64,000 nucleotides of DNA. It comes from Tetraselmis striata (Eukaryota; Chlorophyta; Chlorodendrophyceae; Chlorodendrales; Chlorodendraceae). A program made the position numbers and the translations under genes. The stretch lies in NCBI GenBank assembly GCA_006384855.1, contig VCJN01003151.1:1-64000 (forward strand), read 5' to 3'. Shown in pieces: positions 1-64,000 of this stretch. How positions within the stretch are numbered: position 1 is the stretch's first letter; each line of letters begins with the position of its first letter. The notes beneath the pieces were generated by a model. The model was not told the origin of the DNA. It worked only from the letters and a program-made list of their open reading frames with translations, and ran no database searches.

Positions 1-706
1 TGGACACCCAGATGGCTACCGACGCGGCTGGAACTGCCGCCTACATGTCACCAGAGCAGCATGACGGCGCGTTCACAACCAAGGTGCCCCCCCCCCCCCC
101 CCCCCCTTCTTCCTGCCCACATGCCCAGACAGACACATTCTTCCTGCTTCAAATTATCATTGCCTTTACTTTCACCCCATACAGGGAGTCCTCATCAACT
201 GTATCTATACGCATCACTCCTTCCTCCGTAGCATTACTCAAGCTATTTAAGCCTGTAGCCCCCTCTGACCCCCTCCCCCTTCCCGCGGCCGCTCACTGGT
301 GCAGATTGACATCTATGCTCTGGGCATCATCATGAACGAGTGCCTCACAAAGGAGTTGCCTTTCATCAACTACAAGGGAAGCGTTGCCGTTGCCATTGCT
401 GTTGTGGAGCGCCAGGAACGCCCCGAGGTGGCAATCAACATCCCGCCGCGCATGCAGAAGCTCATTAGGCTCACCTGGTCATCGGACCCCATGCAGCGCC
501 CCTCGGCGGCGGAGCTCGTCATCATGCTTGATAGCCTGATTCAGGAGGAGGCGGTGCACCGCATCGACCCGTCCAGCCACGGTGGAGCTAGTAATCTGGC
601 CTCGGTCTCTGAATCGTTTGACGGATCCGAGCTGGAGGTTCCTCTCAAGTCTGGCCAGCGTCCGTATGACAGCGCCCCCGCCGAGCTGTCAGCGAAGGAC
701 ATGTAG
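1..706 (+). CDS. Protein kinase, tyrosine-kinase-like group, C-terminal part (5' end outside window)
   Basis: This is the C-terminal lobe of a Ser/Thr or TKL-type protein kinase, cut by the window start. Exon 1 (to 83) encodes the end of the activation segment with G-T-A-A-Y-M-S-P-E, the APE-type motif. A GT donor at 84 is followed by a C run, and the acceptor CAG ends at 304. Exon 2 (305-706) opens with I-D-I-Y-A-L-G, the subdomain IX Asp that stabilises the catalytic loop. It later has M-Q-R-P-S-A, the subdomain XI Arg. Both junctions are phase 0. After the kinase fold there is a tail of about 60 residues rich in Ser and acidic residues, then TAG. The ATP-binding lobe and catalytic loop are not in the window, so activity and ligand cannot be judged. 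TKL kinases are abundant in green algae. Confidence 0.85.
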
Positions 707-3153
707 CCACCAATCCGCTATGCTAAGTAGTGACTGCAAATCGTTTAGTTGACATATTTAATTAATTTTCACTGCAGCATAGCCGGGATGAGGCAGGCGG
801 AAGCGCTCTTGCAATGATCACACGGACCCCCACCGTGCCGAGCCCGTGTCTCGTGATCCCCACAGCTCCTGATCCTCAAATGCTGATGATCACCCACGAT
901 TACGGTCTGGTTTTTAAAGGGCATCGCTACCCGCTGCCCGCCTCCCCCCCCCGCCCATCATTCGCAGCCTCTGATCCCCCCCCGAAGCCTGAGACACTTA
1001 TTCCCTAGGTGGTGTTTGCCTAGCTAGTGTGTTCCTTGCCATCGGCATCTGTGCACCAGCTGACGGCTCGCAGGCTCCAGGATCTCTGCAGGAGCTTTGC
1101 ACTCAGTAGCCCCAGGCCCCACTGGCCAGGTAGAAGGTGCTAGAATCCAGCTGCCCGGGCTTGGCGCCTTCCGCATGAAAGCTGCGGACGCCTGGTGCGC
1201 CAACAGCGGGGTCCAGCAGCCTTGGGTGCGGCTGCGCCTCGTGATTGAAACGGCGCGGCTCGATGAAGCGCTTCGGTTGAGCGCGGCGGCGCTCGGTCAC
1301 CTGTGTGGATGGCAACAAGTGATACCCAAACTTATCGACGGGACAAGTCCATGCCATGAAACTAATCCTCACGTAACCCTCATGCCATTTGCTATTTGGA
1401 GGAACGAATGGAGACCTAGAGGCATACATCGCGGGCTCTATATTTGTGCTTCAAGAGGAGCTGCGACCTGTCACGTGATATAGAAACCTCTCATGATCGA
1501 AATATCGACGTCAGCTTGCGCAGAGCTGTTCGGCCTCATCTGTGTACTCGGGAACAGTATCAAATCCGTACAAGGAGTCTTGGCATGATGTCGTATATAT
1601 GGTACCAACACTGCGTCAGTGATATATTGCCATCAATCAATCACCACATTACGGTACTGGGGCCGATCTTTGCTGCGAATACTACACGGCTACCTCCTGC
1701 TGCTCTGCTGACCCTTGTAGACATAAGTACACATTTAATGGTATGTATCTAGCATCCAAAAAAGTGCAGACTCCCCCAGTGCAAGCTAACATCTATATGC
1801 AGATGTATATATATACACATATATATACATGCATGTATATGTATGTATACCTATATAGATATGTGTATAGACATGTATATATATATATCTGCCTATAAGT
1901 ACACATATATATATAATATATATATATATATGTAAATATATATATATATATATCATATATTCCTCCGCCGTGATGGCTCTACTCAGAGCATCCTGACATT
2001 TGAAGGTGTGGCATTAACCAAGCAGTCCAGAATACAGGGCATGCCATTACTTCTGCGCATTGCGTCCTATTGCCACTGCCTCTCCACCATCTGGCAGATC
2101 TCCCATCACACTTCGTTGCATAGATGGACAGAGGAGGCCTGCCTCACCTTCCGCGGTGCCTCGTAGTCCACAACAGCCACCCGGGGCTGCTGCTTATCAG
2201 CCCTGCTGGAGACCAGCATCGGCAGCTCCAGCGGCGGCGCGTCCTCACCGGCGGCAGCACCACTGGCCGACCCGCCCCTCCTCTCCGCGCTCCCATATGG
2301 TCCGCTCGCACTGAGTTGCATCGCGGGGAGCATTCAGGCAGCAGCAAGGTACAGGATAGAAGTGCGAGCCGGCGGATAGAACCGTCAATAGGTGCAGGTC
2401 AGGAAGCGCAGCTTCTGCATACTACCGAGGCTAGAAGGCCTCACTCAGCACCCACCTAGCGAGCGTTTCAAGTGGCGCCGTCACAGGCCGATATGGCGCC
2501 AGGAGGGTGGCGCCAGTGACGGCAGCTGCGCCGCTGGCGGTCGGCGCCGCGGCCACGCTTGGTGTGAACTCAGCGCTCTTTGCGCTGCCCACCTAGAACA
2601 CACACGAGAGCCACCCGCAGAAAGAGGGGGGGGGGGGGGGGGGGGAGCAGTGTTGTCAGGGAAATAGCGCTCGTGTGGCTCACAGAGCATCGCATGCTGC
2701 GGCGGAGCATGCGGCACGTCGTAGAGTGCCGCATTGGGCGTGTGGCCCTGGGGATAGGGGAAGGCGCGGAGGGGGGGGGGGGGGGGGCACCATGTTGTAG
2801 CTTCCGGAAAAAAAAACGACTTTCGTGAGGGAGCGGAGGTCGTCCACGGACGACGACAACTGGCTGCCATGCTGAATACCCCTTCGCGCGCGTGTGCCGG
2901 TCAGCCCCGTACGGAGGTTGAGCTGGGCAGTGGCGGTGCGGCGCATTTGCAGGGAGCCCCGGATCAAGGATTTCCTGTGAGAGCGGGGCGGTGCAGTTCT
3001 GAGCAGATACATTCTCGGCAGGAGCCGTCAACAAGAGGAGACACGCTCAAAAGCCCGCCCTCCGTGGCTCTGTCAACTCGTCGGAATTCACTGCTGGCAT
3101 GAACGAATGCGCACCCCATTGTTGCTGAGGGGATGGTGTAAGTGCTGGCGGTA
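707..3153. other. Intergenic, simple-sequence rich
   Basis: I see no convincing gene here. The stretch holds an AT-dinucleotide block near 1,797-1,962, two G runs (around 2,627-2,646 and 2,771-2,788) and overlapping GC-rich open frames without family signals. The 3' untranslated regions of the flanking convergent genes must end within it. Confidence 0.6.
1797..1962. repeat. AT-dinucleotide-rich block (TA/TATG satellite-like)
   Basis: About 165 bp made almost entirely of TA, ATGTAT and ACATAT words, in sharp contrast to the GC-rich surroundings. It could be a base-unpairing element or a plain microsatellite; nothing else marks it. Confidence 0.8.
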
Positions 3154-6100
3154 TCAACCCGCGTCACCCCGGCAGGATGTCCGGGAGGCGGAGGGCTCAG
3201 CGCACCGCTGTTGCTCAAAGTGGTCGTACTGCTCCTTGCGTGACTTGAAGGCACGGTCCCAGCGCTCGTTGTAGCTCGCCATCTGCGCCTTGAAGTGCGC
3301 CTCCTGCATGCCGGGATCGGCGTGGCGCCGCCGCCGGGCGTGTGAGCAAGCGGCTGCTGCGCTGTGCTCAATGACGACGCGAGCGCGCTGGCGGCTGAGG
3401 GGAATGCGGAGGCGGAAGGCAAGGGCAGGACAAGCGGTGTCATCGGCAACGGTCTGCAGCTATCACCTGGAGTGGGGATGGCAGGATGGGGGACTGCGTC
3501 TCGGGATCTCGCTCGAAAACACGGCCGCGCTCAAAGAGGTGCCCGCCAAACTCCTCCTGCATCGCGTTACCTTGGTTACAACGGGCCTCGGTGTTCATTG
3601 GGGCCCAGACTGCATGGGAGGAGCGCTTGCCTGGAGCGCAGGGCTGCAGCCAGCCAGGAAGCGCTTCAGCGCGGGGATCTCGCTGGGCGTCGCGTCCGTC
3701 ATCTTGTCCCCCAGCCGCTGGGCAAGCGCCAGCGAGCACTCCGCCAGCACCTCCAGGAAGGCTGGGAACAGCATCTCGTCCACGCTCTCGTCTGCGTCCG
3801 TCTCGGCCTCCACCTTGCGGAACACCTCCAGCACTTCCGTCTTGCTCAGCAGCTGCATGACGCCAACCACATTTACCACCAAGTCAACGGAGGATTCCAG
3901 CCCAGCCGCATTCTTCAGCCCACAGCGGCAAGTCCGTTGCCTGAGTGGAAACTAGAGGAAGGGGGGGGAGGCACCAGGGGGGACACTCGGAAGGACAGCA
4001 TGTACAGGAAGAACTCCTGCGTGTCCAGGGTGCTAGCATTCATGACGGTCGCCCGCCAGGACGAATCCTTCTGGTCCAGCGCCAGCAAGTTGGCAAAGAA
4101 CCCAAAGCTTGCCTGGGGATGGCGAGGGGCAGCAGCCGCTTGCGTCAGTCAAGCGCAGCAGCGGCGCCACGTGACAATGCTGCCGTGCAGGAGAGCGGGA
4201 GTCTGTCCGCGCAAACACGGCAAACCCTTCTGCCCGTCCGACAGGGCAGACTCCGAATGCGACAGTGCCCCGGTCAAGATGCACCGCCTGAGATAACCGG
4301 ACACCCGCCTGATTGGTTTGTTGGGATTCGTGATCCCTCCGCAGGCTGACGCCGGGATGAGCATCAGTGGGGGTCACCTTGAGCCCGTGCTCCAAGCCAC
4401 GCAGCAGTGCGAGCGTCTTGGGGGTGAAGAGCGCGTCCACGGGGCGCGGCAGCCGCGCGCGGCTCACGCTGGCGAATGGGAGCACCCAATGGCGCAGCAT
4501 CTTCTGCACCACCGCCTGCGCGCCCGCCTTGGCCACCCTGGCGGGCCACTTGGCAGAGGCCACGCGCTCCAGCGCCGCTCTCAGCTGCGGCAAGTCCATG
4601 TGCCCACTCTGTGACGTCCGGCGTGGGCGCGCGTCAGCATGGTTATGGCCGGAGCGGAGTTCCAGGGTACAAGTCCAACATCAATGGGAAGGAAGAGGAG
4701 AGAAACAGGGAAACTTGATGGGATGTATATGTGAGGGCAGCTGGTAGGGAAACAGACACCTTGAGCGGGGCGCATTTGTACGCTGATCAGTGAGAATGAG
4801 TATTGTGGAGCGTAGCTTTATGTTGAACGGGGGCATGGTGATGCTCCCCCCCTCTCCCTCTCTCTCCCTCCACCCCTCTCTCTCCCTCCACCCCTCTCCC
4901 TCCCTCCTTCTCTCTCTCTCTCCCTCTCTCTTCCCCCCCCCCCCCCCCCTCTCTCTCTCTCTCTCAATGGGGATGTAGCATACCGCACGAAACAAATGGC
5001 CTCTGTCTCGCAGCTCAGTTGTATGGATGCGCAATGTGAACAGGACGTGACAGGCGATACATTAGTGAGGCTGCTACGGCGAGGTTTATAGGGCAGCGCA
5101 CCGCCAGGGAGCCGCCGCCTTCGCCATTACCCGCCCCCCGGCATCCCACCACCTCCCGATAGATGTCATCCGCCTCCAGGATGCCCAGCCTGCGTCAAAA
5201 CTGTCCTGTCAGCGCTCACCCACCCTCCATTAGCTTGCATCACTGCTGGCGGCAGCAGTGGCAGACGCGCCACGCACCCATTGGTGAGGACGCGACTGTC
5301 ACGCAGGAGCCTCTGGTAGCCAACCGTGTCCATCTTGGTGCCATCTCCCTCAATTAGCGCCTGTGAGGGGACGAAGCAATCCCAGGCAAGGCAAGCTTGT
5401 GTGTGCTGGCGAGTGACGATCCGCTGCTGCAACTATGCCAAGTGGGGTCTCGCCCCCCTCCCCTTCCGACACACACACACGCGCACACACACCGTCACAC
5501 TGCTGTAGGCCTTGAACAGCGCCTCCAGTCGGCTCTCCACCTCCGCATCAGTCAACCCTGCGACCTCCTGCACAGCGCACACAAAGCAGCCACAACAACA
5601 GACACTCACTGCTTCATGCTGTCGTAAGTTTATAAAAGAATGACACTTGGGAATTGGGCCATGTAGCGTCTGCTCCCCCCTCCCTCCCCTGGGGGTGGCT
5701 GCTCTCTTCCTCTTGCACAAACATCCATACCTTGCGCTGCAGCTGAATTTGAGCGGCGCGCTCCTCCTTTTCGCGCTTCAGCCGCCGCAGCTGCGCCTTG
5801 GACCGTACAAACACCTGACACACAGCATCGCCGCATCGTTCGGGCCAGAGAGCAGAGGCGAAAGAAGGATCTCATGAGCCGCCCCCTGCAAGGCATGGCT
5901 CCAACATGGGATGGCATGGGGTGATATTTGCTGTAGGTGACATCAGCGGGGCACCTGGAGATCGACCCACCTTTGCGCTGGGGTCACGCAGAGCCTCGCG
6001 CTGCGCAACAGGTTTCGTGAATCGAGAAGCGTTGCTCCAGGATGTCATTTCGTAGTTGCGCCCCTGGTGTATTGGGGAGGGCGGGCGGCGTTTTGCGGGA

Positions 6101-6517
6101 AATGTCGCATTCAGCGCTGCCAGGGATGGCAGGGTGCAGGCCGAGGGCATGTGGGCTGAGTGAATGTTTCTTCGAGTGGGAACACATAAATCAGGCAATG
6201 GTAGCGCAAGCAGCGGTATGGATTAGCATAGGCGGGGTGCAAGCAGCTTGGGTTACCGAGCAGTTCATGCTGTACCGCAGCATCTGCGCATCGTCCAGCC
6301 CCTGTTGTGGCAGGCATGGCAAGAAGAGGGCGTGGCATCAGAGCGGGAGATGGCGTTGATTACATGCAGCGGCAGGTGTGGTAAGAGATACCAGGTGGGA
6401 ATGTGGACGTGCCAGGTAGGCCAAGAAGCCGCAGAAAAAGTCTTCCGCGCGGGCCAGCTCCGCGAGCGCCTGTTTGTCCTCCTCGGTCGCGATGTAGAGC
6501 TTCACACGAGGCGCCAT
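3154..6517 (-). CDS. Multi-exon conserved-looking protein of unknown function (about 12 exons)
   Basis: Product of roughly 470 residues, not recognised with certainty. ATG at 6517 has good context (GTCGCCATGG). Exons by eye: 6517 to about 6415, 6301-6257, 6063-5971, 5814-5731, 5567-5493, 5360-5278, 5189-5102, 4608-4378, 4112 to about 4051, about 3924-3652, about 3568-3472 and about 3323-3154 (TGA 3156-3154). Frames join through almost all junctions. The first exon appears to use a GC donor, as may one near 3652. Visible features: a basic helix after R-S-K-A-Q-L-R-R-L; then E-V-E-S-R-L-E-A-L-F-K-A-Y followed by K-M-D-T and L-L-R-D-S-R, which resembles the p25-alpha/TPPP arrangement; and a charged C-terminus with R-W-D-R-A-F-K-S-R-K-E-Q-Y. 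Such proteins often belong to cilia, but that is inference. The intron at 4,609-5,101 carries a (CT)n plus C run. Confidence 0.6.
4851..4968. repeat. (CT)n / poly-C tract inside an intron
   Basis: A pyrimidine microsatellite of CTCTCC and CT units ending in a C run and more CT. It lies in the intron between the exons at 5189-5102 and 4608-4378 of the minus-strand gene, so the transcript carries (GA)n and G. Confidence 0.85.
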
Positions 6518-9458
6518 GGCGACCCGGGCCCCTATTCCAGAGCGCGCCTAACGGATGCTGCCGATATAGCACGCTGCCAATACCTGCAACGTGCCACAAC
6601 AGAGTACACCTGTGTCGATGGAAACGTATGGACCTGGAAATACATGTACGGGAGAGGGGGGGGGGGGGGGGGGGGGGGGTCAGACAAGTATGCGGCCATG
6701 TGCTGCCATTAAGGCGGTGACAGCACAAGGTCAGACTTGGCTGTCGGTCGACATGAAGGCTTGTATCCCTTGAATGCACAGCGTTACGTAATGTTGGCAA
6801 GCCTACTCCCCCCCCCCCCCCCCCCCGCCCCCCCTCAACCCCGCCACACACACCGTTCCCTTGTTCCCACCGATCTGCAACCCGCACCCAACATTCAACC
6901 TGCATGTCCTCTTCCCCGGATCGCTCAACACGCACGTTCGTACGAGCACGCAGAGATGGTATCCCGAGAGGGAACGAGAAGCGACGAGCTTGACTGCTGT
7001 CGGGGCACGCTGATCGAATGGGTATTGCCGCCAACCTGGGGTCCAGGCGTCCGCCGGAAACCCCTCGCTCTGCAGTCGCCCCTCGCCGAGAAGCGACTGC
7101 CACTCGGCCCTAAGGAGACCTTGTTGCGGGCTGCCCTCTGCGATCAGGCTGGCCAGTCGTTCGATATAAATTGCGACAATACTGGGGCGAGAACGGACCT
7201 GCACCGCCTGCGTACGGGTCATGGTGGTCCCGTTCGGGTGGATCACTCTCCGTCAGGCAGACGATGTTGGGTTGGCATGTCACTTGAGGCATGTGCCAGG
7301 CTTTCGTTGGCCCCGCTGTTTCATCGTACCCGCCAAGATATAACCATTACGTTATCACAGCGCAAATATTGTGTTGGTATCGGAAATCACATATTGTCGG
7401 TACACAAATCGCTATAAAGTACGCTCTGAGAAGTGCTGTACCATATATTAATAAATTACATGAGCTAGCAGCAGAAGTACTGTACCATAAAATCCACCGC
7501 TAAAATCACGCGCACGCGCGCGTGTGCTCTTGGATCAAGTTGCAAGAAAAATATACCAGCATCAAACGCCGGACACGAATATACGGTAGATCGAGTACCG
7601 GCTGCTATTAATTATGTCCTGTCGACAGTAGCAGCAACTAATCTTAGTACGCGCGGTACCCATACCAGTACGGGTAGTACGACGCGCGTTCCTTGCGCGT
7701 CCGACGAAGAGTCGATCTTTGTTAGTCGCTAATTACATCTGATCACCTGTCGCGCACGCGGCGGGGGTTGTTGCAGCGGGTCTGTGCTTGTGTGCATGGT
7801 ACCTTGGGCGGCATTCTCTCTGCCGGAGTGCAGACGGCCAAGTATGATGCGTATGCATGTGCTCATTCCGCACCCTCTTCTGTTGCTTCTTTCACCTCCG
7901 CAGTCGCAGTAAGTTGATGTAGTGGACATTTCCTATTGTCTTTATTTCGGGTGATTTACTTATATATCGCCGCCTTTTGCAGTAGCTGTTACTAGCGCTC
8001 GCTCATGTGTTATACACATTTCCACTACATAAGTCCCAGCCCCTTTCTCACCGAATCCGTCGAGCTTACAAATAGTAGGGCAGCTGAATATAGTGTTCAT
8101 GACCTGAAATCATGGAATATTGCACATTTTGCTCAGCCTTTATCACCATAGGGTGTAATAAGCACCCCCTTTGGCCCTAAAAAGTGCCCTACACGAGTGG
8201 CACTTGCGCCACACTTAGCGTTTCCTGTACCCCCACAACAACGGGGGTTGCTGCCCGCACGTCCCGCAACGCATGCATAGACCATTGCATGGTGGGATGG
8301 CCATTGGTGGGCGAGGAAAAATGTCAGCAGCAAAGAGGCAAGAGTATTTTTGCTTGGGGCGGGGCAATAGTGGCGTGCGCCCGTGCATAATGTGGCGTGA
8401 TACCATCACCACTACTGCAGTGCAGCTCTCAAACTCGCGGTATCGCTCAGCGCGCTGCGAGAAACCCTCGGAAAAAAGATATAGATACCAATAAAAACTA
8501 CCGAGCAGGGCTACAAATTCCACTGAAGCAGCAGATCATCTAAGACCGTGAAGGCGCAGTTTTTAGAAATGGTATGTCGAAATCTGATGTATGCGTCAGC
8601 GGTGTGTGGTCAAAACGTTGGCGTGAAACTTTACGCCAAGTGGATCTCAAGACGTGGTACACGGTGGCGGGACAGTGTGTTGTGTATGCACTTGTGCACA
8701 TACCACTTATACTTGGCACATACCCCCTTGGAGCGATGTCCACGGCCGCCAAGCCAGATCCCCCTTTCACAACATCATTTCCATCAGCATATCGACGCAT
8801 TAAGGTGCACGCCATTGCCGCCCCACTGGGCTCAACATGGCGCGCTATGAGCATGCGGCCATGCACTAATATAGCAGAAAAGCTTTGGCTTCTACGGCAA
8901 GGAGGCCGCGAGAATCCTCTCCCGCCTGCGCGCGCAACGATCACAACCGCATTTTGTCCATGATTTTGGCCATGAACCATCGTCATCGACACGTAGGGCT
9001 TGGTCCAGGTCGTGAATGACCGCCTAATCTCAATGTCCTGCGTGTATGGTAGTGGATAGTGATCATACTTAAGGTGATGTGGTACGAGTTGTACGGGAGC
9101 TGTGGTGTCCCATGCTTATTTGTATACACAAGTGGCGCAATTTGTGGTTTTGAAGCGCTAGCGCCAGAAGCCCTGCTTTTGCCTGAATGAAAGTGTTGAC
9201 GGCAACAAACGGCTACCGCGTGGCAATATGGGGTATATCGCGCTATCGCGGCATTTCCCCCCAGCCGTATGACCATGAATAACACGGATGCACGCGCGCA
9301 CTGTCAGTGTAACCGCGCATGGGCATGTGGATCAAATTCGCAAACCTTATACTTATGTGGAGGGGTGTATTACATATGATACGAGGCAATATATCGCCGT
9401 CCGAAATGACCGATGATGACCAGAGCGACTACAACTTACAATAATATACGCGGTACGA
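6518..9458. other. Intergenic with repeat debris
   Basis: No gene supported. It contains a 24-G run (6656-6679) and a C run (about 6811-6826) just upstream of the minus-strand gene. A copy of the TTACATGAGCTAGC motif lies at about 7456-7469, and one dispersed-repeat copy at 7852-7955. The rest is short unrelated open frames. The segment 7,300-9,450 is more AT-rich than the flanking genes. Confidence 0.55.
7852..7955 (-). repeat. Dispersed repeat family R115, copy a
   Basis: Read on the minus strand it shares the core GAAGCAGCA(C)CAGAAGAGGG and the TTTCGGGTG segment with copies at 14,889, 20,450 and 55,069. The most diverged of the four copies. Confidence 0.6.
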
Positions 9459-9717
9459 CGAAGGGTTTCACTGGTGCCAGTCCTGTCCCGGGGGCGGAAA
9501 AAAAAACGACGAAGAGTACGGGTATCGGTGTGAATTACAAACATGCCAGTAACACACGCCTGCTCGTTTTTTTTTTCGCCCCCGGGACAGGACTGGCACC
9601 AGTGAAACCCTTGCAGCGTCTCTACGACGGCCGTTTAGGCAGCAATCCAGTTACGGAAAGCCCTGGGTAGGCGACGCTCCGTTATAGTCATCAAGCAAAT
9701 TGCCGAAGCATTTCGCC
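9459..9717. repeat. Fold-back repeat, shorter copy (one arm truncated)
   Basis: The right arm (about 9,565-9,717) is nearly identical to the right arm of the element at 56,842-57,270, including GGCACCAGTGAAACCCTTGC and the run to GCCGAAGCATTTCG. The left arm retains only about 45 bp (9,459-9,506), around CACTGGTGCCAGTCCTGTCC. The loop between is unrelated to the loop of the other copy. No coding capacity. Confidence 0.8.
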
Positions 9718-10561
9718 TGCTCGTATCGCACCCAATGACCAATCATTTCTTATGGCAGAGTAATTTCCGGTAGGTGTGACAGCTATACAAGCGCAGGGGC
9801 TTGGGTATACAGCCCAGTACACTATAAATTGCACTTATGGCACTGAGCATGTTCACATTCTTACATCCGTGCTTTAACATATGCGCACTCAAACCAAAAC
9901 TAATAGCAACTATGAAGGGTTGCCATCAAATCGAGATATAAGCATGAAACCAACGGTCAAGCAGGAGGCCAGGTTGCCAAGAACCAAAGAAGAAACTCGG
10001 AAACCATGAAGTCACCAAGTCGCCAACTTGAGCATGTTCCCTTTGACCATGTCAATATGGCCCATGGAGGGCGGAGCTGCCGGCATGCGCTTTGTGTGGG
10101 GTGTCGTTCATGGGGGCAATGCTGAGGACGGAAGTTAATCGGTCAAGCACGGCGCTTGCCAATTGGGGGTGACATCATCTCCCGCATTCCACAACACGGC
10201 CACACCAAGCTGTTCCTGACTCCAGCGAGCCTCTGCCGGCTACCATAGAGCCCATACGCATGGGGCAAAGCGGTGCTACGCTCGGCCGTCGCGCCCGATG
10301 TGTGAGTTGATGACGGATTCGGCAGTTCCAAATGAGCGCGGTGGGCCGGGGTGGGCTGTCCCGTCGCGCGTACTACGGGTAGTGGAAATTCGAGTACTTA
10401 TCATGGTACCTCGTAGGATCGGTTTCAAAGGCGAGGGGGCTTTGTGATTTGCCGACAAGGCGCCTTGGCTTGGGTTACCGTGTTTTCTAAGGCAAGAGCC
10501 TGTCGGCAACCCGCAAGAACATAAAGCACGAAGTGAGGGGGGGGTGGGGGGGGGGGAGGGA
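9718..10561. other. Intergenic
   Basis: Nothing recognisable apart from a short G-rich run near 10,538-10,558 directly before the 320-bp direct repeat. Confidence 0.5.
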
Positions 10562-10879
10562 CGCGGCCCGCCACATGGTAGGCGGGGCGCGAAGATGGAA
10601 GATGGGGACATCAGATGGGCCCGCCAGTTTTAATAAAAAAACCTACCTCGATCGGGGTCGACTCGCATCGTGGTACTTGAGTTGACCGTGCTCGTTTGTA
10701 CGGCAGTTTCTTCTCAGGCAGATTTCGGGTGTTGAAGCATACGCGAACTACCGTGCTTTTAGTACGATGTATAGCTGCAAGCATCGCAGCATGCGTGCCA
10801 CATTTGTAACGCGTACGCAGGCGAACGTGTGCAGCGGTCGCCATACGGAAAGGAAACCCCAACTATTGGTAGTAAACAA
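10562..10879. repeat. Direct repeat, left copy, flanking DIRS-like pol
   Basis: It begins CGCGGCCCGCCACATG and ends GTAGTAAACAA. It aligns end to end with 13,564-13,891, with scattered substitutions and small indels. The same orientation in both copies excludes a terminal inverted repeat. Confidence 0.85.
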
Positions 10880-10929
10880 TCCAAAGGGGAGAGGGCTGTC
10901 TGGTTTGCCGAGCTAAATCTTGGGGCACG

Positions 10930-12940
10930 ACGCAGGAGGGCGCCGGCCAGCTCGAGGGGCAGACGAGGGGCGGTCAAAAACCCGGGGCCGGGCACCGGGC
11001 CCGAAGGGGGAGCCGGAAGGCGAACACTGGCCACTTGGGAGGACCGACGCTAGTGCGCACGCCGAGGCGGCCCGGCGGGAAGAGGTCCGGGGAGGGCGGG
11101 AAGACAACCACCTCGGAGGCCATTTCCGAGAGGCGCTGGTGCCGGCCGCGGTCAGGCCAGTAGGGCACGATGACGGTGGCCGCCGCGCCGGAGGTGTGAA
11201 GTTTTGTAACGAGGTTGTCAATGAGGCCCCATGGGGGGGGGGGGGTTGCACCAATTGTGATCGCAACGCAATGCGCCATCGGCGAGGCGCAGGCCGTCGG
11301 TAGCCTCGCTGCACGGGTCACGCCAGCGGGAATCGTAGCGCGAGAGCCCCGCGGCATTCTCCATGGTAGCGAAGCGGTCGATGGTGTGACGCCCCCAGAT
11401 GTTGTCGAGGTGGTTGAAGTGGCGTAGGTTGAACGCCCAATTGTTCGTGATAGTCAATTTCGCGGCTGAGGCGGTCAGCCCAGATGTTCGCCGTGGTCTT
11501 GATGTAGCGTGCGCAGATGGAGATGTCGTTGCAATCAAGGATGAACAACAGTTCTCACAGCTCCGTCATGAGCAGAGGGGAGCGGGAGGTGAGGTTGGCG
11601 GGGACGTGGACCACCCCCATGTTGTCCTCGGGGAGCAGCACCTGTCGACCTCGCAGCTCCGAGAGGAATGCAAGCATGGCATACCGGACAGCCTTGAGCT
11701 CCTTGTAGGTGATATGCAACTTGCGGTCGCAGCCGCATCAAAACCTGCGCGCCTCAGTCGGTGGTGTCGTTCAGGACGGCGCCCCACCCGTAGCCGGAGC
11801 TGTCGACATGCATGTACGCCGTCTCCACGGGTTTGTACTAGATGGAGCGGCCGTTGCTGTGGTTGGGGACCGCCACCCACCACTCGAGGTCGCGTCGGAG
11901 CTGGTGCGTCATTTTGACGCGCTCGCTCCATGAGTCCTTCGTGCGGAGCACGTCGTGCAGCTCGCGCAGGTTGAACCGCACCTGCTTGATGGCGATAAAT
12001 AGGAATTGGGCACGTCCTGCTAGGGACGCGAGCTCTCGCACGGGCAGCTATCGCATGTCTCGCTTATCCTAGCGGATGAGGCCGTGGGCTGTAGCAGCGA
12101 GTGAATCGAGCTTTGGAGGGGGGGCTCGAATCGTACCGCTCCGTGAGTCGATCTCCAAACCGAGGTGCTTCAGCCGTTGTACCGGCTCACATTGGCCCTT
12201 GTCGGGGGGTCGGCTGGACCCAGCGGTCCGAGCAAGCAGGTGAGTCGGTCGCGCACAGCGTAGGCTTGCGCCCGGCTGGACACAAAGAACTGGAAATCGT
12301 CCATGTAAGGTAGCATGCGGCAGCCACGGAACGCTTGACGTCGCCCCATGTTGAGCTTGGCGCGACGTACTCCTTGGGAGGTCATTGCGAAGTCGGGGCG
12401 TCGCAGATGTGGCTGAACGCCGCAGTGAGAGAGCATAAGTAGTAGGGGCTCAAGCTCCACTCCACGGGGAGCCCCGCCAGCCGGTAGAGCTTGCCTCGGT
12501 AGTTTATGGTAAAATAGTCTGACTCCGTCTTCGGGAGCGATGCCGACGGCGTAGAAACCGTCATGTAGATCCATGGAGAGCATGTAGTCACCTGGCCGAG
12601 CCAGGTGACGCAACCGCGTGAGAGTCTGGAAACTCAGGTCTCGCTCCTCGCAGTACCGGTGGAGGGGTCTAGTGTCGATGGGAGGGGGCCAAAACGCGAG
12701 CACGACGAGCCGCGGCCATTTGTTGACGCTCGGCTTGTGTACGAGGAACGACCGCGAGAATCCCAAAGCACCGCGAGCATCGGCCCTCCTCCCACGCTCC
12801 ATTAAGTATAAAGCGAGCCAGCTCGCCGTCCATGAAGCGTAGTTGGTCGGGAGTCTTGTCCTCCATCGAGCCCCCTTGGTGGAAAGGGGCGGGCGTCCAG
12901 TTCTTGAAGGCCGCGGGGTGCGCTCGCCATTGCGGATCAT
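10930..12940 (-). pseudogene. DIRS-type reverse transcriptase / RNase H, frameshifted
   Basis: The RT part has S-M-D-L-H-D-G-F-Y followed by L-P-Y-M-D-D-F, the catalytic Y-M-D-D box of DIRS and other reverse transcriptases. The region 12,041-11,838 has S-L-A-G-R-A-Q-F-L and L-R-R-D-L-E-W-W, highly characteristic of the DIRS connection/RNase H part. Further on come H-V-D-S-S-G-Y-G-W-G and A-N-I-W-A-D-R-L-S-R, the RNase H ends, and then a DIRS pol tail with V-P-Y-W-P. These pieces lie in different frames with stops between them, so the copy is dead. Confidence 0.8.
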
Positions 12941-13563
12941 GTCGACGACCCCGCGGCCGGCGCCGATATCCGCCCATGCCTATCAATTGCGTCGCACCCG
13001 ATGGCGCATGTAATCCGACTCAGGGGTGCACGAGTCGGCACTTGAGCCGAAGTCCACAAGGATTCTTCCTCATCACTCGTCGGGAGCGACATCGGCCGCC
13101 CTACGCCACGTGCCCGTCGCGCGCCGAGGGCAGGAGTAACCGACCAGAGGGAGCATCTCGTTTGGTCACGGCAGTCGGGTCGGCCACGGGCCGAACTCGG
13201 AATCGTCGCCAGTCCCGAGGTAGGTGTTTGAATCGGCCAGCTAGGCCGAGGTGCCGAGCAGTCCGCGCAAAGAGCCCAAGATGGAGCGTGCCATTATTGC
13301 AGATGGGGCCACCAATAACACCAACCCGCGCAACATGCGCAATTGGACTGGGGGCTTCTTGAGAAGAGGGGCGCGGTGTCTTAGCGCTCGCCTTTCGAAG
13401 GTGAGATTCGAAGTCGCTAGCTGTCGTCAGACCGGCAGAAGCCGGCTGGTTGCCTTGAAGCAGACGGCGGTACCGGCGGTCGAAGGACGGCGGGTCTTCG
13501 CACGCGGTTCGAGCGTGCGGGAAAGCCATAGCGTCTTGCACGGGACGAACCCGCGAGCATCAA

Positions 13564-13891
13564 CGCGGCCCGCCACATGCCGGTAGGCGGAGCGCGAAGA
13601 TGGAAGATGGGGACAAAAGATGGGCCCGCTAGCTTTTATAATAATTCTACCTCGATTGGGGTCGACTCGCAGTGCTGTGCTGGCCCTGGAGTTGACCGTA
13701 CTCGTTTGTACGGCAGTTTCCTCTTAGGGAGATTCCGGGTGCTGAAGCTTGCGCGGACTACTGTGCTGTTTAGTACGATGTATAGCTGCGAGAATCGCAT
13801 GTGTGCGACATTTGTAACGCGTACGCATGCGAAAGAACGCGCGCAGCGGTCGCCATGCGGAAAGGAAACCCCAACCACTGGTAGTAAACAA
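13564..13891. repeat. Direct repeat, right copy, flanking DIRS-like pol
   Basis: Second copy of the repeat at 10,562-10,879. The sequence to its right, from 13,892, belongs to a different retroelement fragment, so this copy marks an element edge or an old recombination junction. Confidence 0.85.
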
Positions 13892-13898
13892 AATATGT

Positions 13899-14269
13899 GT
13901 TTTAGTGACACAATAGCGGTACGACTTCAGACCGCGGCTGTCGATACCACCATTGCCCCTATCCTCGGTGTGTCAAGCTCGGATCCAACGACTGCATTGC
14001 GGGCCGCAGAGCGCCGCAAAATCCACAAGTATGACGAGGGTGTCCGAAACGCCGCCAACATGCTTCGCTTTATTGTTCCTTTCGCCGTCTCCGAGTTCGG
14101 CTCGCTGGCCCCGCACGCCGAGGCCTTCTTGGTGGAGCTCACGAAAGCTAGCCACACGCACACTGGCCAGAAAATCGGCCAGCTCTGGACTGCGTGGCGC
14201 CGCCGTTTCTCCTTGCTCATCAACATGGCGCATGCAGACAGCGTTTTTGTTGGGGTCTTAGGTTTTTAG
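13899..14269 (+). pseudogene. Retrotransposon ORF tail (probable non-LTR element 3' end)
   Basis: The open frame ending at 14,269 contains F-I-V-P-F-A-V-S-E-F-G-S-L followed by a short helix and W-R-R-R-F-S-L-L-I-N. This resembles the conserved C-terminal segment seen after the reverse transcriptase in many algal and plant non-LTR polyproteins. No reverse transcriptase lies upstream; the direct repeat at 13,564-13,891 interrupts the frame. A 2 x 40 bp tandem repeat follows in what would be the 3' UTR. The assignment to a subfamily is open. Confidence 0.45.
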
Positions 14270-14552
14270 GGTTTGGTTCGGAGGGCGGCACGTGATGGTG
14301 CTCCTGCGCCTGCTGCGTCGCGTCGCTTGTCGGCATGTGTTGCTATGACCTAGGTCATCGGCTGCAAGCGTACTCGCCGCGGCTGATGGCCTACCCCGGG
14401 GCGGTAGTCCCCATTGGTTTCGTGTTTCCCTTTTGGCCTTTCTAGTCGTTTCGTGGATTCAGTGCTTCCCTTGACCCTTTAATTGGTTTCTTGGCAGCTT
14501 GGCAACTTCGTGTTTCCCTTGGGCCCTGGCTCCCCGGCCTCCTGCTTGACCT

Positions 14553-14632
14553 TGGTTTCAGGCTTATGTCTCTCTTTTGCAGCAACCTTTCATGGTTTCA
14601 GGCTTATGTCTCTCTTTTGCAGCAACCTTTCA
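14553..14632 (+). repeat. Tandem duplication, 2 x 40 bp
   Basis: Two identical 40-bp units beginning TGGTTTCAGGCTTATG lie head to tail behind the retrotransposon ORF tail. Tandem units like this are common in non-LTR 3' UTRs. Confidence 0.9.
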
Positions 14633-14888
14633 TAGTTGCTTTTGGTTCTGTTTGTAGTGCGCCGCATATGTTAAATCATTGATGTAAAAATGAACTTCAC
14701 ACCGCGGAAACTGGCCGAGCAGCACGTCATTACGAACTGCCAGCCGCCGTAAGTACCTACGAGGGATGGTACGGTATCTGGGTCCTTGGTGGGGCATTTG
14801 CTGTGGGCAGTCGTAGCTAGGCCGTTAGTGCCCAATAAACCGACATCGTCAGACCGTGTCACACTTGGTCGGACGGAGTTGCTCTCAG

Positions 14889-15005
14889 TTACGTGAGCTA
14901 GCTGCAAAATGCGATCAGGAAACCACCCGAATGGGCAATAGAAAACGTCCACTACAGCAGTTGCGAGGTGGAAGCAGCACCAGAAGAGGGTGCGGAATGA
15001 GCACG
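14889..15005 (+). repeat. Dispersed repeat family R115, copy b
   Basis: Starts at TACGTGAGCTAGCTGCA, passes through CCACCCGAATGGGCAATAG and ends at GGGTGCGGAATGAGCACGGG. It is nearly collinear with the copy at 55,069-55,183, and with 20,450-20,538 plus 23,758-23,790 on the other strand. Confidence 0.85.
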
Positions 15006-15737
15006 GGCAAACGCATCAGACTTGGCCGGACAGAGTTACTCATTTGGCGCGGTACCCTGCTTTGTGTACGGCGGACAGCGCGCGCCTGCTTTGGAGACGG
15101 TGCTGGTACCCGGGCCGGCAGCACGGGCATCGTAGCAAGTCGAATCGCGACGAACGGCCGGAAGCGCCGTAGTAATATGGCGGAAAGCTGTGCGCACCGG
15201 TGGTACTCCAGCTCGACGACTTACAGAAACAGCCCAGCCGGCAGTAACGCCAGGGCAGGGGCGGCGGCGACGGGACCTGGTCCCACTACAGCCCAACTCC
15301 GGAGGTTGCCGCCCAAGACGCTACCGCGGCATCGGGACCACCAGCGACGGGGCACGAATATGAGCTCGACGTGCGCTCTCGCAAGCAGCGCTTCAGTTTC
15401 CGCTCGGGTTGCTGTGGGCTGCCGGGGCGGGCAGCCGTGCATCACCAGCGGTGGCGGCGCGGTCAGGGAGAAAAGGCACAGGCGCCTTGCCGCCGTGGTT
15501 GTGAACGGCTATGGCGGTGGTGGTCCGGGGACAGGGATAGATAAAGTGCGCCAAATTATAGGTGCGATAAACCGGCACCCTTCGCTACGGCAGTCGTACC
15601 ATTTTGCGTTTTATCGTTGTAGCAGTTTCATTCATCCAGTCATCTTAGTATATGTTACTCACCGACATATGTAGCCCCAAGTCTCAGCTGACACGCTTTG
15701 CACCTTGATATGTTGTGTCTCCGGAAGCCAACGAGAC
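15006..15737. other. Intergenic
   Basis: GC-rich open frames of 60-90 codons overlap here on both strands, but none shows a motif or splice-supported extension. The region may contain the promoter and first exon of the gene whose exons follow, but I could not place them. Confidence 0.4.
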
Positions 15738-16223
15738 AGGCAAAGAGGGCAGCCGGGGTTTTGGGCCGCCGCCCCCGGAGGGGAAGAGCCGCGGGCAGGG
15801 GTTTGTCAATCTCAGCTTTCGCGACACCGAGGTCAGCGACGGCTACAGCGAAGCGAGTGCCAGCCAGGATGAGGGGGAGCAGGAGGCTGGACTGGCGGAC
15901 GCAAGGCTGATAAGGCAGACGGACGTGTTTGACAGGGCACAGGTGGGCTGAGCGCTGGCTGGAGTGTGCAGACTGCAATCGCACCCGCATGGCCATATCT
16001 GCCTACATCAGTAGCGCTAGCAGGTGTAGTCATGCCGTCCTGCGCGCGCCAGCCTGCTTATATGATAAGCGGTGCCGTGGTCTGCCACGACAGACGGGCG
16101 CGCAGGGTCCAGAGGAGGGCGGTCCGCGCCCTTCGGTGTGGGACAAGGGCTCAGCAGATGCCACAGAAGATGCTGAGGACAACAAGCGCTACATCTTTGC
16201 GGTGTCGTTGCTGCTGCTCACAG
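15738..16223 (+). CDS. Two probable exons of an unrecognised gene (partial model)
   Basis: Exon A (about 15,738-15,942) reads an acidic, Ser-rich segment with S-F-R-D-T-E-V-S-D-G-Y and ends at CAG|GTGGGC. Exon B (16,094-16,223) follows an acceptor ACGACAG and joins in phase 0. It encodes S-V-W-D-K-G-S-A-D-A-T followed by E-D-N-K-R-Y-I-F-A-V-S-L-L-L-L-T-G, an acidic stretch leading into a short hydrophobic segment, then a GT donor at 16,224. I could not find a start exon or a downstream exon. The matched phases and protein-like composition are the only support. Confidence 0.4.
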
Positions 16224-18144
16224 GTCTTGCCCCACCCTGGCCTGTCGATGCTGAGTAGCATGCGCACCGCCCGATGTTGGACGGCGGGCGCTAGTGGTGC
16301 CGCTGCGATGGGGGCTTGTTCGCGTGAGAGGAAGCGTGGCCTTGCGAGCCAAATGTGGCTGGTCCGACATGGATCAACCCTTGCCTGCTTTGCTGGTTGC
16401 TCCAGGGCTCGCGCGGCGCCTGTACGCCAAGGTGCAACACACTCACAGGGACGACGGGAGATAGGGTGCTGTCTGCTGCTTCGTGCGGCATCTGAAGCCA
16501 CACGGTACATGCCGATGCGGCTTTTGCACAGAGCCATTGCTTTGCCGCAAACTCTATATAAATGACCAATGGCAGTGCCTCTATTTAATGCCGCTGCTTC
16601 CTGGACCCTGGCTTTATGAACATGCCCATTCTCGCACTGTCGGGAAGCGTAGGAGCAGTGGCGCACTCTGCACTACTCATACAAATGCGCCATCCGTACT
16701 ATGCATGACCAGACTTGGCGGCAGCCAGGTTACTCCCTCTCTTTTGGTCCCTCCAGTGTACATGGATGCAACAGGTTCAATCGCCGGCCGAGAGCATCCC
16801 ATCCCGCCTCATCTGTGCGGCCCGGAAACAGCTGCTGGGGTCCGGCACCATGCTGACAACGCACCATGCTACGACTGTCTCCCACCCAAGCACAACACTG
16901 ACGCAAGTGGGCTGGCTGAGCTATGCGACGTCGCCAAGGAGACAACAAGCAGGGCATGCAAGCGGCGCCACTGCCCAGTTTGGCGAGGCAATCTCACCCG
17001 ACTGAAACCGGCAGCAAGTTCCAGCGGCCGTGTGGGGGTTGCAAGAGAAAGGGGGGGGGGGGGGGGGGGGGTGGGGGGCTGAGGCAGCGGACACTGACGA
17101 TTATGTAGCAAATGTGTCAAATGTGTCCTCATTTAAACGCTAAAGACGGTCGCCATATGGGATATTACGGAACATAGCGTCAGAGCGCATTGCCAGCCAG
17201 GCATCCAGCATGGGAAGTCGCTAAAAGTAAGGAGTATGCAGCGTTACGGAGTAACATAGCACAAGAGACAACAAACCAGCTATGGCTACGCAGCAAGCCG
17301 GAGTGCGCCATATAACAGCTGAGCGCGAGTAATCGTCTAGGCGCAGCGCCGGACGTAGTCTTTTTGAAAGCAGCAGCTGCGCCTACCTGATGCACACTCG
17401 CACCCGCGCTAGATGGTACAGTAGCTGCTCGTCCCCCAGTCCCCCTGCATATTCACAGTGTCGACAAGGTTCTGGGGGTTTTACCTATCTCACGCAGCGC
17501 CGCCGCCTGCGCTTCCAAACGCTCCCTCTGGCCGCAGCTCATGTATGCAGTGCCCCCCATGCTTGTGGATGCCTAAACCGATGCGCCTTTCAGCGTGAAT
17601 TTTCCCCATGTGCGTGGACAGTTTCTAGCAGGCATGCGGTCAAGCAAAATCAATCAAAGCAGCAGTCAATGCGCAATTGTCGCCGTTTTTTGTGTGTGTG
17701 GGTCCGGGGGGGGGGGGGGGGGGGGGGGGGGGGCTACCCTTGAATCATCCAAAAAAAGCAGAAGGCGCCATGACAACCACCCGCCTCCCAAACCATTATT
17801 GCGGTTCTGTCTGCGCGTGAGGTCTTCTACAGGCAATGAGTGGCGTATTAGTCTCCGCGAATCCCGGCTGTGAGAGGACCGTGCATGTTATCGTATTTTT
17901 TGCTTTAATAGAGGGTGGCTATTTAACTGTTTGTTGTTAGTGTGCGGGCAGCAGAAGTTACTAGCACGCAACACGCCACGTGTTGCATCTGATAGGTTCC
18001 GAACTATATATAGGAGCGCCCTTCCCCGCCGCTGCAACTCAACGGCGCTCACATCAACAGTGGTTGTCTCTCCAACATGATGTGTATCCGCACTCCCGCC
18101 GCCGGCCAGCACAGCGCGCCCATACCTATTGCCCCGAAAGAGTG
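16224..18144. other. Intergenic or intronic, with G-run microsatellites
   Basis: No gene supported. Two long G runs are present, one at about 17,051-17,070 and a 28-G run at 17,706-17,733. Any continuation of the exons at 15.7-16.2 kb would lie here. Confidence 0.5.
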
Positions 18145-19284
18145 TTACCGCAGCGGCTCCGCAACCGCGGTGAGCCGGCCCCGGGTGGCCCGCCCGTCCG
18201 GGCCCATCAGCGCAGCGCCCTTTGTGAGGGCGCCGGCGGCGAGGTCGCCTGCAGAAGTGTCGATCCAGCCAAGCACGCGGTGCGCGTGATCTGCCTCAAA
18301 GTTGAGCACGTGCAGGCGCAACCGGGCGCCCGCGTCCCAGCGGCGCAGGTCAGCGTCGCGCAGGTGGAGCGGCGCCCAGGCGGGCTCCCGCGCCCCGGGG
18401 AGCGCCGCGGTGTGGCCCAGCAGGCAGAGCCGCCCGTTGCCTGCGGCGGCGCTGACAGCAAGGAAGGGCGCGGGCTTGGTGAACCAAGTGGGCCAGTGCA
18501 AGTGGGCCGCGGAGAAGGACACCCGCAGGCCGCCGGCGCCGCTGTGCCGAGGTGGGCCTGACAGCTCTGCACTCGCTGCCAGCCGGCCGTCCTCGGCTGG
18601 GGAGAACCAGGAACGCCGGACAGAGCCGCCAAAGCGGGAGCGCAGGGCGGGGAGGTCCACCCACGGGAGTGGCGCGTTTGCCAGGGGGCAGTACGTGGGC
18701 GCCGTCGTCGCCAGCGCCACGCCCAGGCGCGCCTGGAAGCCCGGCCAGTCGGCATCCGGGTTGGGCAGCGGCGGCTCCAGCCCCAGCAGCAGGGAGGCCA
18801 TCTCCGCTATCTGGCTGCCGATGAAGGGCGCCTCGTCCAGGAGGTCGAACAGCTTGTGGCGCAACCCGCTCTCGCGCGCGCTGTGCAGCGGCAGCCCGTA
18901 CGTGAGCCACCGGTTGACGGCTTGCACCTCAGCCGCCTCGGCCGCCGCGTCGTCCAGCACCTCCAGCGGCGCCTCAAGCTGCCCGTCCAGCCCGTTCCAG
19001 TACTCCAGCACCTCCGGGCTGTCCGTGCACAGGCGCACCACCACCCACACGCAGCGCAGCGCCTGCAGCGACTGCAGCGCGCGCACAAAGCCATCCGGAT
19101 CGTTGGGCAGCCCGTCGGTGGCCAGCACCACCACCGCCGCCGCGCCTGTCGCCGCCATCTGGGGTGCAGCGCCCTCCAGTAGACTGCGCAGGAAACATCA
19201 GTATACCTCTGTCAGCGGCACACATTAGCACCTACAGTATCAACAAGAGCTCAGTCTGCAGTGGCTCATGCCTTCAGTCACCCA

Positions 19285-19321
<37 letters not shown>

Positions 19322-20068
19322 CTCGCCCCCCCCCCCCCCCCCCCCCCTGCCCCTGCCCAACCTGTCAGAGGCCAGACCAAACTATAGCAGACCCCTGGCG
19401 AATGTGCTTATATATACGCTGCATGCAAATCCAACCTGACAGTTATAATATAAGGATCATTGTAGGTCAAAAATGGCATCAATAATAACATGAAAGGGCC
19501 GCTGCCGACCATTCCTCGTTCTTCCCTGCGCATACCTTTGGATGGTTACAACCGCCTCCGTGAGTGGCGTGGAGCCAGATGGGCCGCTAGCCAGCGCAGC
19601 CTCCAAGTCACGCAGCGACGAGGGAGGGCCCGCGGCGGGCAGGCCGCCGCTGCCGCCGCCAGCGCCGTCCAGCGACAGGAACTGCCGACCGCCGCGCGGG
19701 GGGTTCAGCAGGTGGATGTCGAGCCGGGCGCGCAGGGCGCTCGCCAGCCGTGCCTGCGCGAGCACCGTCTCGCGCAGCTCCTCCCACCGCGTGGCGGCCA
19801 CCCTGCGGTAGCTGCCGCGACCGTCCTGCACAAGCCGGGCTCCGTCCGGCGCCGCCATGGAGCCACTGTTGTCGACCACCCAGAAGCGCACGGGCACGCT
19901 GGCGGCACCCGCCACCAGCGCGGCGCCGAGGCCGAGCGGGCCACCCAGCGAGTCCGCCACCTCCGCCGCGCAGGGTGGCGCTGCCGTCTTGGCAGGAAGA
20001 GGGGGCCCACCAGCCCAGGGGGCCGGCACTCCGACGGCGGGCGGCCACGGTGGTGCAGAAGCAGACAT
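18145..20068 (-). CDS. von Willebrand factor A domain protein, two exons
   Basis: A soluble-looking vWA protein of about 520 residues. Exon 1 runs from an ATG at 20,068 (context AAAATGT; an in-frame ATG also lies at 20,149) to 19,536, and exon 2 from 19,183 to the TAA at 18,145. The junction is phase 2 and restores T-I-Q-S-L-L-E. Exon 1 carries [10 protein letters not shown], the D-x-S-x-S metal-ion-dependent adhesion site at the first beta strand. Exon 2 starts with [15 protein letters not shown], the conserved D-G strand. The C-terminal half has many aromatic and Leu residues and no recognisable domain. The N-terminus is Pro/Ala rich. The partner is unknown; vWA modules bind proteins through Mg. 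The intron holds (CT)n plus 22 C. Confidence 0.8.
19288..19347. repeat. (CT)n followed by 22 C, inside the vWA gene intron
   Basis: About 16 CT units and then a C run at 19,326-19,347, within intron 19,184-19,535. The transcript strand therefore carries G22 and (AG)n. Confidence 0.9.
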
Positions 20069-20449
20069 TTTATTGGCCCAGACTGGTCGAGTCGGACGAA
20101 TAGGGGGCGGAGACGAGGTGGTGGACAGATTGTCTGCGCCGAGTCGCACCCGATATCGCCGATCTGCTTCCGCCAGGAACTTCGTGACGCAAGCAAAGCT
20201 CCAACAGTGCCCTAAACTCGAATCGATTCAAATACGTTTCGTGCCTCCTATCTCGCCGACGGTTCCACGCTCAAACCTGTGAACGTCTGGGGATTACCAA
20301 CTGCCTCGGCTTTTAGTGGCGGGCGGTGGCCTAGCGGATGGTCGTCGGGTGCCTGCGACACGGTAGGACACGTCTGCAACGCAGCACTGCGCTCGGCACG
20401 GCAGATAGCCATAGTACTTGGTAGTACGGGTATGTAGCGACTGCCCGTG

Positions 20450-20538
20450 CTCATATGCCGCACCCTCTCCTGGTGCTGCTTCCACCGCGCAGCAATTGCT
20501 GTACAGGGGACGTTTCCTATTGCCTTTTCGGGTGGTTT
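20450..20538 (-). repeat. Dispersed repeat family R115, copy c, left half (interrupted)
   Basis: Matches copies b and d up to TTCGGGTGGTTT, where the match stops at the first base of the tyrosine-recombinase element. The missing end, through ACAGCTAGCTCATGAAC, resumes at 23,758. Confidence 0.85.
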
Positions 20539-20725
20539 TGATCTAAACTAGTTTATGGGGTTTCCATCCTTGACCTAACCGCTTTTTAGCTACAAGTGCT
20601 GCTCAGTGGTACGGGAACTAGTAACTGTTGTTGCGCCCTTTGTTGGGTGCAGCACGAGTAGACATAAAAGCAGCCAGAACAGCTAAGCCTGCCATCTTCC
20701 AGTTTTCGCTGCGTTCCACGCAGCG
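20539..20725 (+). repeat. A1 split direct repeat
   Basis: Begins TGATCTAAACTAGTTTATGG and ends TTCCACGCAGCG. The other copy is A2. Confidence 0.9.
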
Positions 20726-20849
20726 ATGTAAAAACTGTCTCGTAACCCGTTGCGAGCAAGGTCACCCCAGGTTGTTCAAGACCACACCCGGCTCGCCATC
20801 CGAGTGTGATATTCTCGTCCGTACGTCCGTGCGTTACATACTATGTCAG

Positions 20850-21695
20850 ATGGAGAAGAACCCGTCGTTGAGCCGCCCGACGCTCAAGTCGTTGCAAGCA
20901 GATGTGCGTGCATTGGCTACAGCTGTGGCGCAATTAACGGCTCGTGATCGCGTTGTTGATGGAGAAGGGGCACATGGCTCCGGCTCAGGGCAGCGCTTCG
21001 CGGGACAACCGACAGGCAGCGGGGGAGCCGCAGAGCGCCCCGACTTGCTAGAGCTAGCCCAGAGCGGCCGTGTCGGAGCAAAATCCGTGAGTGCCGAGGA
21101 TGATTACCTCGCGGTGCCAGAGCTACTGCAGAGAGTAGAGTCTGGTTACGAGGCCGTTCGACCGGTCAGCCGAGTGCCTGGACTTTTCCCTTTGAGCACC
21201 GACCTAACGAATGAGTACCTCAAGCAGGATGACCGGCGTCTGCCGGCCCAGGAGGAGTACTTGTGGATGTCGTGTTTCGGGGCCCACATGGCCGCCCTTT
21301 TCGTGGCGCTCGACGAGCTACTGCCCTACGTCCCTTCCACCAACCAAGACTTCACCCCCTACCTCGCGAGAGCTCGGAACCACGCCGAGGCTATCGACAA
21401 GGCGTTTCGGTTTCGTTTGGCCTTCCTGCGGAAGCTAAATGAGATCAAGCGTGTGCATGGTGACCAAGGTGTTCTGGATGTGCTGCGAGCCCAGCATTTT
21501 CAGCCTGCTTCAGAGCATCTGGGTTCCGCGATCTTTGGGGACCTCATGCGGGACTACGAGCGTCGTGTCTTCGAGGCGACCGTTGCCAGCAGTGCCAAGG
21601 CGACCGCTACTTCTCGAGTAGCGGCTGCAGCTGCAGGTCGCGGGCGCGGGCGAGGAGTGACGTGGCGGCGGGCGTGGACGTGGCCGCGAAGGTGA
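20850..21695 (+). CDS. Gag-like protein of the tyrosine-recombinase element
   Basis: Starts at the ATG at 20,850 in a frame that is open further upstream through A1. It encodes about 281 residues: an N-terminal helix (S-L-Q-A-D-V-R-A-L-A-T-A-V), a Gly/Ser linker, a helical middle with E-E-Y-L-W-M-S-C-F-G-A-H-M, and a basic tail G-R-G-R-G-R-G. No zinc knuckle is visible. The position before the recombinase and the basic Gly-Arg end suggest the nucleic-acid-binding capsid-like protein of DIRS elements. The family match is by layout, not by a firm motif. Confidence 0.6.
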   Translation: MEKNPSLSRPTLKSLQADVRALATAVAQLTARDRVVDGEGAHGSGSGQRFAGQPTGSGGAAERPDLLELAQSGRVGAKSVSAEDDYLAVPELLQRVESGYEAVRPVSRVPGLFPLSTDLTNEYLKQDDRRLPAQEEYLWMSCFGAHMAALFVALDELLPYVPSTNQDFTPYLARARNHAEAIDKAFRFRLAFLRKLNEIKRVHGDQGVLDVLRAQHFQPASEHLGSAIFGDLMRDYERRVFEATVASSAKATATSRVAAAAAGRGRGRGVTWRRAWTWPRR

Positions 21696-22234
21696 GCACG
21701 AGTGACGGTGTGGGGCGCCTTTCGTCGGAGCTGCAGGAGCCTTGCGAGGCCACCTTTCGGTGACCGCCGCAAGACGCACCCTTGCAGCTCGACGGCGGGA
21801 TGAGCGCCCTGTGTCAAGACCTGACCCCCCCACCTTACAGACTTCATTTAGACCTTCCTCGGTACGGCGCTTCTTACAGCTACAGCCGAGTGCGGCTCAA
21901 CCATCCGCACGCCTGCACACGGCGGCTCAACCATCCGCCTTTCTTACAACCCCACCTCTGCGTTCGTCGGTTGTTACACTACGTGTTACAACCGGTTCGC
22001 AACGACCAAGTTTCGCGCGTGTACGTTACGCACGTGACAGGCGCTATGAGCGCGAAGGGCGCGCGGGGCGGCCCTCTTACCTAAACCTAGCCCCGCAAAC
22101 CCATACTGAAGCTACTGCAAACCCGTCCAGCAACTACCGGCCAACCGCCGGAAACCTAATTGCTGCTGCCGAGTACTTTGCGAACAGTAGCCGTACCGGT
22201 GGAACTCTGTCGGTAAAAAGACGCACTTACGTAA

Positions 22235-23374
22235 TTGACGAGCCCGCAGCTATCGCTCCGTGGGCTGCGTCACTGCGATCTCGACTGTCTGCAGGACGCG
22301 TTCGGCTCAGACGAGCTAGGCCAGCGGACGCTCGACCTGCTCTCCAGCTCCCTCAGCGCTCAGACCCTCAAGAGCTACGCCGGCAGGTTGTCTCAGTTCG
22401 CTGAGTTCTGCCACGACTCCGAGAACATCAGCCCGCTGGAAGCGACTACTGCTACTGTTGTTCGGTACGTTGCCTGGATCGGGGAGCGAGGGCACATCGC
22501 AGCTAAGTCGCTGCAGCCCTACCTGTCTGCCACCAACACCTTCTTCGAGCTGCACAACCTCGTCCCGATCGCCAAGGACAGCCTACACCTCACTTCGGCA
22601 CGACGTGGGTTAATGTTGCGTCAGCGCCGACTGGACGCTGCCCCTTTACGTGTCCCTCTGCCTGCGGATGTAGCTTATCGCTTCGTCTCAAAGGCCGAGC
22701 TAATTGTGTCTGCTCCTTACCCAGAGTCCCACCTCGACTACCGAGCCCTCTTGGCCTCGGTTGTCAACTTCCTGTTCTTTGCCAGGGGCCTTACTGGCGT
22801 CTCCTGTCGAGTGCAAGATGTGCATGTCGACACCTACAACATCACCTTGCAGATCTACCGCGAGAAGGGTCGCGCTGGCCGGCGGGGACCCGACGACCTA
22901 CGCGTACTTCTCCTTCCGGTGTCCGAGCACCCTCGAGTGGCACGTCTCTTGCGCTACTTCATCGACACCGTCCAGTCTGTCCCCCTGGTTACTGTTGGCT
23001 TGGCTGCCTCCAACTTCTGGGCTGTCAATGTGGCTGAGCAGTCAAAACCTTGGACTGCGGCTACGATGTCAGACTGGTTGTCCACAGCAGTCAACCTAGT
23101 CAACGTTGCCCCCCCTGCTGGCACTTCCTGGACTTCACACAGTCTACGCAAGGGCGCAGCCTCTGCAGCAAACGCCATCGGAGCGCCACTGTCCCACATC
23201 CGCTACCAGGGCGGCTGGGCCACTAACTCTGATGTCGTTCTGGACTACATCGACCCCAACGTAAGTTCTTCCTTCTCCTTGCGCGTGGTTCTTCTTTGGA
23301 CACATCGCCCCCTCCGCCACTTCCAAGTCCAACATGACTCCGCAGCGGTGGCCTTCCCAGTGCCTCCTTCATGA
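22235..23374 (+). CDS. DIRS/PAT-type tyrosine recombinase
   Basis: About 379 residues with the two-domain layout of phage-integrase-like recombinases. The N-terminal SAM-like core binder has L-S-A-Q-T-L-K-S-Y-A-G-R-L and runs to roughly residue 150. The catalytic domain holds a first Arg in F-F-A-R-G-L-T-G, a candidate strand Lys in Y-R-E-K-G-R, the box H-S-L-R-K-G-A (H-x-x-R), then Y-Q-G-G-W, and the nucleophile Tyr in V-L-D-Y-I-D. All catalytic positions appear present. A GT at P-N|V-S after the Tyr could be a splice donor, so the last 35 residues are uncertain. It would integrate circular DNA of the element. Confidence 0.85.
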   Translation: MTSPQLSLRGLRHCDLDCLQDAFGSDELGQRTLDLLSSSLSAQTLKSYAGRLSQFAEFCHDSENISPLEATTATVVRYVAWIGERGHIAAKSLQPYLSATNTFFELHNLVPIAKDSLHLTSARRGLMLRQRRLDAAPLRVPLPADVAYRFVSKAELIVSAPYPESHLDYRALLASVVNFLFFARGLTGVSCRVQDVHVDTYNITLQIYREKGRAGRRGPDDLRVLLLPVSEHPRVARLLRYFIDTVQSVPLVTVGLAASNFWAVNVAEQSKPWTAATMSDWLSTAVNLVNVAPPAGTSWTSHSLRKGAASAANAIGAPLSHIRYQGGWATNSDVVLDYIDPNVSSSFSLRVVLLWTHRPLRHFQVQHDSAAVAFPVPPS

Positions 23375-23453
23375 CTTGGCGCTACCCCTTCTCCGTCAAT
23401 CCACCGCTCTCTACGTTCGCTCAAGACTGGCAAAACCAGACTCAACTTTGAAA

Positions 23454-23639
23454 TGATCTAAACTAGTTTATGGGGTTTCCATCCTTGATCTAACCGCTTT
23501 TTAGCTACAAGTGCTGCTCAGTGGTACGGGAACTAGTAACTGTTGTTGCGCCCTTGTTGGGTGCAGCACGAGTAGACATAAAAGCAGCCAGAACAGCTGA
23601 GCCTGCCATCTTCCAGTTTTCGCTGCGTTCCACGCAGCG
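23454..23639 (+). repeat. A2 split direct repeat
   Basis: Second copy of A1, sitting between B1 (ends 23,453) and B2 (23,640-23,757). Confidence 0.9.
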
Positions 23640-23757
23640 CCCCCCCTGACTCCGTTTTCCCTCCACGCTTTCGCTAAACCATCCTGCCAATTTCGGCTCT
23701 TGAGCGTGTAAAACAGCCTGCGCGACCTTTTTGGCAAAACCAGACTCAACTTTGAAA

Positions 23758-23790
23758 CCTGATTTCCTTTTACAGCTAGCTCATGAACCG
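23758..23790 (-). repeat. Dispersed repeat family R115, copy c, right half
   Basis: CCTGATTTCCTTTTACAGCT and the following GAGCTAGC-type end continue the repeat interrupted at 20,538. Confidence 0.7.
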
Positions 23791-23801
23791 GTAAGAGGCA
23801 T

Positions 23802-24830
23802 TTCATACGGACATCGCGTCATCAGATAATCCTGTCATCGGATAAATACTCGCACCGGAGCGTGCCACGTCGTAAGTGATGACATGCCCCGCGCCGCTAT
23901 CTGATGACAGACCCGCGTGTATACTGTACACGGGGGCATTTCCAAATGGAAATGCCCCCGTGTACAGTGCACACGCGTCATCAGATAGCAGCCTCGGCCA
24001 GCCCATTTTCAAAACATTTTCGCCCAGTCTACCTACCTGCCCGGCACCCGCCGACGCCATGGCAAACTCCACCGAGCAGTCTCCGCAACGGACACCCAGG
24101 CGGGGCGTACCCACATGGGAGACCCCCCCTCCCCGCACTATGGGGGGTCCTGTTTCCCCTGGGTTCACGGTTTCGCCGCGGGAGTTACGCGCGAAGGCCC
24201 GTGCACTGGCGGGGCGCAGGGGCTGCAGCCCTGGCGCCTCGCCCGCCGCCACCGCGCTGCGCCCGTCTCACCCGCCCGCGCGTGGTCATCCCTCGACTAC
24301 CGGCGCGGTGCCTGATCCCTGTCGCGCTTCTCGTTGCCTGCACGGTTAGGATGGCGTGCGCCCGCGTTGCCTTGGGGCGTGGCCCCGTGGTCGTCCTCAT
24401 CGGCGTACGCTTCGTCTGTATGCGGTCTGTCCATGTCTATGTCTAGTGCGGCCCCGGCAACGGCCAGCATCCGAGGGAACGCGCTGCCCTCCGACTGCGC
24501 GTTGCCGTAGGTAAGTGCAAGCCCACCAACTTCGTCTACGGCAAAGCTGGGACGCTCCATGACTGTCCAGTGTGGATGGGCGGAAGGGACTGGGCGAGAG
24601 ACACGAGGGAAAAGATGGTGTTTGCGGGCCCGATGGCGGCGGCGGAACTAGAACCGCCGGCCGATTTCTTGCGATATCTGATGACAGACCAACGAATCTT
24701 GGCGTTTGTCCGTATGAATCACATCTCTTGTCATGCGTTAGCGTTGTCGACGTGGCAGCCCGCGGTGCGCGAACGGTAGATGGTGACAAGGATTATCTGA
24801 TGACGCGATGTCCGTATGATATGCCTCTTA
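23802..24830. mobile_element. Non-autonomous TIR element, about 1.03 kb
   Basis: The ends are inverted repeats of at least 43 bp, read TAAGAGGCATTTCATACGG at the left and the complement of TCCGTATGATATGCCTCTTA at the right, continuing through CATCGCGTCATCAGATAATC. With TA counted as target duplication the element starts AGAGGCAT, which would fit a TA-targeting superfamily. The interior has GC-rich open frames on both strands, none like a transposase. A nested hairpin lies near the left end. It sits 12 bp right of the interrupted R115 copy. Confidence 0.7.
23896..23989. repeat. Near-perfect hairpin, arms of about 42-48 nt
   Basis: The left arm 23,896-23,943 and right arm 23,948-23,989 are complementary, with a perfect 20-bp inner stem around GTACACGGGGGCATTTCC and a loop AAAT. 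Only a 5-nt insertion and a few mismatches lie in the outer stem. It may be a separate miniature element nested in the TIR element. Confidence 0.85.
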
Positions 24831-25577
24831 GAGGTATATTATGTACAGGTATACAGCGACTGGTCGCTCGAGCAGGACGCCGCTGCAGCGCGCAGCAGCA
24901 GCACTAGTACTGCCGGTCCTCCCAATTTAAAATATTTATGGGGAGGCACTAGTGCCTCTAGCATGGCGGCCGATATGGGATATATAGTCGCTACTCATCA
25001 GGTCATTCCGGACTACACGTAGCTGAGCAGCTTTACGTCGTCATCACAGGCGAACCAAGCTGTTGCGAATACACTGAACGGCAACGCACTCCGCGACCAG
25101 CAGTGTTGCGGACGAACATCTGACCAGCACAGGACAGCCTCACATCCAGTACACATCGGACGAGTAGCGAACGGAACCTCTCTTTCGCCGAGTACGGTCG
25201 ACTCCACCCATCACGGGCGGCGTCGTGCGAAAGAGGGCGCGCGTCGCCAACAAGCGGCCGGCGCGAGGTATCTCAGCAGGAGGGCGGAGGGGTTGCCGCA
25301 GACCGTCAGTCACGTCCCTGCGGCAGTCTAAGGGGTAAGTAGGCGAGAAGGGGGTGTGTCCTGGTCTGACTGTCGGTGCAAAGTGGCATCTGCAGGGAGC
25401 TTGCAGGCCCGGCAGCACAGCGCAGACCGCCATCAAAGAGGCTCTGCCCGGGGGCGTGCTCATGGGGTCCCAATGCAGCCAACAGGCCGTCGCTGCGCAA
25501 GATGAGCGCCGGAATGACCTGCCGACTGCTGCTTTGCCCTCCCAGGCTTGCATCCCTGCTCCACGGGCGCCGCTGCG
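24831..25577. other. Intergenic
   Basis: Holds a short palindromic stretch near 24,900-24,965 (CACTAGTGCC with flanking arms). Otherwise nothing recognised. The promoter of the plus-strand membrane protein should be at its right end. Confidence 0.5.
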
Positions 25578-26237
25578 ATGTCCGTTAGCCTCACGGAGCG
25601 GAGGTCATCGGAACGCCGGGGGCATACGCCGTCAGTGGATGGGCAGAGCGCCGGCACGGTGGATACCCACATCGCGCAGGCGACGCAGCCCGCTAAGGCG
25701 GATATAGGCAGCCAGCTTGGCGGCGGCACGCTGGCCACCTCGGTGCTCATCAGCTACCTCGTGGTGAGCCCCGCCGCGGTGGCCATGTGGCGCGGGTGGT
25801 GGTACCTCGCCGACCTGTACCTTCTGCCGGGCCATGCCGTTGCCAGCTACACTGCCAGCCTGGGCATCAGCCTGGCCTGGGCGCTGCTGTACCTGCTCGC
25901 GCGCGGCGCCGGCCTGCTGCGCCGGGCGGAGCATCGGTGCAGCTTGGCGTGGGTCGCGGGCGTCGCGGAGCGCGGCTTCACGCTCCTGAGCGCGCTGGCG
26001 GGCGTGTGGTTCTGGCGCGGCGTGTGGGGGCTGCTGGACGTGTACAGCAGGTCGGAGCAGTCGACATGGCTGTGCGCGCTGGCGGCGCCGGCGGTGCTGC
26101 TGGCCACCAACAGCCTGCGCACCGCCTGGTTTGCGCCCATGAGCTTTGTGCGCGACGGCGGCCCTGGCGCGTGGGATCTTCTGGGGGACGCGGCGCAATC
26201 CTTGCCACTAATCTGCTGCGGCTCCTGCAGCCGATGA
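25578..26237 (+). CDS. Small multipass membrane protein, Fuseless-like
   Basis: About 219 residues from the ATG at 25,578 (an in-frame ATG at 25,548 is the alternative) to TGA. A polar N-terminus of about 50 residues precedes at least four hydrophobic segments (V-L-I-S-Y-L-V-V-S; L-G-I-S-L-A-W-A-L-L-Y-L-L; F-T-L-L-S-A-L-A-G-V; L-C-A-L-A-A-P-A-V-L-L). Two matching motifs, M-W-R-G-W-W-Y-L-A-D-L-Y and F-W-R-G-V-W-G-L-L-D-V-Y, show an internal duplication. From memory, the W-R-G-x-W-x-L-x-D signature resembles the Fuseless membrane family, whose biochemical role is poorly known. The length is shorter than animal members, and the C-terminus may continue through an intron I could not place. A TGTAA, the algal polyadenylation word, occurs near 26,598. 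Confidence 0.6.
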   Translation: MSVSLTERRSSERRGHTPSVDGQSAGTVDTHIAQATQPAKADIGSQLGGGTLATSVLISYLVVSPAAVAMWRGWWYLADLYLLPGHAVASYTASLGISLAWALLYLLARGAGLLRRAEHRCSLAWVAGVAERGFTLLSALAGVWFWRGVWGLLDVYSRSEQSTWLCALAAPAVLLATNSLRTAWFAPMSFVRDGGPGAWDLLGDAAQSLPLICCGSCSR

Positions 26238-27562
26238 GGCTCTGTCTCGCTGCATGCCACGTCGCACCAGGCGCCCGCCAGCTCAACCTCCTAAACTCAG
26301 CCAACCAGCGCCCGCACCAGCATGCTGATGCGGTGCCGCCGCCTCGCCTCCACTGCTACATGCCACGCCGTTTTCCCGCACCTGTGTGCAGCGAAGCATC
26401 TGCAGGCGAAGAAGCCCTCACTGGCCAATGGATGGCCCAATCAAGCTAGTGCGGGACTAAATAGGAGCGGCGGCTCGGCGATGCGGGCCCCGGGGGGGGG
26501 GGACTTGCGGGGCGCAATAAATGTACTCGAGCGTAGCAAGCTTTATACTTTATACCCGATTTGGATAAGGTGGTGCCCTCAAACCACTTGCAGCTACATG
26601 TAAGGCGCCCCTCTCTACCTCCCTGCCTCCCTCCACTCCATTTCAGGCAAGGCGAGGTCAATTGCAGGCAGCAAGCTGGACCCAAGAGCGGTGGCCAGGG
26701 CGCACGACCCATGTCCTGATGCGGGATCCTGGCTAAGCGCCCAGAACTCCGATTGTACATGGCAGCCAGATGCATTAACAAAGTCCATTCTTAGATGTGC
26801 ACAGGCCTCACGCGCATGTGCCATTCCATTGTGTGCCACCCATCTACGTACTCCGCTGGAGTGATGCCGCGGTAAGCCCAGCTCCCTGACCCGTGCGCAG
26901 CTAGCAAGGCGATGCAGCGCTGCATGACGAGGGCATCCTTATCACGGTGCCCCCAATGCTTCCAGCCGCCGCCCAGAATCTGCTCTGTGGACTGCTCGAG
27001 ATTACAGTATACACATGCAAATGAAAGAAGTTGGTCGGCATCCAGTATTAATGCGAAAGTTGCTGTACATGAGCACCGGCCTGCCATGTCTGTGATGAAG
27101 CGGCACTGAAGAGCAGAGCAATGCCGCTTGAGGGAGAGCACTCATCATAAGGAGAGGTCCTCGCCGGCACGGCGAGGGCTCTTGTCGGTTGCACAGACGG
27201 TGTGGTAAAAGAGGCGTTACAAAAAAACCGAGCATCCGCGCAGAGCGATGGTGAGCTGCTGCGCTGACCGCCTGGCCAGGACAGGCCAGGGCGGCACAAC
27301 TTTCGCCTCATCTAGGAATCGCCGAATATGCGTGGCACAGCGAGGCACGGGGTCAGGCTGAGTAGTACGGCCTATTCTGTCAGCCTCTCGACGTGCGTCT
27401 CGTGTACCGTCACCCCTACTAAATGGGACCGGCGCTTATTGTAGCTGGCTGGAGCCCCTGGGTCGGCTCATCTAATACTGTCTGGAATCCGGCTGCGGCG
27501 CAGTCGACTCGGCAAGCGAGTGCAGACGTCCACCTCTCGGGAGTGCTTGCAGGTCGTCCGCC
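26238..27562. other. Intergenic
   Basis: Probable 3' UTR of the membrane-protein gene at the left and of the giant minus-strand gene at the right. A minus-strand open frame at 26,791-27,141 has a Trp-rich stretch (G-G-G-W-K-H-W-G-H-R-D) that could be an isolated exon, but nothing joins it. Confidence 0.45.
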
Positions 27563-30500
27563 TCAGTGCTGCATCCCGCCGGGCAACGACCGCCTCGGAC
27601 TGGGCGCCGCTTCGGCGGCCGCCGGCGATGCAGAGATCGACGCGCGGCGCCGCTGCTGCGCCAGCTCGCTGGCAACCGCGCGGGCGGCGGCCTGGTGGCG
27701 GCGGGCGCTGGGCGATGGCGATGGCGATGGCGAGGGCGAAACAGAGAGGCGCAGCCCTCCGAGCTCGCCCGCCTCCTCCAGCTCTGCGATCTTGGCCTTG
27801 ACCATGGCTCGGCCGGTGCTCGTGCGCTGCAGCCGCGCCAGCTGCAGCAGTTCAAACTGCCGCTCGCTGAGCTGGCCGCGTTGCCCCTCCAGCTCCACCA
27901 TGCCCGCCACCACTTCCGCTTCCGCCTCTTCGATCGCCGGCTCTGGCGTCGCTGTTGTCTCGGACGGGGCCGTCGGCCGCCACGTCGGGAGCCGCGCGCG
28001 GCGCAACTCGGCCTCGCGCGACTGCAGCCGCGATACCGACGCCTCGAGGCCGATCTTCTCCTCGGTAAGCGCCGCCACGCGGCCGTTGGCGGCGCCGAGA
28101 AGCCCGCGCGTCTTGTCGAGCCACGCCAGCGCATTGGACAGGTCCTTGCGGGCGTCGGAAGCCTCGGCGCTCGACGCCGCACGCGCCACCGAAAGCTCGT
28201 CAAGCTCCGCCGCTAGAGCCTCGGCCGCGGCGCCGTCGTCGACCTCCTCACCGCCCTCCGCTGCTAGGACCTCCAGCTGGGCCGTCATAGCCGCCAGCCG
28301 GCCCTCGCGATTTGCCAGCTCCGCCAGCCGGCCCCGCAACTCGGCCACCTCCGCTTCCAGCGCGCCACGCTCTACGTCCAGCATCGCCGCGCGAGCGCTG
28401 GCGGTGGCAAGCTGTCCCGTCGTACGCTCGAGCCCCGCCACGCGCGCCGTGAGCTGCGCCTCAACCTCGCCCAGCTCACCAGCTGTTCGCCGAGCCACGC
28501 CCTCCTCGTCGTCCCCTGCCGACGCAGCGGCTCCGCGCGGCGACCTCGGGCGTGCCGCCGCGGCACGCAGCGACTCCAGCTCGACGCGCATCGTTTCCAT
28601 CGCAGCCAGCGCTCCCGCCAACTCGCCCAGCTGCCCGCGCTGCCCCTCCAGCTCGTGTAGCGCCGCCTCCAGCGCGGCCTTCTCCGTCGTTAGCTCCGCC
28701 ATGCGCGCGTTGGCCCTGGATAACTGCGCCGCGGTGCGTTCCAGCCACGCCGTCGAGTTGGCCATCTCCGCTTGCAACTCCGCGAGTTCTGCCGCCTGCA
28801 CGTGCCATACAGCGAATACAAATTCCACGCACATTAATAGTCAATACAACATTATCAGCAGCCCCGTTCCGTCCCCCACGTCAACCCCCCCCCCCCCCCC
28901 CCCCCCCCGTGTCGATGGCACAACCGTCCAGCAACAGCATGCGTGTATTTTCGGCACCGGGCGGGGGGGGGGGGGGAGGGGGGGGGGGGGGGAAGTGGCG
29001 ATCGACAGGATAGTAAGGGAGCGCACCTGGGCGTCGCGCGTCGCTCGCAGCTCCTCCAATTCGGCCTGCAGCTCGCCCAGTTGGTCGCCACGCCCGTTGC
29101 CGGCCTCCACCAGTCGACGCAGCCCCGCGAGCTCCTCCTCCAGGTCGCCGATGCGGCCCTCCTTGGCCAGCACCTCCGCTTGCAGCGCCTGCAGCGCACC
29201 CGCCTGCGCCGACACGGCCGCGTCGGCGCCCGCCGCCGCGCCGTGGAGCTCGGACACAGCCTGCCGCTGCGCCGCCAGCGCCGCCTCCGCCTCCTTGGCG
29301 GCGTGCCGGTACTTCTTCGCCTGCTTGGACACGGTCGAAAGGCGCGCATGCAGCTCCGCGAGTTCCGCCTCCGCCGCCTGGTGCGCCTCCCGCAACTCGA
29401 CCAGCTCCGCCTCCGATCGCGCCCTCGGCAGCGCGCCCTGCGGTGACGACGGCACGCCCGTGGTCGAAGGCCGCATGCCCGACAGCATCACCTCCTGCAT
29501 CGCCATGAGTCCCGCCAGCGTCGCCTCCAGTTCCGACACGCGCGCCACCTGGGTGTCCAGCTTGCCCTCGGCGTCCTTTGCCGCCGAGCGGTAGCGCTTG
29601 GCCTGCTTGATCAGCTTGGACTCGCGCGCCTTGGCGGCTGCGCCGGAGGCCGCCAACTCCGCCTCGGCGCGCGCCGCCGCCGCTTGGTGCTCCTCCGTCA
29701 GCTCTTGCATACTATTCAGCGCCTCGCACGCAAGGTTGGCCTGTTCAGCGGAGACACAGAGGGGTGGGTGCACGTTAGTACCAGACCCTGGGACATGGGC
29801 AAGTCATGCATGCTACCCTATCTACTACACCGCACAGTAGCGCTACTGCCGCCGGCGAATGGCAGAGTGCCACCACCTTCTAGATTCGAATACACTTTTT
29901 TATTGCTTATTATGTGCCAAAACATATCGCTTTTTGCTCCAGTAATCGCATGAATAGCAAGAACAGCTGTTGCGAGACAAATTATCTGTCCCAACCGGAA
30001 CACTTTTCTACACATTGTTAAAAGAGAACTGCTGGTTAAGAAGAGCACTGTCTTGTCTGTCTTGCTGGTAAGACAAAACAAGTTTGAATGTGCCCCAGGC
30101 AGCCGACCAACTGGTGTCAGAAGGGGTGACTGAGATTTACCATCCGCTTCCAAGGTGGGGTCCTGGGTTTAGCCCAATAACAAGAATGCTATCGGTGCCA
30201 ACAGGGTAATCAGAACGCTGCGAATAAGGGCCTGCCGTACCTGCCAGAGGTCAGCTATCCAGAGACCGCACAATAACGGAACTAAATGATAATGGTGTTG
30301 TTAACATCAAATTGAGGCTTATGTTTTAGAACCCCATGAGAACCCTTTTCACCAGCCTGGAATTTGGCTTGCATGCAACATTTGCTATTGTTCTGCTAGA
30401 GTTGCGTCTACATTTGACATTTGGAAGGCACAGCAGGTTCTTATTCGAAGTGTTCTTGTATTTGCCTCGGCAACCGGGGTAATAATATATAAACGACATT

Positions 30501-33500
30501 GAATACCTCCGGTCCCCTTTGTTGCGCATTTTGAGCTGCAATTGACTAATGGTGTATGTCTACTGCGGTATTTCAGAACAGTCGACTACTTTTCAGTTTG
30601 TATCAATAAATTCGCGCCCATAGCATACCCTCATGTGGTGACGATGGTACACAGGGGGAGGCGCATGTGCGTCGAGGCGAGGGCGCACCTGTGCCACCAG
30701 CTGCGCGAGGTCAGCCTCCATCATGTGCTCCTTCTGCCGGCTGTTATTCAGCATGCCCAGCCGCTCCGCCAGGCTCTCCTGCAGCAGCGACACCTCGCTG
30801 GACATCTCTCGGATGAGGTCCCTGCTCGCGCGCACCTCCTCCTCCGCGCGCACCGCGCGCAGCTCCGCGGCGCGCAGCTCCGAGAGGAGCCCCTGCAGCT
30901 GCTCATGCGGCACGTCCAGCAGGCCTGCGCCCTCGCTGTACGCCGCCTTGTCCAAGAGGCGGTAGGGGTCGCGCTCGCCCGGCGACTTGGCGCGCACCAT
31001 CTCCTGCGGCGCTGCCTGAGGGGGCCAAGAAGGCAGCCAGTCAGCGTGCTGCCTGTGGCAGTTGCTTCTGCTGCATGTATGCTGTTGCAACGCCAAGGTG
31101 GATGGGATAAGGTATACATAATGTAGACGGCAGTGCTGCTTCGTTAGGGGTCGGTGCCGGGAGCAGTGGGCAACTCACCGCCGCGTCCATGGCAAGCTTG
31201 GACGGCTTTGCAGGGCGCTCCTCGGACGGTGGCTCCATGGCCGCCTCCGGCTCTGCCTTGAGGCTGGGCTTGGGCAGTGCCGCTGGGCGCCGCTGACGTG
31301 CGGTGTCCAGGTCCTCCGGGCTTTTCGGTGACCGTGGGGCCTTGGCTTCCGAGGCGGCAGCTGACGACAGCGGCGCCGCAGAGCCGTCGCTGCTTATGCT
31401 GTAGTGGCGCAGGGGTGGCGCAGAGCTGCCCCTGGTTGGGCCGGGCGGGGCCGTCGCCACGGGGCACGTCAGCTGGACGCGCGTCACGTTGAGCCGTGGC
31501 ATGTTGGCGGCCGAGCCGCTGTCGTCCAGCAGCAGGGGCGGCTCCATCGGGCCGTGCAGGTGAGCCAGGGAGGCGTCCGCCAGCCGCAGCGACATCGGCT
31601 CCCACGGATGCTCCAGCGCCAGCGGCTCGCCATAGCGGTCGCCCAGCAGGGCGCGCAGGTCGCCCGCCACTCGCCGACTCTCCTCCAGCAGCGCGGCAGT
31701 CGTTGCCGGCGGGGCGCCCAACGGGGTGCCCCCGCCCAGCGCGGCCGGCGGCAGCGCCATCTTCACCCGCGGCGTGCGCTTCGCAGCGCGCAGGCCCGCC
31801 TTGACCGCCTCAAACATGGTGTAGGCTGCGCCGGTGCCGGCCAGCAGCAGCAGCAACTCGGCGCCCCCAAGCGGCATGTGAAACCCATCTCCGCCAGCGC
31901 CAGCTCCTCCTCCGCCTCCTCCACCAGACCCGCCCCCGCCTCCTCCTCCGCCACCTCCACCGCCCGAGCCTCCGCTGCCACCGTTGTTGGCAGAGCCTCC
32001 AAAGCCGGCGCCAATGCGGTCAGCAGCAGCTTTTGACGCGGAGCCAAGAGCATCCCAGAAGCCGCCGACGTCCAGCCACCCAGGCAGGCCGCCAGCGCCG
32101 CTGCCTGAGAACAGGCCGGGTGCGGCCGCCGCCGCCGCCGCGGCAGCAGCTGTTGTCGGTCGTCCATCCCTCTCCTTCTCCGCCCCCTCTCCGACGGCGC
32201 CGCCCTGCTCCTCCAGCGCCGCGGCGCGCTGCGTGATGTCTGCCAGGCCGCTCATTAGGTCGCCTGTGAGCGCGGCGGAGCGTGCCTGCAGCGAGGCCAT
32301 ATCCGCCTGCAGCCCCGGCAGGCCGCCCCCGGGCGCCGTGCCAGCCTCAAGGTGGCCGAGCGAGGTCTCCAGGGCACACAGGCGCGCCTTAACGTCGTCA
32401 GCGAGCGACGCCACACGCGTGGCGAGAGCTTCCACGCTGGCACGAAGGCCACTGGTGGCTGTCCCCTCCATGCCCGCCAGATGCGCGGCGGTCGCCGCCA
32501 AGCTGGTGGCCACCTCGGACGACAGCGCGTCCGCCAGGCTGCCCAGCTGGTTGGCATCCGCAGCCATCTCCGGCGCCCGCGTGCGTGGCAGCGGGCCGGC
32601 CAGGGCGCTGCCCAGAGCGGTCAGCGCCGCGTCGTAGTCTGCGGACAGCACCTTGGCGAAGTTGAACAGCTCGTGCAAGTCGGTCTGCACGTCGGAGGGC
32701 CGCCGGTGCGGTGGCTGGCTGGGTGCCAGGCTGAGATGCGGCCCTGAGAGCGCGCCCGGCTCGCCCCACCGGCGCGCTAGCTCTGCCTTGGCGGCGGCTG
32801 CCGGCCCTGGGCCGCCCAGCTGGCGCCGGAGGGCCGCGGTCTCCTCCATCAGCGCCGCGACGGATGCCTGCAGCGCCACCACCTCGGCGCGCGAGGCGTC
32901 CAGCGCTTCCCGGGCGTCTGCCACCTCTGCCTCGGCGCGCGTCCGCGCGGCCACAGCCTCCGCGATGCCGGACGCCTGCTGAGCCGTCAAGCCACCCACA
33001 CGCTCCAGCCACAGCGCACCCTTCGCCTTCTGAGCCTCCACCTCCGCATGGAGCGCTGCCACGTCCGCCGCGGCGCGCGCCACCTCCCCAGCGGACGACC
33101 GCTTGGAGGCCTCCATGCGCGCAAGCTCCGCCGCCGCCGCCTCCAGGTGCTTCGCCGCCGTTCGGACGTTTGCGTCCGCCTGGGCCCTGGCTGCCTCCAG
33201 CTGGGCCTTGGCCTCCGCAGACTCCGCCGTCAAGGAGCTCACTCGCTGCAGCCAGAGGGCGCTCTTCCGCCGCTGCTCCGCTACCTCCGCCGTCAACGCC
33301 GCTACCTGCGTCTTGCGCAGTTCTGCCTCGCTGGCCGCCGCAGACTTGGCCGCCTCGCTGCGAGCCAGCTCCGCCTGCGCCGCGTCCAGGCGCTGCTGGG
33401 CACCCTCGATGGCGTTCTCCGCGGCGCGTTGGGCAGCCGCCGCTGCAGCCTTGGACGACGCGGATTCCGCCGTCAGCCCGCCGACACGCTCCAGCCACAG

Positions 33501-36500
33501 CGCGCTCTTCTGCTTCTGCTCCGCCAGCTGCTGTTGCAGCGCGCCCAGCTCCGACTTGGCGTCCGCGACCGCCCTCAGAGTGGACTGCTTGGTGGCCTCC
33601 GTGGCGGCAAGCTCTGCCAGCGCGGCGTCTAGCCTCTCACGCACCGCATGCGTCTCCGCGGCGCCCGCCGCCTTGTCCGCAGCAGACTCAGCCGTGAGGT
33701 TGCTGACCAGTTGCAGCCAGAGCCCTGCCTTCTGCCGCTGCTCGGCGATCTCCCTCTGCAGGGCCGCCAGTTCCCCCTGGGCCGATGCCTGGGCAGACTC
33801 CTTGGCGGCCTTGACCTTGGCGGCCTCCGCCACCGCAGCCATCAGCTGCTCCTGGTTCGCCACAGCCTCTGCCTGCGCCTGCCGCTTTTCGGCCTCCAGC
33901 TCCGCCTTGCCGGATGAGGAATGCACAGTCAGGGAGCTCAGGCGCTCCAGCCACTGCGCGCCCTTCGCCCTCTGAGCCGCTACCTCGGCCTTGAGTGACT
34001 CCACTTCCGCCTTGGCGCGCGCCACCTCCCCGGCGGACGACTGATTGGCAGCTTCCATTCGCGCAAGCTCAGCACGCGCAGCGACGAAGCGCTCCTGGGC
34101 CTCCGCGGCCTGCGCCTGGACCGCTGCCTCGGACCTCGCCAGACTGTCCTTCAGCGAGGCGTTCTCGCCGGTGAGGCTGCTCACCCGGCTGAGCCAGGTG
34201 CTGCTCTTCACCCGTTGCTCATCCGCAAGCTGCTTCAGCGCCTTCACCTCGGCCTGGCCGCGTTCCGTGGCGCTGGCAGCCGCCTGCCTTGCAACCTCCT
34301 TTTGGGCAAGCTCAGCCACGGCAGCATCCAGCTGGCGCTGCAGCGCCTGCGTCTTAGAAGCCGTTTGCATCCTGGCAGCCTCCACCACAGTCTTGCTCGC
34401 GGATGACTCCGCCGTCAGGGCGCTCACACGCTCCAGCCACCTCGCCGCCTTGGCCTTCTGCTCCGCCACCTCCGCCTTGAGCGCCTGCATCTCCACCTCG
34501 CGCTGCTCAGCCTTGCTGGTCGCAGATTGCTTGGCAGCCTCCATCTGAGCCAGCTCAGCCAGAGCGGCCTCCAGCCTCTCCTGAGCAGCCTGTGCCTTGG
34601 CATCAGCCTGCGCCTTGGCATCCTGCACCTCAGCCTTGCTGGCGGATAACGCGGTTGTCAGGGCGCTCACGCGCTCCAGCCACCTTGCCGCCTTGGCCTT
34701 CTGCTCCGCCACCTCCGCCTTGAGCGCCTCCATCTCTCCCCGACGCTGCTCAGCCTTGCTGGTCGCAGATTGCTTGGCAGCCTCCATCTGGGCCAGCTCA
34801 GCCATGGCAGCCTCAAGTCTCTCCTGAGCATCCTGCGCCTTGGCATCAGCCTGCGCCTTGGCAGCCTTCACCTCCGCCTTGCTGGCGGATGACTCCGTTG
34901 TCAGGGCGCTCACACGCTCCAGCCACCTTGCCGCCTTGGCCTTCTGCTCCGCCACCTCCGCCTTGAGCGCCTCCATCTCTCCCCGACGCTGCTCAGCCTT
35001 GCTGGTCGCAGATTGTCTGGCAGCCTCCATCTGGGCCAGCTCAGCCGTGGCAGCCTCCAGCCTCTCCTGAGCAGCCTGCGCCTTGGCATCAGCTTGCGCC
35101 TTGGCAGCCTTCACCTCAGCCTTGCTGGCGGATGACTCCGTTGTCAGAGCGCTCACGCGCTCCAGCCACCTTGCCGCCTTGGCCTTCTGCTCCGCCACCT
35201 CCGCCTTGAGCGCCTCCATCTCTCCCCGACGCTGCTCAGCCTTGCTGGTCGCAGATTGCTTGGCAGCCTCCATCTGAGCCAGCTCAGCCATGGCAGCTTC
35301 CAGCCTCTCCTGAGCATCCTGCGCCTTGGCATCAGCCTGCGCCTTGGCAGCCTTCACCTCCGCCTTGCTGGCGGATGACTCCGTTGTCAGGGCGCTCACA
35401 CGCTCCAGCCACCTTGCCGCCTTGGCCTTCTGCTCCGCCACCTCCGCCTTGAGCGCCTCCATCTCTCCCCGACGCTGCTCAGCCTTGCTGGTCGCAGATT
35501 GCTTGGCAGCCTCCATCTGGGCCAGCTCAGCCATGGCAGCCTCAAGTCTCTCCTGAGCATCCTGCGCCTTGGCATCAGCCTGCGCCTTGGCAGCCTTCAC
35601 CTCCGCCTTGCTGGTGGATGACTCTGTTGTCAGGGCGCTCACACGCTCCAGCCACCTTGCCGCCTTGGCCTTCTGCTCCGCCACCTCCGCCTTGAGCGCC
35701 TCCGTCTCTCCCCGACGCTGCTCAGCCTTGCTGGTCGCAGATTGCTTGGCAGCCTCCATCTGAGCCAGCTCAGCCATGGCAGCCTCCAGCCTCTCCTGAG
35801 CATCCTGCGCCTTGGCATCAGCCTGCGCCTTGGCAGCCTTCACCTCCGCCTTGCTGGTGGATGACTCTGTTGTCAGGGCGCTCACACGCTCCAGCCACCT
35901 TGCCGCCTTGGCCTTCTGCTCCGCCACCTCCGCCTTGAGCGCCTCCGTCTCTCCCCGACGCTGCTCAGCCTTGCTGGTCGCAGATTGCTTGGCAGCCTCC
36001 ATCTGAGCCAGCTCAGCCATGGCAGCCTCAAGTCTCTCCTGAGCAGCCTGTGCCTTGGCATCAGCCTGCGCCTTGGCAGCCTTCACCTCCGCCTTGCTGG
36101 CGGATGACTCCGTTGTCAGGGCGCTCACACGCTCCAGCCACCTTGCCGCCTTGGCCTTCTGCTCCGCCACCTCCGCCTTGAGCGCCTCCATCTCTCCCCG
36201 ACGCTGCTCAGCCTTGCTGGTCGCAGATTGCTTGGCAGCCTCCATCTGGGCCAGCTCAGCCATGGCAGCCTCAAGTCTCTCCTGAGCATCCTGCGCCTTG
36301 GCATCAGCCTGCGCCTTGGCAGCCTTCACCTCCGCCTTGCTGGTGGATGACTCTGTTGTCAGGGCGCTCACACGCTCCAGCCACCTTGCCGCCTTGGCCT
36401 TCTGCTCCGCCACCTCCGCCTTGAGCGCCTCCGTCTCTCCCCGACGCTGCTCAGCCTTGCTGGTCGCAGATTGCTTGGCAGCCTCCATCTGAGCCAGCTC

Positions 36501-39500
36501 AGCCATGGCAGCCTCAAGTCTCTCCTGAGCAGCCTGTGCCTTGGCATCAGCGTGCGCCTTGGCAGCCTTCACCTCCACCTTGCTGGCGGATGACTCCGCC
36601 GTCAGGGCGCTCACACGCTCCAGCCACCTTGCCGCCTTGGCCTTCTGCTCCGCCACCTCCGCCTTGAGCGCCTCCATCTCTCCCCGACGCTGCTCAGCCT
36701 TGCTGGTCGCAGATTGCTTGGCAGCCTCCATCTGAGCCAGCTCAGCCATGGCAGCCTCCAGCCTCTCCTGAGCAGCCTGTGCCTTGGCATCAGCCTGCGC
36801 CTTGGCAGCCTTCACCTCCGCCTTGCTGGCGGATGACTCCGTTGTCAGGGCGCTCACACGCTCCAGCCACCTTGCCGCCTTGGCCTTCTGCTCCGCCACC
36901 TCCGCCTTGAGCGCCTCTGTCTCTCCCCGACGCTGCTCAGCCTTGTTGGTCGCAGATTGCTTGGAAGCCTCCATCTGGGCCAGCTCAGCCATGGCAGCCT
37001 CCAGCCTCTCCTGAGCAGCCTGTGCCTTGGCATCAGCCTGCGCCTTGGCAGCCTTCACCTCCGCCTTGCTGGCGGATGACTCCGTTGTCAGGGCGCTCAC
37101 GCGCTCCAGCCACCTTGCCGCCTTGGCCTTCTGCTCCGCCACCTCCGCCTTGAGCGCCTCTGTCTCTCCCCGACGCTGCTCAGCCTTGCTGGTCGCAGAT
37201 TGTCTGGCAGCCTCCATCTGAGCCAGCTCAGCCATGGCAGCCTCAAGTCTCTCCTGAGCAGCCTGTGCCTTGGCATCAGCCTGCGCCTTGGCAGCCTTCA
37301 CCTCCGCCTTGCTGGCGGATGACTCCGTTGTCAGGGCGCTCACACGCTCCAGCCACCTTGCCGCCTTGGCCTTCTGCTCCGCCACCTCCGCCTTGAGCGC
37401 CTCCATCTCTCCCCGACGCTGCTCAGCCTTGCTGGTCGCAGATTGCTTGGCAGCCTCCATCTGGGCCAGCTCAGCCATGGCAGCCTCAAGTCTCTCCTGA
37501 GCATCCTGCGCCTTGGCATCAGCCTGCGCCTTGGCAGCCTTCACCTCCGCCTTGCTGGTGGATGACTCTGTTGTCAGGGCGCTCACACGCTCCAGCCACC
37601 TTGCCGCCTTGGCCTTCTGCTCCGCCACCTCCGCCTTGAGCGCCTCCGTCTCTCCCCGACGCTGCTCAGCCTTGCTGGTCGCAGATTGCTTGGCAGCCTC
37701 CATCTGAGCCAGCTCAGCCATGGCAGCCTCAAGTCTCTCCTGAGCAGCCTGTGCCTTGGCATCAGCCTGCGCCTTGGCAGCCTTCACCTCCGCCTTGCTG
37801 GCGGATGACTCCGTTGTCAGGGCGCTCACACGCTCCAGCCACCTTGCCGCCTTGGCCTTCTGCTCCGCCACCTCCGCCTTGAGCGCCTCCATCTCTCCCC
37901 GACGCTGCTCAGCCTTGCTGGTCGCAGATTGCTTGGCAGCCTCCATCTGGGCCAGCTCAGCCATGGCAGCCTCAAGTCTCTCCTGAGCATCCTGCGCCTT
38001 GGCATCAGCCTGCGCCTTGGCAGCCTTCACCTCCGCCTTGCTGGTGGATGACTCTGTTGTCAGGGCGCTCACACGCTCCAGCCACCTTGCCGCCTTGGCC
38101 TTCTGCTCCGCCACCTCCGCCTTGAGCGCCTCCGTCTCTCCCCGACGCTGCTCAGCCTTGCTGGTCGCAGATTGCTTGGCAGCCTCCATCTGAGCCAGCT
38201 CAGCCATGGCAGCCTCAAGTCTCTCCTGAGCAGCCTGTGCCTTGGCATCAGCGTGCGCCTTGGCAGCCTTCACCTCCACCTTGCTGGCGGATGACTCCGC
38301 CGTCAGGGCGCTCACACGCTCCAGCCACCTTGCCGCCTTGGCCTTCTGCTCCGCCACCTCCGCCTTGAGCGCCTCCATCTCTCCCCGACGCTGCTCAGCC
38401 TTGCTGGTCGCAGATTGCTTGGCAGCCTCCATCTGAGCCAGCTCAGCCATGGCAGCCTCCAGCCTCTCCTGAGCAGCCTGTGCCTTGGCATCAGCCTGCG
38501 CCTTGGCAGCCTTCACCTCCGCCTTGCTGGCGGATGACTCCGTTGTCAGGGCGCTCACACGCTCCAGCCACCTTGCCGCCTTGGCCTTCTGCTCCGCCAC
38601 CTCCGCCTTGAGCGCCTCTGTCTCTCCCCGACGCTGCTCAGCCTTGTTGGTCGCAGATTGCTTGGAAGCCTCCATCTGGGCCAGCTCAGCCATGGCAGCC
38701 TCCAGCCTCTCCTGAGCAGCCTGTGCCTTGGCATCAGCCTGCGCCTTGGCAGCCTTCACCTCCGCCTTGCTGGCGGATGACTCCGTTGTCAGGGCGCTCA
38801 CGCGCTCCAGCCACCTTGCCGCCTTGGCCTTCTGCTCCGCCACCTCCGCCTTGAGCGCCTCTGTCTCTCCCCGACGCTGCTCAGCCTTGCTGGTCGCAGA
38901 TTGTCTGGCAGCCTCCATCTGAGCCAGCTCAGCCATGGCAGCCTCAAGTCTCTCCTGAGCAGCCTGTGCCTTGGCATCAGCGTGCGCCTTGGCAGCCTTC
39001 ACCTCCGCCTTGCTGGCGGATGACTCCGTTGTCAGGGCGCTCACACGCTCCAGCCACCTTGCCGCCTTGGCCTTCTGCTCCGCCACCTCCGCCTTGAGCG
39101 CCTCCATCTCTCCCCGACGCTGCTCAGCCTTGCTGGTCGCAGATTGCTTGGCAGCCTCCATCTGGGCCAGCTCAGCCATGGCAGCCTCAAGTCTCTCCTG
39201 AGCATCCTGCGCCTTGGCATCAGCCTGCGCCTTGGCAGCCTTCACCTCCGCCTTGCTGGTGGATGACTCTGTTGTCAGGGCGCTCACACGCTCCAGCCAC
39301 CTTGCCGCCTTGGCCTTCTGCTCCGCCACCTCCGCCTTGAGCGCCTCCGTCTCTCCCCGACGCTGCTCAGCCTTGCTGGTCGCAGATTGCTTGGCAGCCT
39401 CCATCTGAGCCAGCTCAGCCATGGCAGCCTCAAGTCTCTCCTGAGCAGCCTGTGCCTTGGCATCAGCCTGCGCCTTGGCAGCCTTCACCTCCGCCTTGCT

Positions 39501-42500
39501 GGCGGATGACTCCGTTGTCAGGGCGCTCACACGCTCCAGCCACCTTGCCGCCTTGGCCTTCTGCTCCGCCACCTCCGCCTTGAGCGCCTCTGTCTCTCCC
39601 CGACGCTGCTCAGCCTTGCTGGTCGCAGATTGCTTGGAAGCCTCCATCTGGGCCAGCTCAGCCATGGCAGCCTCCAGCCTCTCCTGAGCAGCCTGTGCCT
39701 TGGCATCAGCCTGCGCCTTGGCAGCCTTCACCTCCGCCTTGCTGGCGGATGACTCCGTTGTCAGGGCGCTCACGCGCTCCAGCCACCTTGCCGCCTTGGC
39801 CTTCTGCTCCGCCACCTCCGCCTTGAGCGCCTCTGTCTCTCCCCGACGTTGCTCAGCCTTGCTGGTCGCAGATTGTCTGGCAGCCTCCATCTGGGCCAGC
39901 TCAGCCATGGCAGCCTCCAGCCTCTCCTGAGCATCCTGCGCCTTGGCATCAGCCTGCGCCTTGGCAGCCTTCACCTCCGCCTTGCTGGCGGATGACTCCG
40001 TTGTCAGGGCGCTCACGCGTTCCAGCCACCTTGCCGCCTTGGCCTTCTGCTCCGCCACCTCCGCCTTGAGGGCCTGGACCTTCTCCTGGCTGTCCAGAGT
40101 CTGACGGTCTGTGGATGACTTGGTAGCTTGTGTCTGGGCCAGCTCAGCCAGTGCAGAGTCCAGCTCCTCCTTGGCGGTAGAGGCATCAGTGTTGGCTTCG
40201 CGCAGCTTTCGCTCAGCCTCTGCGGTCTCCGTGGTGAGGTTGCTGACAAGGTGAAGCCACAGCCCCGCCTTGTGCTTCTCAGCAGTGAGATCCTTGCGCA
40301 GCGCCTCTGTCTCATGAAGGCTGGCCTGTGCCTTGCGCTCTGCGGCCTCCTTGGCGGCCTCCATTTTCTCCACCCCCGCTCTCGCCGCCTCTAGCCTCTC
40401 CCGGCTCTTGGCGTCAAGCTGCTGCATCTCGCCCTTGATGTGCTCCACCGCTGCGGCAGCGGAAGCCATGGATCGCTCCATGTTAACCAGCTCCTCAACT
40501 GCAGAATCAAGCTTGGCTTTCATCTTGACAACCTCGTCCTTGCTGCCAGCCTTCTGCTTGCGGCTCTCTGCCTGCTTGTTCAGGGCGGCCATCTCCACCT
40601 TGATGTGCTCAACCGCACCCGCAGCCGCCTCCAGTGCTGTCCGCGTACTTGCCAACTCCTCAGTGGCCCCCTGCAGCCTCTTGTCCGCTGCCTCCGACGC
40701 TGCAGCAGCTTGTGCCTTGGTTGCCGAAAGCTCAGCGTTCGACGTGGCGGCCTCAGCAGTGAGACTGCGCACAGTCTGCCGCAACTGCTTGGCTTCGGCT
40801 TCCCGCGACTCGACATGCGCCATCAGCGCTGCCATCTCACCCTGGATGTGCTCCACTGCACTTGCTGCCGCCTCCATCTGAGCCCGCGTCCCGGCCAGCT
40901 CCTCCACGGCCGCATCCAGCGTGGCACGGCTCTTGGGCTGCGCTTTCCCAGCCGTCTGCGTAAGCTGCTCGTTTGGCTGGGCAGTCAGCTTGCTCAGGCG
41001 GCCCAGCCACAGGGTGTTCCTCCTCTTTTGTTCTGTCACGTCGGCCTTCAGAGCCTGCACCTCCGCCTTCGCACGCGTCACTTCGCTGCTCGATGACTCA
41101 TTGGCAGCCTCCATCTGAGCGAGCTTCGCCAAAGCGGAGCTGAGCCCCTCTTGTGCCACTCGGGCCTCTGCATCAGCCTTGACCTTGACCTCTGATGATT
41201 CGGCTGTCAGGGCGCTTACGCGCTGCAGCCACCTCGCTGCCTTGGCCTTCTGCTCCGCCACCTCAGCCTTGAGCGCCTCCACCTCCTGCTGGCGCTGCTG
41301 CGCCTGAGTGGCAGCAGACTGCTTGGCAGCCTCCATCTGAGCCAGCTCCGCCAGGGCCGCCTCCAGCTTCTCCTGCCCGGTGTTGGTCTCGGACTTCGCT
41401 GCTGCGAGGGCCTTGTCCAGCTCTGCCTGCAGGGCAGCCTTCTCTGAGGTCATCCCGCTCAGGCGGGTCACCCACAGCCCGGCCTTCTTGCGCTGCTCAG
41501 CAGTCTCCTGCTTCAGAGCCTTGACCTCCGCTTGGCTCTGCCGCACCGCCTTGGAGGCAGCCTGCCTGGCGGCCTCCATGCGCGCCAGCTCAGCCTTGGC
41601 AGCATCCATGCGCTCCCGGCTTGCCTGCGCCTCAGCGTCAGCCTGAGCCTTGGCAGCCTCCACCTCTGCCTTGGCTGAAGAGGACTCGTCAGTGAGGGCG
41701 CTCACACGCTGCAGCCACCTCGCTGCCTTGGCCTTCTGCTCCGCCACCTCAGCCTTGAGCGCCTCCACCTCCTGCTGGCGCTGCTGCGCCTGAGTGGCAG
41801 CAGACTGCTTGGCAGCCTCCATCTGAGCCAGCTCTGCCAGGGCCGCCTCTAGCTTCTCCTGCCCGGTGTTGGTCTCCAACTCCGCTGCCGCGCGGGCCTT
41901 GTCCAGCTCTGCCTGCAGGGCAGCCTTCTCTGAGGTCATCCCGCTCAGGCGGGTCACCCACAGCCCGGCCTTCTTGCGCTGCTCGGCAGTCTCCTGCTTC
42001 AGAGCCTTGACCTCCGCCTGGCTCTGCAGCACCGCCTTGGAGGCAGCCTGCCTGGCGGCCTCCATGCGCGCCAGCTCAGCCTTGGCAGCATCCATGCGCT
42101 CCCGGCTTGCCTGCGCCTCAGCGTCAGCCCGGGCTCGAGCAGTTGCTGCATCGGCCTTGGCGGCAGAGGACTCATCCGTGAGGGCGCTCACACGCTGCAG
42201 CCACCTCGCTGCCTTGGCCTTCTGCTCCGCCACCTCAGCCTTGAGCGCCTCCACCTCCTGCTGGCGCTGCTGCGCCTGAGTGGCAGCAGACTGCTTGGCA
42301 GCCTCCATCTGAGCCAGCTCTGCCAGGGCCGCCTCTAGCTTCTCCTGCCCGGTGTTGGTCTCCAACTCCGCTGCCGCGCGGGCCTTGTCCAGCTCTGCCT
42401 GCAGGGCAGCCTTCTCTGAGGTTACCCCGCTCAGGCGGGTCACCCACAGCCCGGCCTTCTTGCGCTGCTCGGCAGTCTCCTGCTTCAGAGCCTTGACCTC

Positions 42501-45500
42501 CGCCTGGCTCTGCAGCACCGCCTTGGAGGCAGCCTGCCTGGCGGCCTCCATGCGCGCCAGCTCAGCCTTGGCAGCATCCATGCGCTCCCGGCTTGCCTGC
42601 GCCTCAGCATCAGCCCGAGCCTTGGCAGCTTCTACCTCTGCCTTGGCGGCAGAGGACTCGTCGGTGAGGGCGCTCACACGCTGCAGCCACCTGGCTGCCT
42701 TGGCCTTTTGCTCGGCCACCTCAGTCTTGAGCGCCTCTACCTCGTGCTTGCGATGTTCAGCTGTTTTGTCTGCGGACTGCTTGGCAGCCTCCATCTGAGC
42801 CAGCTCCGCCAGGGCCGCCTCCAGCTTCTCCTGAGCCGCCTTGACCTTGGCATCAGCCTTGGCGTTGACAGACTCAAGCTGCTGCTTCGTTTCACCGGAC
42901 TCTTCAGTGAGGGCGCTGAAGCGCTCCACCCAGCTAGCTGCCTTGGCCTTCTGTGTTGCCAGTTCTGCCTTCAGCACCTCAACCTCGGCCTTGGCGCTCT
43001 GCACCTCCTTGGACTGTGACGGAGCCACGGTTTCAGGAACAGCTATGGAGGGAGCCCTGCGCGCCTTGGCACCTCTCTCTGCAAACACCTGCGCGCGGAG
43101 AGACTCCATCTCGCCCTGGATGAAGTCCACGGCGCTGGCTGCCGATGTCATCGATGCCTGCATGGCCACGAGCTCATCCATAGCAATGCCCAGCTTGGCT
43201 TGCGCTGCTTTGGCCTCTGCTGCTGCTGCCGCTTGCACCTGGGTGACTTCAGCTTTGGCCTCTGCAGCCTGCGTTGTCAGGGAAGTCACGCGCTCCATCC
43301 ACAGTGCAGCCTTCTTACGTTGCTCCACCGCCTCGGCCTTCAGCGCCTCCACCTCGCGCTGGCGCTGCTCTGCGCTGCTCTCAGCGGACTGCTTGGCAGC
43401 CTCCATCCGAGCAAGCTCAGCCAGAGCAGCATCCAGCCTCTCCTGGGCTGCTTGCACCTCAGCATCCACCTCCGCCTTGCCGGCGGATGACTCAGACGTC
43501 AGAGTGCTCACACGCTCCAGCCACCTCGCCGACTTGGCCTTCTGCTCTGCCACCTCCGCCTTGAGGGTCTCGATATCCCCCTGACGCTGCTCAGCCTTGC
43601 TGGTCGCGGATTGCTTGGCAGCCTCCATCTGGGCCAGCTCAGCCCGAGCAGTCGTCAGCCTCTCCTGGGCAGCCTGGGCCTCGGCATCAGCCTGCGCCTT
43701 GGCAGCCTTCACCTCCGCCTTGCTGGCCGATGACTCGGTTGTCAGGGCGCTGACACGCTCCAGCCATCGTGCGGCCTTAGCCTTCTGCTCTGTCACCTCC
43801 GCCTTGAGGGCCTCGATCTCGACCTGCTGCTCCTCAGCCTTGCTCTCTGTAGACCTCTTGAAAGCCTCCATCTGAGCTAGCTCAGCTTGGGCTGCATCAA
43901 GCTTGGCCTGCGCCGCCTGTGCCTCAGCATCCGCTCCCCGCTTGGCGCTCTCCAGCTCTTGCTGGGTAGCTGCTGAGTTAGCTGTGGCACTGCTTAGCCT
44001 CTCCACCCACAGCCCTGCCTTCTTGCGTTGCTCCGCAACCTCTGACTTGAGAGCTTTCACTTCGGCTTGGCTCTGAAGGACAGCCTTGGAGGCTGCCTGC
44101 CTGTCTGCTTCCAGCTTCTCAAGCTCAGAGGCAGCAGCTTGCGCCTTCTCCCGGGCCGCCCGCTCACCAGCATCAGCCTCAGCCCTGGAAGCCTCCAGCT
44201 GCTCCCTGCCTGCCGATGTCTCAGCCGTAAGAGAGCTCACGCGCTCCAGCCACAGCGCATTGTTGTGCCGCTGGTCGGCGGCCTCCTTCTGCAGCGAGGC
44301 CTCCTCAGGGTTTGGCTTCGCACCGGCGGCGATGCTGGCGGCTCGCATGTTGGCCAACTCCGCCAGCACCGCGTTGAGCTTGGCCTCACTCTCCTCTGCC
44401 TTTGCTGTAAACGATGCCTGCGCGGCGGCCAGCGCTGCAGCCGCCCGAGACTTCTCCTTCTCCAGCGCCTCTCGGCTGTGTGTACGGTGGTCGTTCATAC
44501 GGCTTGCCATTGCGTCCATCTCACCACGAATGTGCTCAACCGCAGCAGCGGCAGACTGCAGAGAACCCTCCATGGCTGCCAGCTCCTGCATCGCCCCGTA
44601 CAGCTTTGTCTGGCTCGTCTGGAACTCTGCCTGCTTGGGGGAGTCGCCAGTGCCCTGCTTGGAGGATGGCTCTGAGGTCAGCTTACTGACACGTGCCAGC
44701 CACAATGCGCCCTTGGCGCGCTGCTCCGTCACCTCAGCCTGCGGGTTTGGGCAATGGATCAGCATCAGCTCCCAGGGCTGGCCTTCACATAGTGCGGAGC
44801 AAGCAGCGGATTGTGCATCCAGAGGTGTTCGGTGCTTGCACACATGTGGGGTTGACGCCCATATCTTGTCTCTCGCGTGACGACACAGATAATACTATCC
44901 AGATTCAAATGCATCCAGGGCAGGCCTGTGCGATGCCCTCCACTATGCTGGATTCGTGTGCGTATGTTGCTAGCAAACTTTGCAGCATGTCTGCATAGCC
45001 CACCCTCTCGATGGAAGTGCCCAGCAGAAAACTACAATCACACCTACGTCATCTAATCTGTGGGCAGTGATCCCAATGCGGGCGCCGGCATGCAGATCAG
45101 GCGGTCTTACCTTGAGTGCTTGGACCTCCGCCTGGCTAGCCGCCACAGCGCGCTGCGCTGACGCCTGCACGCCCTGGCTGCGCGCCAGCTCCGCCAGCGC
45201 GGAGTCTAGTTTGGCCTGGCTGGCCTTGGCCTCGTCCTTGGCGGCACGGCGCGCCTCTGCTAGCTCCGCCTTGGCTGCTGCCGAGTCGGCCGTCAGCCCA
45301 TTCACGCGCGCGAGCCACGCGCTGCTCTTTGCGCGCTGTGCTGCCACCTCCTCCCTCAGCGCCGCTAGCTGAGCCTCCGCGCGCGCCACCGCCCCGGTGC
45401 TCGACTTCTGGGTCGCCTCCATGCGCGCCAGCTCAGCCAGCGCTGCGTCGAGCTTGGCCTGGGCTGCTTTTGCCTCGGCATCCGCCTGCGCCCTGGAAGC

Positions 45501-48500
45501 CTGCAGCTCTTGCTTGGTGGCAGCCGACTCTGCTGTCAGGGAGCTCACACGCTCCAGCCACAGCGTGCCCTTCTGCTTCTGAGCCGCCACCTCCGCCTTT
45601 AGTGCTGCCACCTCTGTCTGGCTGGCCTTGGCCTTGCTAAACGCGGATGCCTTGGCGGCTTCCATGCTAGCCAGCTCGGCTGCGGCGGTCTCCAGCTTCG
45701 CCCGGGAGGCGGCCGCCTCCGCTTCCGCCTCAGCCCTGGTGGCCTTCAGCTTCTGCTTGACCTCTGCGGACTCAGCATTCAGCCCACTGACCAGGTGCAG
45801 CCACAGCCCCGCCTTCTCCCGCTGCAGCGCCACCTCGCGCGTTAGGGCGGCCACCTCCTCCTCGCTGCGCTTGACTGCCTGCAGCGCAGACTTGTGGGCT
45901 GCCTCCAGCCGCCCAGACTCAGCTGCCGCAGCCTGCAGCTTCTCTTGGGCCGCCTTGGCCTCCAGCTTTGCCGCCGCCTGGGCATCGGCCAGCTCCTGCC
46001 TTGCGGCTGCTGACTCGGTCGAAAGCCAACGGACCTGCACCGGGCCAGAGGAGCGAATGGACGTTCAGCAGACAATTCGTGGCACGGTGGGATCCAACAC
46101 TGTGGCCATCGCAGGGCAGCTGGTACCTGTCTCCATGAATGCAAGGCGGAAGCATATGTGGATTCGACGGCAGTGAACCGAAAGCGCCGCGAGCAGGAAG
46201 GGCAAGCATGCAGCCGGAGCTTATTAAGCACACTCTACAAAACCTGAACAAGCAATAGCCTATCCCTGATATCACATGTGCCCAAGAACGGACAAAACTT
46301 TGCAGTCTGTGGCACCATCCAATTGGCGGCGTGACCCTAGTAGCCAGAGCAGCCGCCCTTAAGTATCCCGCTTGTGAGAAGGCCGTCACGGAACATCGTG
46401 CCCCTCATGATCAAGATTTATGAATACGCCATACAGCACCCGCCGCACCTTTTCGATCCAGCGTGACGCCTTGGATTTGTGCTCCGCGACCTCCCCCTTG
46501 AGCGTCACCACCTCAGCCCTCGCCCGTGCCACCTCCCCAGACGCTGCCTCCTTGGCGGCTTGCATCTGCGCCAGCTCAGTAGCCGCCGCTTCCAATTGGG
46601 CCTTGGTCGCGGCAGACTCCGCTTCAGCGGACGCCTGTGCTGCCGCCAGAGCCGCCTTGGACTTCCCAGCCTCGTTGGTGGCGCGGCTCACACGCTCCAG
46701 CCAGATGGCACTCTTAGTGCGCTGGTCGGCGAGCTCCAGCTTCAGGGAAGCCACCGCTGCCTTGGCCACGTCGGCGCCCTGCGCCACAGATGCCTTGGCA
46801 GCCTCTGCAGCCGCCAGCTCCACTGCTGCAGCTTGCAGCCTCTCCTCTGCTGCCTTTCTGTCTGCCTTAGCCTGGGCTTGCGCGTCTGCCAGCTGGCGCT
46901 TAGTCGCCTCAGACTCAGCTGTCATCACGCTGACCTTCTCAACCCAGCGATTGGCTTTCTTCTTCTGCTCATCCAGCGCGCTCTTCAGCGCTGTCACTTC
47001 CCTCTTGGCGTGCTCCACCACCTTCGATGCGCCCTCCTTGGCAGCCTGGGCGGCTGCCACCTCAGCCATTGCAGCCTCCAGCTTGGCCTCGCTGGCCTTG
47101 GCATCCTCCGACGCTCGCTACAATGTTGAGGCAGCAGCAGCACACATACGCAGTGCACGTCAGTTCCACGCACAGCAGCGGCAGCGGGTCGTGCATGCAC
47201 TACAGGAGAGGTGACAAGGGAGCATAGGTAATGGGCAAAGGGGAAAAGGTGGGGAGAGGGAGCAGCACCAGCTGAGCCTGGGCAAGCTCCTTCTTGGCGG
47301 CTGCAGCCTCTGCCGTCAGCGAGCTGACCTTCTCCAGCCAGGCCCCACCCTTGCGGCGCTGCGCGGTCAGCTCCGCTCGCAGGGCGTCCACCTTTGCCTT
47401 GGCCTCCGCCATCGCGCCCGAGGCTGACGCCTTCAGAGCCTTGGTGTCGGCCAGTTCGGCCAGCGCAGCGTCCAGCTTCTTTTTGGTCGCAGCGGCCTCG
47501 TCATCAGCGGCTGCCCTGGTGGCCTCCAGCTCCTGCTGTGCCGTTGCCGCCTGAGCAGTGGCATCGCTGACGCGCTGCACCCACAGCGCTCCCTTCTTAC
47601 GCTGGGATGCGACCTCTTGCCGCAGAGCCGCCACATCGGCCTTCCTTGCTTCTGCCGCAGCCAGTGCTGCAGCCTTCTCCCCTTGAACACGCTCCAGCTC
47701 CGCAGCAGCTGCCTCCAGCCGCCCAGCGCTGCTCTCACCCTCTTTTGCTGCCTCCAGCCGAGCTGCAGCCGCCGCCTTTTTGGCCGCCCCGGCCTCCACA
47801 GTCAGCGCGTTGACGCGCTCGACCCACACGGCGTTCTTCTTCTTATGTTCCATCACCTCGGCGCGAAGGACATCCACCTCAGCCTGCCCACGAGAAATTG
47901 CCTCTGACGCAGAGTCCTTCTCAGCTTCCACCTATCCGCGCACACCATGGCAAACCAATTAGCGTCGCATGCCTGGGATTGGCTGATGGGCAGCTAACAT
48001 GTGCCTGCATTTGTCTACGGCATGGACAGCATGGACATTGGTGCCCTCTGACAATTTGTATGCGTGTGACACAAGTCGCAGCGGCGCCATCAGTGGGGTG
48101 CATTTCAGAAGGAGGAGTTGCGCACGGAAGTGCATGTTGCGTCCCCGTCCTGCGTCCCGTTCTCGCACCTGAACAAGCTGGGTGATGGCAGCCTCCAACT
48201 TCTCCTGGCTGGCCGCTGCCTCAGCCTCAGCCTTCTGGCGCGCCCCGGCCAGCTGCTTCTCCCCAGAGGCTGCAGCAACACTCAGGCTGCTCGCACGCTC
48301 CTGCCAGCCGCGGGCCTTCTCCCTCAGGTCAGCGATATCCGCGTTGAGAGTGTCAATCTGCGGGCAGAAGACACGGTGTCACGCTGCTAGCAATTCAAGA
48401 ACACGGCCTGAACCGTCTTAAGCACAAAAAAATCACTCTATGCAAGTGTGTGCGGGAGTGTATACGAGACAGGCATTCAGGTAGGCAGGGTAGAAGATAG

Positions 48501-51500
48501 AAGCGCAACGTCCAATTTGCCGATGTAACACCGCACCTGCCGCTGGATGCTGCCTTCCGCCCGGTTGTCCGCGCTGCGAGCTGATTCAAGGTGAGCCAGC
48601 TTGGCAAGGGCCGCCTCCAGCTGCGCCTGGCTTGCCTCCACTTGCGCAGCGGCCTCCGCTCGCACTGCCCCCAGGCGCTCCTCTGCAGCCGCCGCTTCTG
48701 ACGTCAGCCCCTTGACGCGCAGCACCCAGCGCGCGTTGGCTGCACGCTGCTGCTCCACCTCCGCCCGCAGGGCAGCAATGTCGCCGCCCGGCTGCTGCTG
48801 GGCAGACGCGGAAGATCCGCCGCTCCGGATGGCGGCGTTGGACGCAGGGAGCTGCTCCTCCGATGCCGCTGCCTCCTGGGCGCCCTTGGACGCCTGCCTG
48901 GCCTCCGACAGCGCCGCGCTCAGGGCCTCCACTTCCGCCTGCAGTGTTCCCACCTCGGCAGCGGCCTCCTTGGTGATGGCCTCGAGCTGACCCGCCTCGG
49001 CCATGGCTGCTTCCAGCCGCTGCTGGCTCAAACGCGCCTCTTTTTGGGCTGCCTCTTGCGCCTCGGTGAGGTCTTGCTTCAGGGAGCTTGCCTCTGCTGT
49101 GAGACCATCCAGCCTCTGCCCCCACAACGAGGCCTTCTCATCCGCCGCGGCCATCTCCTGCGTCAGTGCTGACACCTATGTGCAGCGTGGGAAGGGCAGA
49201 AGGGGGGAAGACGGTGGGGGGGGGGGGGGGGGGGGGGGGGGGGTCTACGCTGTCAGCAACTCCCGGGAAACGTTCTATCTATGACTTTCATTCCGATAGA
49301 ATGGCCACAAGCCTATGTATTGAACAGCCAAGACAGTAAATCTACCAAAAAGGTCCCTTGCGAGTAGCCAAATCAGAGAGCAATGCCAAGAAAATAAAAA
49401 GACGTGCAGAGAAAAGGAATTTACTCAGTTGCTAAGCGCCGTGGCTTCTGGCTATCCTCACATGAAAGTCACTCGCCAGCACATTAGATCAACACGCCGA
49501 GACCAACTGGCAGACAGAGACTCCTATCGAGCATGGGATGCAACCCACCCACCTGAACACGCATGCGGTTGGCTGCCTGGCTCGCGCCCATCCGTGCACC
49601 TTCCAGCCGGCGCAGCTCTGACATGGCGCCTTCCAGCCGCTGCCTGGACGCCCGGGCCTCTGAGGCAGCCGTGGTTGCTGCCTCGTTGAGGTCCTCCCAC
49701 AGCGAGGCAGCTTCGGCCGTCACCTCAGCCACCCGGGCTCCCAGCATGCCGCTCTTCTCTTGCTGCTCCACCACCAGCTCGGTCAGCGACACCACCTCCG
49801 CCCGAACTCCCTCTAGCGCCTGCAGACCCGCTAGCCGGCGATCCTCTGCAGCAGATATCTCCGCCACTGCCGCCTCCAGCTTGCTCTGGACTTGGCGGGC
49901 CTTGTCCTGGCTGGCTGTAGCCAGTTGCTGCGCAGGTGTCTGGGCTGTCTCCGTATCCTCCTCCGCCAGGCTCTGCCCGGCATCTTGCCCTACACCCTTG
50001 TCATCAGCCTGTGGCTGGAGTGTCTTCTGTAGCTGCGACAGCAGACATGTTGACACACACCATCAATCCGCATGCTCTGTCACGTATACTTACCCCCCCC
50101 CCCTTTAACACCCAAAGCAGATAACATCGCGCACTAGCAGAAAGATACATGAGCCTCTGGCAGTGCGATTGGGGCAAGGACGCATTTCTCACCAATGTAT
50201 CTGGTACACCCTGCGGCGGCCCAACCAGGTTGCCCAGGTGCATGGACACCTTGGCCTGCAGCTCCTGCTTCAGGCGCGCCGCCTCAGCAGTCAGCTGGCT
50301 GACCTTGGCCACCCAGAGGTTGCCCTTGGCGCGCTGCGAGGCCACCTCCCCTTGCAGCGCAGCCACCTCGCGCTGAGTGCGGCGCAGAGTGTCGCTGATG
50401 GCCGCCTTCTCTGCCTCCACGCGGGCCAGCTGCTCAAGTGCGCGGCGCAGCTTGTCCTGCGTCACGCGCGCCTCCTCCTGGAACGTGCTCCGTGTCTGCG
50501 TCAGCAGCTCCTGGGCTGACCGTGCCTGCTCCGTTAGGCTACTGACATGCCTGTGGGGAAGCGGGTCCAGGAAGGGTAGCTTCAGCCAAAAGGGTAAGTA
50601 CAGGTGAGCAAAAGACCCGGCAGAGGACTGGCCGGTGGCAACCCCTGTCTCGTCCAAGGCATATGAGACAAACACCGCACACTCGGATAGACACAGAACT
50701 AAACTGCCTCTTTGCGTTATCGTTTCACCTGCCAGCTTTAAGGAGATGCATGCCGCCAGCAATGGGTCAAGTGTGTCGTTAAAGCCTGCATCATTCCTCT
50801 GCCTCATTCCACACCCCCCCCCCCCCCCCCCCCTCCCGAGCGACCCCTTGATGTGGCTGCTCGGCGGCACACACCTCAGCCACAGGGCGCTCTTGGCCTT
50901 GTGTTCCTTGACTTCTTGTTCCATGGTGACAAGTTCAACACGCAGGCGGTCTGCAGCCGCGCATGCGGACATTTTGGACGCCTCCATGCGCGCCAAGTCC
51001 GCCTTGGCAGCATCAATGCGCTCTTGCTGCGACCGTGCCTGTGCGGCCGTCGCCGCCTCGGCGTCCGCCAGCTGCCGCTTCATCGCCGATAGTGTGGAGG
51101 ACGATGCGCTCATGCGCTGTAACCACACGTTGCTCTTCTTCTTCTGCTCGGCAACCTCTGCTCGCAGCGCTGCTACGCCTGCCGCAGCGCGCTCCGCTGC
51201 CCGGGTAGCGCCTTCCTTGGCAGACTGCATGCGGGCAAGCTCAGCCCCTCTAGAGGCCAGCTGCGCCTCGTTCTTGGCCGCTTCAGCCCGAGCTGCCGTT
51301 TGCGCCTCGCTCAGCGCCTCTTTGGCAGACGCCGCCTCGGTGGTCAGTTGGCTCACACGGGACACCCACACGCTGCTCTTCTTTTTCTGCTCTGCTACCT
51401 CCGCCTTCAGTGTCGCCACCTCCGCCTTGGCAGCCTGCCCAATCACATTCAGAAATGCCCCAAGCAGGTCAGATGCAAATTGGAGTCAAGCAATAGCACA

Positions 51501-54254
51501 AACTCAAACTATACAGCCCGCAATTTCCCCACCCAGTTTAAAGAAAGGCGAAGCATACACAAGCGAGCCGCTACCGGACCCGCTCAATGTTAGGCCAACC
51601 AGACCCGGCCAACAAATACCGCCATGTTCATGACAAATTTACGCTTGTGTTGATGGGTACACGCACACAGCGCGAAGGATGAGACACTCCATGCTCTACA
51701 TTGGAACAACTCAGTTGAATGCCACAGCCTAAACAAGCGGGACTTGCACACATCTGCCACACAAGTTTCAGTGGGGCAGGGGCCCTCCAGAGACGTGCCT
51801 TCACTGCCTGCGACGCGGACGCATTGGCGCCCTCCACGCTCGCCAGCTTGGCGGTGGCTGCGTCCAGTCGCGCCTGCGCCGCCGCCGCCTCCTCCTCAGC
51901 TGCGCCGTGGGCCTCGGAGAGGTCATGCTTCAGGGCGTCTGCCTGGGCGCTCAGCTCCCCAACACGCGCCACCCAGGCAGCTTCCCGCTCTCGTTGCTCA
52001 GCAACCTGCGCCCGCAGCGCTTCAACGTCTGCCTCGGCGGCTGCTGCCTTGCGGATGGCGGACACCTCAGAGAAGGACGGCTCTTCTGCGGTGGAACGTG
52101 TCTCCCAAGGGCGTGACATCGCTGCTGTGGGGTGGAGTGTACACCTCTTGCTGCGGCGCTGACCCAGATGGCGCCTTCTCTGTAGTGTTTGCCATCCCTG
52201 CCCCAGCAGCCTCCACCCTGGCCAGCTCAGCGGTAGCAGCGTCCAGCTGCCACACACACACACACACACACACACACGCCACAGGTGTCTGTCAGCAGCC
52301 GCGGGTGTTCTAGGGGAGGTACGGCAACACTGACAATCCCCTGACAGGGTGAGTGAGAAGCGACAACCATCGCCACCAGCAGCACAGGGTCCCTCCCCAC
52401 CTGTGCGGTGCGCTCCGCGAGGCTGCGGTTGAGCTGCTGGATGGCTGCGTCCATGGTCACCACCTTCCCGGCTGCCTCAGACAGCGCCAACCCCGTCTCG
52501 GCCACAACGCCGTCCATTGCCGCGGCCGCCTCTGCTTCTGCCTGTAACTGGAGGGCTGTTACCTCTGCACGCATGGCGTCTGCCTCTGCTGAGCCTGACA
52601 GCCCTGCCGACTCAAGGCTCGCCAGCTTGGCAGACGCAGCTAGCAGCTTGGCTTGCGTGTCCGTACCAGTGGGCGCTTTGGCACGGGGCAGCAAGCTGGC
52701 CCGGAGGGTGGCCAGCTCTGCGAGGGCCGCATCCACCTGCGTGGAGGAGCGGCCAGCCATGAGCACTAAACACAGACATGCGCCCACCACACATTATCAT
52801 GCACCTTGCAGCAGCCGCCCGCTCACCTCGGCCGAACGCTCTGTTAGGCTGCGATTCAGCTGAGCAATGCGCTGCTCTAGCGCTGCCATCTTGGTACCAG
52901 CCTGCACCAGGGCGGCCTCCGGGCCAGTGGCTGTCGCGGCCACCCGAAGTGCCTCTATCGTAGACACTTTCTTAAGCTCTAAGCTTGCATTATCCAGCTG
53001 GGGCGTTTTGCAACCGGAACGGGGACGCAATGGGGTCGGCAGGGAAAAGGGGAGGGGGCATAGAAGTGAGTCACTAGACATGGTCAGTGAAGGGAAGGGG
53101 GTGATTGTTGCAGGGACGCCATGCAAGGCCAGCCCACCTGCGTGGTGCGCTCTGTGAGGTCCTTGCGCAGCTGCGAGATGGTGCCCTCCAGCGAGCGCAC
53201 CGTTGCCGCGGAATCCCGCGCCTCGGCAGCCCGCTGCTGCTGTGCCTCGGCAATCTGCGCTCGCAGCTGCCGAATGACCTCCTCACCGGAGGTTGCCCGC
53301 GGATTGTAGCCCCTTACTCCCTGCTGGATGGTGTGCGCTGCCAGTTGCGTCTCCATAGGCCCAGTGTTTAGCCAGAGCGCATCTCCCTGCAGCACGGCGC
53401 TAGACAAGTCAGAATCTGCTGCGCCTGGTGGCCTAGCCCATTGATCCTGCCCCTCTCACCCTTACCCTCTTCTCCGCATGGTAATGCCCTTAAAGACTGG
53501 TAAAGTTTGACTGCGCTCTGCCCTGCCGAGTACACTCCCTCTCCTCACAGCAGCCCATCGGCAGTAGCCAGCAGCAGTGCCGGCCTCACCAAGTCGAGAC
53601 GGGTTGTATGGTGCGCACCTGAGCGGCGGATAGCGCCGTGTATGCCAAAAGGAGGCCCGGAGCGTAGTCACCAGCGATCAGTCGTTCCGCGAAAGCGGCT
53701 TGCTTCGGATCTACAGACGGCGGACCTGGCGATGCGCCGGCCGCGGCGGCAGTCGCAGCGCTGCCCCGCGGCGACGGCGCACCGGGACGTGGCGAGGGTA
53801 TCCCGCTGCTGCGGGTCCTCGAGGAAGGCGGGGAGCGCGACCAGCGAGAGTCCGCGGCCGCCCGCGCCGCGAGGCGCCGAGTGGAGCTGCGGTAGCCGGG
53901 CCGGCCGAGACTGCCCCAGCCCCGGCCCCCGCTCGCCACGCTGCTGAGTGACTGCCAGCCCGCCTCGCTACCAGCGTGGCTGCGTCGGCGCTTGGGCTGC
54001 GCCCGGCAAGCGGCGGGCACCCCGACCCGCCCAGCGGCTTGTTGGAGCGGGCCGGCGGAGGTGGAGGAGGGTGGCGCTGCAACCCACGCCGCCAGGCGGC
54101 GCGAGTACCAGCGCTGCGCCGGCCGGCCCGCCGGCCGGCTGTATGTCAGGCCGCCACCGACGTGAAGCCGTAGCGGCCGAGAGTTTCCGACCAGGGCGCA
54201 CACTGCTGGGCGCCCAGCGCCGCCGCGCAGCGCCGCGCCGGTGGGCGCCACCAT
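27563..54254 (-). CDS. Giant coiled-coil protein of about 7,350 residues built from 81-residue modules (17 exons)
   Basis: I do not recognise this as a named family. Exons by eye: 54254-53619, 53386-53138, 52997-52827, 52736-52401, 52246-51805 (internal frame change), 51434-50875, 50550-50250, 50032-49553, 49175-48537, 48357-48169, 47931-47269, 47117-46449, 46034-45111, 44738-31179, 31015-30689, 29740-29027 and 28795-27563 (TGA). Nearly all junctions are phase 0, and the module pattern runs through them. The N-terminal 210 residues are Arg/Ser/Ala-rich and could be a plastid or mitochondrial presequence. Then about 60 copies of an Ala/Glu/Lys coiled-coil module follow, each with W-L-x-R-V-S-x-L-T and A-E-L-A-x-M-E-A. 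After the modules come a Gly-rich linker, one hydrophobic segment and more coiled coil. The C-terminus is basic. A scaffold or tether is likely by composition, but its location is unknown. It could be two genes if the 29.7-30.7 kb intron is wrong. Confidence 0.8.
28885..28992. repeat. C24 and interrupted G29 runs facing each other inside one intron
   Basis: The C run 28,885-28,908 and the G run 28,963-28,992 (one A at 28,977) lie 54 bp apart in the intron between exons 16 and 17. They are complementary and could pair in DNA or pre-mRNA. Confidence 0.9.
29741..30688 (-). other. 948-bp AT-richer intron between exons 15 and 16 of the giant gene
   Basis: It separates Q-L-V-A-Q (exon 15 end, GTGCGC donor) from A-N-L-A-C-E (exon 16, acceptor GCTGAACAG). 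Base composition from 29,870 to 30,640 is clearly more AT-rich than the other introns, with no coding signal. It may hold an old insertion, or be the spacer between two genes. Confidence 0.5.
31805..31866 (-). other. Hydrophobic segment, possible membrane anchor, in the giant protein
   Basis: Encodes G-G-A-E-L-L-L-L-L-A-G-T-G-A-A-Y-T-M-F, about 19-21 mostly nonpolar residues, flanked on the C-terminal side by K-A-G-L-R-A-A-K-R. It directly follows a long Gly-rich linker and is the only such stretch I saw in the protein. Confidence 0.55.
31877..31985 (-). other. Gly/Ser low-complexity linker
   Basis: More than 30 glycines with a few Ser and Ala between the helical part and the hydrophobic segment, encoded by GGN repeats (GCC/CC on the plus strand). 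Confidence 0.85.
34440..40070 (-). repeat. Tandem array of about 24 coding units of 243 bp (81 residues)
   Basis: Unit spacing is exactly 243 bp over more than 5 kb, and adjacent units are almost identical in DNA, not only in protein. Each unit reads A-A-R-W-L-E-R-V-S-A-L-T, then T-E-S-S-A-S-K-A-E-V, then A-Q-E-R-L-E-A-A-M-A-E-L, then A-E-Q-R-R-G-E. Eighty-one residues equal 11 heptads plus 4, so each unit adds one coiled-coil stutter. The outer units are more diverged. The near identity implies recent expansion or gene conversion, and the true copy number may differ from that in this assembly. Confidence 0.95.
36055..39456 (-). repeat. Higher-order repeat: 7-unit block (1,701 bp) duplicated in tandem
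   Basis: Units at 36,055-37,755 follow the order A B C D E A B by their diagnostic substitutions, and 37,756-39,456 repeats A B C D E A' B. Markers: the C unit with GCATCAGCGTGCGCC and TCCACCTTGCTGG at 36,541 and 38,242; the D unit with CCTTGTTGGTCGC near 36,940 and 38,641; the E unit with GATTGTCTGGC near 37,198 and 38,899. All are offset by 1,701 bp. A' at 38,971 differs from A at one base that I noticed. Confidence 0.85.
41220..42700 (-). repeat. Three 486-bp (162-residue) two-module repeats in the same exon
   Basis: Pairs of modules, one with W-L-Q-R-V-S-A-L-T-D-E and one with W-V-T-R-L-S-G, recur at 486-bp spacing (markers near 41,263, 41,749 and 42,235). They are more diverged than the 243-bp array, so they are an older or less homogenised expansion with a dimer as its unit. 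Confidence 0.85.
49216..49243. repeat. 28-G run in an intron of the giant gene
   Basis: Lies in the intron 49,176-49,552, about 40 bp upstream (in transcript sense) of the acceptor CACATAG. Confidence 0.9.
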
Positions 54255-55068
54255 CGCGGTCCTCTGCCTTAGCCCGCACGCCCGTGGCGGGTTGCTCTGC
54301 CAATACTGCGAGCAAGGGCGCTGCGAGCTTAATCAAGGGTGCCAGCGTCCCGCTACAACCCTTAAGCTGACGCTCCCCCAAGACGTCTCTGTGGAGATAC
54401 AGGCATGAGACTCAAGAGGGTCGTTCGTCAAAGTCGAATCCCGAGCGGACCTTACTCGCTCGGAAGGCCGCTATCAGAATTCAAACGGACCGCCCACGCT
54501 CCCGGGGGTCAGGGGGAGGAGCGGGCGCCACTATGGAGGTACAGTACTGCCCCGGCACGCAGCAGCATACAGCAGCAGCAGCAGGCGGCGACGACCGATG
54601 CTTGACGGCCGCGCGAGACTACCTGTATACGCGATATACGACGACTCGATACCCTGTTGTAATCGCCTATAGGCTGTTACTACCGTATATACTAAACCCT
54701 AAACCTGTAGTAGTCGCTATACTACACGAGTACACGCAGTCGCCTCTTGCGGGATGCCGGCCGGTTTATAAACCCTAAATCCTTTGGTACTACTACAGGG
54801 TGTTTGTAGTTTAATACCGGTACCCTCACCTGTAGTAGCAGACGATGACTCGGGACTGCTACTGGCGGCCGTCTTGCAATTCACACTGTACCTGTACCGT
54901 ACCTGTATCTCATAGTTATACTTTTTGGTTACAGGGAGAGCGTCAAGAGAATCCACGCAAAGTACTGGGGAAGGAAAAAGCAATGTGTCTCATGGTCATT
55001 ATTAGCTAGTGACGTTACGTAATGCTGCTTACATCATACGAGGTACGAGGTTTGCGAGTAGTATGCAT
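54255..55068. other. Intergenic upstream of the giant gene, with telomere-like words
   Basis: Contains CTAAACCCTAAACC near 54,693 and AAACCCTAAATCC near 54,767, both plant-type telomere words. A further AT-rich stretch follows. The promoter of the minus-strand giant gene should lie here, but no element stands out. Confidence 0.5.
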
Positions 55069-55183
55069 TAGTTACATGAGCTAGCTGCAAAGGGCGATGA
55101 GGAAACCACCCGAATAGCCAATAGGAAACATCCACTACTGCAGTTGCGCGGTGGAAGCAGCACCAGAAGAGGGTGCGGAATGC
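55069..55183 (+). repeat. Dispersed repeat family R115, copy d
   Basis: Runs from TTACATGAGCTAGCTGCA through CCACCCGAATAGCCAATAGG to AGAGGGTGCGGAATG. It is the closest match to copy b. Confidence 0.85.
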
Positions 55184-56193
55184 ATCATCATGATGCTGAT
55201 ATATGATGCAGCAACAACGCGCGCGCCGCACATCAGCAAGCAAGCGGGTGCCGGTACAGGTACTTAGACGTCGTATCAGCAGCAGCGCAGCGCGGAAGCC
55301 GTTACCGGTACGGGTACGGGTACGGGTAGAGGCTAATACCCTGTAGGTTACTAGATTTACAGATAATATTTTTGTTTTTCAGTAGTAGTCATCGGATAAG
55401 AAGATAGCCCCGCGCGCAATCGTCGTCAGATGGCGGAGTGTCACGGTGGCAATACTTTTTAGGGCATTTTTGGCTCTAAATTGGATCGCGATAAGGATGT
55501 AATTTTTAAAGGATTCGTAAAATGTGGATTTCAAAATTCAAGCGATTGATTTTTATTTTTATTTGTTTTTTCGCCCCGGGGAGAAGCGATTGATGGCGGC
55601 GCATTGGAGGCGGGCCCGCCACGCGAGGCCGCAATGCGCAATAATCAGCCACGACAGGTACCATATCCCGCCGTCATAATGGAGTGGCCCGGGTTCGTGT
55701 GCTGGGGAGTGGAGCGTCCCTACTGCGTGGAGCGGCGGCTGGCGGCTGGCGATGCCTGGTCGGTGGTTGCTATGGCGGTTCCCGCCTCTGGTGGCCCGTA
55801 GCTGGATTTTCTTCTGGATTTCTGATGTATGGATTTCTGGAATTTTGCATCTAGCACATGTAATCACATCCCGCCGTCATATCGTCAGCGCGGTAACATT
55901 GCCGGGGAGGGGGGGTAGTCGCTCCTGCTGCGGCTGTGTCGTGACAAGTCGCGGCGGCGCAACCTACCCTGAACGTGGCTAGATACAGATGGGATGATAA
56001 AGTCGTAGACTTTGCTGTCGAGCGCTACGGTGGGGTCCTGTTGGCCGAGCGAGAGGTAGGAGCTGATGACGCGCGGTGATGCGGTTCGCGTCTCTCACGC
56101 CGCCGACCCCAAATCCGACGTGGCACGTGCCAGTCTGGGCGTTGCAGGTGACGCCGGCGGATGAGGCGGGCTGCACGAAAACCGAGATCAACA

Positions 56194-56240
<47 letters not shown>

Positions 56241-56841
56241 ACACACACACCTTCACAGGTGCCAGGAAGCGCTTGAGAAGTTTTTCCAGAAAGCACCGCT
56301 GCGGTGGATATGGGAAAGGCACGTTGGTGCGTCTGCGGAGAGCGCGACTCGCAGCAGGTGTCGGAACATCAACTTGGCGTGTTCCGGAGGTTATTTAATC
56401 GCGGTATTAGGGGAGCCGCACCTTTAGCGCTGCTGTGATGCGGTATAGGTTTGTATAGACAGCTGGCCGCAGTACAAACTATTAGTTCGTTCAGCATGCC
56501 ATTTCTTGTGTCAGAGCGGGCTACGGTGCGCTGAGGGCGCCGGGCAGCAGGCGCACCAGATAGGAAGGAACGCAACAGGCCGACGACTCTTGTTCCTTCA
56601 CAATAGAACCCGCCCGGCGTCCAATGCGAGAACGATTATTGTAGTGAGCTGGTGCCGGGCCCGCGGGTGAACCACAACTGCACGATGGCGGGCAGATGAT
56701 GGCTGACCGTCGTCGTATTCCAATACTAGTCTGCTGCCACACCGGGCTGCGATATACCGGCGAATAGGCGACACACATACGAATATGCCTACGGGTTATA
56801 ATTCTGGTACAAATCATTTACATGAGCTAGCAGCAGAGGCG
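55184..56841. other. Intergenic with simple repeats
   Basis: No gene supported. It contains GGTACG-type tandem words near 55,300-55,330, a C31 plus (AC)n tract at 56,196-56,250, and a TTACATGAGCTAGCAGCA motif at about 56,818-56,835 just before the fold-back element. Confidence 0.5.
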
Positions 56842-57270
56842 AGTGTTGGAAATTCTATCACTGGACTGCAATTAGTTTTAAAGAATGCTTCGGCAATTTG
56901 CTTCATGACTATATAACCGAGCGTCGCATATCCAGGGCTTTCCGTCGTAACTGGATTGCTGCCTAAACGGCCGTCGTAGACGCTGCAAGGGTTTCACTGG
57001 TGCCAGTCCTGTCCCGGGGGCGAAAAACAAACAAAGCAGAAGGCGATATCAGGAAATATACGTCCATATACTGGATTCTGGTTTTTTTTTCGCCCCCGGT
57101 ACAGGACTGGCACCAGTGAAACCCTTGCAGCGTCTCTACGACGCGGCCGTTTAGGCAGCAATCCAGTTACGGAAAGCCCTGGGTAGGCGACGCTCCGTTA
57201 TAGTCATCAAGCAAATTGCCGAAGCATTTCGCAAGACTAATTAGAGGCCAGTGACGGAATCTCCAACACT
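56842..57270. mobile_element. Fold-back element with arms of about 190 bp
   Basis: Left end AGTGTTGGAAATTC and right end GGAATCTCCAACACT are complementary. The complementarity continues through GCTTCGGCAATTTGC, CCAGGGCTTTCCGT, TGGATTGCTGCCTAAACGG and CACTGGTGCCAGTCCTGTCC to a short loop around 57,025-57,080. No coding capacity, so it must be mobilised in trans if at all. No clear target duplication is visible. A second copy with a truncated arm is at 9,459-9,717. Confidence 0.85.
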
Positions 57271-57332
57271 GTTGGATCACCGTCTAAAACACTGCCATCA
57301 AAATACCCGGCACTGACCACGAAAGGTCCGCC

Positions 57333-58950
57333 CTACCCGTTTGGGCGTCGGCCCATTCGAGTAATGCGAGTTGGGGCAAGCCCCAACCCGCGGAGCAAAG
57401 CATTTCGGGAGTGCGATACATGAGCAACAAAAAAGGCAATGTGAGGGAGGGCCCGACGCCATAGCTGGAAAAATTTCCCATTCCCAGTAAAATCCAGGGC
57501 GCCGTGAAGGGAGGGGGGGACCCCGCCCAAAATAAAGGCAGTTAAGTCCTCAGACGTTGACGCACTAACCTGACTACTAATAAAATCCCTGAACTCCGGA
57601 ACTAACAACCCAAAATTATGACGGTGATACCCCCACCGCGGGCACTCCACCAACATATGTTCGATAGTGTCTGATTCACCTCCGCCACATGCAGGGCAAT
57701 GTTCAAGGAACCGCTCAGGCATGGCATGAATCCGGGCCAATCGGCGGGCAGTGGGAAATACTCGGGTGCGTAATTGTATCATAATGTGCAACCCGGCCAC
57801 AACCCCCGCGGGGACACCCACACCGTACTGTGGCAACGGGTTTGACGCATAGGACGCCTGGACATATATACCCCAAGTGTTATTGCGTGCTAACGATACC
57901 GACGATTCGTAACGCGCCCACACCGATGCCTTTACTAGTTTAGCGGCATCGCGCGCGGCTAGTGACCTCCACTCAAGTGGAAGGTGCGCCCCCTCAGCTA
58001 GCCCTACGTTCGCCCTAGCTAGTCGATCTAACCACCGCACAGTCCCCGACGTCCACGTGTTAGGGCGCGCCCGACTTGGCTGATCTACTAAATGGGTTAT
58101 GCATGTATTCAAGTCGGATGCTTTAAGGAACGCCCGAGCCCGTGCCGCAGCGGCCGTAGCCTCTATGGGCGCAATATCCAATTCCCGCATCATCGGTGCA
58201 GTGGCCACCCCAGGCGAGTTTTTACCTACCCCAATGAGGCAACGCAAGCACTGATTGAGTACAGTTTGTAATTTATTTGCGCCGCTAGTTCTATCCATGC
58301 CCCATACTTCACACCCATAAGTTAAAACCGGCAGTACACAGGTTTTAAAAACCGACACACGCACATTAATAGGGATTATGTCCGTCCACCGACTAATACC
58401 GAATCGAGCGCCTCAATAGCGCGTTTACCCTTCTTAACCCGGTCGTCTACTATGTGTTGCATACCTAAATCCGACTTAATGACCGTACCCAAGTACCTAT
58501 ATTCATTTACAACCGGTACCCGTTCCCCCCCAAGCTGCCATCGGGCAGCTTGTTCGCGTGACGCGGTCTCGTCGGAATATCGGCCTAATGCCATCACCCC
58601 ACACTTAAGTACCCCGAACCCCATAAAATGGTCCTCCGCCCATTGCGAGAAGTGGGCGAACATGGCATGCAGGTTATCGAACGAGCTTGTGATACCAACA
58701 GCGTCGTCCGCGTATAACTGACCTGGCACCCTTAGTGGTTGCCTTGCCGCTAATGTGTCAGTGCACCCTGGTACATCGATCACATCCTAGATGTTCTACC
58801 CCATCGAATATATCGTTAATAAATATGTTAAATAGGATGGGGGAAGCGGGGCACCCCTGTCGGAGGCCACGCTCTATGGGTATGGATTCTGGTACCCCTA
58901 CAAATACTAGCGAGAAATAATCGTTCGCCGCCGCCCGTGCAGGAATATAC
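57333..58950 (-). pseudogene. Non-LTR retrotransposon reverse transcriptase, 5'-truncated and frameshifted
   Basis: On the minus strand the reading starts next to the hAT insertion with R-G-L-R-Q-G-C-P-A-S-P-I-L-F-N, the RT palm motif. Q-L-Y-A-D-D-A-V (the Y-A-D-D catalytic box) and thumb-like sequence follow, then the open frame 58,364-57,333. That frame carries V-L-P-V-L-T-Y-G-C-E-V-W-G and a C-terminal zinc cluster C-P-A-C-G-G-G-E-S-D-T-I-E-H-M-L-V-E-C-P, as in the RT-associated zinc-binding domain. Frame breaks at about 58,365-58,376 and 58,780-58,800 kill it. Upstream of the insertion the frame meets a stop within a few codons, so the 5' part is missing. Confidence 0.85.
58943..58950. 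repeat. hAT target-site duplication, left (GAATATAC)
   Basis: The same 8 bp occur at 61,987-61,994. Eight base pairs is the hAT rule. Confidence 0.95.
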
Positions 58951-61900
58951 CAGGGTTGGGCTGGAGTATCGAGTGCACTGCAGACTGCAGAAATTGCAGC
59001 CTGCAGTTAGCCTATTGCACTGCAGCCTGCAGTACTTCCCGAAAAGGGACTGCAGTGCAGTTACCCAAACAGCCCCAAATCTCACTGGATAGCGTTTGGA
59101 TGGCGCCCGCCAATGATAACAAGCCATATGGCGACAGTTCCGGCGGTCCGAGCGCCGCGGATAGCACCGTACTCGCGTGTACCATCACACGTCGCCGCAT
59201 CGGAGCACATACCAGTAGACCACACACACCAGCCGAACCTATCCTCACTTGACGCTACCTGTCATCCTCCTCTCGTCACTCTTCGTCAATTACATGGAGG
59301 GAGACCAGTCTTCCGCGGAGCAAGGCGCAGCGGCGATGGCGGACGAGGCGATGGCAGCGGACAGCACCGGCGCCGCAGCGGCCAGCACTGCAGCCAACAG
59401 GTCAGCACGAGTGGCACAGACACCACTCGATTGGATGGATGCCCGCGACTGATGCTGCTGCTGCACATTATTTTTACTAACTGCGCTACCGCCTCCCTTT
59501 TTTGTTGCATGCAGTTGACACGACGTGTCATCGGCAACCTCAAGACAAAGGCTGAGGAGGCCCTGAAGAAGGAGATAGAGGGCGTGCACGGAGTGGCCAT
59601 CACCTATGACCTGTGGATGAGCCGCAAAACTGACGATCTCCTTGCCATCTGCATCCACTACATCACGGCAGACTGGGTGTGGCACACCAAACACCTTGGA
59701 CTGTTGTCATCTGGCGGCCGGACCAAGGGCGTCCATCTTGGGAAGAACATGCATGACTTACTGAAATCCTACGGCCTGCTTGGCAAGCTGTTTGCTGCCA
59801 CCTACGATGGGGGCGGCAACATGAACACCGCCAAAGATGAGTTAGAGCGCCTTGCATTGCTGTCGGCATCGCCAGCATCTTCCACACACACTGCATGGCT
59901 CACCTTGTCAACAACGCGTGCAACGGAGCTGTGCTCCTTATCAAAGCCAAAACATATGTGGTACCCCCCCCCACATACACACACACACGACACACATGTT
60001 GACTTTACCCACCCTTTATTGCTGGATGATGTTTGCTAACTGCCGCCTGCTCCCTACCTGCAGACCATAGAAGTCAAAAAGATCACCACAAGGTTGCAAA
60101 GCTGTGCCACCTGGACGAAGAAGTCTTCTAGGGGGTGGACACTGTACGCTGATGTGTGCGCCCGCTTTGGCAAGACAGCGCTAACGTTCATCACCCCGGT
60201 GAAAACCAGGTTCACCAGCGTATGCCCCTGCCTCTGCCCCTGCCCCAACTACAACTACTGCCCATCCTCCCGCCCCATCAATTATGTAACTTATGTATGT
60301 TTATGATGTCTGCATACTTGGCGGATGCTGGCCCGAATGCTCCTCATGAAGGACGTGATGCATTAACTGTTTTCGGAGGATAGGCCCATCAGCAAGCGGG
60401 ACCGCTGCCCAACCCCAACTGCCTGGCATGTGGCGAAGGCCGTGGTGGATGAGCTGGATTTCCCATGCAAGGTGGTGGTTAAGGCCCAGCACAAAGGGCA
60501 TTGGCTCTTGTCCGACGCGCTGAATCGCCTGGCCTGCCTGTACCACCATCTTGAGCATCCAGAGCCCTCACCAGCTCGCCAAGAGGAGCAGCAAGATGAG
60601 GAGCCCACTCAGTACGTCCCCCACTGGAACCAATGACGTCCGTGCTGATTAGTTTCACCATTGCGAATAACATGCATGCCGCTGCGCTGGGTATTTCCAG
60701 CTTATCATCATAACGCTGGCTGAATGTGTGCCAGCTCAAATTATCAGGTTGACTTTTTATATATCACGCCCTCACCTCCGCAGGTTTGAGTCCGAGCTGG
60801 ACGAGATGAGGAAGGACATGAGGAAGCACATTGCCCAGCACATCCAGCCTATGCTGAGGCCGCTCACCGAGTTTGTGCCTGAGAAGGCACACGAGATCAT
60901 GGCCATGCAGCTGGACCTTAGATACTGCAAGGGCAACCTATTCAAGCTGATGTTGGGCAAGCAGGAAGAGGCCCGGGAGTTGATGAAGGAATACGATGAC
61001 AAGTCGTTCCTCCCCGCGCTGGTCCACTTGAGCCGGCACATGCAGACCAAGACGGCTGCTGCTGCTGGTCCATCTGGGCAAGTTTCTGCAAGTTCAGACT
61101 ATGATGATGACGACGATGATGGAGATGCCCTGTATTATGATGATGGTGACGTGAGGGTTGCCACTAACCATGCCGATGAGGCCGCCCTGTTGGCCGCTGC
61201 GGAGGCTTAGCTGCGCACCTTCCGCTGTTGCAACATGCTCCCCAAGAGGACAGAGGACCCGTTGAAGTGGTGGAAGAAGCATGCTTCTTCCTTCCCCCTC
61301 ATCTCTGAATTAGCTAGGATTGCTTTATGTGTGCAAGGCTCACAAATTGAGTGCGAGCGCGTGTTCTCTCTTGCTGGTCTTGTCACCATGCACTTAAGAA
61401 ATAGAATGAACCTGGATAACATGGGTGCATGTGTCTTTATTCAGAAGAATCTGGACTTGGATGCCAAGGTCAAGGAGCTACTGGCGTCGTACTACGGGGA
61501 GGCTGCTTTCAGCGCCGTGGCGGCGGATCTACTCAAGCCATGCGGGGAGGATTGGCTGGCCAGCCAGGTCCTTGATGGCGAGGGCGAGGGGGAGGCCAGC
61601 CGCATTCAATGGGAAGCGGCGGAGTCCATGCTGGAGCAGTATGGAGCCGAGCCAGCGGATGAGGAGGCGGGGGATTAGAGGGGTTTTTATGCCATCATGC
61701 TTTTTTACGCATGTTTCACTATGCATGCGTTGGGACATCATCGTTGGACACACACAAATGTACACACCGTAGGCTTTTCCCCTCTGTAGGCAATTTAATG
61801 ATGTATTACAACTTCCACCACGATTGCTGCCCCTCTGCATCCGCCATGGCAGCCCCTTTGCCCTTCACTATCCCGCCCTTCCCTTCCCTAAATTCAGCAA

Positions 61901-61986
61901 ATGCAGTGCTACTACAGCCTGCACTGCAGCGTACTGCACTGCACTGCAGCCTGCAGTATTAAAAAGTGGACTGCAGCCCAACCCTG
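58951..61986 (+). mobile_element. hAT DNA transposon, 3,036 bp, nested in the non-LTR element
   Basis: Perfect 13-bp terminal inverted repeats, CAGGGTTGGGCTG at the left and CAGCCCAACCCTG at the right, are flanked by the 8-bp duplication GAATATAC. Clusters of CTGCAG/GCAGCCTGCAG words just inside both ends look like subterminal transposase-binding repeats. The interior encodes a hAT transposase in several exons on the plus strand. Perfect ends and duplication suggest a recent insertion. Confidence 0.95.
59294..61678 (+). pseudogene. hAT transposase, near-intact but with an in-frame TAG and a probable frameshift
   Basis: Exon 1 (59,294 to about 59,450) has an acidic Ala-rich start. Exon 2 begins after GCATGCAG near 59,513 and has A-I-T-Y-D-L-W-M-S-R-K, the conserved catalytic-core segment. 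The C-x-A-H-x-V-N-N motif lies in another frame near 59,870-59,950, so a one-base shift is needed. Further exons follow acceptors near 60,063 and 60,784. The C-terminal dimerisation domain (61,235-61,470) shows W-W-K-K-H, then E-C-E-R-V-F-S-L-A-G and L-R-N-R-M-N, typical hATC. A TAG at 61,208-61,210 interrupts the frame just before it, possibly removed by splicing. I saw no BED zinc finger. Confidence 0.8.
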
Positions 61987-61994
61987 GAATATAC
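61987..61994. repeat. hAT target-site duplication, right (GAATATAC)
   Basis: Pairs with 58,943-58,950. Confidence 0.95.
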
Positions 61995-64000
61995 GTCCAT
62001 ATCTACGTCCATAGAAATAATACGACGAATAAGCCTGCAATAATACAGTACTGGTGCCTGCAATTCTAACCGGGAAGCGACTAGGTCAGTGAAAGTCCGC
62101 CATAAAACGATCGCTGATGAATAAAATCTGCATAATAATCCGAATGATGATGATAATAAAAAGGTACAGTCACCCATAACATATTGCTTTACTTCGGTAT
62201 AAATACAATATGATGTCCGCGTATTGTTTTCTATACCCAGCGTTAACATAATATTTCCCGCAGATATAGCGGATACATACTCGCTATTCCGAGTAGCAGC
62301 ACTACATGTATTTTACACCTGCCCACAAAAGTCTTCCCCCCTTGTCAAGCATCAATTGTACATTGGCCCATTATGAGCCCTCACCTTCGTCGTTTCCGGC
62401 CGCGCCCTTCTATGTGTCATACGTGAACACGACATCATGCGTAGGGGGAGCCCTAAGTGGCGTTTGTTGGGCTCTCGTTGTAAATGCCATACATACGTGT
62501 GCGTGTCATTGTTCAGGGTAAGTAATAATGAAGTTGATATCCCAATGCCACAAGGGCACGATTTTTATATCGCACGTATATGCACTCTATCTGTGCGGAT
62601 GCACGCCAATAGTTAGCTCTACCATCGTATTAGAGCACATTCACAAAGGCGCGCTCTCCCCACCGTCGGCATGCAAGCAAGTGAGCAGTTCCCGCAAAAC
62701 GGCCAATATTGCGATAAAGGCTTGCTCAAAAGCCAGCCCACCTACAGTTGTTGTCCGCATTCAATGCGCCCTTGGTAGAGCCGGGCTTCAGCCCATACTG
62801 CGCAGAGGTGCAGCCCCCGAGTCAGCGGGTGGGTCCATATGGTCACCTGCTAGGGAATCGTCCACGGTATGTGGTAGAGCCGGCCAGCAATACGCTCCCA
62901 TATTATGTTGTTGGGCTGCGCCTAGCGGACCCCTAAGCGGAGAAAAACCGCCCGCGCGGGGCGAGTGCATCGCCTTTTTCTCGGGATGCGGGTCGCGCGG
63001 TAAGCCACTGTACTAGAGTTTGTAGGAGAACCTAACAATATTTGCATCGCCCCCCCCCCCCCCTTCCCCCCTCGGTTATATTTCCACCGAGGGGCCCGAT
63101 AAGGTTCGAACCTGCGCAGAGCGGAATCGCGAGCGTAACAGGCAGGCCCCCCCTCCGCCACCTATCACATCTCAAGCCGTTGATGAATATTCTAAGTTAG
63201 TTATATCATAAAAATGCGCCACTGTACCACTCGGCGGTCGGCGCCGCCGGTGCTGACGTGGCGATGTGGACAGATACGTACAGGTCAAGACATTTGAGGG
63301 GGACTGTATATGTGAATTACAAGAAGGCCAGTCTCAAGAAATCCACCGCTAAAAGAAGCAGTACTAAATACAAGCCGCTTGAAAACGGCCCGCATCCCGC
63401 ACGATTCGGGAGGGATGAGTAATAATGCGCGCCCGGTTCTTAATCCGGCCGGGTCACACGTCAACGTGACTGCGACGGTGATCCGCGGACGCGCCGTGCA
63501 GCTTCGGCAACGGGATGGCGGACGAATCTGCGCCGTCTAGCAATTGAAGCAGCGAGCAGCACACTCTCAAACCGCCACCAAGCTCAAGCACCCCGACGAA
63601 ATTTCTTGCGAGTAAGGCACTCTTGTGAGCATTGGTGGTGAACGGAGTGCCCCGCGATAAAGGGCGCCCCGATTCGCGCGGCCAAGCATATGCGACAACG
63701 CGCACCGTGCGGCGCACGCCTTGCTCACCTCACCCAGTGTGCCAAAGACCATGCCCGTGTACTCCGATATATCCAGGATGTCTCGAAGAGGGCCTTTTGT
63801 CCGGGCTCCGTGTTGTGCCTCGCCGCATTTCGCATTGCCGGCCACCAATGTATGTCGCCCAAGAACAAGGAGCGCTCAAACCAATCCTCAGCCGTGGCCT
63901 GGCGAGGGTACCACAATGTACTTGACCACATACCACTGAGTCTCCGGTGACGTGAGCTTCAAGCTCCGGGAATCATAGCTCTCCGTCACGACGTTGAACG
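61995..64000. other. Intergenic or degraded repeat sequence to window end
   Basis: No gene supported. It contains a C run near 63,050, a short AAATCCACCGCTAAAA word (near 63,340) shared with 7,490, and small open frames on both strands near 63,700-63,950 that may be transposon debris. Confidence 0.45.

Follow-up and report, generated by a model that had tools for sequence, protein, structure and literature searches.

An 18-exon gene on the minus strand

The window, i.e. the whole stretch of DNA analysed here, comprises positions 1 to 64,000 of a Tetraselmis striata contig (VCJN01003151.1, referred to as C2544). Chaining of splice signals gives one minus-strand gene, hereafter gene 1, that runs from the ATG at 54254 to the TGA at 27563 and has 18 exons totalling 22,086 nt, which encode 7,361 aa with no internal stops. 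A first-pass annotation made from the sequence had proposed a single gene of ~27 kb and ~7,350 residues in 17 exons; our model has the same two ends and one frame throughout, but one exon more. All 17 introns have GT-AG borders and 16 of them are in phase 0. A frame problem had been noted in exon 5; we infer a 64-nt intron at 52144-52081 that removes it and restores the frame, although the acceptor (gaagag/CCG) is inconspicuous. The features of the gene are as follows; exon borders come from splice-signal chaining, with further evidence in brackets.

53619-54254, minus strand: exon 1, N terminus rich in Arg and poor in acidic residues; two of its motifs recur in two paralogues (also genome search)
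53138-53386, minus strand: exon 2
52827-52997, minus strand: exon 3
52401-52736, minus strand: exon 4
52145-52246, minus strand: exon 5
52081-52144, minus strand: putative 64-nt intron
51805-52080, minus strand: exon 6, first clear module (also profile; the gene finder gives other borders)
50875-51434, minus strand: exon 7, modules
50193-50550, minus strand: exon 8, modules
49553-50032, minus strand: exon 9, modules
48537-49175, minus strand: exon 10, modules
48169-48357, minus strand: exon 11, one module
47269-47931, minus strand: exon 12, modules
46449-47117, minus strand: exon 13, modules
45111-46034, minus strand: exon 14, modules
31179-44738, minus strand: exon 15, most modules, then a helical, Gly-rich and hydrophobic block (also ORF)
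41209-42833, minus strand: two-module (486-bp) repeats inside exon 15 (repeat analysis)
34373-40075, minus strand: near-identical array inside exon 15, 23.5 units of 243 bp, a copy number that depends on the assembly (repeat analysis)
32183-32693 (approximate), minus strand: L-rich helical segment that starts with VQTDL and precedes the Gly-rich stretch (translation)
31875-32015 (approximate), minus strand: Gly-rich stretch (translation)
31803-31859, minus strand: hydrophobic segment ELLLLLAGTGAAYTMFEAV (mean hydropathy 1.29)
30689-31015, minus strand: exon 16, with the conserved SSEV domain at 30689-30811 (also genome search, alignment)
29027-29740, minus strand: exon 17, QANLACEALNSMQE segment and coiled coil (also alignment)
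27563-28795, minus strand: exon 18, C-terminal coiled coil, basic tail and stop TGA

Exon 15 is open over its 13,560 nt, while the remaining two frames of this strand hold 146 and 163 stops; the longest minus-strand ORF of the window is found here (44894-31041, 4,617 codons). In 16 of the 18 exons, codon position 2 has the lowest GC content; in exon 5 it ties with position 3, and exon 1 has no dip. Some of the junctions could be checked because the sequence or spacing of an 81-residue module continues across them: the exon 7/8 junction reads LWLRHVSSLT, matching the module, the exon 12/13 junction preserves its spacing, and the 81-residue register is kept across the introns. A gene finder returned 12 of the 18 exons identically, an agreement that is circular because it was trained on gene 1 itself; exon 1 was not predicted at all, exons 2, 3, 6 and 8 came out altered, and exon 15 was split. 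Beyond the stop codon, TGTAA, a poly(A) signal of the chlorophyte type, occurs at 27221 and 27006, where it may have arisen by chance.

The 81-residue module, its periodicity and its evolution

A profile of the module has 69 matches in gene 1, and 64 of these span at least 60 profile positions. The first-pass estimate of some 60 Trp-marked coiled-coil modules of 81 residues is thus borne out, but not the statement that every exon carries one: exons 1-5 and 16-18 are without a match above 6 bits. The protein contains 78 Trp residues, which are spaced by exactly 81 in 51 of the 77 successive pairs, and 85 of the 86 modules above 40 bits in gene 1 and its paralogue gene 2 have Trp at module position 25. 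L11, K21, R28, S30, L32 and T33 are among the best conserved positions besides this Trp in 74 distinct modules, which were chosen for carrying it.

Hydrophobicity over the array peaks sharply at a period of 3.52 residues, or 81/23, a value that is given exactly by ten heptads and one hendecad; it corresponds to 23 core positions per module. A separate table of core positions is partly circular, as its positions were picked from the consensus. In the diverse modules only, the power at 81/23 is 2.6 versus a maximum of 1.16 in 500 shuffles, and it is just 0.1-0.2 at 7/2, 18/5 and 11/3. In a window test for a period of 3.5, 65 of 73 and 39 of 39 windows in the modules of gene 1 were positive, as were 12 of 13 in its exons 16-18 and 40 of 43 in gene 2; the counts were 7 of 12 and 16 of 19 in a second paralogue, gene 3, and only 3 of 10 in a metagenomic relative, P0005. 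We infer that the array forms a continuous, left-handed and oligomeric coiled coil. With the coiled-coil rise of 0.1485 nm per residue, it would then extend over ~823 nm (~0.8 µm), or ~12 nm per module.

One Trp per unit could also mark a chain of compact helical bundles, as in spectrin, instead of a continuous rod. From an input alignment with a one-module shift, four modules were predicted to be mostly helix (mean pLDDT 70, pTM 0.31), and two of them show a helix break just past the Trp core. These breaks are in keeping with bundles; the prediction is of low confidence and neither proves nor excludes hinges. Against bundles, the hydrophobic period runs across module borders at exactly 23 per 81, and Pfam has no spectrin match in exon 15 or in the other gene 1 exons scanned. 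We regard such a chain as very improbable.

The units of the array at 34373-40075 share ~96-97% identity, a superperiod of seven units reaches 98.5%, and mean dN/dS among 22 modules of the array is 0.23; it is 0.46 among the other 63 modules, for which 1,890 of 1,953 pairs were usable and the rest saturated. A 1,263-bp block of gene 1 (41314-42572) matches gene 2, which lies 45 kb away, at 93.3% identity, with dS 0.156, dN 0.047 and dN/dS 0.30. Among the 25 matches listed between the two genes, any further ones at 90-93% come from these units in another register, and all remaining ones have 71-76% identity. These data point to a recent exchange between genes 1 and 2 and to selection on the protein. 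Repeat gain, loss and exchange are the best reading of how rod length changes.

Relatives of gene 1

Searches of the T. striata genome covered the assembly of 224 Mb in 2,903 contigs. Among solved structures, the rbcL product of this assembly is closest to 1gk8, the Rubisco of Chlamydomonas. With the module as query (E <= 1), there were at least 90 matches, at least 88 of them on C2544 and there all in genes 1 and 2; two matches off this contig have E 0.45 and 0.93. The two paralogues share the contig with gene 1. Gene 2 (90.6 kb, minus strand) has a main frame of 2,632 codons with 24 near-full modules, and gene 3 (134.4 kb, plus strand) is, according to an approximate model, ~2,440 residues long with no module. 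The N-terminal motif had 18 matches at E <= 10, in which genes 1, 2 and 3 stand at E 4.5e-11 or better (the paralogues at 7e-12 and 4.5e-11) and the next match at 0.38; in this search it was found in the three C2544 genes only and not at the loci on C889, C1756 and C2674 described below.

The SSEV query had six matches in the whole genome, in gene 3 (2e-13), gene 1 exon 16 (1.5e-9), C889 (3e-7), twice on C1756 and once on C2674, the last three weak when taken alone (E 0.017-0.025), and no match in gene 2. The gene on C889 repeats the exon 16-17-18 order of gene 1 and reads without interruption through the exon 17/18 junction (DAQ/AAEL; 53% identity, E 8.5e-8). At two places on C1756, an SSEV domain is followed by an exon 17-type segment in rows that were joined by hand across presumed introns. 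These relatives favour exons 16, 17 and 18 being parts of one gene, and given the order kept in C889 and C1756 we reject the gene break that had been suspected at 29.7-30.7 kb. By eye, Gly-rich and hydrophobic segments are recognisable near the C889 match, the first C1756 match and the C2674 match, and helical L-rich segments resembling that of gene 1 in gene 2, gene 3, C889 and C1756.

Protein database searches, in which just the candidates sharing most words with the query were scored, returned one relative of gene 3, the metagenomic protein P0005 of 1,659 aa (E 5.8e-71; 7,987 candidates scored). The two share the Gly-rich stretch, the hydrophobic segment and SSEVALLQESLAERMTVLGNS, which contains the SSEV motif, and in the alignment they diverge past the SSEV domain; the module was not seen in P0005 by eye. 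Thus, the family is not confined to the T. striata genome. The source label of P0005, 'chromosome segregation ATPase', is without support because no Pfam domain is above cut-off. P0005 is listed as one protein where the gene 3 model has several introns, and its ends look like read-through into introns; from one species to another, members of the family may vary strongly in how many introns they have. Viral contigs searched with P0005 gave no match.

With the region of gene 1 after the modules, no match was found in the protein database at E <= 10 (1,293 candidates scored), and with the module alignment none at E <= 1e-10, the cut-off set for that search (7,996 candidates scored). The Pfam scan covered exon 15, the frames of exons 1, 2, 7-8, 12, 16, 17 and 18, and P0005, and gave nothing over cut-off in any of them (in exon 15 just CheX, E 0.084); for the exons scanned, this agrees with the earlier view that the gene falls into no named family. 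Exon 14 had one weak match among solved structures, SUN2 (E 0.007). A literature search, with most subscription journals outside its reach, returned no description of such a protein.

The relatives in its own genome rule out that gene 1 encodes an orphan protein. Judged by sequence, it is not something entirely new but the giant member of an unnamed algal family in which most relatives have no such module. The domain SSEVxLLQESLAER is present in exon 16 and the Arg-rich N-terminal motif in genes 1, 2 and 3; gene 1 also has a Gly-rich stretch followed by a hydrophobic segment, one of doubtful membrane-span character.

This hydrophobic segment is the best in gene 1 (residues 6378-6396) and lies after the rod; at a mean hydropathy of 1.29 it is marginal as a membrane span, for which 1.6 is usual. 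A second, weaker segment is at residues 192-210 (1.18). The segment of gene 2 reaches 1.38, and those after the Gly-rich stretch in gene 3 and P0005 reach 1.72 and 1.84. Residues 1-190 of gene 1 contain 28 K/R versus 4 D/E. A Twin-Arg-type string in gene 1, SRRLAAWV, reads SRRLSAWV in gene 2 and SHRL in gene 3 and has no hydrophobic core directly after it by eye. The acid-poor, Arg-rich N terminus, together with an analogy to MFP1 (see below), weakly suggests that the protein may be located in the plastid. In our judgement, the paralogues conserve their N-terminal motifs more strongly than mere targeting would require, which hints at a binding function as well.

The C1756 match at 45.7 kb and the C2674 match at 70.5 kb have near-identical translations by eye; either the locus was duplicated recently or the assembly contains both haplotypes. 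One more family member possibly lies at C2674:12443-14824 (plus strand), where the exon 17-18 region has three matches with E 1.7e-5 to 0.05. Exon 18 itself (window 28004-28813, minus strand) has two further self-matches to the exon 17-18 query (E 2e-8 and 2.6e-6), which suggests that the C-terminal part of gene 1 contains another internal repeat, now diverged.

A model for gene 1 and its alternatives

We lean towards a model in which gene 1, a nuclear gene, encodes a membrane-linked rod or tether of an unnamed family that has been extended by the module and changes its length by unequal exchange and conversion. In this model, the family would have the part order Arg-rich N terminus, coiled-coil rod, helical/Gly-rich/hydrophobic block and C-terminal coiled-coil domain (SSEVxLLQESLAER), and in gene 1 the rod would have grown to ~64 tandem modules, each with ten heptads, one hendecad and a core Trp, so that the array could reach the length estimated above. 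The hydrophobic block would anchor one end of the rod at a membrane, and partners would bind to the basic ends and to the conserved domain at the C terminus. The number of modules would set the reach of the tether and would be altered by unequal exchange and conversion, both within the array and between gene 1 and its neighbour gene 2. The gene is presumably expressed, and a tether or ruler would be the simplest function of its product; the first-pass annotation had likewise thought of a very long tether or scaffold.

Alternatively, the protein could be a soluble filament-former, in which modules in register or staggered give a filament with a 12-nm repeat, the hydrophobic segment is a buried helix and there is no anchoring. 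The very regular 81-residue register with its core Trp and the marginal hydropathy in genes 1 and 2 fit such a filament; the Gly-rich and hydrophobic block speaks against it, as gene 3 and P0005 also have this block, with scores typical of a membrane span, and it is seen by eye at C1756 and C889. We consider this filament unlikely. Still less probable in our judgement is that the gene is decaying or that the locus holds several genes, the frame being split for instance between exons 15, 16 and 17. In favour of this, the intron before exon 17 is 948 nt long, and the gene finder missed or altered exons 1, 2, 3, 6 and 8; against it, the frame is unbroken over 18 exons, dN/dS is well below 1, the N-terminal exon is conserved in two paralogues, and other loci keep the part order of the C-terminal region, with C889 reading through the 17/18 junction.

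Giantin, golgins and rootletin are very long coiled coils that serve as tether or scaffold, and an 81-residue module with a core Trp is, to our knowledge, not familiar from any of them. In the exons scanned, no golgin model passed its cut-off, the best being Golgin_A5 in exon 12 with 17.5 bits versus 31.7. MFP1 is described as a protein with an organelle-type N terminus and a membrane segment that precedes its long coiled coil (PMC10801857). Gene 1 also combines a long coiled coil, a hydrophobic segment and a supposed organelle-type N terminus, but its segment comes after the rod, a position that does not fit MFP1 as described. SAGA1 and SAGA2 are large coiled-coil proteins of the Chlamydomonas pyrenoid with CBM20 domains and Rubisco-binding motifs (PMC13167743). 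The gene 1 product is likewise a large algal coiled-coil protein, but CBM20 was found neither on C2544 among the 25 CBM_20 matches listed in the assembly nor in the gene 1 pieces scanned. The Rubisco-binding motif, in the form of the pattern that we used, has 0 matches in the models of genes 1 and 3 or in the gene 2 main frame, and on these two counts gene 1 does not fit SAGA1/SAGA2 as described there. The gene 1 protein may work like a long membrane tether, and we assign it to no named family.

Long coiled coils serve cells as tethers and rulers, and we know of few proteins that approach micrometre length. As a tentative and, for now, doubtful extension of the tether model, a membrane-anchored coiled coil of the plastid could, in a green-algal lineage, have been turned into a ruler nearly a micrometre long with a Trp-marked 12-nm unit, its length tuned by adding units and swapping them with its neighbour. 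Such a ruler would rank with the longest single-chain rods known and would give order to plastid membranes or the pyrenoid over cell-scale distances. Because genes with ~64, ~24 and 0 modules share one contig, the relation of rod length to module number is directly testable. Genes 1-3 also offer a clear example of how protein length evolves through repeat exchange while dN/dS stays below 1, in a conserved algal protein family that is without a name in the family libraries used here.

Other frames on the contig resemble mobile elements. Between genes 1 and 2, at C2544:74.8-78.5 kb (minus strand), lie putative transposase-like frames, presumably of the MULE type with a SWIM-like zinc motif. In the window, the frame at 22235-23374 (plus strand) has Phage_int_SAM_1 over cut-off and Phage_integrase below it, i.e. 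an N-terminal domain of the tyrosine-recombinase type, and is likely a mobile element; by eye, a similar frame is present at C2544:158.6-160.2 kb.
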